Assembly: GCF_037975245.1 (NCBI RefSeq)
Contig: NC_092580.1
Location: forward strand, 29,601,501 to 29,665,500
Source of the DNA: Apostichopus japonicus
Taxonomy: Eukaryota > Echinodermata > Holothuroidea > Aspidochirotida > Stichopodidae
Direction: 5' to 3'
DNA: 64,000 bases
In this document: in pieces, positions 1 to 64,000 of the stretch
Numbering within the stretch: position 1 is the stretch's first letter
How the letters are laid out: every line of letters begins with the position of its first letter
The notes under the pieces: model-generated
The model's database searches: none
Seen by the model: the letters and a program-made list of their open reading frames with translations, nothing else
What the model was told of the DNA's origin: nothing
Program-made: the position numbers and the translations under genes

Positions 1-297
1 GGTTTAAACAAATTAGCTACATGAGGTGCACCAAAAAACCTCCACAACCCACCAGACTGAAGGCTATTGAGTACTGGACAAGGGTTTGGGGGTTTTAGTA
101 ACAACCGCTGGAAAATTTTATATGGAATTCCTATAAGGAACAGTGATACACAGTTTACAGGCTGAAAATTAAGCCATGATTTGTCTCAGTTAACTGCCTA
201 ATCAGGGAGTTCTGGGCTTCTTATTTTGTGTGGAGAAGCAAAATCTGATTGATACTGCATCCATTATAGGCTTTATTCATCTTCTTTGATTTCACAG

Positions 298-532
298 GTA
301 CAGCCAACCATCCAATCGGAGAAACTTAATGCAAGGGAGTATGTTTACTGGGGAGGAAAAACGAAGAAGTCAAAGTCAGACGAATTTACAATCATCAAAG
401 CAACCACAACGTTGAATATGCGGACTTATTTCAAGTTTTCTTCACCAACAGTACCAACCACATCATCAAAAAGCAAAACTGAGCCTAAACTAACATCACC
501 ATCTATTAACAAGCCTATATTTCAAAATCCAG
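298..532 (+). CDS. Gene A, extracellular stalk exon
   Basis: The acceptor TTTCACAG precedes 298 and a GT donor follows 532. The exon holds 78 codons plus one base. It is rich in Lys, Thr, Ser and Pro, as in a juxtamembrane stalk, and has no Cys. A second possible acceptor six bases on (exon from 304) keeps the same frame and would only drop two residues. Confidence 0.62.
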
Positions 533-3500
533 GTATTTCACATCATGTAATATAAAGGGACAAGATTTTTCCTTGTCTATTAGTCCATAGGCATTTATTT
601 GCTGCATTTTGTGTTGAATTTTTCCATAAATATAATATTTTTGTACCATCTAGACATGTACTGCTAAACCAAAGATAACAGACCTGAAAATATAGTTACC
701 TTGTTCAGTATAAATCATGAGCGCTAGTCGATGCAGGCAAAGATGGAATTAAACCTCTCCTCTGAGCAAACTAATCAAACACTTAATGGATGATTATTTA
801 TGTATCTCTGCATGTAATGTAAAAGATGAAGACTAAGATAGATAAGATGGAAAAAAGATGGAATTAAACCTCTCCTCTGAGCAAGCTAATCAAACACTAT
901 TTGGATGATTATTTATGGATCTCTGCATGTAATGTAAAAGATGAAGACTAAGCGACATCAGCTGCAACACAGCCATAACAGGCTTGACGCAACCGAGTTC
1001 TGTGCACTAGCTGGTTTCTTTGTTAATAGGCGATGGTAAATTTAAGTGTAATGTCATCAGGGGCGCTATAAATAATATCAGTTGCAACAGAGACTGCATG
1101 TTGAATTGTTGGGAACCGTAGTTTTGGCTTAAAGGGTGTGAAGACTCGTGCACAAAGAAATGTCTCATGCCGGTAATCTGACCTAGTTTCGTATGACGTG
1201 TAACAGAAGTGTTAGACACCACCATCGATCCCAGAAAATACACACACAGCTTGCTACCATCGCTAATTAGACACTAGTGTACAGTCAATACATACAACTA
1301 CGGTCAATACCCACAATGCAGTGTACATAGCAGTGATGGACATCTCAGGTCTAGATAAAAGATAACAAGGTATCATGTTTCATTACTGTCTGCATTTTGT
1401 AGTGATAAGAAGAAAACTTCACTTGCATCCAACGGAAAGTTAACTTTTTCAGAGCGCTGCACTCGGTTCGGGGCGAGTCTTCAATGCCTTTAAGAATTGC
1501 CTGTGCCAATTCTTTGGATGAGGGGAAAGGTCTGTAATGGCTTGCATCAAACAAGTATAGCTACATTAATGCCTCCAGTGTCTTCTTGTTTCTTTATTTG
1601 ATGTTTTTCTTTTTATTTCAGGGGCTCTTGTAATATCTGCAGTGGTCCTTTCGTCTGTGTTAGCTTCCTGTCTTCTGATATGGATCATTTTCAAAGTCAA
1701 AACCTTGATCGTGGATTGTGATTTTAAATTAGGTGAGCATTTTGATGATTGGTCATTATAAAATTCGAAAACTTCACAATCCTTCCTCTAGCTGTGACAC
1801 TTCATCTGTAATTACACTTCCTCTTTTGATGCATGAACCATTAACAACACACTAAAATTTTAAAAGCACTAATCAGCACAACCTTGCATGGAGATCTAAT
1901 TATAGACCAAATTTAGATTCTGAATATGTCTCAGAATGCCCCAGTTGGCATCTTAATTTCTGCACTGGGGGGTTGTACCCCCAGATCCCCCTGCATGGGA
2001 GTTGCCAGGGACCCTAGACCCAGGGTCAAAAGCCTGTTTGTAAAATTTGGAGGAGGAGAGTGTCAAGACTATCAGATCAGATTCAAGCAAATGGATTGAG
2101 CACACTTGTGTGAGCGTACCTTGCTCTATTCATATGGACTGACACACTTGTGTGAGCATGCCTTGCTCTATTCATATGGATTGACACACTTGTGTGAGCA
2201 AGCCATGCTCAATTCATATGGATTGAGCACACTTGTGTGAGCGTACCTTGCTCTATTCATATGGATTGACACACTTGTGTGAGCATGCCTTGCTCTATTC
2301 ATATGGATTGACACACTTGTGTGAGCAAGCCATGCTCAATTCATATGGATTGAGCACACTTGTGTGAGCGTACCTTGCTCTATTCATATGGATTGACACA
2401 CTTGTGTGAGCATGCCTTGCTCTATTCATATGGATTGACACACTTGTGTGAGCAAGCCATGCTCAATTCATATGGATTGAGCACACTTGTGTGAGCGTGC
2501 CTTGCTCTATTCATATTGATTGAGCACACTTGTGTGAGCGTGCCTTGCTCTATTCCTACGGATTGAGCACACTTGTGTGAGCGTGCCTTGCTCTATTCAT
2601 ATTGATTGAGAACACTTGTGTGAGCGTGCCTTGCTCTATTCATATGGATTGACACACTTGTGTGAGCGTGCCTTGCTCTATTCATATGGATTGGGCACAC
2701 TTGTGTGAGTGAGCCTTGCTCTATTCATATGGATTGACACACTTGTGTGAGCATGCCTTGCTCTATTCATATGGATTGACACACTTGTGTGAGAGTGCCT
2801 TGCTCTATTCATATGGATTGACACACTTTTGTGAGCGTGCCTTGCTCTATTCATATGGATTGGGCACACTTGTGTGAGAGTGCCTTGCTCTATTCATATG
2901 GATTGAGCACACTTGTGTGAGCGTGCCTTGCTCTATTCATATGGATTGGGCACACTTGTGTGAGCGTGCCTTGTTCTATTCATATGGGTTGGGCACACTT
3001 GTGTGAGCGTGCCTTGCTCTATTCATATGGATTGAGCACACTTGTGTGAGATTGCCTCGCTCTATTCATATGGATCAGGCACACTTGCGTGAGAGTGCCT
3101 TGCTCTATACATATGGATTGGGCACACTTGTGTGAGCGTGCCTTGCTCTATTCCTATGGATTGGGCACACTTGTGTGAGTGTGCCTTGCTATTCATATGG
3201 ATTGGGCACACTTGTGTGAGAATGCCTTGCTCTATTCATATGGATTGGGCACACTTGGGTGAGAGTGCCTTGCTCTATTCATATGGATTGGGCACACTTG
3301 TGTGAGAGTGCCTTGCTCTATTCATATGGATTGGGCACACTTGTGTGAGTGTGCCTTGCTCTATTCATATGGATTGACACACTTGTGTGAGTGTGCCTTG
3401 CTCTATTCATATTGATTGGGCACACTTGTGTGAGAGTGCCTTGCTCTATTCATATGGATTGGGCACACTTGTGTGAGTGTGCCTTGCTCTATTCATTTGG

Positions 3501-4128
3501 ATTGGGCACACTTGTGTGAGTGTGCCTTGCTCTATTCATATGGATTGGGCACACTTGTGTGAGAATGCCTTGCTCTATTCATATGGATTGGGCACACTTG
3601 TGTGAGTGTGCCTTTCTCTATTCATATGGATTGAGCACACTTGTGTGAGCGTGCCTTTCTCTATTCATATGGATTGACACACTTGTGTGAGTGTGCCTTG
3701 CTCTAATCATATTGGGTTTACACATGAACAGAGGACAAACGGTTGATTGGGGCATCAAGACTTTAAGTGATGTGTGAGAGAAACAGTGTTATCACAGGCT
3801 ACAGAGGAAGCAGAGTGTGGCTGATATGGGTATTGGGCACTGCACCATATCTGAAATTCAGGTCAACAATTTCTTCTTCTATTTTTTCACCTCTTCTTCT
3901 TCTCTTTTCCTTGTAGATTCTATCACAATGGTGCCGGTTGACCCAAATCATCCAATGCTACACCAAGAACATCAAAAACTGGATGGGACACAGTGCTTGA
4001 GAAATAAATTCAATGACTTTAAACCATCTGACTTGGAGACTGTGACAAGCGATGGGGATGTCCTTCAAAGTGTTATATCTATGGACGATCAGTCGATCTC
4101 GGAGACATTGCTGGAGAAGCTACATTGA
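298..4128 (+). CDS. Gene A: 3' part of a single-pass membrane receptor-like gene (exons 298-532, 1622-1732, 3917-4128)
   Basis: Three exons join in frame with a consistent phase-1 pattern: 298-532 (phase 0 in, phase 1 out), 1622-1732 (phase 1/1) and 3917-4128 (ends in TGA). The joined product is a Ser/Thr/Lys-rich extracellular stalk, one hydrophobic helix (about 23 residues from ALVISAVVLSS to LLIWIIFKV) followed by Lys, then a cytoplasmic tail of about 80 residues ending EKLH. The tail is acidic and Ser-rich, with no kinase, TIR, death or SEFIR domain visible. The upstream ectodomain exons lie outside the window. I do not recognise the protein by sequence. Exon phases around the transmembrane exon match gene B (23054-56651), and both preceding exons start phase 0 with a QP pair, so A may be a diverged tandem relative. 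The splice model is well supported; the relationship is inference. Confidence 0.72.
742..951 (+). repeat. Imperfect 115-bp tandem duplication in a gene A intron
   Basis: Two copies of a segment of about 95 bp start at 742 and 857. They share the run from GATGGAATTAAACC through AAGATGAAGACTAAG with a few substitutions. A short purine-rich spacer separates them. This looks like a local duplication with no sign of function. Confidence 0.8.
1129..1493 (-). mobile_element. TTAA-ended MITE, copy 1 (365 bp)
   Basis: The outer ends read TTAAAGG...CCTTTAA with subterminal TGTGAAGACTCG / CGAGTCTTCAAT inverted. Two more copies are in this window in the opposite orientation (25427-25784 and 38874-39245), sharing long internal stretches such as the GGGATCGATGGTGGTGT block. 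The TTAA ends suggest a piggyBac-type non-autonomous element; that superfamily assignment is inference. No transposase is encoded. It lies in the intron before gene A's transmembrane exon. Confidence 0.75.
1622..1732 (+). CDS. Gene A, transmembrane exon
   Basis: The exon is bounded by TTTATTTCAG and G|GTGAGC, phase 1 on both sides. It encodes a long uncharged stretch of Ala, Val, Leu, Ile and Ser followed by Lys-Val-Lys, which is a typical type I transmembrane helix with a basic stop-transfer signal. Confidence 0.8.
2091..3715 (+). repeat. 42/43-bp minisatellite, about 38 units, with a 127-bp higher-order repeat at its left end
   Basis: Units run like ATTGAGCACACTTGTGTGAG + CGTGCCTTGCTCTATTCATA + TGG. 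GAGCACAC (43 bp) and GACACAC (42 bp) variants alternate. Each unit contains the hairpin-prone CACACTTGTGTG. In the first part (about 2092-2470) three unit types (GCGTACC, GCATGCC, GCAAGCC) recur in order three times with a 127-bp period; further right the units are irregular. It fills most of gene A's last intron. The minus strand is open for short stretches only because 42 bp is a multiple of three, so it is not a gene. Confidence 0.95.
3917..4128 (+). CDS. Gene A, terminal exon with the cytoplasmic tail
   Basis: A strong pyrimidine tract (TTCTTCTTCT...TTCCTTGTAG) precedes 3917. Phase 1 joins give Asp at the junction, then 69 residues and TGA. The tail contains DPNHPMLHQEHQKLDGTQ and an acidic Ser-rich segment (SDGDVLQSVISMDDQSISE). 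No known signalling domain is recognised. Confidence 0.78.
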
Positions 4129-4535
4129 CAAGTTGCTAAAATCCAAGTAGTTTATGCAGCTCTATCCAAATTCCTGATATCAATGTTGGTCCCAAGTAAT
4201 TGCATAATTGGATTGGAATGTGTTACATGGAGAGTTTTGTGCTTTTGAGTGGCAGGTTTATGATTAGCTTGGTGCTTCTCTTTAATCCTTCTGAAGACCT
4301 GTGGATCTTACGGTCTAACCTTAACTGTGGCATCAACCATACAAGGTGGGCAAGTAAAGTGACAAATTATATATGTAGGAGTGACTTAAGCACAAATCGC
4401 ATTGCAAGAATGAATTTTAATTCAATACCATGAACATTTCTTTCGAGTGCCTTTGTTTAACAAAAACACGTTTTACAAAAACAGGCTGGATCGATTCATG
4501 CTACCTACTGTATATACTCTGCTAAATAAATAGAT
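4129..4535 (+). terminator. Gene A 3' untranslated region with a poly(A) signal
   Basis: Non-coding sequence follows the TGA. A canonical AATAAA lies at 4525-4530, about 400 bases downstream of the stop. No competing AATAAA was noticed in between, so this is the likely cleavage signal. Confidence 0.5.
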
Positions 4536-5998
4536 GTTGAGATTGGTTTTATACCCAATTCACATATTAACTCAGTGAATCCAAGAACAGCTCTTAAAAA
4601 AGGGTCTGATATGAAAGCACCGGTTTGGTATCAATCTTAGCAAGATCTGGAAAAGTAAATGCTAACTACTGAGTCTGAGATCTGCTATTGAATTTAACTT
4701 CTTTGAGGGTTAATTCATCCTTTTCTTGAAGTTTTTTGTTGTTAATGCCATAAGGTGATGGACGGAATTTTGAGATTTTGTTATAATGTGCTATTTTTTG
4801 TCCGGACCAGAAATTACTCTGCTCCTAGTATGCTGGGTTAGGGTATAGCTCATCTGTTACGGAGGAGTATTTGCCACATAATGTTTCTTTTTTTTTCCTC
4901 TTATTTTTCTTTTTTTGGGTTCTAGTAATGCACATTAGTATTCTTCTCGTTAATTGTTTGTAACGTATCAACTTAATGTTGAGCATCTCATGCTCGGTTG
5001 TATTTTCTTTCTATCGTTCCATGTCCGTTATTAGTACCGACATTTGATACTTAAATTGATCAGGTGGATAAAGAGGCCTTGTCTGAATATTTCCTAGTAG
5101 AACTTTGTCTAATACCATCTTTTTCAAACTGGTATTCTTCTTTTCTTTAGGCGAGATGGCTGGGGGAGGGTAGGGGGGGGGGGGTTAGAAGAGGATATAT
5201 GGGTCCTTACAGGGTCTTGACAGTTTACTTAAATACACTGTCAAGACAGTCTGAACAAGTCCAAAAGTGTCAACCTTAATGGGATAACTTTGTAACAATG
5301 ATGTCAAGTGTGTATGATGTCATACAACACATGGTTAAGGGACCGTGTGATCTCCAGATATGCTGGAAAGTCAAATAACGGTCAATACAGCATGCTCAAA
5401 TGCTAATGTCAAGTCATTTTTGTCTCAATTTATTTGATTTCATCTCACTGTCAAAAAGAGGTTTGAAACCACTGGAATATGTATTGTTCAAGAAACCTTG
5501 CTAGAATGTGGGGAGGGAGAATACTAGCATGATGGGTTTATTTTTTGGTAGGTTTTAACAATAATGAGTATATGGAATACAGAATTATTGAATATCTATA
5601 TTTTTTTCTACTATATTTTTGTATTTTTGCTGGGTTTTTTATACTCATATACTAGTCTATAAGGACAAAACTTTTTTTTTTTTTTTTCATCCGCGGTTAT
5701 GTGATTGCGTTATACATTTTGGTCAGTATTATATAAGTTACTTTGAATTTCTCAATTTCTTCCTTCTCTGTCTTTGTGATATATAAACAACTTTACCAAT
5801 GTAAATTATAGAACATTTTTGTCGTTCCTCGGAAATGTTTGGTATTTGACACTAATTTAAATTATTTCAATCACGTTTTTTTTTCTTATGATCAATATAT
5901 ACCTGGAAATAATTGTGGAAGAAAAATCAATATTTTGTATAATACTATTATCCTTTAGACCTTTTATTTTGTTATGATTAATTTTTTTTTTCAACGCA
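4536..5998. other. AT-rich intergenic sequence, no gene seen
   Basis: The segment holds many T runs and one long G run near 5172-5184. There is no ORF with plausible splice sites and no recognisable domain. It reads as intergenic DNA downstream of gene A. Confidence 0.6.
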
Positions 5999-6006
5999 GA
6001 ATCACA

Positions 6007-6320
6007 CAAGGGCGTAGGAACCGGGGGGCTGGGAAGTATGAAGTAAGAAGTATCATTCCGCCCCCGCTTCGCAAGTCAGAAAACCCCTTTTTCATTTACA
6101 AATGAGAAAAAAATCTCATTTGGAGCACCAAATTGCATCTAAGGCCAGGTGAAAATGCAAAGTTATTTACAAAATGGAGTGGGTGTTGAAGTGTGCTATA
6201 TTGCACCAAATTGCATCTGAGGCTACCTGGAAATGCAAAAAAAATCCATAGACCCCTCCCCCAGGCCGGCCATCAGTCTTCAGCCCCCCCCCCACTCAAA
6301 AGTACCTTCCTACGCCACTG
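6007..6320. mobile_element. hAT-like MITE, 314 bp, 8-bp TSD GAATCACA
   Basis: The ends CAAGGGCGTAGGAACC and CCTTCCTACGCCACTG are imperfect inverted repeats. The 8 bases before the left end (5999-6006) and after the right end (6321-6328) are both GAATCACA. An 8-bp duplication with CA...TG ends is the hAT signature. The inside is non-coding, with a duplicated piece (GCACCAAATTGCATCT) and C/G runs near the termini. Confidence 0.85.
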
Positions 6321-6329
6321 GAATCACAT

Positions 6330-7406
6330 AATATCTAGCAAGAACATTTTGAAAAATCTTGCAATCTCAATAGAATCGGCTAGAAACTGCTCCATATTGC
6401 TTATGTTTACTGCTACCTCACTGAAATATTTTGTTACAAGAAAGGTATAACAAGGTAACTATTTACCTCATAAGGGAGTAAGCTTCACTTGTTGTTCTGT
6501 CTAACATACTCTAAGTATGATATATCTTAGTGGCTAGTACTACAGAGCCTGAAAGATCTCCCTTTCATGTTCCAAAACTTATTTGCATTTCTAAGGAATG
6601 GGCACATGAAGACACCACTGGTCATAGTACATGTCTGTTAGGTTTAGAAACATTGCTTGTTATAGTCTCGAGACTTGAATAATCTATTTTCCATGTGCTG
6701 TCAAGTTTGGTTGCGAGATGAATCTCTCCTTTTAGGATGGAGACTTTAGAAATCCACCAATAATTGAAAAAATCAACCACTCTCAATGTGCTGTAAAGGT
6801 TAGGTTTAGTGATGAGTCTTTTTAATAATCGAGACAACCGTACAGGTATCATTTGTTAGGTTTAGAAATGTGTCTTATTTTTTAAGAAGCATATGCATCC
6901 ACATGTGAAACCATCAAGAGGCTATTTATTTACATACATCAGGTCAGAAACAAAAGAATGATGGAGCTTAATATGCTCACTGGGATGTAGTCCCAGAGGT
7001 CATTGAATGGAATACCACTTCTAGTCAAATGTCCTCTGCTCTTTACAAATCTGTATATAGTTTTCTATGGTAAGTATTCCAATGCTGATTTACATATAAA
7101 ATAGAACAGATATATGAAACATGAAGGTTGCTTTATATTAAAAAGTATTCGCCCAATTATAAGAGTAGATCAAATTCATTTAAACTTTGCATTTTTGATA
7201 TGGAAATTCTGGAGATATAAAAAAAGCTTGGTAAATGGATATTTTGCTTTGTGATTAATAAATATAGCACAGACACTGGGAGTATTTTCTTCCTTGTTTT
7301 GTTTGCTTTTCTGTTTGTTTGTTTGTTGTCTCTTATTCCTCTTTCATCCTGCTCCTACTCCCCAAATTTAAACCAATTAGAACTTTATTGTTCCACTTTC
7401 TATAGC
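6330..7406. other. Intergenic sequence, no gene seen
   Basis: AT-rich DNA with a few short open stretches that lack splice context or recognisable motifs. Confidence 0.55.
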
Positions 7407-7414
7407 GTTACAAA

Positions 7415-8067
7415 CAAGGGCGGCGGAACCGGGGGGGCACAGGCGGCACGTGCCCCCCCCCCACTTTTCCTCGGGTTAAAAATGTGCCCTTTTTCTACGT
7501 AAAAATTGAGGTGTCTCAAGTTAGCAAGAGGCCAAGGAACCAGAAAGTACACTCTGGAAGGGCCGTTTCCAGCCATCTGAGGGGTTTGTAAAACCAAAAA
7601 ATTTCCTGTACGCTCCGCGCCAACCGATGGTGGCGCTCAGCTCAGATAGTCGTGCATACAACTTTGCAAATCCTGGCTACGCCCCTGACTTTTAATGAAT
7701 TTCTGTGGGTCAAACTCAAAGCTTTTTCGAATGGAAAGAACTTGTTAAGATTTTGACAAGAAATAAACTCAAATTCGGAGGATTCCTACATTACCAACTA
7801 GCATGACTTCACCTCATCTTGTCTCAAAAGAAAACTTGTTCCTTGTTTCCCAATTTGCACATTGGATATTGCAGTGCTAGTATGCATAATTTCCTTGAAG
7901 GGGGGGGGGGGGGGGCATTGATGGAGTGATGTGTATACGCAAATAAGATAACACAATAAGAGTTATAAAGGGTACTAAATATAAGGCTGCATCAGTCTAA
8001 TCGAATTTCTGCAAAGTGCCCTTTGATGTCGGTGCCCCCCAGATTAAAAGTGCTTCCGCCGCCCTTG
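7415..8067. mobile_element. hAT-like element, 653 bp, perfect 14-bp ends, TSD GTTACAAA
   Basis: Left end CAAGGGCGGCGGAA and right end TTCCGCCGCCCTTG are perfect inverted repeats. GTTACAAA flanks both sides (7407-7414 and 8068-8075). Inside, at about 7500-7686, is an inverted remnant of another element ending CTACGCCCCTG, with the shared subterminal block (GCGCCAACCGATGGTGGCGC) in reverse. A 14-base G run lies near 7901-7914. No transposase coding was seen. Confidence 0.9.
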
Positions 8068-8654
8068 GTTACAAACTTTGGGCTGTAATGATATAAAACC
8101 TGCCATTTAAGTTTATAACTCCCTCCCATCTGATCGTAGAATATGCAATATCACATTTTTTAAATTTTTTTTAACTTCCACATCAAGGACTGCAGCAAGA
8201 AACGGCAGACATAGCATGAAATTTCACAACCCCCACCTCAACCCCCCAAACATTGATTCTCTAATCTACGTCGCGGCCCACAATACCCGTCAGCCCCACT
8301 TTTCAAGGTTTTAAGCCCCATATTTGTTCAGAATTTGAAAATTCACATTTCTCGTGAATAAACTCACTTCAAAACATACCCATAATGTTGTACAAAATTT
8401 CATCTATGGACAACCAATATAGAAAAAACTTCCTTGAACCCCTAACAGACCGGTCAAAATTGCACGAGTAGAGGGAAGTGTGATGTAGAATGTTGGTCAG
8501 AAATTGTCGAAAATTCAGACACAGTTAATTTATTGGTGTACAAATATTAAAACCTGTTATAACGGCTATTATAAAACTTGGTTGAAGAAAATGAAAAAAT
8601 AGCAGATATTTCCGAAACCGAACACTACACACATAGGCGTAGGAGGCGCGGCGG

Positions 8655-9030
8655 CAGTGGCGGATCTAGGGGTATTGGTCAGGAGTGGCGAGAATGGTCT
8701 GAAGGGGCGCTTTCGACACTATCTAAGCGGAGCGCCACCACTGGTTGGCGCGTATCGTAGAGAAAATTTTTGAGTAAAGATACTCCCTAGATCGCCGGAA
8801 ATGACCCTTTCCGGGCCTGGCTAATTTGCAGATAAACGAAGAATAAGGTGTCATCGCCAAATTACAGCAACAAAATGTGACAAATGTCAATAAGTAGATG
8901 AGAGCGCAATAAAAAAGTCAATAATCACGAATAAGTAAAAAGTGGTAAAGAGCTGAAAAAGGCGCCAGCAGTCCATTTGAGTCCGTCAGAGGGGCATCCG
9001 CCCCCTGACCATATGGACGCTCCGCCACTG
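8655..9030 (+). mobile_element. hAT-like MITE, 376 bp, TSD CGCGGCGG
   Basis: Termini CAGTGGCGGA and TCCGCCACTG are a perfect inverted pair. CGCGGCGG occurs at 8647-8654 and 9031-9038. It is closely similar along its length to the copy at 11509-11908, including the shared block CTAAGCGGAGCGCCACCAC and the right part GGCGCCAGCAGTCCATTTG. It is non-coding. Confidence 0.92.
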
Positions 9031-9038
9031 CGCGGCGG

Positions 9039-9385
9039 GGGTGCAGGCCCTAATTCGCCATTACTAATGTAAAAGAGAGTTTTGACATAATTGGACCTCC
9101 ATGCTTTTTATACATCTACATGTGACATGTCGTTGTTTACATTAGCATCCCGCGGTATACTGCGCAATTTGAACGGACCGTACGGTACATGATGGCATGC
9201 GATGTAATAACCGATGCTTGCTTATATGATATTGACATGAAAACGTTGAACGCGCGCTTCGCGCGCGAAAATTTTTGGTTATTTTTTCAGGCAAGTCGGA
9301 CAGTTTTGAGGCTTTTCATCCTGGAACGCCATTTTCATGCTCACTGATATGATGTGATATCTGCTGTTTGCGTTACAAATTCGAA
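9039..9385. other. Intergenic sequence with a GC palindrome
   Basis: No gene is seen. At 9252-9268 CGCGCGCTTCGCGCGCG can form a strong hairpin. It is followed by AAAATTTTTGG, resembling the subterminal block of the local hAT-like elements, so it may be a decayed copy. Confidence 0.5.
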
Positions 9386-9635
9386 CAGGCGCGTAGCAAG
9401 GAATTTGCCAAGGGAGGGGTGAAGCCTGTAGGCAAATTATCTAAGCGTAGCGCCACCATAGGTTGGCGCGAAGCGTACAAGCAAATTTTGGCCGAAAATG
9501 TCTCCCAGATCATTGGAAATGACACTTCCCAGGCCTTGTAAGTTGCCTCTAAGCACTTTCTATTTTGAAATTACTTAGCGATATCATTTAAAAAAATGCT
9601 GAATGGGGGGGGGCGGTCGCCACCATCCCAAAATG
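9386..9635 (+). mobile_element. Right-truncated copy of the CAGGCGCGTAGC MITE family
   Basis: It starts CAGGCGCGTAGCAAGGAATT and matches the complete copy at 49974-50271 through the subterminal block, the CCCAGATC / GGAAATG / CTTCCCAGGCCTTG segment and the TTTTGAAATTACT tract. It ends in GGGGGGGGGCGGTCGCC with no matching right terminus and no flanking duplication. Confidence 0.8.
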
Positions 9636-9879
9636 CGTCATGTTCCCCGACGACACGGTCGAGTTCGAGACCAGCCACAGTTGGTTTCATAGCACAATTC
9701 TACACACGCGCTATGATAGACCATATATAGTATATATATATAGATCATTAGTGAGAGAGGAAAATGGAAACGTCAAAAAATGGAGTTGTCGGGGTAGGGT
9801 GAGTCACACTTTTACGAAATAATTGATCCGTCACTGGCTACCCTTCAGCGCAGTAATGATGTCACTGTTCTTCTTTCTC

Positions 9880-10066
9880 TTCCCGGTGTCTTCGCGTTTT
9901 GCTTTTCCTCCCTCTTTTTCTCCTTTTTCTCTCTTTCTTCTTTTTCTTTTCCCTTCCTTCCTCTCCTCCTCCTCTTTTTTCCCCTCTTTTTTCTTCTCTT
10001 TTTTTCTCTTCTCTTTTTCTTACCCGGGGGGCGCGCGCCCCCAACGCCCCCCCCTGGATACGCACC
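9880..10066. repeat. 125-bp polypyrimidine tract ending in an orphan transposon terminus
   Basis: About 9896-10022 on the + strand is almost entirely C and T (TTTTTCTCC and CTTCC repeats). After it comes a G/C-rich stretch and CCTGGATACGCACCTG, which looks like a right terminus of the local MITEs. No left partner with a matching duplication was found. Polar purine/pyrimidine strands like this can form triplex (H-DNA). Both strands are open in several frames, but only as low-complexity Pro/Ser/Phe or Lys/Arg/Glu strings. Confidence 0.75.
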
Positions 10067-11191
10067 TGCATAAGTACGGTAGTGTTTGGAAGCCATGGTA
10101 GTCCTACCATGCGAAATAATAGCGTAATAAAACATATATAAATGAAAACTACAAAAGAAAGAATTGTGTCAAAGAGTAACCAATTTTAAGAATTTTGTAT
10201 ATTTATATCATATTTTTAACTTGGTTATGGACAATTAAAAAGTGCATAGTGTACGTGTGTATCGGTTGGGGCGAAAATTTATATGGTCCCCGAGATACAG
10301 AGGGAAACTTCCGTTGTAGTGAACCCCTTCTTCAAACTCGTCTCCCACCCCATGCGGGACATACCACTGCTTCTGAAAGCTGTAGCTACAACTAAATAAA
10401 ACTACTAACCCAGGCTCCAGGATATCGGAGAGAGGGGTGAGAGGATGCTGCTATCCCGTTCTGACACCTTTGCTCGGGGTTCCCGTGTAGGTCGTGAAGC
10501 CAGTTCCGTCTCCATACTCACCCTAACCGTGCATTGATTTACCTCTCAAAGATTAGAGCAAAAGTCATATTTTAAATAAATATATCATAGCGACGATAAC
10601 GTCGACATCGATGATGGATAGACGTCAGTTCAGTGGCGTACTAAGCGGGGGCGGTCCGCCCCAGGTACCAGTCAGGGGGTGTCATGCCATATTGATCATA
10701 TAGTTAGAAGCTTTGCCAAAGATACCACCAGTTTCCATATAAGACTCTAATTCTTTAACCTTTTTCCGGGCGAATGGTGCCCAATAAAATCCTAACACTT
10801 TGAAGAATTTGTATCTTCCCAACTCTTCTAGCTATAGACTTTGATTGAGTGTTAGAATAACATACAGATATATTCAAAAATATTTAAGAGGGGGGTGGCT
10901 ATTGATGTTTATTTCCAAAAAAAAAATCAAACGTTTTTTTATGAAAAAATGTGAAAATTCCACACTTTGACTTTTTATTTCTTCAAAAAAAACTAGGCTC
11001 CACTTAGAAACAGACCAGCACCTTCATAATTGTTCTAGAACAATCCCAACACATAAAAAAAATACCTGAAAAGATCAGGGCTATAGAGAATTGAACATTG
11101 AATTATCATCGGAATATTGCCAAAAACCGAACAAAAAGTTCAAAAAAACTCTTCATTGTTTCAAAAAAATCATATCTCGGTCACCCTACCC
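10067..11191. other. Intergenic sequence with an orphan MITE left end
   Basis: No gene was recognised. At about 10631 CAGTGGCGTACTAAGCGGGG looks like a left terminus of the same transposon group. No right end with a matching duplication was found nearby. Confidence 0.5.
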
Positions 11192-12287
11192 CAGGCGCGG
11201 CGGAACGGAAAAATTATTGGGGGGGCTAATGCGTGGAGATTATCTAAGCGGAGCGCCACCATCGGTTGGCGCGGGGCGTACAAGAAAATTTTGGGTTTTT
11301 TCAAAGCCCCAGATGGCCGGAAACGGCACTTCCCGAGTGTTTTATGCTGCGAATACCTAGCCCTAAAATATGGGTCTCAAGCCTGCAATTTCTCAGATTG
11401 CACGTAAAAGTCTGTAAAAACATTGTAATTTGTATATTCGATGGTGTTTTAAGAGGGTAGCTATTACTCGTAGTGTACTCGCAAAGACGTTATTGAGTGT
11501 AGTAAGGGCAGTGGCGGAGCTAGGGGTATTGGTCAGGGGGGCAAGAATGGTCTGTAGGGGCGCTTTCGACACTATCTAAGCGGAGCGCCACCACAGGTTG
11601 GCGCGGAGCGTACAGAAAATTTTTGAGTAAAGTTACTCCCTAGATTGCAGGAAATGACCCTATCCGGGCCTTGCTAATTTGCAGATAAACGGAGAATAAA
11701 TAGGTGTCGTCGCCATTTTGTTGGAAAATTACACCAACAGAATATGACAAATGTCAATAGGTATATGAGAGCGCAATAAAATAGTCAATAATCGCGAATA
11801 AGTTCAAAGTAGTGAAAAGCTGAAAATGGCGCCAGCAGTCCATTTGAGTCCGTCAGGAGGGGGGGGGGGATCCGCCCCCTGACTGTATATATGGACGCTC
11901 CGCCACTAAGTAAGGGGATGTTGGAGAACTGGCTGAAATGAGGCAAGTCATTGGCCTAAGACGAAGTTGTGTTACGCTTACCGGTACTCACACTCACTGC
12001 TTCCACTTTTCACGGGGCGTGAAGACGCGGTTGGGGTTACAATGTGGTCTATAGCCAGGGGACGGGCCGAGGGACCAGGGTCCCCCAGCAATTACTAAAA
12101 TTATTACACCTATATAGTATACGTGTGCATCGGACAGATCGACAAGTATGCATTGAAAAATGGGCAGATGCACGTTTCGGAGCCTTGGTAAATATTGGGG
12201 GGGCTTATCATGCATTAGCCCCCTCAACTTTTTCATTGGGGGGCTGAGCCCCCCCAAGCCCCCCCCCCCCCGGTTCCGCCGCCACTG
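11192..12287 (+). mobile_element. hAT-like element with a nested insertion, TSD CCCTACCC
   Basis: Ends CAGGCGCGGCGGAACGG and CCGGTTCCGCCGCCACTG are inverted repeats with two mismatches and a one-base gap. CCCTACCC is present at 11184-11191 and 12288-12295. It carries the subterminal block ATCTAAGCGGAGCGCCACCA near its left end. A younger element (11509-11908 with its own duplication) is inserted in it; without that the host copy is about 690 bp. Confidence 0.9.
11509..11908 (+). mobile_element. Nested hAT-like MITE, 400 bp, TSD AGTAAGGG
   Basis: It is a second copy of the family at 8655-9030, starting CAGTGGCGGAGC and ending GCTCCGCCACTA; the last base is mutated from the expected G. AGTAAGGG occurs at 11501-11508 and 11909-11916. 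It lies inside the element at 11192-12287, so it inserted later. Confidence 0.92.
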
Positions 12288-12587
12288 CCCTACCCCCTTT
12301 TTCAAAACAAGTAATAAATATTAAGTTCTTTACAGGCTTCCTTACAAAAGTAAAGCGATGATTATCGGCATATCGCCGCCACCAATTCGTTGTAAGAAAT
12401 ATTGCAAAATGGGTAGAGGGAATGCAGTGCACATTTCGTGGAACGTGTATTGTATGTACGCTTATTGGTAATGTGTTGAATAGCCTGGAGGAGGGGGATG
12501 CCCCAGTTCTGATGCCAATCATTGTATCTCGGTCATTTTTCATCCAATTTCCACAATTTCAGCCAAAAATGTTAGGAAATATTTTAG

Positions 12588-12690
12588 ATAATACTATTTT
12601 AACATAAAATACACCCCCCAAAAAAGTTTTTTACTATTGGTATAGTATGTATTCCACAATATGCTATGTGAGGACGTAATTTGCATAAAT
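12588..12690 (+). repeat. Diverged direct repeat, left copy (partner 16869-16980)
   Basis: ATAATACTA, TAAAATACACC, AGTATGTATTCCA and TAATTTGCA occur in the same order as in 16869-16980, with moderate divergence by eye. The pair flanks the inverted-repeat-bounded region 12728-16860 in direct orientation. Confidence 0.7.
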
Positions 12691-12727
12691 GTTCTTGTTA
12701 CAATCCCTTTTTCAACCAATTTCCAAA

Positions 12728-15700
12728 TAGGCCATCAGCTGAAGCTCAAAATGTGGCTGTAAAATCAGTTTCGTTCCAGCAACACCGGGTCTAGATTTTT
12801 AATGCATTTTGGGGTAGTTTAATGCATCACAAACATTATATCAAAAGTTCTCCAGAAAATTTCCTGCAGTATTTTTGTAAGAAACCCTTGAAATTGGGTA
12901 TGTTATGTAGACATTACGTGCTACGATGCTATGTATTAGGAACACATGTGCTAACGTTAGATTTGGTACAGTGGTGCATACATACCACTCTTTTCTTATA
13001 TGTTAAATTACGACTGATATATTTTTTTTGTATAATAGTTGGGTCAGGGTTACAAGAATGGTGGAAGAGGATTCTGGTCTAAGGGTCAGTGAGGGTTGTT
13101 TTCAGGCATTACAAGTTGTGCCCCCCCCCCTCCATTTTCGCCAAAATGGTAAAAAATCACATTTTCAACTTTGAAATATGAAATACAATTTTTGCACATT
13201 ATAACTTAAGGGTTTTAATTATAAATATGTACCACTTTTAATAAACTCAGATATAATGCTTTGTAATAAATCAAATATTTTTAGATTTTCCCCCTATGTT
13301 ATGAATGCATTTCGTCTGTGCATGTATGCGTAAATATACACATATAATGAAAAGTTCCTCTCCATAATTGTTACACTCCCCATCCAAACTGTTTTACAAA
13401 TGCGACCCCCTCCCCCTCTACTTTACATGTAGCTAAATCCCTAGTTACAATGAGATGTACCAATGCTCCAAGACCAGTGAGCTATTTCTTTTGTATAAAT
13501 CAATATATAAGTTGGCACACTAAGACGTCATGGCATATCGTAGATGTGAAATAAAGTTATAGTCGGTATATATCCGTTACCTTAGTACTCTTTCTACAGT
13601 CTCCTGCAAAACTAGGTACTTTCTCCTTGTTACTGAAACGACATGTTTATAATTCGTATTCCTGCAAAAAGAGTTTCCAAGGGAGTTAACGCATAAAAGA
13701 AAAGGTCGACAAGGTTTCGAATGGTATTTTGAATAATAATAGTTCTATATTCTACAAATAATATGAATAATAAAGGTGAATGGTACAAATAAGTGAATAA
13801 CGAAGACAGTTAACTTAAGCCCCAGATATAAAGAAATAATGTATCTATTAAGACTGGGTCGATACACTCAATGGTGTAGTAGAGCTGGGCCTTTGCGATG
13901 ATTCAAGATACAGGTTCTTCATCAAAAGGCGCGGTGCGGAATTAATAAGTGATTAAAAGTTCATCCAAGGACAGTTGTACTAGTCTTAACAGTATCCACT
14001 TCAATTCACTGCATGTAAGTCCGATATGGTATGGAAAAGGGAAAGTCTATTCCGTAGTAGAGGTGAAGATAATTAGATGAAATAAAAGTCACTAAAGACT
14101 TGAATATCCTTCAGTCAAAACTTGAACAGATGCACAGAACATATTAACAATATGAATAAAACAGGTAACGAAATGTTACGGCAAACAATAAAGAACCGTG
14201 ATATTGGAACAGGGTCAGGGGCGATGGTTCCCCAACAACAGTATATAAACCTTTGACTGGTTTCAGGACGCGGTATTTGCGTCATCGTCATCAGTAAATG
14301 TAGTTGTGAATATGCAAGAGGTAAAGCATGCCCATAACACCCTCCTCCCCCTCCCATCCCCTGTAAAAAAAAAGTGTGATTTGAAGAAAATGTGGATATT
14401 TATCAAAGGTGTCTGGTAGGTAGGGTAATCTACGTAAAACTACTAATAGCTAAAATGAATATATGAATAAGATCATGTTTACTGGTTCCTTTAAACTCTG
14501 GGGAACAAAATAATGACAACATGACTTTGAAAAAGTTAACCCTCTGCACAAACTTCAAACTTGATTAAAATTTCAGACTAAGATATCGAGATTTAACACC
14601 ATCACAGTTCATCCTCCAAATCATCTTCCCCTGCATCAACAATCTCAACATCTTCTTGGAAGTTGCTGCAATTTCTATATTTACATAGGTCTGTACACGG
14701 TAGTTGTGCATTCATTCAGGAACATCTTCATTTAAGACATTTGCCAACTCTACAGCTACTGCTGACACACTGAAGCAAAACATCTGGGTCAGGTGGCTTC
14801 GTCATCCAAGTGATTATAAGGTCATCATTTTCAAGTTTACATCCATGTCCCTCTGGTGAGAGTGCATCAATCCTTGGCTGCAATGCCCTACTGTGAATAG
14901 CAGCCTGGTTGGTGCAGCGCTTAACATGCTGGATCAGAGCATCTTTTGTTGGTGGTAAACTCTGCTCTGAGGAGGAGATGAACAGAACACCTTGTACCAT
15001 GAAATTGGATATTTTTGAGTCTCACATTTTATGATGGGGTACCAATATAATTACAATTCAGATACAAATATGTTGCAAATTTCTTTAATAATTTCAATGG
15101 AAAGATTAACCTGATATATATTGCATCTCAAAGCGTTTAGAGAATTTTTTAATTTTCCTTGGGGGAGGACCCCCATATTCCAAAAGTCCTAGATCCACCC
15201 CTGAACACTCAATGAACCACACATTGAAGAGAGTACTTTACCTTTCAAGATCTGTATGTCTTCCTTGTCAAGAATTGTATCTAGTTTCTTCAACATAGAG
15301 AGTGGTACCTCACTTCAATGGCAACACGGTCTTTTCCTCTAATATTCATAAAATCTGGGCTCATCTTTTTTCCGCTCTGCAGCTTGTCGAAGCAATACCT
15401 TAATAAAATGAAATAAAAAAAGCAAATTGTTTTGCATTTTCTGTTGATCAAAATGTAAGTTTGAACAAATAAGAACTAAGACAATTTTATTTATATACCA
15501 TGTGATCTGCTCATCTTCTATGGACAAACAAAGACACATTCAAATTTTGCAAACCAGTGTCATGCAAAAAAGAATTAAAACAGGCTTTTTTTGACAGTAC
15601 AGTACATTATCTCTTAATGTTATGGTTTAAATTATACAGTGGTAGATTATATCTGTTACTAATAATAAAGGAGACAGATACTTGTTCATTTTGGTAAAGC

Positions 15701-16860
15701 TAGACAGGCTGACCATAAGACCTTGCAAACCTAACCTTATTGCACCTTTGTTACACTTATTTTTCTAACTAATATAATATCTCTATCATTCAAATAAAGG
15801 GCCACAGTAAGAAAACTATGAAGCCTGTATTTAACACTTAGGCTAGTGCCCCAGATGGAGAATTTGAAACAAATTTCCGTTCCTACCACCTTATAACAAA
15901 ACAAATCAGATGACCATGCCACTAAGTAATTATATTATGTTCAGGTCCAACACTGTGCCCTTTGACTTGGATTCTATCCCTTAAGAGCAACTGATCTTGC
16001 ATTATGCAACTTCTCTTAACACTTCAACTATGCCACAGAAGTACAAGTAGAGTCGTGTAGTATGCTTAGGCTTACCTCCATCGAAAGTCTCTGCCTGCTG
16101 CAGCTTGTCCCATTTGCAACGCCTAGTAATGTATTGTTTCTTTTCCCACATATAATAAATTGAACAGGCAATACACCAGAGCTTCTGCTTGGTTTCCTCG
16201 ATCTTTTCCGTCAATTCTTCGTTTAAAATCATATGGGGTCTCCTCTGGAACTGTCCGTTTTCTTGCAGCAATGTGCTTGCTATCAATGAACCGCCTGTAA
16301 CACTTATCGTGGAACCCCATCATACTATGCTGTTGAACACACGCTTGATCGTAGTAGGCCATGGAGTAATCAGTAGTACGGCGATATCACTGTCTCCGCC
16401 GCTGAGATTAAGCCAATCTTTAGCGCAGGAAGTAACTTTATTCCATCGTTTATTCGTCAGTGCCTTGAATGCTTCAAATTTTACAGATTCAATGTGCACT
16501 GAGCACTGTAGATTTCCGTGTGTCGGAGACTAACTAGCGCCCGTGGGAGCCGCCATGTTTGTTGTTTTCTACAAAGATTGCACACAGAACTCATGGCTCA
16601 TTGGACAATTCATATCACATGGTACAGATATCTCACTGGCGCACAACTTTTGAACGTAAAACGGCAGGTTTCTTAACATTCGCAATAAAAAATATAGTTC
16701 GATCTTTCGAGCGGAATTGCAAAAAAACTGCAAGAAAGTACATGGAGAACTTTTGGATCATTAATCTTAGTTAATTTATGTATTCAATGCTGTAGAGAAA
16801 TTTTAGACCCGCAGTTGCTGGAACGAAACAAGCGAATTTCGACCTTCAGCTGATGGCCTA
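12728..16860. mobile_element. Possible 4.1-kb inverted-repeat element containing a decayed gene
   Basis: The left end TAGGCCATCAGCTGAAG is mirrored exactly at the right end (CTTCAGCTGATGGCCTA at 16844-16860). Weaker mirrored similarity continues inward (GTTTCGTTCCAGCAAC / GTTGCTGGAACGAAAC, then GGGTCT / AGACCC). If the terminal TA is a target duplication, the layout would fit a Tc1/mariner-like element, but this is speculative. The only coding material seen inside is the minus-strand pseudogene at 14728-16556. The rest (12.8-14.7 kb) shows no gene. Confidence 0.45.
14728..16556 (-). pseudogene. Decayed gene of a marine-invertebrate family of unknown function
   Basis: The start sits in ACAAACATGGCGGC at 16556. 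The reading frame begins MAAPTGAS, meets TAG at 16530-16532, then continues in the same frame (SPTHGNLQCSVHIE ... NKRWNKV). Frame changes near 16.35 kb and 16.2 kb are needed to read GFHDKCYRRFIDSKHIAARK and then TKQKLWCIAC ... QQAETFDG, which ends at a good donor (16076). Further pieces are LLRQAAERKKDEPRF plus RGKDRVAIEVRYH (exon about 15242-15398, again frameshifted) and DALIQHVKRCTNQAA ... SSSCRVGKC (14728-14966, acceptor CTCCTCAG). The HDKCYRRF, AETFDG and ALIQHVKRC-like motifs recur, as I recall, in uncharacterised predicted proteins of corals, molluscs and echinoderms, often in many copies. The middle of the protein is missing. Stop, frameshifts and deletion together indicate a pseudogene. 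Confidence 0.65.
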
Positions 16861-16868
16861 AAAATAAG

Positions 16869-16980
16869 ATAATACTAATTTCACATTAAATACACCAAAA
16901 ACAATAAGGTTTATTGCTATTGCCAGTATGTATTCCAAAATAAGCTATTTGGGACCTAATTTGCAAATTTGCATAGATAA
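16869..16980 (+). repeat. Diverged direct repeat, right copy (partner 12588-12690)
   Basis: It has the same ordered blocks as 12588-12690 and begins nine bases after the right inverted repeat ending at 16860. Confidence 0.7.
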
Positions 16981-16989
16981 TTCGCCCAA

Positions 16990-19000
16990 ACTTAGTGAAA
17001 ATTATCAGATGTGAAATCAAAAATTTTTACCTTTTACATTGATACAAAGATTCTTGTACAAAATATTCCTCTGAATCAGTGATGTAAGTTGAGTCAAAGA
17101 AAAATCACTTTCTGCTGAAACTAAACTAGGTCACACTGGCGACAAGGCTATTGAGCCCTGTCGCACACCTCAACACAGGGATGAGTTATTTAGACGCACC
17201 CTATAAGTATCGTGGGGAGGCGGAGAGGGTGAGTAAATGGTCATGCACCAAGAATGACAGAGTAATGATGTTCATACGAGCTGATGCCGCCACTTACAAG
17301 TGGCGGCATCCATTCGCCATTTTATACACCACTCTCTGTACTTTGATCTGACTTCCTTCCCCTTCCCCTTCCCGCCCCTAACTTCGGTATAGATGTCGCT
17401 AAAATATTAAGGAATTGTAATGACACTTTTCGACGGTACTGAATACATGTGTTTCATTATGGTCAACACCTATACGTGTCAACATAACCGGTACATAAAA
17501 TGACTGGCATTAACTTGCGCAGAGCACAATTCGCAGTAAATTATTTCAACATAGCTGAAAAGAGAGGTGTTGGTGGGTGGGGGGGGGGGTGTAGAAATGT
17601 GGGTAATAATTGTAGAGCGGAAGAGAAAGGAGACTTTTGCGGACAAATGAGTGTTGTAAACAAACATCACCAGATATGCGTCATTATTTTTATAATATTA
17701 TTTTATTCGTCGGAAGAAAGGCGGAGGAAACCAGTGTAAACCTGATTGGGCAGCCAGTTGGAACAATTTTTTAATGCTTTTCTTATACAAAATAATACAA
17801 AGCTGTTAGCAAGCTGCTTATCCACTAAAGAGCCTGTGTAAGACAATGTGTAAAAGTAAGTGGGTCTGACGTTTCGATCCCAGCAGGATCTTCTTCCGAA
17901 GCTGAGTATATACCTCTCTAAACTGTCCTCCCTTATCATGCTTCGAAGCACTCGTACTGACAGTTCCTAACCTTCATCTCATAGAAACATTATATTCACT
18001 GCTCGTACTGACACTACGAGTGCTCTGGAAGCGGGACATGGCAGTACATTATAGAAAACAATGCCCCAACTGGGGAAGATTGGGCATACTACAGGTACGA
18101 GCAGGTTATTATATGAAATCCAAGATTAAAACTTTCACTGATTCTAGATAGTGAGACAATAAATACAGAAAGAGTCATTTGCAATGTAGAATTACGAATC
18201 AACTTTGCGCTTCGGATGTATCAAATCAACACACAACCTATAATTCCATCTTTCTCAGAATGCGGTCAAAGATTTCTTGGGGGGGGGGGGGCGAAAGGGG
18301 AGGGGCCTATGGTGGGTGAGTCTCTAAGGGGGATCCGCCGAAAATTGTGGTCAGTAAAATTCGAACGGAAACTGACTAAAATATGAGCTCTCGATCGGTC
18401 AAAGAAAACCGACATTAAAGTCCCATTAGAAGTGTACGCGGTTGCGGCCATATAGTTCATGAGTGCAAAAACTTATAATGTAAAAATTTGAGGAAGATGG
18501 CGATGGGAACCGAATACATTCCCCCCTGAAACTGACGGGATCAATAAATCGATCATTCCCGATTGATGTCAATACAGTAATTATAGTTCACAACTTTTGT
18601 GTTCATGTGTAAATGGGCGAATCACGTAAATGGTAGATATAAATATGAGCCACCATAGGGGGGGGGTGGGGTATAAAAGATTAACGAAATGATGTTTGCT
18701 CTTGTTATCTGACTGGACGATGATTCGAAGATATTTCCCGGGTACCTTCCAGAAAAAAAATGCCAAAATTGTCAAGAAATGGGCAAAGGTAAAAGAGAAA
18801 TCATGCACTGTTAGGCTACCTATCCCGTAAATGATATGTTCTAGCACAGTGATAGTTGCAGTATCTTTCATTTGTTCAAGGAAACGTTATCTGTATCTGC
18901 TGACTATTCGTGATTACGATTACCCAAGTCGTTATCCGGAGGTGGTATATGCTTCCGAATAGTCGGTTCTAGTATAGCTACACACTGATATAGCATGAAT
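16990..19000. other. Intergenic sequence, no gene seen
   Basis: It holds G runs near 17578-17590 and 18279-18291, the hairpin motif at 17862-17905, and an inverted pair AGCACTCGTA / TACGAGTGCT about 70 bases apart (17945-18034). No coding exon was recognised. Confidence 0.55.
17862..17905 (-). repeat. Interspersed hairpin motif GATCCTGCTGGGATCGAAAC
   Basis: On the minus strand the sequence reads GAAGATCCTGCTGGGATCGA then AACGTCAGACC. GATCC/GGATC pair as a stem followed by GAAAC and GTC. A relative is at 55335-55364. The stem plus GAAAC resembles stem II and the adjoining core of a hammerhead ribozyme, as carried by some Penelope-like and other retroelements, but the essential CUGAUGA core is not present. 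It is best read as a fragment of an unidentified retroelement. Confidence 0.5.
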
Positions 19001-19007
19001 CTTTACG

Positions 19008-19754
19008 CAGGGGCGTAGCGAAGGGTTTTTTGCTGGGGGGGGTGTGGAGACTTTGATTTGCCGACGGATCTGGAAGTGGTGACTGAAATGGGGGAGGGGT
19101 CTAAGGGGAGGGGGTGTTCCCCTCCCCTTTGGCAAATTTTTTAGTTTTGAAACGTCCTTAGATGCAATCTGGTGCATATTTAAGTCAAATTTGATTTGCC
19201 GACGGATCTGGAAGTGGTGACTGAAATGGGGGAGGGGTCTAATTTTTAGTTTTGAAACGTCCTTAGATGCAATCTGATGTATATTTTAAGTCAAATTTGA
19301 TTTGCCGACGGATCTGGGAAGTGGTGACTGAAATGGGGGAGGGGTCTAAGGGGAGGGGGTGTCCCCCTCCCCTTTTGAAAAGTTTTAGTTTTGAAACGTC
19401 CTTAGATGCAATCTGGTGCATATTTTAAGTCAAATTTGATTTGCCGACGGATCTGGAAGTGGTGACTGAAATGGGGGAGGGGTCTAAGGGTAGGGGGTCT
19501 ACCCCTCCCCTTTGGAAAAAATAGTTTGAACGTCCTTAGATGCAATCTGGTGCATATTTTAAGTCAAATTTGGCACGGAAGAAGCTCCCGTTCTCCTTTT
19601 TCTATTCAGCTTTCCTTCTTTCTTCCCCTTCCGCTCTCTTCACCTTTTCTCCTTTTGCCGACAGACCCAAAATTTGCCGACAGCGACCAAATTATTGGGG
19701 GGTGTGACACCCCCCACACCCCCCCCCACACCCCCCCCGCTCGCTACGCCCCTG
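19008..19754 (+). mobile_element. Left member of the composite: hAT-like MITE with about four internal repeats
   Basis: Terminal inverted repeats are CAGGGGCGTAGCGA / TCGCTACGCCCCTG. Internal units of roughly 100-140 bp start TTGATTTGCCGACGGATCTG and carry the self-complementary GGGGAGGGGG...CCCCTCCCC. Four appear here against two in the right member, which explains the 747 versus 461 bp lengths. It ends in a C/T-rich segment (TTCTTTCTTCCCCTTCC) shared with the other copy. Confidence 0.9.
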
Positions 19755-20070
19755 AGTACAAGGCTCTAATCGTGATTACGAGTACAAATTAACGAGGGAC
19801 AGTATGAATACAGGCAATCATGCTAAAATACGAATACAGGGCTCTAATCGTGCTCACGAGTACAAATCCATGAGGGTGAGTATGAACACCGCCACTCCTG
19901 CTAAAATATGAGTACAAGGCTCTAATCGTGCTTACGAGTACAAATCCATGACGGAGAGTATGAATACAGGCAATCATGCTCAAATACGAGTACAAGGCTC
20001 TAATCGTGATTACGATTACAAATTAATGAGGGGGAGTATGAATACAGGCAATCCATGCTAAAATACGAGC
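19754..20070 (+). repeat. 78-bp tandem repeat, about four units
   Basis: Units start GAGTACAAGGCTCTAATCGT at about 19754, 19832 (variant), 19910 and 19988. Each contains ACGAGTACAAAT and GAATACAGGCAATCATGCT. The array begins directly at the right end of the left MITE member. A short related piece (GATTACGAGTACAAAG) occurs near 40511. Confidence 0.9.
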
Positions 20071-21227
20071 ACGAGAACGGATTCACTACAAGTTTGTTGT
20101 GAAGCACAATTATGCAAGAAATTTAGTTTAATTAAGTAAATTCGTAGTTAGAAAAAGTACATTTAAATCGAGACTACACCGGTCCCAAGCGTGGGGGGGG
20201 GGGTGGGGTGGGTAGAAGATAGTATAGCACAAACTTGAGTGTACACCTAATTTATATATAGCCAAATATGCCTCAAAATACATCTTTGGACGTATCAATT
20301 GTTTTTGTTCGGGTGGATGGGAAGAAGATCCTTGAGACTCGGCTTCACCGGCCTCAGGACCACACCCCCATTTTATAAAAACCCTTGGGAACGCCCCTGT
20401 GGGTATATTTAGTGCAATGCATATTCATTAATTTTACAGTGACAAACATGTATAGTAAAGTGAAACGATAAATTACTCTTCGAAAAAGCCTAAAAATAAA
20501 GTAAGGCTATAAAATAAAATTTCTAATTCCTTTAATTGATACTATAGAAAACTACGGAGCTCATCACAAGTATAGATATGCATGCATAGATGTGCATTCA
20601 TTCTTATGCATATTCGACAATGTACTTCCTTATTAAGTTGGTTTATTATGTACTATAGAGATTGCTTTCGATTTGTTACATTTGAGTTGATTACTTAAGT
20701 GTTTTTACATCGATAAAGTAAAAGTAATACTGAACTTGACTACATCAATATTATCACGAAAAATAGACTTTTTGCGATTATTCAAACGTAAGCAGAAGCG
20801 AGAACGTGTTTCACCTATACATTATTGCCGTGTTTGCAAAAGTACACAGAATAATATGTAAATAACATTAATAGAATCATAAGAGAGGGAAGGGGGTCCT
20901 ACAGACCATAGTCAACATTGGGAATTTTGACCTCGATCGGTGCCCGGGGTAATATTGGCCATATTTGGCTTCGACGTTTACCGAAACGGAAATTACCTGC
21001 GGAGGTGGAAACTGGGGGGAGTCTGGAGGAAGTGAGTAGAATTCTAAGGTTGGGGGGTCACAGTTACGGAACGTTGGCATGGGGGGTACCTTAAACGCTT
21101 CTCATACAGAATGATCGTCATGGAATACAGCAAACTCCTATAGGCCTATTTGATAGAGCTCATAAAGGATTTGATGAGGTGGTTATTAGTAACAAACGGA
21201 ATAGGCTACGTATGTTAGGACTTTATA
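20071..21227. other. DNA enclosed by the composite element
   Basis: No coding sequence was recognised. It includes G runs at about 20192-20202 and an orphan right terminus GGGAACGCCCCTG near 20388-20400 of another MITE. The rest is AT-rich. Confidence 0.5.
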
Positions 21228-21688
21228 CAGGGGCGTAGCGAAGGGTTTTTTGTTGGGGGTGTGGAGAATTTGATTTGCCGACGGATCTGGAAGTGGTGAC
21301 TGAAATGGGGGAGGGGTCTAATTTTTAGTTTTGAAACGTCCTTAGATGCAATCTGATGTATATTTTAAGTCAAATTTGATTTGCCGACGGATCTGGAAGT
21401 GGTGACTGAAATGGGGGAGGGGTCTAAGGGGAGGGGGTCTACCCCTCCCCTTTGGAAAACTTTTAGTTTTGAAACGTCCTTAGATGCAATCTGGTGCATA
21501 TTTTAAGTCAAATTTGGCACGGAAGAAGCTCCCGTTCTCCTTTTTCTATTCAGCTTTCCTTCTTTCTTCCCCTTCCGCTCTCTTCACCTTTTCTCCTTTT
21601 GCCGACAGACCCAAAATTTGCCGACAGCGACCAAATTATTGGGGGGTGTGACACCCCCCCCCCACACCCCCCGCTCGCTACGCCCCTG
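21228..21688 (+). mobile_element. Right member of the composite: hAT-like MITE with two internal repeats
   Basis: It is the same family as 19008-19754 and nearly identical in both end regions. It has identical termini and the same C/T-rich right segment, but only two internal units. Confidence 0.9.
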
Positions 21689-21939
21689 TCTTTACGGTAA
21701 GACAAGTATCACCGAATTTGAAAACTTCACATCTTCTCCATACAAAAATGTCTGAGGAATAAAGTTTTGGAACTACAGATGCAGACAATTTTCCCCAGCA
21801 AACTGAGTCAGTTTCTTTGTAACGAGTCATACAACGAGATACAGCTCTGAGCAAAAACGATCTGCACATAATAGAGGGCGAACCAACAAAACAACACTGT
21901 TCACAAAACCGTCAAAAAGTTATCGTGGATAGTCCATGC

Positions 21940-22020
21940 CTCGCCGTTCATTGGCTGTACTCAATTTCTATGAGTGGCCCTTATCAGCTGGTGACGTCTA
22001 ACGGACTTTACTCGTGATAA
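21940..22020 (+). promoter_or_regulatory. Candidate promoter region of gene B
   Basis: An inverted CCAAT box (CATTGGCT), a GATA-like CTTATCAG and a CRE-like GTGACGTC lie within about 60 bases, 1.0-1.1 kb upstream of the first coding exon. A putative 5' non-coding exon could end at a GT near 22250. This is motif-level support only. Confidence 0.25.
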
Positions 22021-22952
22021 TGTTATCTGGAATCACATTTTATTTACTCATTGGACTTCATATTTATCTGACGTAAGGCTAATTTACGGTTACCAAGAAA
22101 AGTCAACGTAGTCTACCGTATGTTGCAATTTGACCATAGTTTAACGAGCTATTGTGTTTCTGCAGATTTGGCGAATTTGGAAGATCAAATGTATGTCAAC
22201 TTGAACTTTGGAGGCTGCGGTGGTCGATGACATCGGTGACTTTCTTGGTAGGAAAGACTATTGTACTTTTTTAATGCTAGATTTGTAGTATACTTGTTGA
22301 TAATACTGTACTACGACCGCAGGATTATTACGAGCATAAACTGAAACAGACCCCGAGATTTTTAATCAAAGTGCATAATCTTCGCAAGTGAAAGATGTCG
22401 AATTCATAACCGCCTGTTAAACAAGATATGTAGGCCAATATAAGTTAGCTCAGAGTGTATGGTAAGCCATATTTCATTAAAATCACCTTAGGGAAGCAGG
22501 CGTCACAGGCCTAACTTTTAGGTAGGCATAACTTATTAATAAGTAAAGCCTAGGATAGGAAGTGATTCAAGAACGATGAATGCAATTTGACCGAGGCTAG
22601 GAGTAGAAATTTGCCTTATACTAGCCACAATGTTAGGCCAAGCAAGTTTATTTTCTAACGACCCGAGTATTTTCTACCCAGACAGTTAATTATCAGTTTA
22701 AAATTATAAGCTATTTCAAGGCAGCAATGTGAACAGTAACTTCCACTATTAATATTAGTAGTATAAGTTTTGAATATGGGCCTAGGCCTATAGTATAGGT
22801 GCCTGCATAGCCTAGACCCTGGGTCTAATTTAAGTTGTATTTTTTCACACATTGATCTTTTGCACATTTATACTTCCCATCTGATTTTATTTTAAAAATC
22901 CACAATATTTGTTAATGAAAATAATGTTTAACACATCTTTTTGTCACAACAG

Positions 22953-23053
22953 TTGAAGTTCCCACCAAAGAATATTAAACTGAAAATGGTTTAATCATTG
23001 CTTGACTGATGACATTGCTTGATCAAATGATGACAATTACCCTTGATTGTAAG
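22953..23053 (+). other. Gene B 5' untranslated segment with a two-codon upstream ORF
   Basis: A good acceptor (TTTTTGTCACAACAG) ends at 22952, so the first coding exon probably follows a non-coding exon. The segment contains ATG GTT TAA at 22986-22994, a minimal upstream ORF, and an in-frame ATG at 23009 that would add 15 residues before the preferred start. Confidence 0.45.
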
Positions 23054-23176
23054 ATGGCCACCAAACCATTGGCAGTGAAATTCCTAGTTACCATGGTGAT
23101 GATGTACCTTATGTCAGTAATCAGAGCACAAGACTGTTGCACATATCCATCTTTAGAAACAGATGATGAATACCAG
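23054..23176 (+). CDS. Gene B exon 1: signal peptide
   Basis: ATG in AAGATGG has A at -3 and G at +4. The peptide MATKPLAVKF...SVIRAQ has a basic start and a hydrophobic core, with likely cleavage after Ala-25 or Gln-26. DCC follows. The donor is CAG|GTAAGT, phase 0. Confidence 0.8.
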
Positions 23177-26100
23177 GTAAGTCCAGATTGCCATATTTAT
23201 CAAATTTATTATGTTTAGCCACTATGCCAATTATGGTGACCAGTTATAGACACAAAGGGGGGGGAGGGTTAATTCAGCTCTCAAAAGTCCCATCTGTTAT
23301 ATACTCTCCGAACATATCAAGTTGAGATGACATACTGCATCACCAAGTCTCTACTTGGAGTTCATAGAAATATTACTTTGACCCCAACAGGATGGTTTCT
23401 AAGTCAACGTGGATAATGGATACAATTTTTGGTGTATAAAATATGGTGTGGAATTAAAGTAAGCAAAATTCTAATAATTATTACTCAGATCTCATGATTA
23501 ATATAGAATCTATCCACTCTTTTTGTGTGTGTAAGAGGGGTAAGTGGGATTCAGTGGGTTGGGGGTGGGGTAGAAAAGAATATCTGTTGGGAGATGAACT
23601 AAAACATTTTCTATGACCAGACATCAATCAAACAGTGATTCAATCCATTTAAATAACCAAGTTGTAATACAGTACCAACTGCAGTGGCATTGGTGTTCGC
23701 ACACATTTGCCTAACCAACTTGTAGAGTAGACACCAGTACTAAAATGCTCAGCATTTCTCGTTTACAGCAACATGCATACAGTGTACTGCACGTACATGT
23801 ACAAGTGTTGTTGACTTAACATTTAGGTGTGTATAGCCTTCCTTCTTTATGAAAGCTCTCTGCAACCTTCAACCGTTTTGTGCCTGGCATGAACAGATCT
23901 ACATAACACCTTTTCAGCTAACTGGGACAGGTGTGAATTTTTATCAAAAGCAACTTTAGTGGGATCATAATCATCATCCATGTGTATTAAATATCAATCA
24001 CTTCACATAGAAACGTCGGTTTCAGTTTATGCATCCCATTTATACTTACGTATTTTGTGACCTATAAGAGCCCTGAATGGCATTATAAAACGGTGGAGTT
24101 TTTGTCAACATGTGTGATACATAACACATACATATATACGAGGTAAAATTTATTGCCCGTCTTCAACGAAAGCGACAATCAAGGCTTTTGAAAAACTTTT
24201 ATGGCACAGGAAGAGAAATATTTCCTTATTTTGTACTTGTGTGTATACTCATCAGTTAGAGATTTCATGTTTTCTAAGTAAGAATGCACTTTTGTATGCA
24301 CGCAGCCATCTGTAGTTTGACATCTCATATCTCTCCAGCATTGCTATAGAATTCATTTTGAAACAAGAAACTTTCCAGAGTGCACTTCACATTATGGTTG
24401 CACTGAACTGGACCTGCCATATGTTGGTACGGGCATTTCAAAACGGTATGCATTTTTTTTTTTTTGGCCATACACATGAACATTACGTGTTACAAAACTT
24501 TGGAGCTTTTAAAAGTGCTGTACAAATCTTGAGCGCTTAATTATTCTCTGTAAATACCTCATTACCAACTAAAAACAAGTTAATGACACATATTTATTGT
24601 AGAAACCTTGTTGAATAGTATTGCAGCACTTGGTGTTTGTAATACATGACTCATTTCATAAAACAGAAAAGAAGGATGGTATTCAGTCTGTGTATCTAAA
24701 CTGTTCTTTTACAAGTCAGTGATTTTGAATATCTTCTACAAACAATGCACATGATAGGCTACTATGTGTAATACATGTACTCCTTTCATCGCAAATGCCT
24801 TTGTACTGTAGCTATGCTGGCAATAACACAGCCAGAGTGAACTAAGTTCAAGGTAGCGGTAATAGCGAGAGAGATATTTTTGCACTGCAATACAACGAAA
24901 GTGCGAGTGAAGGCAATGTGTTCATCTTCATCCTACCACCTATGGACAGGATTCTAAAGCAATGTCATCAATTAATTTCCCAAAAGGATGTCAGAAAGTT
25001 TAACAAAATATTTGAGCAAATTGATAGGGTGAAAAATTAACTTGCCACCAAGGAGAGTGAACAGTTGATGAAACAGCATCAAAGGATCTCTGCAAGTCTC
25101 TTTACTTATGTGCACCCCAAACAGCCACAGATTCAGGGGCTGGTGTGGGGATGTAAACCTCCCCTCCCCCTCAACTCTTTATGTTTTTTTCAATCTCATA
25201 CAAGAATTATAAAATATAAAATAAAACTTGCATTTGTAAGCAATATGTTGCATCGGCAAAAAGCCATGATGCCCCTGATAATTTGCTGAGGTGCCCAATC
25301 CACCCAGCCGACGGCAAAAGTTGCCGTCATGTCTTGTTTGTTTCTCCATCGGTGCCCCGACCATCTTTCAGTGCTATACATTCTGAGAATTACACTATTA
25401 GTTACACGTACAGAGTAACCCATTCGTCCTTCGCATTGAAGACTTGCACCAAACCGCGTGCCACCTCTGAAAAAGTTAACTATCTGTTGCTTGCAAGTGA
25501 AGTTTTTTCTTGTAGCTACAAATTGCAGACATTAATGAAAATGAAATGTGATACCTTGTTATCTTAAGCTTGACCTGAGATGTCCATCGCTGCTATGTAT
25601 ACTGTGTTGTGGGTATTGACACATGTAACTGCATATATTGACTGTGCACTAGTATCTAAGTACCGACGGTAGCAAGCTGTGTGTGTATTTTCTGGGATCG
25701 ATGGTGGTGTCTAACACTTCTGTTACACCTCATTGGAACTAAGTCGGAGACATTTCTTTGTGCGCGAGTCTTCACACCCTTTAAGTCAATGGGACTTATT
25801 CATTGAGTTAACTGTAAAATTTATCCATATAGACCTAAGTTACTAAATAATCCTTTTTTTCCTTTTTTTCTTGCAAAGTGCCTACAAAAAAAGAGCTTTC
25901 ACTTTACAATTTAAACATATACTGAGTCATAAAAATAATTGGAGCATGCAATATATATTTGCATTTCTTGCCTGCATATAGTTGGCTCTTTGTCACCAAT
26001 AATCAGTCAACAGACCTGCAGTCTGCTGCAGAGTATTGTTGCATGGACCTACCAAAGTTTTACATGATGATGATTAGTAAAGGTGGAAGTACAGTACAAC

Positions 26101-29100
26101 ACCCTCTCAGATTCTTGTCTCCATGTTTAAATGTTTACTAAGTCTAATACTGATTTCATTCCCTTATGTGAAAATTCATCACCTATGCATCTTGCTTTTG
26201 CTTAAATTCCATAAAAGTTTGTAGACAAAGAAAACCCAAGTTTGGAGTCGGGCGGCTCTTCCTAGGAGTCAAATTTGAGGTGAAAGTTGTATTGTTCAGG
26301 TAGTGAAGCTACAATATAAAGGAATTCATATTAAAATAGTAAATAATTGGGTTCAAATTGGGACTTTGTTAATATTGAATGGTTACGTGACAGGGAATTT
26401 AGACCTACAGGTACGACCTAATGCAGAAACAGACTTTAATGCGTATTTTTTTTTTGTATCGCATTTTATACAATCCCACCGCTTTGATGAATCTGTTCTT
26501 GATAGGTTTTAGCCCAAAATTAAATTATTTTAAACACAGAATTTGTGAAAAAGAAGATAAAAAGTAACAATCATGATGCATTTTTAAACAACAGTGCTGT
26601 AAACTACTTATGACTAAAATATTAAAGACACACTTGTTGCTCAGCTAGTCTAGATTTATGATTAATTAATAATATGACTAATCAAAATACTTTACTTCGT
26701 TAATTGGGGTCAGTCTGCACTGTGTAATATCTTGCTGTTATACACAAGGGAAGGCTGATTATACATGTGTTACTTGTACATGATCAAAGTCCAATCCCTT
26801 TAGTTTTGAGTAAACAAAATGGTAGCTTATCAGTATTCTGTTACCCAAAGCCAAATTTATGGAAGATGCACTAAAGGGGGGTGTATAGGTGCAGGGAGGG
26901 GGGGGTGAAGGAGGATAGAAGAGGCACTAAGAGGGGGATCGAGGGGTTTCATATGCCAAGAAGTTAGGCTTCCACTCACTTGATTTATGGCTACTATGTA
27001 AAAATTGATTTGTAAACATCGATTGTTGTAAACATCGATTGATGTAAACATCGGAGAGGAAACTCTTCAACGGCTCTTGATTATTTACTTATTTTCTGTC
27101 GTTAGTGCGTATTTTGGCCACATTTCTGAGGCATTTAACATCATCCTGTGAAACAGGAGGATTTTATTACGAATTTGGCATATCACGTCAATGTAATTTG
27201 TACAAGTTTTTCAAACGATACAAGTGCCAAGGCGCCACTTTGCGCCAGGCTATATCTAACCGTTTATGAGTACCTGATCCGCGAAAATGACGCCAAATAG
27301 TTTTGTGTTGAAAACCAAGAGTTTGAAGCTTAATTGTTGATGCTAATTTTCATGCTATGGACATATTGAAGTCTTTGGCCAACGACATTGGAAAGAAAAA
27401 TATTCTAGGATGTGTTAATACTCAAGGGCAGTGGATCTTAACGGTAAAAAAGAAGAAAGATGCCGCACTTATTCAAGAAACTGGATTAAAAATAGGGAAT
27501 GAGGTAGGCCTATGTGACATCGTGGGAGTGACCAAGACCATAAGTTCTGTTAGTGTTTTCGGAGTCCCAATGTACATTACTGACGATGAAATTTCTGGAA
27601 AATTGGAATAGGGATTTAGATAAGGGTATTATGAAGACTACCCCAAGATAAAAAATGGCATCAGATACGTTAGACTCAAATTACCAAACAATGTAAAGTC
27701 TCTACCGTACGCAATCACTATAAGGGGAAACTCACCTAAGATTAAAGCACAATGGACAATCACAGGTGTGAAATCTCTGCTTATCAGATGATCACATAAT
27801 GCAAGAGTGCCCACAATACACATGTATAGAGTGCGGTCAACAAGGGCATTCAACGAACCGCTGCTCTGAAATCCTTTGTTGCCAATGTAACAAGCTGGGT
27901 CACATGGGTTATCACTGCGATGAACAGGATGCCAAGGAAATCATCAAGTCGACGCAAAGATAAAACGAACCCTGTCATTGAGTGACGGAGCAGACTGGAC
28001 AGTCGTAGAGAAGAATATAATGCAAGTCAGCAACAGAGGAAGAACATCCCCAGGCCAAAATCACAACCACCAGGCGATATCATAACTGTAAGGGAATGAT
28101 CAGAACAAAAATAACATTTATATTCTCTTACCAATATTATTGTTATCACTGATGGCGTCACCTATACTCCACGATAATAACAGCCTCAGGGAAAATAATC
28201 TCTCGTGTAAGTACCATAACATAGACTCATATAGCAATCTTCCCCCTCATTACGGTATATCACTGTACCACCGCAACAGTCGTAGCCTAAACAATAACTT
28301 TGACGATATTAACACAGCTTTCATTTCTGTATTAAATAATGACTTTACGGTAATTGGATTCGCAGAAAGCTGGTTCAATGATAATTATCCTCCCCTCATA
28401 AAAAATGGATAATTACAAACTTGTTGCAAAATATCGTGACAATAAACAGGACGGTGGTGTCTGTTTATTTGTACATAAAGATATAAGTTTTATTTGTAGA
28501 CCCAACCTATCAATTCTTAATAACTCTATAGAATCTCTCTTTATAGAGGCTACCAACATAAATTCAAAGGATTGTCGGCATAGTCTACAGACCACTTAGT
28601 GGTTCTTGAGATGAGTTTTATGTTAATCTGGAAAATATTTTCAGTATCATATCGAATAAAAACTGTAAAACCTACATAATGGGTGATTATAATACCAATC
28701 TATAAAAAAGGAGATTCAAATGTATATGAAAATTATCGATTTCATTTCTTTCCTGTTTTTCTTAAAGCATCTAGAACGACTTATATTCAATCGCATATTT
28801 AATTTTCTTAACCAATATAATATTCTTTCTTCGATCCGAACATTCTACTGAACTGGCTTTGGCAGATCCAGTTAACAGTTTATATACTAGTCTTAATAAT
28901 GGCAAAAATTGCATAGGTGTATTCCTCGTAGGCGTTTGACACGATTGATCATACCATCCTTATCAATAAATTATTTTCATATGGCATTAGAGGAACTACT
29001 CTCAACTGGCTATATTTCGAACAGATATCAGTATACCTTGTATAAAAACTTTAACTCCGATTTTGCTCAAATTCGTTGCCGCGTTCCACAGGGTTCAGTC

Positions 29101-32100
29101 TTAGGTCCTTTGTTATTTGTTCTATATATTAACGATATTTGTCATCTTTCCAAACTAGCCAAAATTCTCTTTGCTGATGACACCAGTGTTTTTTTCGAGA
29201 GCGACGACATATAATCACATAGTCTTCCAACGTGCCACTGAATTATCACTAAATGTACAAAAATGTAATTATATTGTCTTTAATACTCGTAATACACTTA
29301 TTTGGAATAAAGATATATATATGGACAGGAAAATAATGAAGCAAGTTATTACTGCTAAGTTTTTAGGTGTATAAATATTGATTGTTAACTTAACTGGCGC
29401 AACCATATTTCAACTATATGCAGTATAATTGCACGGAATGTTGGCATATTATCTAAGTTGAAATATTATCTTTCGGAAAACATACTCAGAACACTTTACC
29501 AGACCCTGATTGTCCCGCATCTCACTTATTGTTCCATAATTTGGTCTGGTATATACAACACCAACCTCAACAATCTTATCGTACTCCAAAGGGCAGCCAT
29601 TCGCCACATAATACACTCAGCCACACGTGAGCACACCATTCCCCTATTTAAGAAACTTAATAAACTTAGTAAACTTGCATGATCTCATTAAAGTTAAGCT
29701 TGCATTATTTGCCAACAAGACCTGGAATGGATTACTACCAGCTGCCTTTGACTATTTTTTAACCAGTAACAGAGATGTACATAATCATGACACGAGGCAT
29801 GCTAATCATGCTCACTATAATCTCTACAATACCACCATTGGAACTTTAAGCCTACAGAACCATGCAACAAAAACATGGAATCTTCTAAGGAACGATTTAA
29901 AGAGTAAAAGTTCAGTCACATCCTTTAAGAAGTGGTTATGTAAGGAAATAATAACTAGTGACTGATTACTACCAAGTTATACTTGTACATAATTACTACA
30001 TATGTAATGAACATTTAATTTGTATTTATATTTATGCATGTGTTTATATATTTTTGCTTTTCTTTTCTTTCTTCAGGGAGTCTTCCACACTGTTCAGCTT
30101 TTAAGCTTTATGGAAGACTTCCCTCCACTTTGTACTTTTGTGGAAAAACAAATAAATCAAAATAAATGATTGAGTAGTTCAAAGAAACTATTTTTTTTTC
30201 TTTCCAAGATCATCCTGTTAAGATATGAGGTTAAAGTAGATTCACCTACTACACTCAGGTCAGATTACAATAGCATTCCACTGAGCTTGGGTCAAATGTA
30301 TTTGCTAAAGAAGTTTGCTATACTGAATGATACTGATCTGTGTCCTGTAAATCAAATGTTAAATAAAAATCCCCCCCCCCCTCAAAAAAGGCCAAAAACT
30401 TTAATGGAATTCAGTCAAAGCATTGTAGTAATTTACTGTAAGGACTTAATTTTTATTGGTAAATGGAAAGTGACAGATCCATTGGCGATTTCTCAGAAGA
30501 GGGCCTTCAAGTAGGTAATGAAATAACTCCGGATATAAAGGTGTATAAGAAAACATAAATAAAAAGATAGGAATGCGAGTGCAAAGGGTGATAAATATTT
30601 CCCCTGTGTGCCTTGTTTTGAGCAAAAAAGTAAATTTTTTTTTCTATTTTCTTTTTTTAGCTAGTTTTCTTTTAACCACATGCCGCTAATTTATAGCATG
30701 AAATACGTGCCAATACAGTGCTTAGTCACATGAAAGTTTGAACATTGATCCGACTTGCAAGCAGGATTCTGATCATTTCCATATAGTGACGCAGTTAACA
30801 TGGATAATTCTATCATACTATGTTTAGTAGCTGACAGTACTCTATACTTGTTAAGAGGTGTTTTTTATTGCAAGTTAACTTAATTTATAGCAGGTTGTAA
30901 CATGCACCCCACAGATATCTTCCAAATTATCAAAGTCCTACCTTACCATACACAGTTGCTACGCTGCAGTGATGATGATGAATGAGATGCCTTCACCATC
31001 CTCACTAAGTATTTGAAAAAAAAACAAGGTGTTTAGATGCAGACCTACATATGACTTTAACCTGTCAGATGGGGGATGTCAAACTTGTGGCAATCCAGGG
31101 AGCAGCCATATGGCTGTGACAATGACATCCCAGCCTTCGATGTAATCCAGGGAGCAGTCCTATGGCTGTGACAATGACATACAAGCCTTTGCTGTAATCC
31201 AGAGAGCAGTCATATGGCTGTGACAATGACATGTACCAGCCTTCGCTGTAATCCAGGGAGCAGTCATATGGCTGTGACAATGACATGCCAGCCTTCACTG
31301 TAATCCAGGGAGCAGTCATATGGCTGTGACAATGACATGCCAGCCTTCGCTGTAATCCAGGGAGCAGTCATATGGCGGTGACAATGACATGTACCAGTCT
31401 TCGCTGTAATCCAGTGAGCAGTCATATGGCTGTGACAATGACATGTACCAGCCTTCGCTGTAATCCAGGGAGCAGTCATATGGCTGTGACAATGACATGC
31501 CAGCCTTCGCTGTAATCCAGGGAGCAGTCATATGGCTATGACAGTTACATGCCAGCCTTCGCTGTAATCCAGGGAGCAGTCATATGGCTATGACAGTGAC
31601 ATGCCAGCCTTCACTGTAATCCAGGGAGCAGTCATATGGCTGTGACAGTGACATGTACCAGCCTTCACTGTAATCCAGGGAGCAGTCATATGGCTATGAC
31701 AGTGACATGCCAGCCTTCACTGTAATCCAGGGAGCAGTCATATGGCTGTGACAGTGACATGTACCAGCCTTCGCTGTAATCCAGGGAGCAGTCATATGGC
31801 TATGACAATGACATGTACCAGTCTTCGCTGTAATCCAGGGAGCAGTCATATGGCTGTGACAATGACATGCCAGTCTTAATTCGCTGTAATTCTCTGAACA
31901 CTCGGTCATCAAGACAGAAGCGCTTTATATTTATATGTTCGAGCCTTGTGTTCATCTAAAATCAACATGAGTAGGTCTAACACCTTATGGATTAATTCAC
32001 TTACTAATCTGCCAAATTTTCGCTTTTATAAATATATCCGCATTTGATTAATTTTCAACTACTTATCTCCATAGCCAGTATTCAATAATCTGGACATTTG

Positions 32101-35100
32101 CTCTTCCGTTGTATGGGATAGTTCACTTTAAACCCAAAGAATTATATCTTCATGCCCCTGTATGGCCAAGACAATTGTCTCTGAGAAGTTTCTTTGTATA
32201 TTATGTAATATACTTGCCTTCTGAAACCAGATCAAGAACTTGAAAGAATTGTTTAATGTACAGGAGATACAATACAGCATACACTAAGCATGTATATACA
32301 TATGAAAATTTGGCTTGAGCTTCATTGAGCGAAACAAACTTGACATTCTCACTAATGTCCCAAAATTATACTGAGTTTGAATCAATTAGATATAACTGCC
32401 AATTACATTTTGATAATGTACAAGAAGGTCTTATTGGAGAGTTTCAGTAGTACAATTTCCTTTTAAAAAAGATTGAAACGTTTGTCCATAATTGTCAATT
32501 TACCCGAGGTTTTAACTCACATGACAACAAAATGACATAAGATACAACAGGAGTTAATAAATTGGCTGTATTCTGAGAAATCTATTGAAATCGGCTATGA
32601 GTGCATATGATGTGTTAACATAATAGCTGCTTAATGTCCATAACTAATTTCAAATTGAAACATTTTAAGATATGTTACCATGGCAATAAAAAATAACAGT
32701 TACTTACTTACGGCAACTTGGAAATAATCAAAGTACATTTAAGTATCATACGAAAACACTTAAATTCCAAATGAAAGTGCTTTTTTTTTTACATATTTTA
32801 ATGACGTGAAGTAAAAGAAATTGTGACAAAAATTGACCTTGACCTAAATGAACTTAAAAGTTATATTCAGTCTTCACTTCTCTGCACCATCTTAGTCTTG
32901 TAATCCTTCTCATGATGTTGCTTCATGTTTGCTTGGTTTGCAGTGACAGTTTAATTTAAGGTTTTTTTCTTGATCTCTAAACTTGGACGCATGCTTCCTC
33001 TTGTATTCATCATATTCCCCGGCCCCCCCCCACCCCACCTCCGACATTTTCTTTTCGCCCTCCATCTCCATGCTTTCTCTTTGCTTGTTAATGGCATGAA
33101 TATTGGTTTTGAAGAAGTTAGTCTTACCCATAGAACAACATTCATAACTGATGACAAACTGGTGAGAATGTATACCTGTAACTTATCTGGGTACGTACCT
33201 GTGCATATATGTCAATAATGCAGTATGTACAGCAGCATACTGATTGAATAACTAATACAAGGTCTGTTAAAGTTCAAGGTGATATTGGTCAAGTTAACTC
33301 TTTGATTTAAACGCCATATCATTCTGCCAGTTTAAGATTGCATTGATGTGTAGCATTAAATGTACATAAATGAACTATCCAACTAGTTTTACCTCTATCC
33401 TACTATTGGCAGTTGTTTACAAGTGGAAGTTGTATATTACATTTGATTGTTACAGTGGTACTATAATACAGACCGAGTAGAGGTCTAGAACTTTCGTGAA
33501 CTGTAAATGAACCTCTGAGTAATTAACCTTGTCATCACACTTTTTACATACTGTACATGTGTCACATAGCATAATACCTATTGCAATAAGTTGATAACAA
33601 TTGTATGCACTATTTCACTTGTACATGTTACACACTATAAGTACACAATTTGTGGTTACAAACGTGACGGTTACCTCAGGTGACAAATAAAAAAAGGTAC
33701 CTTAAACACCATGAAGATACAAGTTACAAATGATATGTTGCAATGTGTTGTGATGATCGACCTAGACTGTACTTTTCACCATTTATGAAATTAGGGAAAC
33801 AAATTTGAGTTTCCACAACTGGTGTGACATTAAAAAAAGAGTAAAATTTTGGTTAAATTCATGTGACATTGCAACATACCAACTGCAGCTAAAACTGTTC
33901 TATAATTATCTAGATTGCCCTATAAATTAAATCAACTATATTAAAGACTAAAGCTTTTAAAGTTTGTTCTGTAAATTTTTTATTTCTTTAATCCACATTC
34001 GTAGTTGCCTAATTAGTTGTGACAACAGTTCATGTTGCCATGGTGATATAGACTATATACATGTTCAATATTGTAGGTTTTTAAAAAAAAATAATATGTT
34101 TCAACTAATATGCTACCACTTCCAATATAGAAAATGAAGACATAATAAACTTTAAAAAAAATCAAAATATTGTTATCTTGTATTGGCTCCATTGCTTTGT
34201 GGTTTTGTGTTTTGTGTTTTTTTTTTTTTTGCCTTCTTTAAGGATGAATGAATCAAATTTTCTTCTCTCCTACATGTGACTCAATTTTTGTCAACATTTT
34301 GGATTTTCCCAATTGACAAATTACCCTTGAAACAGTTGTAAGGGGTCCATCAAAGGAAATGGCTTTATCACTGACACATATATGGCAAGTTTAGCAAATT
34401 CAGTGAAGGCTACCTTACATGCTCATGGTTATAAATCCTCCATGAACACTTGTGAATAACAAGGATTGCCAATATGATAAACACTCAGTTAAGATGGGTT
34501 TTCAATTTTTTTAAGACTTTTTTTACAAACTCTGTGCCCATATTAGCACACCTAGAAACTTTTCATCTTGTAAAAGTGTGAATAAATAACCTATGATGGA
34601 GTGTACCACTCAGAAAATTGATTATATAGCTCAGATCAAGGTCATAGTTCACTTGTTTATCACCTCAATTGTTTTGCTATTGTAAACAGCATTATATTAT
34701 ATAGCCTACAGCAGTGTGGAATTGACAAATATACATATATCACACCAGGAACCTTTGGAATGATTTCTTGTGTTAGGTGGTTTGTGGTAGTCAAACAAGT
34801 TTCAGATTTATGGCTCTAATGATATTTAATCAAACCCATATACATGTACTTCTACCATACAGGTTAAGACAACTGTTTATACAAAACCCATACTGATGTT
34901 TGTTCACAATGTATAATACTGTATTGTAGGCTACTGTAGCCACACACATATACAGTGCAAAGGTTACTTGTACTTTAATACAATAGCTGATACTGAAGAA
35001 ATTTGTTCAAGGGGGGGGGGGGGGGGGAGGACTAAGGGGAGGAGAAAGAGGGAGGGATTTGGAGGGGCAGAAATGTTCCTTTGCCACCAATAGGGAATCA

Positions 35101-38100
35101 ATTTTTGCAGTATGGTATATATATGGAAGTAGTTGCTTTTCTTTGGAAAATTGTTTCAGCCTATGCGAACTAGATTATCAATTGTATACACTTGTAAGCT
35201 CTTCCATATCACCAGCTCTGGGCAGGGGCGGCGATTTGTTTCAAATATTGGGGGGGACATTTGCTTGGGTGCAGGCGCTTAGCAACTACATCCCCAAAAT
35301 TGTTCGCGCGCTTCGTGATATTTTGTATATATACCAAATTTCATTACGGATGCGGTCCGTCTCATGGGCGCAGATCAGTCTTGGATAATAGTGGGGACGA
35401 GTATCTGTTCTCTGATACTATCTAAGCGGAGCGCGACCATTGGTTCGCGCGTAGTGCACAAGAATTTTTGGCAAATATACCTCCCAGATCGCTGGAAAAT
35501 AACACTTCCCAGACCCAATAATGCTCCAAAACCTCCTTAAATTTGAGATCTCATGGCCTAGAAATTTAAGTTGGGGAAATACATGGGTGTCTGCAGAAAA
35601 AAATTCAGGGGACAAATATTCCAAGTAGACTTTTGTATACGATGGGTCTGGGTACTCTCCCAGAAAACAATTATAGACTGCCGCAAATGCGATTTCCTTC
35701 CAAAATTTAACAACTGTGGATAAATGTAATAAAGTGAGAACTGCTGCATGTCATTTGCACAATGCTGGATCAAACTGCGCCAAAGTTCAATACAGGGAAA
35801 TTTGCAATGCAGCGTTTGGTCAAGACAAATTGGTGGGGACACGGTATATCATGTCCTCACCACTGAAAAGTTGGTGGGGACGCGTCCCGCTGTCCCCACC
35901 AGGATCTGTGCCCATGGTCCGTCTAGCTAATTCATTTCGAAATAAGTAAAAACTACTCTCGGTGAAAGTCTGTGTCGTTTTTTGGTAATATAGTAACAAA
36001 TTATGACACGGTTAGACATGCGCGTAGCGAGGAATTTGCCAAGGGAGGGAGGGGCGAAGCTTGCAGGCACACTTTCTGAGCGTGGCGCCACTATGAGTTG
36101 GCATGAAGCATAAAAGAAAATTTGGCCCGAAAATGCCTCCCAGATCGTTGGAAATGGCACTTCCCAGGCCTTGTAAGTTGCATCTAAGCATTTTCTATTT
36201 TGAAACTACTAGCGATATAAAAAAAAAAAAATATGCTCTTATAGCCACAAAAAAACTATGCCACCAAATATTGGGGGGATATAAGATATTATATCCCCCA
36301 CCTAAAATATTGGGGGGACATGATGATGTCCCCCCCGTCCCCCCCCCCCCCATGATCGCCGCCCATGGCTCTGGGTCAATTTAAAGTAAAGCATTTGTGC
36401 CATCATAGTAGTTTAATTGTTTGAAAAGAAATGTTTGTATTGACTCAAGATTAGTTTTGAGTACAAACAACAGTTCTAGTATATTCAGGGTTTGTTTTTC
36501 TTTATGGTATCGTTTCCAGAATGTGATGTCTACATTGGCCAATGTATAGTAAACATGTATAGGATAATAGGTGATAGTAAGCATGTATAGGATGATTGGT
36601 GTTCTAGTAATAATGTATGGATGATAGGTGATACATACTTAGAATTGTTTATCTTGTCATAATTTCTCAGAGAAGAAAATTTTATCAGGGTTTGATCATA
36701 ACTAAGAAATTATGATAAGTGTATGTGAGGGACAAATAATTTCCAGGAATATATTATACTATATGTTTATATTCCTAAGCTTTCCAGCTTTAGTCAAGCT
36801 TTAGTCAAGCTCGACTTAATGTTTAATATAGCAACACTATACTGTCCTTCATGTGTACATTTCTAAATTTTGTAGCTTTAGTCACTTGGATCAAGGCTCA
36901 TATTGTAAATAACACTACTATACTGTACTACATGTATATATATATTTCTTAATTTTGTAGCTTTGGTTACTTGGATGAAGCTAATTTTGTTATTATACAA
37001 CAGAGCTGTGTGAATTTGATCTCAGTCTCAATCTATGCATGTCTAAAACATTACTCAAAATGATCGGAATTGATCAAGCAAATTAAGACATCCCTTGTTC
37101 TTTAAACATAAAAATAATTAAATGTTTACCTTTAGCAACATAAAATGATGTTCACCTTTTTCTTCATAAAGCTACAAAACAATATTAATTCAATAATAAC
37201 TAGAACCTATATTGGCATTTTTATAGGAGTTTGATATCCATTCAATCGGTATTGGAAATTTGTACATTCAAATGGAGCATTGGATCTTGGGCATTAAACC
37301 AGCTGTAAAATTTAGATAAAATACTTAAAACTGGATTATTTCTGTGGCAGATCTGCACTTTTTCCCCCTCAAGAATATGCTCAATGCTAATTGTTATCCT
37401 TATATCATGTTACAAAAAGTTAATTTTTAAAATTTTGTTTCTTGAGAGATGGGGGAGGGGTGGGTGGGGGAGAGAGGGAGGGAGGGAGAAATGCACACAT
37501 GTGTTCAATGGCAGTACAACAGCATACTGTATGCTGTGAATGTGTGACTTTTAAATAAACTTGTGAGATTTTCCAGACATCTAGGTAATAGTTGTATAGT
37601 TGTACGAATCTAATAATGTTTGCTACACTTTCATAAAATTGAAACTAAATAGGTCTATATGTTGATTGCTAACCAAACATTCCAAGTTCATATTTAAATA
37701 TTTTAACAAAATTGCAAGTTTGTTAATTCAACAGTTCATAATACCGCTTGCAGAGCAGTTTACTGTTGTTATGGCTTACATTATAATCACTATATGTAAC
37801 TATGCTTGAGTAAAGTTTACAACTAACCTTGAAATATAAGTAAATAAAGGCAGCAAACAGTTTATCCCAATTAGGTAGACTTGCAATTAGCCTCTCCGTG
37901 AATCATTAAATGAATCCGAAATGATTTAATGCCACTTCACCAAACTTTTCCAGCACTGGTAATAAATTTTGTCAACTGTCTTACCAAGGACGCAATCAAA
38001 CCAAACTTAAGATCACTGCACGGTTGATCAAAATTTTTCGAGGTTTTTTGCTAGTTATTAGAAATGTTAAATCCATCATGTATTGAAATTAATGATGCGT

Positions 38101-41100
38101 ATAAATGGGATCATGAAAGCTTAGTGTGAACTTTGTAAAAGCTGTTTGTGCATGGCTAAAATCATGGCCAAATTCATGAATATATTGGTTGAAGTGGCAT
38201 AGAGTTGATTGGTATAAAATTTGTTTCCTTTAAGAGAGAAAACTAATGTGGTATCTATATTCCCATGCATAGATCTACAGTAGTTAGATAAATGTCCGTA
38301 AACTACCCATAGTTTCTGGAACAGTGTGTAGGTCCTACATTACTTCATACATATTTGTGGTAGGATATATGCATAGTTGTTATAATTCACAGGTTGTCAT
38401 TGATTCAACACTGTTGAAAGTATGTAACAGTATATATGCATAACATATATTAGGATCCTCTTTGAGTTTATCTTGAGAAGTTTTTTATACTGTTCGTTAC
38501 AATTATTGAATCATGATTCATAAGAACTTAACAATACAAGAAGGAAGGACTTCAGGTAAACATTCATGGCACTGGAATAATTCTTCAATAACTGGAGAGG
38601 ATTTTGAACCCAAGCTCCCATAATGCAGATATTTACATGCCTAAGAACAGTGGATATCAAGGCACATGGTGACAAGCATGCAATTTCTAATAAAGTTGAA
38701 GTAGTATGGAAGATACCATATCCATTCTACAACCCTGGATTGGTATATAAACAACAGACCAATGGCAAGTTGCCATCACAGGCTATATGTTTTTAGCCCA
38801 TATCTACTTTTTCATGGACTAATAATTGCCCATATATATGCATTGAATTCTTTTCCAGCTCTTGATGTTCCTTTTAAAGGTATTGAAGACTCGCCCCAAA
38901 CAGCGTGCGGCCATCTGAAAAAGTTAACTTTCCGTTGCTTGCAAGTGACGTTTTGTTCGTGTCGCTACAAAATGCAGACAGTAATGAAACGTGATACCTT
39001 AATTGTTATCTTTAGCTGGACACGAGATGTCCATCGCTGTACCGTTTGTACACTGTGCTGTGGCTATTGACCGCAGCTGTATGTACTGGCTGTACACTAG
39101 TGTATAATTACCCACGGTAGCAAGCTGTGTGTGTATCTTCTGGGATCGATGGTGGTGTTTAACACTTCTGTTACACCTCATTCGAAACTAGGTCAAATTA
39201 CCGGCATTAGACGTTTCTTTTTGCGCAAGTCTTCACACCCTTTAAGCTGTATTTTGGCACTGTACCATTACTATGCGGTTTGAGGAAGCATTTGGTATTT
39301 ACCTAAAACATAATCTGTCACCTAAAGCAACCAAAATTACACCAGCCGTGATAGGCAAAAGCTTCAAACATTTTCATAAAAGCCAAAACATCACGAACAG
39401 TTTATTGGAGTACATATATATAGAAAACTTTCTGAATTGGACTGAACAAGTATTGGGGGCAATTTTGCTACTGTTAACTAATTGGATCAGCCAACTGGTT
39501 ATATGTAACTGCATGCACAAAACTATTTTACTTACATAGAAGGGAGGGGGGGGGGGATTGGGGGATGGATCCATTAATGTACAATAACATGTCAGGACCC
39601 AAGACAATTGAGAATACCGCTTTAAACAGCTTACTGTTTGTCCTCTCCGCAGGTTTGGACTGTTCCTGGTGACGAAGGTAAGTGTCAAAACTAAAACTGC
39701 TTAACAATGACATATTTGCAAATTATCTCAAATTTTACTGTACATACAGATTATGTGCATCACATCAATATTTAGCTAATAAATACCAGAAAGTCTTTGA
39801 AAATGTCTCGCCCTCCATGTTAATTATCACGAGAGAATGAAAACTTTATTGCGTTGCTAATGTTTCTGTAGCTGGGGCGGTTTCCAAGATATTCAGCTTA
39901 AAGCATCAGTTTTCAACAAGTAAGAGAGATATTGAAATTCCTGGACTGATAGCAGTGCTTTAATTTTATAAACAGTCTACAGCAATTGTTATTACTGTTA
40001 TTATTTCTTAAATATTTGTGCCCTAAGGTCACCCTTTTATTTGTTCGATTACAATCCCATTTTCAGAAATACATGGTCACTTTAATATAAGACTTGCTGA
40101 CCAAACTTAGAAAGTTTCTCTTTAATTGTGAATCTTCCTGCAGATGGTTACTGCTATCCCTTCGATTGCGGGAATCCCGAAGACACCAGCAAAAGTAGAG
40201 TAATCTTCAAATCGGTGGACGTAATTTACGACGCGAGGTGTCGACCGGCTACAAATTCTGAAGGCGACTGCTATCAGCGAGAACACTGGTCCTACATTGG
40301 GCTCGATATATCTTACAGTGAGTTTGATGTATTCATGGAAATAATTCAACGCTTTAGGCTTCAGGAACTTGATATGTTACATGCCATCAGTAGTTGACCT
40401 CACTAAACTAAACGTCGATGTATATATGAGGCAGCAGGCAGCTTAGCTGGGTAAGGTTAAATGGGGTTGCGTTAGAGATCGGTAGTGTGCATGAGTACAA
40501 ATCCCAAGATTACGAGTACAAAGTCCCAAGTACGAGTACACTGACTAAAGTTATACTACTGGCAAACGGCGAAAGTCCACAGCATTAACCAGCGGTAGAT
40601 ATTGTCTGAATTCCGAGGCCAGCAATATATATGTCATCACACATTGACAAAATAACAGACCCCTAGATGATATGACATACGTATAAACCAGGATTTGTTT
40701 TTTTCTATATGGAACAAGGATTTTCTGAAGAAGCACCCCCTAAAGAGTTTCAACGGTTGCGTATACATGCTTATAACATGATTTGTGATTCTTTTGCCCT
40801 TTAATACAGTCGCAAACTAAATCTGGTCAGTTTGAATGTTTTTTGACAGTTGACATGTATCCTGAAACACAGACCGACTTTGTCGTGTAGTCCAAGTCCC
40901 TTTGAAGTGATTCCTGACTGGTTGATTAGTGGCTTAATTGAAAATAAATAAAAGTGATTGTATCGTAAGTGGACTTGTACATCATGGTAGCAGATACTCT
41001 TGTGGTCGTTGAACAAAGAAGAGGAGATTGGGGGGGGGGTGGGGATGGGGGGTGGGGGGTGGGGGAGAAAAAAATGGCTATATAGCTATATTTGCATGCA

Positions 41101-44100
41101 GCGATCTTTAAACTTGAATTTGCAAACAAAACAGATTTTTTCTGAATCACAGTACGTCCATAACCTAGACGTAAAATAATGTTTCCTCCACTTCAAATTT
41201 CATAATATTTTTTTGACATTAAAATTGATGAGTGTTTGATACAGGTCTCTATATGGGAGCAATCTCAATGTTTCTAATTCTGTTGATCACCAGGGCTGTA
41301 GTTTTGTTGTAAAGCTTTTAATTTCGATGCAATTTATTTCAAGATTTCAGAGACAGATTAATGAGCAAAACATATATCTTTCTTCATTAAAGTTTGCTGC
41401 TTGTGCAATGACCTAGTAGGTATGCTTGACTTTATATGCTTGAATGTATTTTTTTCCTTCTTTAAATCACTTAGCTTGTTTGTTTATAGTTCACATCTTT
41501 CGGGTTGCTTGTGATTTCTGTATCAGAGCTGTGCAAATGGGTTATTGTTTCAGTCATTGGTTAGAGCATTTTCTGTTTCGTTGTAAAGACATAAAATAAG
41601 AAGTTTGCTCTTTGGAAAGATTTCACTTTCCTTTTTAAACCAACTTTCTCTTAATTGGCTGTGATTTTTCATCTGTGCTTATAATCCTGGATGAATAAAA
41701 AAAAACGACAAAACCAGTACCCTGCAAGCCCTCCCCCACCCGCCCCCGGCAAATTATTGTGCAAAAGGCCATTCAAACCCAATCCGCAATTCTTTAACCT
41801 CATGCAAAAGGAAAAGCTAGCAATAGAAAAAAGTTCTTTACTCCATAACTGCAAACACACCTTGCTTTTGATGTCATATGAATGTTTTTTTGTATGAGTG
41901 TTTGTTGGTTCTTGGCAAACAGCAACAAAGAGTTGTAAGCAGACTGCAAAATGCAGGGATAGGCTGTATAAAATACATTGTATGCCTTGTGTATGCTTGA
42001 CTGCAAGATAATACAATATAGCTGAAACCACACAAAAGAGCTGATCAAAATATTAGTTCAATAGTGTTACCCTTCTGATGTGCTAGAGCATGGCCCTGTA
42101 GGTTCAACATTTAATGGATCATACTAGCATTAACCTTTTGAAATTTTTCTACTATGATTCATATCAAGTACAAAACGAAACAAAGATACAAATTGTTGAA
42201 AGTTTCAATTTTTAGCCATTTTTTGTAATGGGATTGGAATGTGATATGAGAAAGTTTCTTTAGAGAAATTTTTTTAGGAATTTAAATGTAATAATTTGTT
42301 ACTCCCAAGAAATGGGAATGGATGCCCTTAAGCTTAGACCAATTCCAGTCATAATCTGAGTAAGGAAGTAACGTGTGTGTTTGGTAAAGTTCACCTGATG
42401 GCCAATACTCAAAGAACTGCACTCAGGGTATAGAGAGATATACATGTCAGTTCATCTTGCAAAAGAGGCAGTGAAACATTACTTAGATAACCTCAATACA
42501 TTGAATGTTAATTGTTGTTTGGATAAGGTTGGAATTGTTTTATTTTTTTTATCATAATCATTTTCATGCCTAAGACGGAAGCGTTTCTCCTTGGTCTCAG
42601 AAATGCCTTCAGTAAAGAAATACATTTGTGAATTTACTAGAAACTGTTTTTCATTTGCACGAGATGGTATTTCCACCTACTTTCAAAGTCTGACATTTGT
42701 GTCATAAAAGTTTTAATGTATATATATATGTTATTTATGAACCCTCATAACCATATTTAATATCGTAATCATTTTCTTAACATAAGAAAGAAGCAAAGCA
42801 TAAAAAGTCTGACAATTTATATTTCTGAGAAATATTAAGGACTCGAGAAGTATGACAGAGTCTTAAGAAATGTGGAGGAGTTGCTATTAAACATTCTATA
42901 GGGCATATTGTGTATTGTCTTTAGGTGTGATTAACTACTTTCAACCTGTCATTAAGTCAAAATTACAAAACATACATCAAACTACAACTTATGTTGCTAT
43001 ACCTTAGAATATAAATTACTTTTCAAAACTGGGAAGTAAGATTTCTTTGAAGTGCTCGAGTCAAAAGGAAAGAAAAAAATAGAAACCACAATGATAATAA
43101 ATTATGCCTTTTTTTTCTTCATAAATTTGTTTTCCCACTCTCAGCTTTTACAGAAGGAAGCAATTCCACGGCCATTGTTTTTGGACTCAAGACTTTAGAT
43201 GGAGCAGTTTCTCCAACTATTGGTACCATGGACAATATATGTCATTACATCTCCCTCAATGACACAATGAGAGGAGACCAAACACATGACGTAAGTTACA
43301 AGTCATAGTACAATGTTTGCGGGTCTGGGAAATGGTGGAGTACGTATGGTCTCCGGACCAAACCTTGGGGTAATGTGGACATGGGAGGTTGAGCCAGTTG
43401 GCGCATGCTTTATTGTGATTATAAAAAGTGCCCTTTTGTTATATTTCAAGTTCCAGTTTGTTGCAAAATTTTCTAAAAATGTACATAAAACTATAAATTT
43501 TGAGGCAACTAAAAGTCACATGTCCCACTGCCCTCCAAAGTGTTTCCTTCTCCCCCTCCCTCTCCCCCCCCCCCTCTTCCTCCTATGTTGCACCCTCTTC
43601 CATTGCCTGTGGTATTAAAGTTGCTACTTGAGATTGCTGTTTAAAACTTGTCAGTATTGGACTCAAATTTCAGCATTCAAGTAACGTTGCTTCAAATTTC
43701 TTAGAAATATGACCCACCGTACCTGCATAATTCTTTGATATCGAGATGGGTAACTTATACGGCGTGTCGTTTGTACCATCCCTATGTTGTCGTCGCAAGA
43801 AGTATTTTGATGTCGCAAAGACCTAGACTAGTTGACTTTCTCTGTGAGAGAAAATGCTCGTCAGGTTTAATTGGCATTAATGCTCATTGAAGGCAGAAAA
43901 TGACTGACCGTTTGTTTGACTTTCTATATGGAGGTATTTTAGACTCTATATATAGCTATAAAGAGTCCGAAAAAGTCCAACAAAACAGAAAGTCTATGTG
44001 TTGGAAACAATGGATTAACGACTTATACAAATTAAAGCATATACACTGTACTGTAGTTACAGTGCTTCTTTAATAATCCATTGATGTATGGATAATCTCA

Positions 44101-46078
44101 GAATATTTCAGAAGCACCCGTTAGCTTCATCAACTTCAAAGTGAATGTATTTAATTAAATTTAATTAATTTTAAATTAAGTAATAGCTTATGCCAAAAAT
44201 TACATATCATATACCCAGGTTTACAACACTTTATTGTAAAAAAATTTATGAAGGCAGTTAACTTTTATAGACTCTATATAAGAGTCATATCGAGATACGT
44301 ACGGTAAATACAAAGACTATAGATACATTGCTCAAATCAGTCTTATATTGGTTTGCCACAACAGTCTTGCTGGAGTTCATGTAGGATTAGGAGGACTAAA
44401 ATCAAATGGATCAGATATTCAGTCTAGGCCAGCTGGTACATGCAGTACAGTGTCAGAATCAGTAATTGTAAACCAGTCATGACTCGAGTCACTCGCTCTC
44501 TAAAGCGACTAGACTTGTACATCATTGGTAAACGTTTTGCACAGTTATGGAAATGAAGACTGCAGTGACTTGAGGCACTCAATAGACTTGAGTTGACAAA
44601 CATTTCCAGCTGTGACTTGTTACAACTCTGATACACAGTATGCCTGATCAAGGGTAGGCTATATTAATTGTTCTTCATATCCAATAAATTGGGGTCCGAT
44701 CATGGACTACAGTATTGCCAAGTAAGTCATTTGTCTGGGCTATGTGATAGTATTTTTATTTATGAGTTATTTTTGTTGTTTTGAGACTGAGTTATTTTGC
44801 ATAATTCTATCAACTGAGTTTTATTGTTGTCTATTTTGACTTTTCCTTCCTACCTGTCACTACAGAGCTGTTGCACTCTTATTCTTAGGGTGGTGCAAAT
44901 GCAACTTGTTAATTTTTCAAGCTGCCCTTTATAGGGGAATGTCATTCTGATCCAATCTGGTCAGCCCCCTCTCATTCTACCAAAAAAATATAACTTATAA
45001 ATTTGGGAGAACCTGCTCGGGTAAATGTTTCTTAATCTTTTTATTATAATTGCATATATTCATGTACATGATAAGATTTTATTTTTAATTTTTTTCTCCT
45101 CTTTGTATTCATTTTGGTATCTTCCTCTAGAGCCTGTTTCACTACACTGGATTTGTCGGGCTACATCCTGCTGCTAAATATGAGTTGACCGCTAGGCCCA
45201 TGTGTGGTCAAGTTTCCACCCAAGAAATAACAGTACAGGGTATGTTAGAGTCACCGTATCAGTTTACACGTTTTCCTTTTTTTCATATTTCAACAAGTTT
45301 TTATCTCACAATTTTAAACAGTTAGTGGAATCTATTAAAACAATTAAAGCATCAACATAAACAAGTAAGCCTGCTCTAACTAGCTAACATATATCATCAA
45401 TATAGCCTTTAAAGTAAAATTCCTGTGATTTAGCATTTTTCTAAAGTTTGAATATCTTGAAAACTGGAAATAGCCATGGAGACATTACCAGCACACAATT
45501 TTATTTCCCCTTGGTTTTTTCACTTGGACTGTCACAAATCAAGGCTATAATTGTGCCTAGAGTCATCCTCTACGGCCTCGATCGTTACGCTGACAATATG
45601 ATTGATATTACTGCTTGTTTTTGGCACTAATGTGTAGGAAACAAATCACACAATGATGAAGATATCAATGCACCATTGTGCAGAGACAGGGGGAATGAAA
45701 AAGATAAACTCATGTCTTGTCAGTATTACCAAAAATGCTTTAGAGTTTGGTATCGGTTGGGTCGTGTGTATAGTGAAATGAAAGAGGTCTTTAGAGAATA
45801 AAGTCAGAGGGATCTGTTTTATTATGTTTTAATTTTTACAACAACACTTCTATAATGTAAGCCACAGGATAAAGGTTGCATGGGTTGTTACCTCCTTCAG
45901 TGAAGACTATACTCATTCTAGTTTCATGCGAAGCTGCATTAGCCATTACACAAATCAGAGGTTGACTTTAAGCACAGATATGTTATATTGAGGTACTTAT
46001 TTGTTTTTCCACAAAAGTAAAAAGTGGAGGGAAGTCTTCCATCAAGCTTAAAAGCTTTACAGTGTGGAAGACTCCCTG

Positions 46079-46110
<32 letters not shown>

Positions 46111-49100
46111 ACACATTATAGACTGTTATAGACTGTTAGAAGAATATTCCAGGGTTTTCATATTAATCATAGATACCCACCAAAAATTAGTAAACAATAT
46201 GTCACTACAGTATACAATTTATAGTTTGAGAAAAGAAAAATGACTTTTCAGACCCACCACAAGCTCCCCCCATATCTTAAAAAGTACATATATGGCTGTG
46301 ATATATATCTGACATATTATCTTTGTCCAGACTGTTCAAATTATTTCTAGGGCCTAGACCATTTGGTCCAACAACAACAAACATGGCCCTTCTTAGCCAC
46401 TGCAGTGTTGCAATATTTCAGACCATTTAGGGAAGGCTCGCAAATTTAACCGGCGATGATCGAAGGCCCAGCCAGCAGCACACCACTGCTCATTATGCAG
46501 TCTGCATATCGCTCACGCTTGAGTGCACACACCCACGGTAACTCCGTGCAAGTAATGAGCATTGAGCTCCCAACACAGAAGCGCTGCTATTGTTTGTAAA
46601 CAAAAGCGGTACTTGCCTTTTCCTGGTCTGTGGTTTTTACGTAACAATGGCACTCTGACCACAGTAGAAGGAGATTTATTTCAAGAACGAGTTGAAATCT
46701 TCATGAACTATTTTCGTATCGAATGTTTCAAAATACTTTCAGACTTCTTTTCATGTACAAAGTATTTTCATTCACTAACACTGATCCATCTCTCTTTTCT
46801 CTACTCGAACAGTAAGTTGGTACACCTTTCAAATTTTACGGAAGATCGAGCAAAATACTTTCGAAAAATTCACGCGAAACTGGCATAACGTGCTAAATGC
46901 AACAAATGCCATGTAAACAAGGCTCTAGTACACCCATTTATGAATAAACCATACGACCACATCTGCTGTTAAGCGGGGGGAAAAGAAAGTATTTTCTAGA
47001 ATTTCCACACAAAAAAGAAAAAATAATTATCCTACCATAGTTAAGAGTATAGTACATAGCCTAACCACTTCGTCGGTTACGGATCTCACGTAACAACAAA
47101 AACACAACTTATTGTATTTTGCGAAGTTGACGTTTTCTACAAGGACATGGAAAAAATATTGAGCATTTAGTTAATCATGCCAAGTGGCCAAAAACATGGG
47201 ATTGCAAGGTTTACTTTGATAAAGATGGCCATACTGTAGCTATTGGGGCCTTGATATCGTGCTATGTATGTATGGTATAGACTGTGCCTCGTGTATCATG
47301 GGGAACAGATTGTTTTGTTCATGCGGATGTGTCGGTTAGCTTGAGGTGTGTTTTATATACATCCATGGTTTTACTTTGTTACGGGGATATAAATTTTCTT
47401 GAACGTCTAAGATAATATTTCGCATAACTTTACCGATTCTTTACTGACTGACCTAATTAATTCTAGAGTGGAGTCAAAATAGTTTACTCCATGAAAAGTT
47501 TTTTGGAAACGTGCCAAAAATGTTAACAAACAGGTGTTAGACGGGGGTTGTTGGAAAATCCGCAGCACATGTACAGTAGCCTACCGTGATATTTAAGTCG
47601 GGGTAAACACTGCAGTTAACTTGTAAACTGATGTACGTATAAAGCACGCTGTTTATTGTTAGGCAGTCTAGAAACGGGGCTTTGCCGAACGTAGTTTGTT
47701 TCATAATATCGTCAGTTTTGTAAGTTAAACTTTTTAAAGATTGTCAGACAGGTTAAATCTCTTTTCATTTTATCACATAATATAGCTACTCTAACTTGTC
47801 TCTAACAGCAGACTGTTATTTTTGCCTGGCTCTGATGAAATACTACAATCTCAAGTAACGTTGACAAGTTGTCAAGAAATAAATGTCACGCAATGTGATA
47901 CAAAAAGTCATATTACCCATTCATGAAGGCTTCAAACGCAAGTTTTCAAACATTGGTTCAGTGTATAGTACAATTACAACTAGTCATACCGTTGTAGTCT
48001 GAACCGAATTTATGCTTTATGCTAAACGATCTGAACAAACGTAATTTCTCAAACTAAATTAAAATTATATCATTCGTGACTTCGTTACAACTAAAGCCAA
48101 GTAACTCTACTATGAATAAGAATTATTTGGTTTCTTTATTAGCCATTCCATTTCGTAAAGCGCCATGCAATAACAATTTTTCTTGCACAAGTCGCGAACT
48201 GTTCAGGTTTTTAAAACCCGAAAGCAGCTGCGCAACGTGAAAGTAAGATCACGCACATGTCTTAGCCTACTGTCTGACTGCATGATTCACTTGGAGGTGA
48301 TTCTGCATATAGATACGTACGAGAGTTTTAATGGTTAGGCTATATATTTACTGTCATTTCAATAAACTGTTTATAGTACGAACGAAAGAAAAGTCCCCAC
48401 AGGTTTGAGAGATTGTCTAGAGCATTGATGATGTAGGTTTTTGTGTATTAAGGGATTCAAGACCAAACGGAGTGTCTCCGTTAGTTCAATTACAAAACAC
48501 GAAATAAAAAATAGCGATGAAAGCGCCACGTAAAATTCATGTTACGAGCACAAACCGTCAGCAAAGTACACACAACTGTGTAGTAACTCAATGCAGTTAC
48601 AGTAGCCTATATGTAGTAGCTTTATTGATAAACAATTCTCCAACCTGCAGAGAAAGTTCTATAACCCTTTTGTGTACATCCTGGACCAAAGTGACCAGTA
48701 CATTGTCTGGTCTTCTTTTGTGCATAAGAGGCTTAATTTGTGGTCTCATAGTCAAGTGCATACAACTGTCCACCGACTCTTGGAAGGCAGGAAATGTGTG
48801 CGTTCAGGCATGACTCATTACCAGCTGGTTGCTGTGCTCATTACACTGGATAGCAACGGTTGGGCCTTCGATCATCGCCGGTTAAATTTGCGAGCCTTCC
48901 CTTACCAACATGAATGTAATATCACTAGATAAATACATAGTGTTGTGACTTATGAATGAATCGAAAACAACTGGTGCTATGGAATCACAGATAGTAACAT
49001 ATATATATCTAATTTTCTTATTCCAGATTGTTTCAAACTCCGCAGTTCTGACAAACATATCGATGACTACTTTTGCAGTAAATCAAGTAAGAAGAATTAC

Positions 49101-52100
49101 AAATTTTCCACAATCAAGTAGTCTTGTTTTTTCTCTTTCTATTAAGGAACTGAAATTAATTGTTATTAAATTAGTTGTTAACAATTGACAATTCATAATC
49201 ATGGACGTTAGATTATGAATCTAAGAAACTGACTTCGGTCAGCTTGCGGCTTTAATAAGCCAATGAGGCTTCTTCGCAAGTTCCTGCTTGCAGGAGGATC
49301 TAAAATACATACATAGGCTTATAACGTTTTTGGGTGAATAAAATTATCAAAATGTTCTAAAGTCGATCAATGAAAACACATATTTCAACTTTCTCTCACT
49401 GCTCTCAAAACTTTTTGTATCACTGAACTTGAAGATATACAAAACAAACCTTTATTAAGCTGATCGGCAGATAGCCGATTGAAGTGTATCATATCTGACT
49501 AAGGTCACTTTTACATTTGATGGTCAATCTATCTGGAATAGTTTTACTATTGCATGCATGAGTATACCAAGAAAGGCAATCAACGCCTTCATCCCCTTCC
49601 ACATATCCCCCTCCCGGTTGCACCCTCTCCATATCCTCCCACCCAAGCTTCCCCCTCACTACCATGCAGAGACATAATGCAAAATATACCAATATACACA
49701 CAGCTTTACTGGAAAGCTGGAATTACACATCTGCATTACATGGCAACCCTATCAATGTGGTTTAATATAGCACGGAGGCCATTATGTTTTGTAAAGCAGG
49801 CTAAGAATGTGTTTTAATTAGTGCAACAATCTTGAATTGATATGACATTTATCTGTTTAACTATATGTTGTAACAACGGTTATTAAATATGTGTTATTTT
49901 CAAAGCCACATTCATCAACATTTGCATGTGGGCTTTTTCCATACATTGAATTGTCACCTGTTTTGATTTGCCACAGGCGCGTAGCCAGGAATTTGCCAAG
50001 GGAGGGCCAACCTTGTAGGCAAATTATCCAAGCCGTAGATTTGGCATTGGAAGCTATATAAGCGTAGTGCGACCATGAGTTGGCGTGAAAGAAAATTTTG
50101 GCCGAAAATGCCTCCCAGATCGCTGGAAATGGCACTTTCCAGGCCTTGCAAGTTGCATCTAAGCATTTTCTATTGGAAATTACTAGCGTTATCATAAAAA
50201 CGTACAAAAAAAATATGCTCAAGGGGGGCGGTTGCCCCCTTCGCCCCCCTTCCCCCTTGGCTACGCGCCTGATTTGCCACCTCTTGAACTCTCATACTAG
50301 CAGATGAAATAAACATCACTGTACTCCTCTTACATTGAAAGCCAGTGTCTACATTGAAGCAGCAATTAAAAAAAAAGCCTTGCTAGTTTGACCTAGAAAA
50401 GTTGTCAGAAGTGAAACTTGTGATTAACCATTGAAGACTGTGATTGCTGTACATATTCTGAGAACTTCCCTCTTCCTTTGACAACCATAAATATGGTTCT
50501 TTCCTATATTCAATTTGTCTGGGTTTTATCCAAACAAATAGTGACAAGCAAAGGTTTGCCCCTATCACTATTATCTAATTTCAAAGTATACAACTGATGA
50601 CTCATTTGTTATAAATTTGATATTTGCTTTTGGTTTTTTTCTTTTGTCATCTATTTAATTAAGTGCTTGTTTATTGGTGATGTTTCCTCTTTCTGTTTTC
50701 CATGTATTTGTCTTTGTTCACGGGGACCTTACATTTAGTTATAGCTTCTTTGGACTTCCCCTCAACCCATTTTATTCATTTACATTCATCATTTCATTTA
50801 AGCTGCTTAAAGGTACACATTGTCTCACATTTTTGTATAACTCTACATACTATAAGTATGTCAAGCGACGATGGTTGAAATAAAGTTTTTCAAATCAATC
50901 AAATCATTAATTTCTCCCTTCTCTAAAGCTCCAGCAAGTTTTCTACCGTCAGTGGGGGTTAACAGCAGCCTGTTTGCATATTGGACGGTCTGGCCTGAAG
51001 ATTCTCCCTTCACCAGTTACGTGGTCGAATTATTGTCACTATCATTAACCTTACTAGAGAAGGAAACAATTCCTTACGAGAAGAGCCGGGTAAGGCCATA
51101 CATTTGCTATCATATTAACAAAACTCTACAATATTGAACATTTCTAATGGATTGTTCTGTTTCTGTATGTGCGTAACTTCTAAAAACCAAGGGTACAACC
51201 TTCAACAGAGAAGCATATAGTCATGGATTCCCAAGTTAGTTTCGAGATTGGCGGTGGCAGGGGTCAGACCAATGTACATGCAGTGGTGTTGAGCTTGCCG
51301 CCCGTGGAAGGACCATGTACATATGAAAATCGTTGCCCTGAAAATTTTCAGGGGCCATGGCTCCCCACACCTCTCCCTTCCTCCACCCCTCCTCTGACCA
51401 TCATTTGGCCCTGGTATTACTGAATGCCGATAACTGGTCACGACAGCTATAATTGAATGAGATATATTTATGAATATTTCACTATTTCTGTCTTACAGTC
51501 CAATGGTACACACATGCTTATGACTCATCAGTTCCCGATCTATGCACCTGGGGAATACTATGTGGGGGTAAGCAACGCTCGTTTCTATTGTTTCAAGCGT
51601 GGAACCATAAGACACTCCACGAGGAGATCACCTGTTGTAAAAACTTGACTGTGGAAATCAATCTGTTAGAATTTAGACTGTCGGTTGTAAAATGTAATTT
51701 GCTTTATGTCTTATTTAATAAGCTGAAACCTGAAATTTATTAGAACTTAACCTAAAACAAGGACAGCCCATGATCATATCTGAAAAGTGTTATACACCCC
51801 ATCCATTTTCTATTTTGGATGAGATACAATAGTTTACATGATTTAGTGTAGGTGTCACAACACCTCCATCGATTCTTGGCCTCTTTGTCTGTGGTCACGT
51901 GTAGTAGCTACATGTTCTTTAAACAGGACACAACCTTTTACCAGGATCATGTGACACCTCACCTGACATAACGTCATCATGATCATAAGGTCACAGTCTT
52001 CATCTATAAGGGGACTGGGGTTCAGAGTGGATCAAGTTGTCTGACTCTTTTTGCCCAGGCATAATGTTGGGTGACTATTCTGAATATGTATCATGGACCC

Positions 52101-55100
52101 AATAATCTACCACAGTACTGGCAGTTGCTATGTTGGAACGTCATTGTTCAGCTACAAATATATCAGCAACAGCCCACCTAAGAATGAGATCAGATACTGA
52201 ATTTCGTCCACGACAAATCTGTATCCATTGTATGTATACATGTCATCATAAAGTAACATAACAAAAAGTATGGTATCTTTTCCTGACAGTTTTCTGTTGT
52301 ATCTGATTGTAGCTGATGTGATGGTACATTAGCTTAACATGATACTGGAACCTTTTTGATTGTATGACAGCCTTTCCATGATAAATTTGAATTTAAATAC
52401 CGAGCATCATATCTTGAATTTACTCCAAAACCAATGTACATATATATATATATATATATAGCTGCAGATCAAACCTATACATAAAGGCTAAATGTTGGTG
52501 CAATCGTTCAGATTCAGATGATGGAACTATGAGTCCTTCTGTTATAACAGATTAAAAAATAAGGATTGGAAATCGCAGCGGAGTCATTTTCCCAAACAGC
52601 AAACTTACACAAAGCCTCCATTGACATTTATCTAGCATGTCTCGACACAAGAATTCACTTCTCATTTTTGTTACCGTGCCATGAATGGTAACAGAAACAT
52701 AGCACTGCAGAGGTGCCAACAATTTTCTGTTTTATTTCTTACTGTCGATAAAGGGTGTATGCATTCGTCACCCTCCCTACACACTTCTGACCCAGTCTGA
52801 AGGGAATTAATTCAAAATGTAGCCCTTTACCCATTCTCTGTTGGTGTTTGCAATACAACAGATTTATGCCCAACCAGACAAAGCCTGTAAGGGAGACCCC
52901 CACTGGCCCACGGATCAGTGTAGTGCAGTTAAAGCAAGAGTGAGCACCGCAATTGGTGAGTTTTTTTAGTTTTTACTAACTGATGATGAGGGGCGTATAT
53001 TTCCTTGTTTTATATCGTGTCTGTGTGATGATAGTAGAAGAACACTGCCTTTTATCAAGCTTTCTATTTTCTCTGTTTTAATGAGAAATCAGTGATTACA
53101 GTATCTGATATGAGACTTATGTTGGTTTATTGAAGAGGCAACACTGGGTGCCCTGTGATCCACTCAAATGGGTCAAATGGGGTATTTTAGTATAATTGAC
53201 TTTAAATGTTGGCCAAAAGGACATGGATTTTTAATTTACCAAAATGTGTGGAATCAAAGTTATTGCTGATGTGTATGTGGCATGAGATGGAAAAAAAAAA
53301 TCAAAATTCCTATTCCTAGAATTTCTATAATGTTACATTATTGTCATCGACATCTATCTGCATATTTTAGTTTTCTGCTCATCAATGGCAATTTGTGTAC
53401 ATGCCTAGTGTTTGATGCTCATAGTTTATGTACCCCCCCCCAAGATATGCGAGGCAAATACTGATATGTTTTGTAATATCTTACATTAATCCTTGAAGAG
53501 GTCTTCCTAACTGAGACAAATGAAATTTTTGATTCGATCATTCTGAAGGACTCCTCAAGTAGAGCACCTTTTTTGAAAGAATCTGTGTAATGTTTGTTTA
53601 TGTTTTGTTCTACTTATATCATAGTTTCTTGCATTGTCATCATAGGGCGGGCATTATGTACTGCCATGATGCCACTGAGGGAAAATAAAGTGTGTGTCCC
53701 ACTTGGTTCTTGTCTTTACTAAGGCAAATAGAGTTGTTGATTAAATGGTGCAAAGATTTTGTCACAAAAAGCCCATCTCTTTTGAAAAACAATATCAAAG
53801 TCATGAATAAGTGCTATTTGAATGACTTTCAAAACAGAATAAACAAACAACTCTTTTTAAGTGTTTTGTGTGAAAGTTACATCACAACCTTTGTAATATT
53901 CCAACTGGCATAGCATTCTCCTTATTTTCATATCTGTTGTTAGACTATGATTGTTGATGTTTTTTTTCTTCTTCCACTTTAAATTTGAAAGCGATGCAGA
54001 TGGACATAGAGGGATTAATTGTTCATTGAAACTACTGAGTATGAATTTGCATCATCATAATGATTTTTTTTTTCTGTATTCCCCATCGTAATAAAATTAA
54101 TGTCAAATGCATTTTGTTGATCACTCATCTCTACCTAATTCCTCTAGAAATGACCTTCATTTAGTAATTTTGTCACATGATTTTATAGCAACATTAATGT
54201 CAACATCAGTCAGTTCTATATTTTTTTAACCCATTTTATCCAATACTAATTCCTAGAAGGCTGTCAAATAATACTAGTGTGCCAGCTAGGCCAGAGGTCA
54301 AAGCCAGCTTCAGAAATGTCTTGTTTTCATATTTTGGAGGTTGGATGAGAGTGAAAATGTTTCAGGCAGTATTGACAGTAACCCTTGAGTAAAATGCTTG
54401 AATATTTTCAGCCCATCTTATGACCAATCACAAGGGTTTTGTTGGTCCCTTTTTTTGCCCGTCCTGTTTTCTTTGGACAAATTTAGAAAAATAATCGATC
54501 ACATTCATTCTCTGTCAGAAGATCGTCAACATAGTGCGGCCAAATTTTAGCATTCCAAAAAGCTGACAGAAATTTTCAAAGGCTTGTTGATGGATGCCCT
54601 AACCCTCCAAATAATTTTCAACTTGTTCGATTAGTCCTTAAAGAAGTCTCAGAGATGGAAGCTTCTGCGAAACGGCGTGACCATTAATTGACTCTCTCTA
54701 GCTTTAATACATTTCTGGTGTGTCTCTGAGAGATTGCAATTTGTCAGTATATTCACAATGGTACTTTGGCAAATCAAATGCTACGAAAAAACAGAAAAAA
54801 ACAGATTGTTGTGAATGTTCAAAACTGGAATTTTACTACAGTCCTACTGATGGAATTTTTTTTTTTTTTTTCAGTTCATGAAACGGAAACAGTCACAGTT
54901 GAGGCAAAAACGATAAACATAGAACGTACTCTACTGGTTGTCACGCTTGTGGGGACTTTGTTGGTCTTGTTCTGCTTTCTTGGACTTTGGTTAATGAGAC
55001 TTTCCTGTTCAGATCACAACAGTGAGTGGACATTCAGTCATTCATTTTTTTCATCCATCCATTCTTTCATTCATTTTTATATTTTATTCTTTCTATTAAT

Positions 55101-56651
55101 AGTTATATTTAATGGTAATATTTCATCATTTGTTTTTATCCCTTTGAAAAGGAGAAGGGGGGGGGAGGGTAAATTTCGACATCTCTACAGTATTTTTTCT
55201 TGTATATTCAATTGAAAGGTCAATATTTTTGGTTCCAAATGTGACAGAATGCTGCTATTGTGATAAAAGTTGAGCAATTAAAGTGAGAGGGTAGAAAAAA
55301 GGCTAACAAACTGCTTAAGTAGTGCAAAAAGCCTGACGCTTCGATCCTAGCAGGATCTTATGCATAGGCAGACTGGATGTTGAGCAAATGAACAGTCTCT
55401 CTTAAAATGTTTGGTACAATCTCGCACATCAAACTTTTCATGCATATTAAAGTGAAAGTAACATATATTAGCATGAATATTAGCATGAAGGTAAGAATGC
55501 TTTGAATATGTTGAATGGAAATTATTACAACTATTTGCATTTCTGCACTTACCTTCACTGTCATTGCGGTTTCTGTTAGATATTTGACTGTGATGTACGA
55601 GTCTATGAAATTTTTAGAGTCTATGAAGTGTTTAGAAACTGCTGTCTCTGATTGAAGGGGCTGTGAACTTTATAGCGCCAAAAATTCTATGTGTGCATGA
55701 CTCTAGTCTATGAGAAGATGATGAGAATTTCTAACCTGGCAGTTACCTATTTTGTTCCCTGCAGGGCAAATTAAATAGGCAAGCCACCCCCCCCCCCTCC
55801 CCCATCACTCCCTCATTTTTGATTCAGCAGTTGACTATTCTAAGCGATTTATCATGATTCGTTCAATCAAGTCCTAGTATTTGCCACATACACTTTGATA
55901 TCAACTTACACTCAGTACCTATTAAACCTTGGCTCTATATCTTATCTGATTACTTCTCATTCTCATTACTCAACATCTGTCCTGATATTAACTGATTTCT
56001 GCATCTTGGCAATATGCCTGTGTCTTATAGCTCTGTTTTGCCAATTGTGCACACGTAAAGTTTGTATGCATCGATTCAAAGACAAAATTGAAAGCGAATA
56101 TGTCTTGTACGGCCAAAACGAAGATAAACTGAAATTGGAGTGGGTTTTTTGTCTCTCTCTGGAAGCTAATTAATGAGAATGTTAATAATTCCAATCAATT
56201 GTTCAAACTTGAACAAGTGATGTCACGATGTGCATTTTCGTAGCAAATTTTTTTTTTAATTAGAAACTTGACCAAAATCAAAATCAAATCAAATCAAACC
56301 TAGAAGTTACCTTAATGTCTGCTGTAGATTACTTCTGTCAACATTTCTTTCCGATCTGCTTTGACCGTGAGGCGAGACGTGTCTTGTAGGAATTATCGGT
56401 GGAAGCTGATTTAATCTTCATTGAGTCACTGTTTTCAGATTTGGCTATTCCTCTTTCTCTTTCTTAAATTAGTGTTTGAAAACCACTACGACGACGACAC
56501 CACCAGCGAAGGTATAACGTTGGATACACCAAACGAGGACGTTTTGAACAATATACCCTGTGAACTTCAACGCAACCCCAAGGGAACGTTAAAAAACCTG
56601 TCCGACATTGAGATCGGAAATACAAAGGACTGTTTACTGCGCTCGATATGA
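23054..56651 (+). CDS. Gene B: FN3-containing single-pass receptor, IL-17 receptor-like ectodomain, no SEFIR domain (428 aa, 11 coding exons)
   Basis: Exons: 23054-23176, 39653-39677, 40144-40317, 43145-43290, 45131-45239, 49027-49086, 50929-51089, 51499-51567, 52862-52955, 54875-55021, 56473-56651. Every donor/acceptor pair is GT-AG and every phase matches. The product has a signal peptide (1 to about 26, ending SVIRAQ), a Cys-rich N-terminal part, a first FN3-like region (about 90-192, with LHPAAKYELTARP), a linker DCFKLRSSDKHIDDYFCSK, a second FN3-like region (214-320), one helix (about 339-361) and a tail of about 65 residues. The ectodomain has 12 Cys and sequons NST, NDT, NSS and NGT. 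The Cys linker between two FN3 folds and the Cys-bearing end of the second fold recall the IL-17 receptor ectodomain. The tail has no SEFIR signature, so it would be a decoy, co-receptor or a different signaller. The gene model is strong; the family is inference. Confidence 0.78.
23190..25420. other. Gene B intron 1, first part: no element recognised
   Basis: This is AT-rich intron sequence with G runs near 23258-23268 and short open stretches lacking splice support. No coding similarity was recognised. Confidence 0.5.
25427..25784 (+). mobile_element. TTAA-ended MITE, copy 2
   Basis: Its right end CGAGTCTTCACACCCTTTAA matches copies 1 and 3. The left end is degraded (CATTGAAGACTTGCACC without a clear TTAA). 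The internal blocks AAAAAGTTAACT, TACAAATTGCAGACATTAATG and GGGATCGATGGTGGTGTC are shared. It lies in gene B intron 1. Confidence 0.75.
25785..27300. other. Gene B intron 1: no gene seen
   Basis: AT-rich sequence. A C/G-asymmetric stretch at about 26875-26945 is rich in GGGGG. A small triplicated motif (TGTAAACATCGATTG) lies at 27011-27052. Confidence 0.5.
27357..27960 (+). pseudogene. Retrotransposon ORF1 remnant with two zinc knuckles
   Basis: It begins MDILKSLANDIGKKN and is open to 27611. After a stop and frame changes come KNGIRYVRLKLPNNVKSLPY and two CX2CX4HX4C knuckles (CIECGQQGHSTNRC and CCQCNKLGHMGYHC) around 27818-27917. A nucleic-acid-binding ORF1 of this form is usual for several LINE clades. 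Confidence 0.75.
28140..28692 (+). pseudogene. Retrotransposon endonuclease fragment
   Basis: ISLYHRNSRSLNNNFDDINT, FTVIGFAESWFNDNYP and GGVCLFVHKDISF are typical N-terminal AP-endonuclease motifs of LINE ORF2. A frame change near 28400 and another near 28570 break it. It stops at IMGDYN, before the catalytic C-terminal half. Confidence 0.8.
28693..29964 (+). pseudogene. Retrotransposon reverse transcriptase and C-terminal fragment
   Basis: Pieces in several frames: IYKKGDSNVYENYRF, LERLIFNRIFNFL, an AFDTIDH-like stretch, CRVPQGSVLGPLLFVLYIND, ILFADDTSVFF, LSLNVQKCNYIVFN, RTLYQTLIVPHLTYCSIIW and a C-terminal ATKTWNLLRNDLKSKSSVTS ending at 29964. The YADD-equivalent FADD is intact, but stops and frameshifts between blocks exclude activity. 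Confidence 0.85.
30170..31080. other. Gene B intron 1: no gene seen
   Basis: AT-rich, with a C run at about 30371-30382 and several T runs. Nothing coding was recognised. Confidence 0.5.
31084..31888 (+). repeat. 52/54-bp minisatellite, about 15 units
   Basis: Units read GTCATATGGCTGTGACAATG, then ACATG(TA)CCAGCCTTCGCTG and TAATCCAGGGAGCA. A two-base TA insertion makes 54-bp variants. Other variants are CAATG/CAGTG and TTCGCT/TTCACT. It lies in gene B intron 1. The minus strand is open in pieces (HMTAPWITAKAG-like) only because of the repeat. Confidence 0.95.
31890..35214. other. Gene B intron 1: no gene seen
   Basis: This is 3.3 kb of AT-rich intron with long T and A runs (34 kb) and a G run at 35010-35028. 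No exon with in-phase splice sites and no transposon ends were found. Confidence 0.5.
35223..36367. mobile_element. hAT-like element, 1145 bp, TSD GCTCTGGG
   Basis: Ends CAGGGGCGGCGAT and ATCGCCGCCCATG are inverted with one mismatch. GCTCTGGG is at 35215-35222 and 36368-36375. It contains one copy of the subterminal block near the left (35419) and, from 36017, a partial CAGGCGCGTAGC-family piece (CATGCGCGTAGCGAGG) with its own block. Repeated ATATTGGGGGG and GGGGACA motifs lie near both ends. Non-coding. Confidence 0.9.
36376..38870. other. Gene B intron 1: no gene; small tandem duplications
   Basis: An approximately 92-bp duplication lies at about 36800-36985 (TTTTGTAGCTTTAGTCACTT / TTTTGTAGCTTTGGTTACTT). 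A short ATGTATAGGAT repeat lies at 36554-36594. The rest is AT-rich intron with a purine run at 37440-37490. Confidence 0.5.
38874..39245 (+). mobile_element. TTAA-ended MITE, copy 3 (372 bp)
   Basis: TTAAAGGTATTGAAGACTCG at the left and AAGTCTTCACACCCTTTAA at the right are inverted relatives. It is closely similar to copies at 1129-1493 (inverse) and 25427-25784. It lies about 400 bases upstream of gene B exon 2. Confidence 0.8.
39653..39677 (+). CDS. Gene B exon 2: 25-base micro-exon
   Basis: The acceptor TCCTCTCCGCAG and donor AAG|GTAAGT bracket 25 bases encoding VWTVPGDE plus one base. It is needed to convert phase 0 of exon 1 into phase 1 of exon 3. If it is not an exon, the frame from exon 1 to exon 3 fails. 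Confidence 0.65.
40144..40317 (+). CDS. Gene B exon 3: Cys-rich ectodomain
   Basis: The acceptor is CTTCCTGCAG and the donor ACA|GTGAGT, phase 1/1. It encodes four of the twelve ectodomain Cys (GYCYPFDCGNP, ARCRPA, GDCYQ) and ends in HWSYIGLDISY, a beta-strand-like start of an FN3-type fold. Confidence 0.82.
43145..43290 (+). CDS. Gene B exon 4: first FN3-like region
   Basis: The acceptor is CCACTCTCAG and the donor GAC|GTAAGT, phase 1 in and 0 out. It carries sequons NST and NDT and one Cys (NICHY). Confidence 0.82.
45131..45239 (+). CDS. Gene B exon 5: end of the first FN3-like region
   Basis: The acceptor is TTCCTCTAG and the donor AGG|GTATGT, phase 0 in and 1 out. GLHPAAKYELTARPMCG has the L-x-P-x-x-x-Y pattern typical of FN3 strands E-F. 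Confidence 0.82.
45996..46080 (-). mobile_element. 5'-truncated LINE 3' end in antisense
   Basis: This is the reverse complement of the LINE 3' untranslated end at about 30073-30150 (AGGGAGTCTTCCACACTGT ... GGAAGACTTCCCTCCACTTT ... TTTGTGGAAAAACAAATAA). Only about 85 bp remain, as expected for severe 5' truncation. An AT microsatellite (46087-46109) abuts it. Confidence 0.85.
46430..48901. mobile_element. Harbinger-like non-autonomous DNA transposon, 2472 bp, 41-bp perfect TIRs, TSD TTA
   Basis: The first 41 bases (starting GGGAAGGCTCGCAAATTTAA) and the last 41 are a perfect inverted repeat. TTA flanks at 46427-46429 and 48902-48904. Copies of (T)GCTCATTA lie just inside both ends in both orientations (about 46490, 46554 and 48836; variant at 48811). 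A 3-bp TTA duplication and GGG start fit PIF/Harbinger. The interior is AT-rich. The longest open stretch (46562-46888, 108 codons) resembles no transposase I know, so the element is probably non-autonomous. It occupies most of gene B intron 5, ending 125 bases before exon 6. Confidence 0.85.
49027..49086 (+). CDS. Gene B exon 6: Cys linker between FN3-like regions
   Basis: The acceptor is TTATTCCAG and the donor CAA|GTAAGA, phase 1/1. It encodes DCFKLRSSDKHIDDYFCSKS with two Cys. The position and the DC...C pattern match the interdomain linker of IL-17 receptors. Confidence 0.75.
49087..49965. other. Gene B intron 6: no gene; small hairpins
   Basis: Short hairpins lie at 49230-49245 (CTGACTTCGGTCAG) and 49281-49296 (TCCTGCTTGCAGGA). 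Otherwise this is ordinary intron sequence with a C-rich patch at 49590-49660. Confidence 0.5.
49974..50271 (+). mobile_element. hAT-like MITE, 298 bp, TSD ATTTGCCA
   Basis: Ends CAGGCGCGTAGCCAGG and TTGGCTACGCGCCTG are inverted repeats. ATTTGCCA is at 49966-49973 and 50272-50279. It carries the subterminal block in a diverged form (TATAAGCGTAGTGCGACCAT) and the CCTCCCAGATCGCTGGAAAT segment. It is the reference full copy for the fragments at 9386 and 36017. Confidence 0.92.
50806..50915 (+). mobile_element. Probable LINE or SINE 3' tail
   Basis: Sequence ending GGTTGAAATAAAGTTTTTCA then AATCAATCAAATCA resembles the AATAAA plus short tandem (TCAA)n ends of CR1/L2-like or SINE retroposons. It sits just before gene B exon 7 and supplies part of the intron end. 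No body of the element was recognised. Confidence 0.4.
50929..51089 (+). CDS. Gene B exon 7: second FN3-like region, first half
   Basis: The acceptor is CTTCTCTAAAG and the donor CGG|GTAAGG, phase 1 in and 0 out. SLFAYWTVWPEDSPFTSYVV has the Trp and Tyr spacing of FN3 strands B and C. It carries sequon NSS. Confidence 0.82.
51499..51567 (+). CDS. Gene B exon 8: second FN3-like region, second half
   Basis: The acceptor is CTGTCTTACAG and the donor GGG|GTAAGC, phase 0/0, 23 codons. It has sequon NGT and PGEYYVG, the Y-bearing F strand of an FN3 fold. Confidence 0.8.
51568..52861. other. Gene B intron 8: AT microsatellite, no gene
   Basis: An (AT)n run lies at about 52439-52460. Nothing else was recognised. 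Confidence 0.5.
52862..52955 (+). CDS. Gene B exon 9: membrane-proximal Cys pair
   Basis: The acceptor is CAATACAACAG and the donor TTG|GTGAGT, phase 0 in and 1 out. It encodes IYAQPDKACKGDPHWPTDQC, the final strand and Cys pair of the second FN3-like region. It corresponds in phase and place to gene A's stalk exon (298-532). Confidence 0.8.
52956..54874. other. Gene B intron 9: no gene seen
   Basis: AT-rich intron with scattered short open stretches, none with convincing splice sites in phase. Confidence 0.5.
54875..55021 (+). CDS. Gene B exon 10: transmembrane exon
   Basis: A T-rich tract and TCAG precede it and ACA|GTGAGT follows, phase 1/1. A short Thr/Glu-rich stem is followed by TLLVVTLVGTLLVLFCFLGL then WLMRL, a clear single transmembrane helix with a Cys in the membrane. 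Confidence 0.85.
55335..55364 (-). repeat. Second copy of the GATCCTGCTAGGATCGAAGC hairpin motif
   Basis: The minus strand reads AAGATCCTGCTAGGATCGAA then GCGTCAGGC, with the same GATCC/GGATC stem as 17862-17905. It lies in gene B intron 10, with some flanking similarity (CTGCTTA and AGCCTG). Confidence 0.5.
56473..56651 (+). CDS. Gene B exon 11: cytoplasmic tail and stop
   Basis: The acceptor is at TTTCTTTCTTAAATTAG; the alternative acceptor at 56439 would meet a TAA after a few codons. The exon encodes MFENHYDDDTTSEG ... LSDIEIGNTKDCLLRSI and TGA. It is acidic, with no recognised signalling domain. Confidence 0.75.
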
Positions 56652-58965
56652 GTAGGCAAACGGCAGTCGAATCCCTCGTTTTGGGTGACAGTTCTGTTAT
56701 TAAAGCAGTTGATTTCCTTCAACCTTTGAATGTATGTAACGTCCACCAACAGAGTCCATATATGTGCCTATTGATCACAACCCAGATCTGGATCCAGGAT
56801 TTCTCGGAATACGATATGGCAGGGAGATGAACACCTGTAAGAAACAGAAATTATGAACTGAAACAGTGCTGCGTATTAAAGGAAACATGGGTTAATAGTG
56901 AGGGATGCCAGCTGTGTGCAAAGCATACTAAATATGTTGTTTCAAGTTGTTTTCGTTGTCCCATAATTTTCAGTGCCAAAGAAATATTCTTGAGAGGCAA
57001 AGTGGATCTGCCGAATATCTCCTTGAAAACAACATCAACATCTTCAACCAATAATATAACGTTTTGGTTTCCGTGGAAACAGAGAAAAAGGAGTGTGTAA
57101 ACATGATGAAGACGGTTGCATTGAGGATAGATGTAGGCAGAAATTGAATGTTGATATGTCAATAGTCCAAGAAGGGGAGAGAGTTGGTGTTATATTGAAC
57201 TAGTATGATTTGCCATCGTTACTTACCAGCACTTTTCCTTTTTTCTCCTTTGGTCCGGAGAAAGATGTTATTCTAATAATCAACCCCAATCCGGGCTGCT
57301 GCGTTGTAACAAAGAAAAAATATGACTATTAAGTTTAGGTTAGAATATGGAATATTTCTTGCCAACTTTATAAATATCGACTAATCACGGTCTTAAATAT
57401 AAATATTTTGTTTTATTCGATTCCTAGAAAACATATGCTACTGATATGTTATTATAATATCATACATTGAATGGTGCCAATTTTTGAAATATCTATTAAG
57501 AATTCTGGGTTGTTTATTTGTTTGTTTTTCATGTATTTTATACAATTTGATTTTAGGTAAGTGAAATATAAATAATAGCCAAGTGTGAATATTGTATCAT
57601 TTGGAATCCTATCAAAGTGATGGTCTTGAATGAAGGACTAGTTTCTGACAATCATCCATTTTTTAATAATCCTTCCCTGAGACATTAAATTGTCCAATTC
57701 AATTAACTGCCATTCTTGTTCCTGTGATATTTCAATTTAGTCCCAAACTAATGAATAATGTGAAACATCACTGCAGTAGCAGGGGAAGTTGGTTTTTATA
57801 CAAACAATATAAAAAAACTCAATTTCCCAAAAGAAATCACAGTCCTTGGAAGACTCATTGTAATTATTCCTTCAACTTTAATTAAAATACAAACAAATTA
57901 CCACCCATGATCTCTCATAAAATCATGTTTTTAATGTGACTTTGTAACATTCTTTTGTAAAAGACTCCTTTCATCTTCTTTTCTTTTTCACATATTTTAA
58001 AGTGAAATTTAAAGTTTATAAATTACTCTCTTTACGAAAAAAAATATATTTATGCATGTACCAAAATATCAGGAATAGTTTGAAAGTGCCCTATTAAGAA
58101 ATTCTGCATTGTATGCAGAAGAAAAATGCACAGTATTTTTGTCACAGCTCAAAGCATATAAATCTATTGACTTGCTGGAAGTTCCAATAGTAAACAGCTC
58201 GATATATATGACAAGTCGCCAAACCATTTTTGTCGCATTGTTCAAATATTTAATGCTTAAAACTTAAACAGGGTTAAACTGCCATATTGGAGCAGCATTT
58301 GTGCTAAAACGCAGGTAAAGCGGGCAGCCACTAGAGTGGCGAGAGAGAACAGCAAGTTTGGAATGAAACAGGTCACAGCTATCCAGATACTTGTATTTTC
58401 TATTGGAGTGAGACATCCTAAAAGACATTTTAGATTACAAAAGCCGCATCGGTCTCAATGGCTCTGTGTCAGACTCACTTTGCCACAAGAGAATACATTG
58501 GGAACGGTGACCCAGATGACCATGAGCTTTAAAATACAAGTGACCGGATCTGTAAATTTAAAGTCTCACTCTATTCGTGTTTCATTGAATATTTTCTTGC
58601 CCACGTATATGTGTCTGTCCGCGGTATGTGAAATTTTGTATGGTTCTTTTTTTCTTCTCATTTTTCATTAAAAAAAAAAGTATGAGGTATTTTCTTTTGG
58701 CCAGTATTTTGTTTGCTATTAACTGACTTCATCACATGAATTTATGGGATGATTGAGTTTAACATCCAGCAATGCCTATAAGATTCTGAGGGACAGAATG
58801 GTATGTAATGTGAACTCACGTAGATATTATACATTGCAAACCATCAGACCTGATTCGATGATGTATTTGATGGATAAGTCACTTATAAATTCAAACTTCT
58901 CTTGCTTGGTGACTCACTTTCACCTTCATTATTCTTTCAGAATATTTTTGTATGATGAAATGTGT
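56652..58965 (+). other. Gene B 3' region and intergenic sequence
   Basis: A variant poly(A) signal ATTAAA lies at 56875-56880, about 225 bases after the stop; no AATAAA was noticed closer. No further exon, including any SEFIR-like coding stretch, was recognised. Confidence 0.45.
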
Positions 58966-58973
58966 TATATATT

Positions 58974-59901
58974 CATAGGCGTAAGGGACCATTTCAGTTT
59001 GGGGGGGCAGAAACTTATGTGCCTGAAAGTTCCTGTGACACTATCTAAGCGGAGCGCCACCATCGGTTGGCGCATAGCGTACAAGAAATTTTTGGCAAAA
59101 GATGCCTCTCAGATTGCAGGAAATGGCACTTCTGAGGCCTTGCAAGTTGCATCTAAACATTCCTTTTTTTGTAATCTCATGTTTTATAAGTTTACACTTC
59201 CCCAAACTTTTGGTTAATTAGAAGAAGAAAATATTGTAACATCACTTTGAAGGGGAAAAATAGGACAGTATATTTTTTAAGCTCCTATTAAGTTACCGTA
59301 TATATTATTTTAACACAGTACTCAGCTACCTCCAGAAAAACATACATTGTTCAACGACACGTTGGCGGGATAATGTCGCTGTGTCGGGTGAGACTGCAAT
59401 TTGTCTCACAAAAAAGTATAAAAAATAACAAAGGATATGATAAACCTGTACTTCTAGGCTTGTAGGCACTCCCTCCCCCCCCCCTCCACCATCCATGAAA
59501 AAAAAATGTTTCTAATAAACAGTCATGTCGGGGATGTCCAGGTATACAGTTGACTACATAGAAAAAATGTTTACTGCGGTTTTTTCTGCGTGGTAGCCCA
59601 GATAAGCTATGCTTACGGTGGTGTTACACGGAAATATTCGGGCATCATGATGCGCTAAATAAAAAAAATCATTAGGCCTATATTAATATTAATGTCACAA
59701 AACAAATAACACAAAACGCTCTCCACGGAATTGTCGGGCAAAAATTTGAAAAACATTCAGGCAAGCTACTGCATATTTATATATATATATATATTTTTTT
59801 TTCTTCTCTTAGGCTGCCCGAATTTTTTAGGCTTGCCCGAATTTCTTGTCCTCTGGAAAATTTTTGGGGGGCAGTCTGCCCCCCCGCCTCGTACGCCTAA
59901 G
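58974..59901 (+). mobile_element. hAT-like element, 928 bp, TSD TATATATT
   Basis: Short ends CATAGGCGTA and TACGCCTAAG are inverted with one mismatch. TATATATT occurs at 58966-58973 and 59902-59909. The subterminal block (ATCTAAGCGGAGCGCCACCA) lies 68 bases in. Three GCCCGAATTT-like motifs (59816-59842) and a GGGGGG/CCCCCC pair are near the right end. Because the duplication is AT-simple, chance is less easily excluded than for the other elements. Confidence 0.75.
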
Positions 59902-59909
59902 TATATATT

Positions 59910-60925
59910 GCAACTTTTGAAGTGATTTATGTTCAAAATTGTATGTTTTTGTTTGTTGTCACAAATATCGGCAATTCCTGTTTTCATGTTTGGTGAGAGA
60001 GCAGGTATTTGATCAATAATACCTTGAAGATTAGTGACTTCATAATGTACACCAAAATGAACAAGAAATTGTTTATCATTTATTTATCATATTCTTTGAT
60101 CATATTATAAATAGAAAGAAGAAGCCTTGCTTTAAACTTACAATATTGTAAATATCTTAAGTTTCTTTAATGGGTTTGAGGTGTAGCCTTGTGTTAAATG
60201 ATTCATTTGCTAAGAAGTTGAATTTTTAAATAACTCATTTATCTCTGAATGATGAATCGATATCACCACCAGAAGTCTGAAATGTTTGGAGTAAGAGTAA
60301 CTCATTAAAGTGACCAAAATATCTCATAAGTTACTACGTGAATGGTGATTCAAAGGTGATGCAAAGGAACCAGGAGAGGAGGGAGGGAGGGAGGAGGGGG
60401 AAGAGGTGGGGGTACTAAAAAGAACAAGAATGAGAATTTTCATTGGCATTTTCAGAAACCTTTCAAGCATTATCTAAAGTATGGTTGCAAATTGATCAAA
60501 CCAACACTTTTTTTGTATCAGTATTAATCACATGCCGGAAGCAAAGTGGAAAATTTCAATAACTGATGTACTTAAGGTAGGATAGGCATGTTAGGAATAT
60601 GTCTACGAAGAGAGGCATTTTGTGTTCGTCTTCGATACATTGAGGAAACATTCAGGGTAAGAGTAATTGACGTCTAAAGTTCCCGATGGGGTAGTCTCTA
60701 AGAATTGTTAATTTTTCTTTGTTTCATTTTTAATGCTCTTCAAATACTTTTCTTCCTTTTTGTACCGTAAAAGTAAGATCAGATTTAGAGAATTGTACTA
60801 ATAAAAGCAGAAAAAAATTGTTTGAGTTGACATAATCGTTCTTCTATTGATGTATCAAGTAGATTTTATGGTGTATATATATATATTCTCAACTTATTTA
60901 CAGCACTCACTTGCAAAAGAATAAA
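59910..60925. other. Intergenic sequence, no gene seen
   Basis: AT-rich. A purine tract (GGAGGGAGGGAGGGAGG) lies at about 60376-60396. Nothing coding was recognised. Confidence 0.5.
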
Positions 60926-61273
60926 TTGATGCTGAAGCCATCCCAGATGCTGTAAGAGTAGTTTAGCTCTTGTGGCCTAATCAGTTCTTCAAATTGTGTA
61001 AGTTAGGTCTGGACTTTATACAAACGTGGAAGAGAGTAAGCATATGTGGATGATTTCAGCTGGAAGAGGAGCTCATGAGGACAGGGTGACAGGTGGGGTG
61101 CGAGGGGAGGGAGTTGATGCTGAAGCCATCCCAGATGCTGTGGGAGTAGTTTAGCTCTTGTGGCCTAATCAGTTCTTCAAATTGTGTAAGTTAACTGTGG
61201 ACTTTATACAAACGTGGATGGGAGTAAGCATATGTGGATGATTTCAGCTGGAAGAGGTGCTCATGAGGGCAGG
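60926..61273 (+). repeat. 188-bp tandem duplication
   Basis: Two copies of a segment of about 160 bp start TTGATGCTGAAGCCATCCCA at 60926 and 61114 and end near GAGCTCATGAGGACAGGG / GTGCTCATGAGGGCAGGG. They differ at few positions, so the duplication is fairly recent. It has no coding potential. Confidence 0.9.
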
Positions 61274-64000
61274 GGGTGGGAGAGGGAACTGTATAAAACT
61301 ACACCAGTGGTGTACCACAAAGCATCCTATCAAGTGAATGTGTTTTTGTGCTCACTACTTGCATATAAATCGACAGAAGTTCCATAAGAGGATGCAACTT
61401 TATGACTAAATGATACTCAAAAATGCACCAATGAATGAAAGGTGTGTTCAACCACCCCCCGCCCATCCTCATCCAAATGTCTATAACATAAACAGACATT
61501 ACCTGCTAACAGCCATGATATTAATGACGTAGCTCACTCTTTCACTACAATTGAGATGGAACAAGTAGTTGTTTGACCCTGTTAAAGCACAACGGCAGAT
61601 GGACAATTCCGAAAGCCCAGACTACAAATATGATACGATGTTAACTGGCGCCATCGGTAAGAGTGCAGATAAATACAGGCCTAGTGTGTAAACAAAGCGG
61701 TATATATAAGTAGTCAAAAAATTTGCGGAAGTACATAACCTTTATGAATAGCAGGAGTTCGTTCAAATATTGAGAGGAAAGAAATTAGAGGTAACTGAGA
61801 CTCATAGAAAGTTTACACAGAAAAAAGATAAATTTGAAGTAGTTTTGAAGACGTATTGCTCTCGTGACATCAACTACAATGCAATTGAAAATTAGAGAAA
61901 AACGCCTCTCCGAACAGAAACAAGACGTAGGGACAAGGCTATTTTGTAAGCATTTGTAATGCTTTTCTCTTTCCGAATTGGTTGAAAAGTTAAAAAATAA
62001 AACGCAGATCTACTATTGCCCGTCCGTCGAAAGACATCAAAATGTTCCGATTTGCGTCTCCGTTTGCCAAGAAATACACAAATTTTATAATTAGAAGAGT
62101 CTAGTCGTTCAGTTAGAAATATATATCCAGATCTTGATTCAGGATAACCACATCATATACCTTGGCGTAGATAGCTATTTGAGACTAAGTGACAGCTTCG
62201 TCGAAGGTGATTGGTTTAAAGTCGTGACACGTGTTAGCGAAAACGTTCAATCATGCTGTCGCACAGATTCGTAAAGTATGTTTGCAGAACCTGTTTTGCA
62301 TAAACGGTACTACGATGCACTTCCTTGGCGATATCTTCACAAGTTCAGATAATTGCCAGAGACGTGCAGGTGAAAGTGTAGAAGTGAAAATTACAGCTGG
62401 TTAACTCCATATTTGCTCGATTGGTTCATCTTGACTGAATGTATTCAGAAGGTGCAAATGAAGTCACCTGAATCACATCGTTATACAGACGGAGACCATT
62501 AGACTCGTTGAAAAGTGCTGACCGGAAAGTTCAGTGACTTTATTTTAAACACGTAACATAACACAACTGGCTGCAGTACGTACTGGTTTCAATGCTGGGG
62601 CTATAAAGACTATGATGTTCCGATAAATGACTTTAGAAGAAGCCCAGCATTGCTCGAACCGTGACAGATACAAGAAAACGGTTACTTTTACAGGCTGCTT
62701 CTGAAAACCGGTTCCGAATGTTTCTTAATCATTGCTATTCCAGATATCAGTATATCTTGAGGTGAGCTGGACTTAAGCCTAAGGTAGGCCTAACGTTAGG
62801 CCTGATTTTAACTTAGCCTATAGACCTTAGCCTTGGTTAGGCCAAAATTATACAAACTTATAAAAGATTCTATCCTAGGCCTTGTAAAAGTCTCAGCAAG
62901 GCATATGGCTATAAGCTCTTGTGGTCTCACCTGAAGTGGTCTTGCCCCCGTTTACAGCCTATACAGGATTGCTAAAGAGAGTTTGTATATATATACTTGC
63001 CGGCTAATGCATGGTTTTGGCCTGATATCTCTCAAACGAGTTATAGATGTACAGTACATTTAACAAGTATATGTAGTCTGACATATGTAGTCGTGTGTCT
63101 TGCTCAATTAGCCTTGATTAAGAAGGTATCAGCTCTAATTGGCGCTCTCTTAAGCCTTTAAGTCTAGAAGTATAAGTTTACAAACTGCATACACATAGTG
63201 CCACATTAATACTTGGTTAACAATATTCCTTATATATGTTTGTAGAATACTTGGCTTTAGGGCTAATGTTTTTTAAGTAAATGGTTGTTCCCCACGTACA
63301 ACAGTAGGAACCGATGGCTATAGTGGTATGGTTAAGGGGAAAAATCCAATCAGATGTTTCAATAAAGCTATACCCTCGGTTTCAGTGTCATATACTGCTT
63401 GAAAGTTGCTACGAGAGGCCGACAAGTCCTATAAAACTGCTGCAGCTTTGGGTTATTTAATTCCTCCCATACCCTGGCACACTACCACATGTATGCCTAG
63501 CTATCTAATCCATACCTCTCCCCTCCCTCCCTCCCCCCCCCCCTCCCCAGGGACAATATGCCTTTGTATGCTTCTGGACAACTGTGGATTCTCTTTTAAG
63601 ATTGTATAAACAGCAGTTTTAATTAGTGTTTATAACTGGTTATGCATACATGAACATAAGTCGGGAATGTCAAATTGAAAGTGTGTACCTCTCTATTTTC
63701 ACTGTACTTAAATTTAACTGGTTTCATGACAACCTGCAAGGATAGTGTTTGGTTGCCGGGCGAGATATTTGTCCTCTCAGACAGTACGTTAGCTTGATAT
63801 TTACATTTCCTAAATCTAACCTTAAATGTACATTACTGCCTTGTATGTACAGGAAAATCCTTATATGGTTTTCAAAAATCAATTACTCAAATTGGGTTTG
63901 GATCCAAACCAGCTGTTTATGCAGAGAGTACATAAAGAATTTACTTCACATACATGTGCCTGTGTAATATAAACTAACAACCTTAGGTATATATGAAAGA
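61274..64000. other. Intergenic sequence, no gene seen
   Basis: No exon was recognised. AGGCCT/TAGGCC motifs cluster at 62775-62885. A C-rich run lies at 63518-63548. Confidence 0.5.

Follow-up and report, generated by a model that had tools for sequence, protein, structure and literature searches.

The locus analyzed in this study raises the question of whether an animal gene can carry the ectodomain of an IL-17 receptor (IL-17R) on a membrane protein that has no SEFIR domain. A stretch of 64,000 nucleotides from the holothuroid Apostichopus japonicus (contig NC_092580.1), hereafter the window, was used for the analysis. The gene model lies on the plus strand, with its ATG at 23054 and its stop ending at 56651. 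Joined, its 11 exons read as a single open frame of 449 codons and a stop, with phases consistent throughout and GT-AG at all 10 introns. Intron 2, at 15.7 kb, separates exons 1-2 from exon 3. The predicted protein is laid out as a signal-peptide-like start, a Cys-rich N-terminus, two FN3-like regions (D1 and D2) joined by a D-C...C linker, one transmembrane helix and a tail of 67 residues. The exons of the model are as follows.

Exon 1: 23054..23176, plus strand; ATG, signal-peptide-like start and first Cys pair; out phase 0
Exon 2: 24339..24426, plus strand; Cys-rich N-terminal segment; in phase 0, out phase 1; least certain exon
Exon 3: 40144..40317, plus strand; Cys-rich segment and first strands of FN3-like region 1; in phase 1, out phase 1
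Exon 4: 43145..43290, plus strand; middle of FN3-like region 1; in phase 1, out phase 0
Exon 5: 45131..45239, plus strand; last strands of FN3-like region 1; in phase 0, out phase 1
Exon 6: 49027..49086, plus strand; Cys linker joining the two FN3-like regions; in phase 1, out phase 1
Exon 7: 50929..51089, plus strand; first half of FN3-like region 2; in phase 1, out phase 0
Exon 8: 51499..51567, plus strand; later strands of FN3-like region 2; in phase 0, out phase 0; total score 20.6
Exon 9: 52862..52955, plus strand; last strands of FN3-like region 2, with two Cys; in phase 0, out phase 1
Exon 10: 54875..55021, plus strand; juxtamembrane stretch and transmembrane helix; in phase 1, out phase 1
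Exon 11: 56473..56651, plus strand; cytoplasmic tail and stop

The exon boundaries given here are our own reconstruction, made in the absence of the exon list behind the sequence-only reading, which had claimed 11 phase-matched exons. The independently built model has the same end coordinates (23054 and 56651) and reproduces every feature that had been described. Splice sites were scored with generic metazoan weights together with coding content, and exons were then chained by phase. An automated search of this kind (penalty 19), run with exon 1 and the last acceptor fixed in advance, recovered exons 3, 4, 5, 8 and 9 exactly and exons 7 and 10 with one boundary shifted each, and skipped exons 2 and 6. 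The final model, guided by phase and content, replaces this automated chain; two exons of the automated path, 30209-30510 and 39540-39652, were omitted from it. The exons starting at 40144, 43145, 45131, 50929/50935, 51499, 52862, 54875 and 56473 form a phase-compatible chain.

Analysis of the individual exons revealed coding scores near neutral for exons 2, 6 and 10 (0.03, 0.02 and 0.04 bits per codon) and scores of 0.12-0.29 bits per codon for the other eight; the weakest exons of the model are 2 and 6. Exon 1 ends in a strong donor (CAG/GTAAGT, 12.8) and scores 0.21 bits per codon. Exon 2 (acceptor 6.5, donor 5.3) ranks 8th by score among the 60 listed in-phase candidates between exons 1 and 3 and was picked over higher-scoring candidates because of its cysteines. 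Exon 3 (acceptor 6.0, donor 6.8, coding 11.3) is present in the automated path. Exon 4 came out highest among the scanned candidates (total 26.7), and exon 5 (total 21.8) has an FN3-type pattern by eye. Exon 6 was recognised because it is phase-symmetric (1/1), has good splice sites (acceptor 8.5, donor 7.4) and creates the D-C...C between the FN3-like regions. For exon 7 an alternative acceptor at 50935 outscores the adopted acceptor (total 26.4). Exon 9 (total 21.6) has a weak acceptor of 4.0, and the acceptor of exon 10 scores 12.2. As a separate observation, an RGD tripeptide occurs at residue 171 of the model, in the part of FN3-like region 1 encoded by exon 4, and may be due to chance.

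Comparison of splice chains showed how far the model could be a product of chance. At penalty 17 the best phase-consistent chain over 40.0-56.5 kb, the stretch with exons 3-10, reached 43.3, far beyond the shuffled sequence, where no value in 20 Markov shuffles exceeded 11.7. The reverse strand of the same interval scored 20.7, and two other, mutually overlapping stretches of the window, taken on both strands, scored 26.1, 38.6, 33.2 and 44.2. At penalty 15 the gene stretch scored 62.4, the shuffles at most 33.3, the reverse strand 44.3 and the other stretches 54.1 to 66.0. Similar chain scores are thus found elsewhere in the window, and therefore splice logic by itself is not decisive; it is the domain content that lifts the gene model above chance. 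The other high-scoring stretches may hold real genes.

These comparable chains bear on the explanation that the model is partly wrong, with exons 1 and 2 belonging elsewhere or the locus being a decaying copy. Such an explanation would fit the low rank and neutral coding score of exon 2 and the 15.7 kb, with a retrotransposon and a tandem array, that lie between exons 1-2 and exon 3. It is nevertheless highly improbable in our judgement, given that exons 3-11 run in phase with no stop and that exon 1 supplies the hydrophobic start needed by a type I receptor.

By tblastn, the best paralogue match in the window outside the gene's own exons had an E value of 0.61 among the matches listed, and Rfam gave no match at gathering thresholds. 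In prokaryote genome contigs 33 stretches matched a pattern and none was confirmed. Viral contigs gave two matches (45% identity over 40 query residues); L001 was inspected and judged to be chance. The GT-AG introns and the reverse transcriptase ORF of a retrotransposon give the window a eukaryotic look. Overall, the locus as modelled appears to be that of an animal gene encoding a type I membrane protein with a single pass.

Evidence on the family of the receptor comes mainly from the second FN3-like region. Among 24,736 Pfam models, the best family for D2 was Ig_ILCR1 (PF23608, nematode IL-17 receptor). Splice-consistent versions of D2 scored 18-21 bits (E 4e-4 to 3e-3), all below the curated cut-off of 27 bits. 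For D2 alone the E value was 4.2e-4, with no other family listed up to E 10; within the full protein it was 0.003, with profile positions 23-110 of 114 covered. Ig_ILCR1 was matched by 10 of the 12 queries containing D2, at E values from 1.3e-5 to 0.033, both extremes belonging to variants that were not adopted. Since both non-matching queries lacked 16 residues of the 3' part of exon 7, the match depends on the exon 7/8 join.

The boundaries within D2 influenced the scores. A variant with six additional residues upstream of exon 9, where there is no splice site, reached 25.7 bits on Ig_ILCR1; as this unjustified variant scored higher, either a difference of some 5 bits amounts to noise or the border between exons 8 and 9 is misplaced. 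One variant dropped to 14.7 bits. Extending exon 9 while using the acceptor at 50935 lowered the score, and a variant with an exon 7 deletion gave no Ig_ILCR1 match; none of the variants was adopted.

Human IL-17RA and IL-17RB matched the Pfam D1 and D2 models strongly and did not match Ig_ILCR1 (E up to 1). The IL17R_fnIII_D2 profile did not match D2 of the present protein. For the first FN3-like region, none of nine Pfam queries matched any IL-17R model, IL17R_fnIII_D1 and ILCR1_N included. The other Pfam families listed in the queries had E values of 0.049 or worse, and those in D1 queries were at chance level (Raptor_N, 0.049; SPOC, three queries, 0.1-0.23). For comparison, 188 ORFs of the window taken singly (72 scanned to E 0.5 and 116 to E 0.01), among them the in-frame ORFs of exons 1, 3, 4, 7, 8, 10 and 11 alone, gave no match to IL-17R, SEFIR, fn3 or Ig families.

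Pairwise similarity was measured by end-free global alignment with 500 shuffles, three scorings and five comparators. D1 was closest to IL-17RA D1 in all three scorings, weakly (Z 4.3, 1.5 and 3.1); generic FN3 (Z 3.2, -0.4 and 1.9), IL-17RA D2, IL-17RB D1 and IL-17RB D2 were all behind. D2 was closest to the generic FN3 consensus (Z 5.0, 6.4 and 6.6), followed by IL-17RA D1 (Z 3.1, 3.2 and 3.1) and IL-17RA D2 (Z 3.4, 1.5 and 2.9). All comparisons with IL-17RB gave Z 1.8 or below. In the controls, Z was 11-28 for matching domains of IL-17RA and IL-17RB and 0.3-1.6 when D1 was set against D2 of one receptor; the IL-17RA domains aligned to the FN3 consensus gave -0.5 to 0.5. D2 is hence more plainly FN3-like than IL-17RA itself, which counts against the IL-17R reading.

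Local alignment of D1 with IL-17RA and IL-17RB was at chance (Z about 0). Local alignment of D2 with IL-17RA gave Z 3.7, a value reached by 2 of 400 shuffles, but landed on D1 of IL-17RA. With the model lacking exon 6, an HMM-HMM comparison (hhalign) against an IL-17RA/RB profile was not significant (E 0.064) and also placed D2 on D1, and phmmer against PDB listed no relative up to E 10. Identity to human IL-17RA/RB in a MAFFT alignment was 13-19%, the alignment being a forced one that also held a second IL17RB; it misregisters D2 and places the linker on that of IL-17RA/RB.

The cysteine linker was examined at the junction of exons 5 and 6, across which the D-C is formed; the second C follows after 14 intervening residues. 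In the MAFFT alignment, which was unguided, this D-C aligned on the PDC of IL-17RA and the PGC of IL-17RB. The DC...C linker described earlier is thus present, provided that exon 6 is real. A late C...C in D2, judged by eye, also fits IL-17R.

It is unlikely, in our estimate, that the protein belongs to another FN3-type family, such as an orphan FN3 adhesion or cytokine-like receptor whose resemblance to IL-17R comes from the two-FN3 build alone. That assignment would agree with the position of D2 nearest the generic consensus in three scorings, from which the IL-17RA domains are far, with the 13.5 bits (E 0.078) that our own FN3 consensus itself obtained on Ig_ILCR1, and with the lack of any Pfam assignment for D1. 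D2 scores above the consensus on Ig_ILCR1, however, and no fn3 or class I/II cytokine-receptor model was listed for D2 (E up to 10 or up to 1; HMMER filters remove most matches above about E 0.1, which limits the negatives up to E 10), whereas the consensus reached fn3 at 2e-25. The WSxWS motif is absent and no class I cytokine-receptor profile was listed up to E 10; the D-C...C linker and the late C...C of D2 likewise speak for IL-17R. Judging from these comparisons, the case for an FN3 fold is good for D2 and fair for D1, an FN3-type receptor is likely and an IL-17R-type ectodomain is plausible. The earlier assignment to an IL-17R-type ectodomain is retained in part: the sub-threshold match of D2 and the proximity of D1 to IL-17RA D1 favour it, and the lack of an IL-17R model for D1 and the greater nearness of D2 to generic FN3 than to IL-17RA or IL-17RB do not.

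The membrane topology agreed with what had been described from the sequence. Analysis of hydropathy, the sole basis for both features, indicated a signal-peptide-like hydrophobic start, with hydrophobic windows from residue 5, and a single type I transmembrane helix at about residues 360-382 (2.79 at residues 361-379). The tail, put earlier at about 65 residues with its own stop, has 67 and ends with the stop at 56651. It is acidic (13 D/E and 6 K/R) and has no Pfam match. Of 13 signalling or sorting patterns, 12 were absent from the tail (TRAF2, TRAF2 minor, TRAF6, ITIM, ITAM, YxxPhi, YxxQ, NPxY, dileucine, PxxP, 14-3-3 and PDZ class I); the only one found was the loose CK2 pattern, with four occurrences.

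No SEFIR domain (PF08357) was detected by Pfam in the 449-residue protein. Between 54.7 kb and the window end there are 72 plus-strand stop-to-stop ORFs with a length of 33 residues or above; scanning them to E 0.5, which would miss shorter exons, gave no SEFIR, and the best chance match had E 0.011. None was found either in 116 further ORFs of the window (E up to 0.01; best 0.0034 apart from reverse transcriptase). These 116 were drawn from 208 ORFs of at least 62 residues; 14 more of the 208 were in the 72-ORF scan, and the remaining 78, mostly repeats, low-complexity or overlapping, were omitted by hand. The claim of a receptor without SEFIR thus holds for the window ORFs tested, with downstream coverage of just 7.3 kb past the stop.

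Considering that 7.3 kb is short beside the 15.7 kb of intron 2, an alternative 3' SEFIR exon could lie beyond 64 kb. The locus would then be an ordinary IL-17 receptor gene, and exon 11 either a mis-call or an alternative last exon. The donor of exon 10, in phase 1, is good, and possible donors occur inside exon 11 at 56559 (score 2.4) and 56511 (used by the automated path). In sea urchin, the exon between the transmembrane region and SEFIR of SpIL17R1 is described as alternatively spliced, and SEFIR of SpIL17R2 as encoded by the last exon (PMC5457136). Against an ordinary receptor gene stand the SEFIR-free ORFs downstream of 54.7 kb and the coding score of exon 11, which at 14.3 bits (0.25 per codon) is the highest total of the eleven, a value that 4 of 15 similar open stretches elsewhere in the window (both strands) equal or exceed. 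We regard an ordinary receptor gene as somewhat unlikely.

Taking the model as it stands, we favour, at a probability of about 0.4, a single-pass receptor with an IL-17R-like two-FN3 ectodomain and a SEFIR-less tail that would serve as a non-signalling decoy or co-receptor. The exon anatomy is that of a model, and we infer family, ligand and function. IL-17RA contacts the IL-17F dimer through two FN3-type domains (PMC4517768), and the ectodomain of this protein might bind an IL-17-type dimer as two-FN3 receptors do. IL-17 receptors are described as signalling through contact of SEFIR with the adaptor Act1, which the same account reports absent from echinoderms (PMC5457136). Without SEFIR, the present chain presumably could not recruit a SEFIR adaptor and would be non-signalling. 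It could act as a membrane decoy soaking up ligand, or as a co-receptor presenting ligand to a SEFIR-bearing partner. As the ectodomain could bind ligand and the chain could not recruit the adaptor, the simplest reading is that the chain sequesters ligand or presents it. A decoy, a co-receptor or the use of another adaptor had been listed earlier; the list is fair, and a tail without motifs leans to the first two. The more specific proposal of an invertebrate-type IL-17R chain that lacks SEFIR in all isoforms, serves as a dedicated decoy or co-receptor and evolved independently of IL17REL is a tentative possibility.

C. elegans ILCR-1 bears SEFIR, and human IL-17RA and IL-17RB signal through SEFIR. 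The Pfam domains of ILCR-1 are ILCR1_N (PF25519) and Ig_ILCR1; D2 of the present protein matches the latter below its curated cut-off, and the protein differs from ILCR-1 in that D1 has no ILCR1_N match and no SEFIR was found. The ectodomains of human IL-17RA and IL-17RB (PDB 5nan, 7uwk) likewise contain two FN3-like regions and a D/G-C...C linker, and D1 here is weakly similar to D1 of IL-17RA. SEFIR-less relatives do exist, as vertebrate IL17REL (IL-17RE-like) is one: it is described as having IL-17R-type extracellular sequence without SEFIR and a largely unknown function (PMC10143491). IL17REL resembles the IL-17RE ectodomain, whereas the sole IL-17R model listed here, up to E 10, was Ig_ILCR1. 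Like the present model, the invertebrate IL-17R genes SpIL17R1 and SpIL17R2 are split into many exons (17 and 16) and encode a signal sequence and a single transmembrane region; unlike it, they have SEFIR, and their extracellular regions span 535 or 662 residues (PMC5457136). The mirror image is a SEFIR transmembrane protein of Trichoplax, in which an early animal shows one part of the IL-17R architecture: SEFIR is present, and no FN3 domain was detected outside (PMC6321704). No report of a SEFIR-less invertebrate IL-17 receptor was found in the literature searched, by titles and abstracts.

IL-17 ligands are reported to be expanded in marine molluscs and echinoderms (PMC8353272), and 35 IL-17 genes against two SEFIR-type receptors are given for the purple sea urchin (PMC5457136). 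A SEFIR-less chain would escape SEFIR-based receptor surveys such as that of the sea urchin (PMC5457136) and, if the favoured reading is true, could be a regulator or partner chain that has gone unnoticed.

Analysis of the rest of the window revealed several further features. A minus-strand chain in 7000-23000 scores as high as the gene (44.2 at penalty 17 and 66.0 at penalty 15) and may reflect a gene that lacks annotation or ORFs derived from repeats. In the degenerate element of intron 2, CCHC knuckles were seen by eye in an ORF that also matches reverse transcriptase (RVT_1, E 2.6e-8). The possible exon upstream combines a strong acceptor (11.7), a coding-like stretch of 69 codons and a stop; its ORF matched no Pfam family up to E 0.01. 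Members of the interspersed repeat family, which links several intervals, are about 70-91% alike between aligned pairs.

3917-4128, plus strand: possible terminal exon of another gene
27327-29965, plus strand: degenerate retrotransposon in intron 2, apparently frame-broken
2091-3712: tandem array, 43-bp unit x 38
31092-31877: tandem array, 52-bp (or 106-bp) unit x 15
8653-9029, 9385-9596, 11234-11391, 11507-11907: interspersed repeat family
35407-35568, 36016-36238, 49973-50220, 59017-59194: interspersed repeat family
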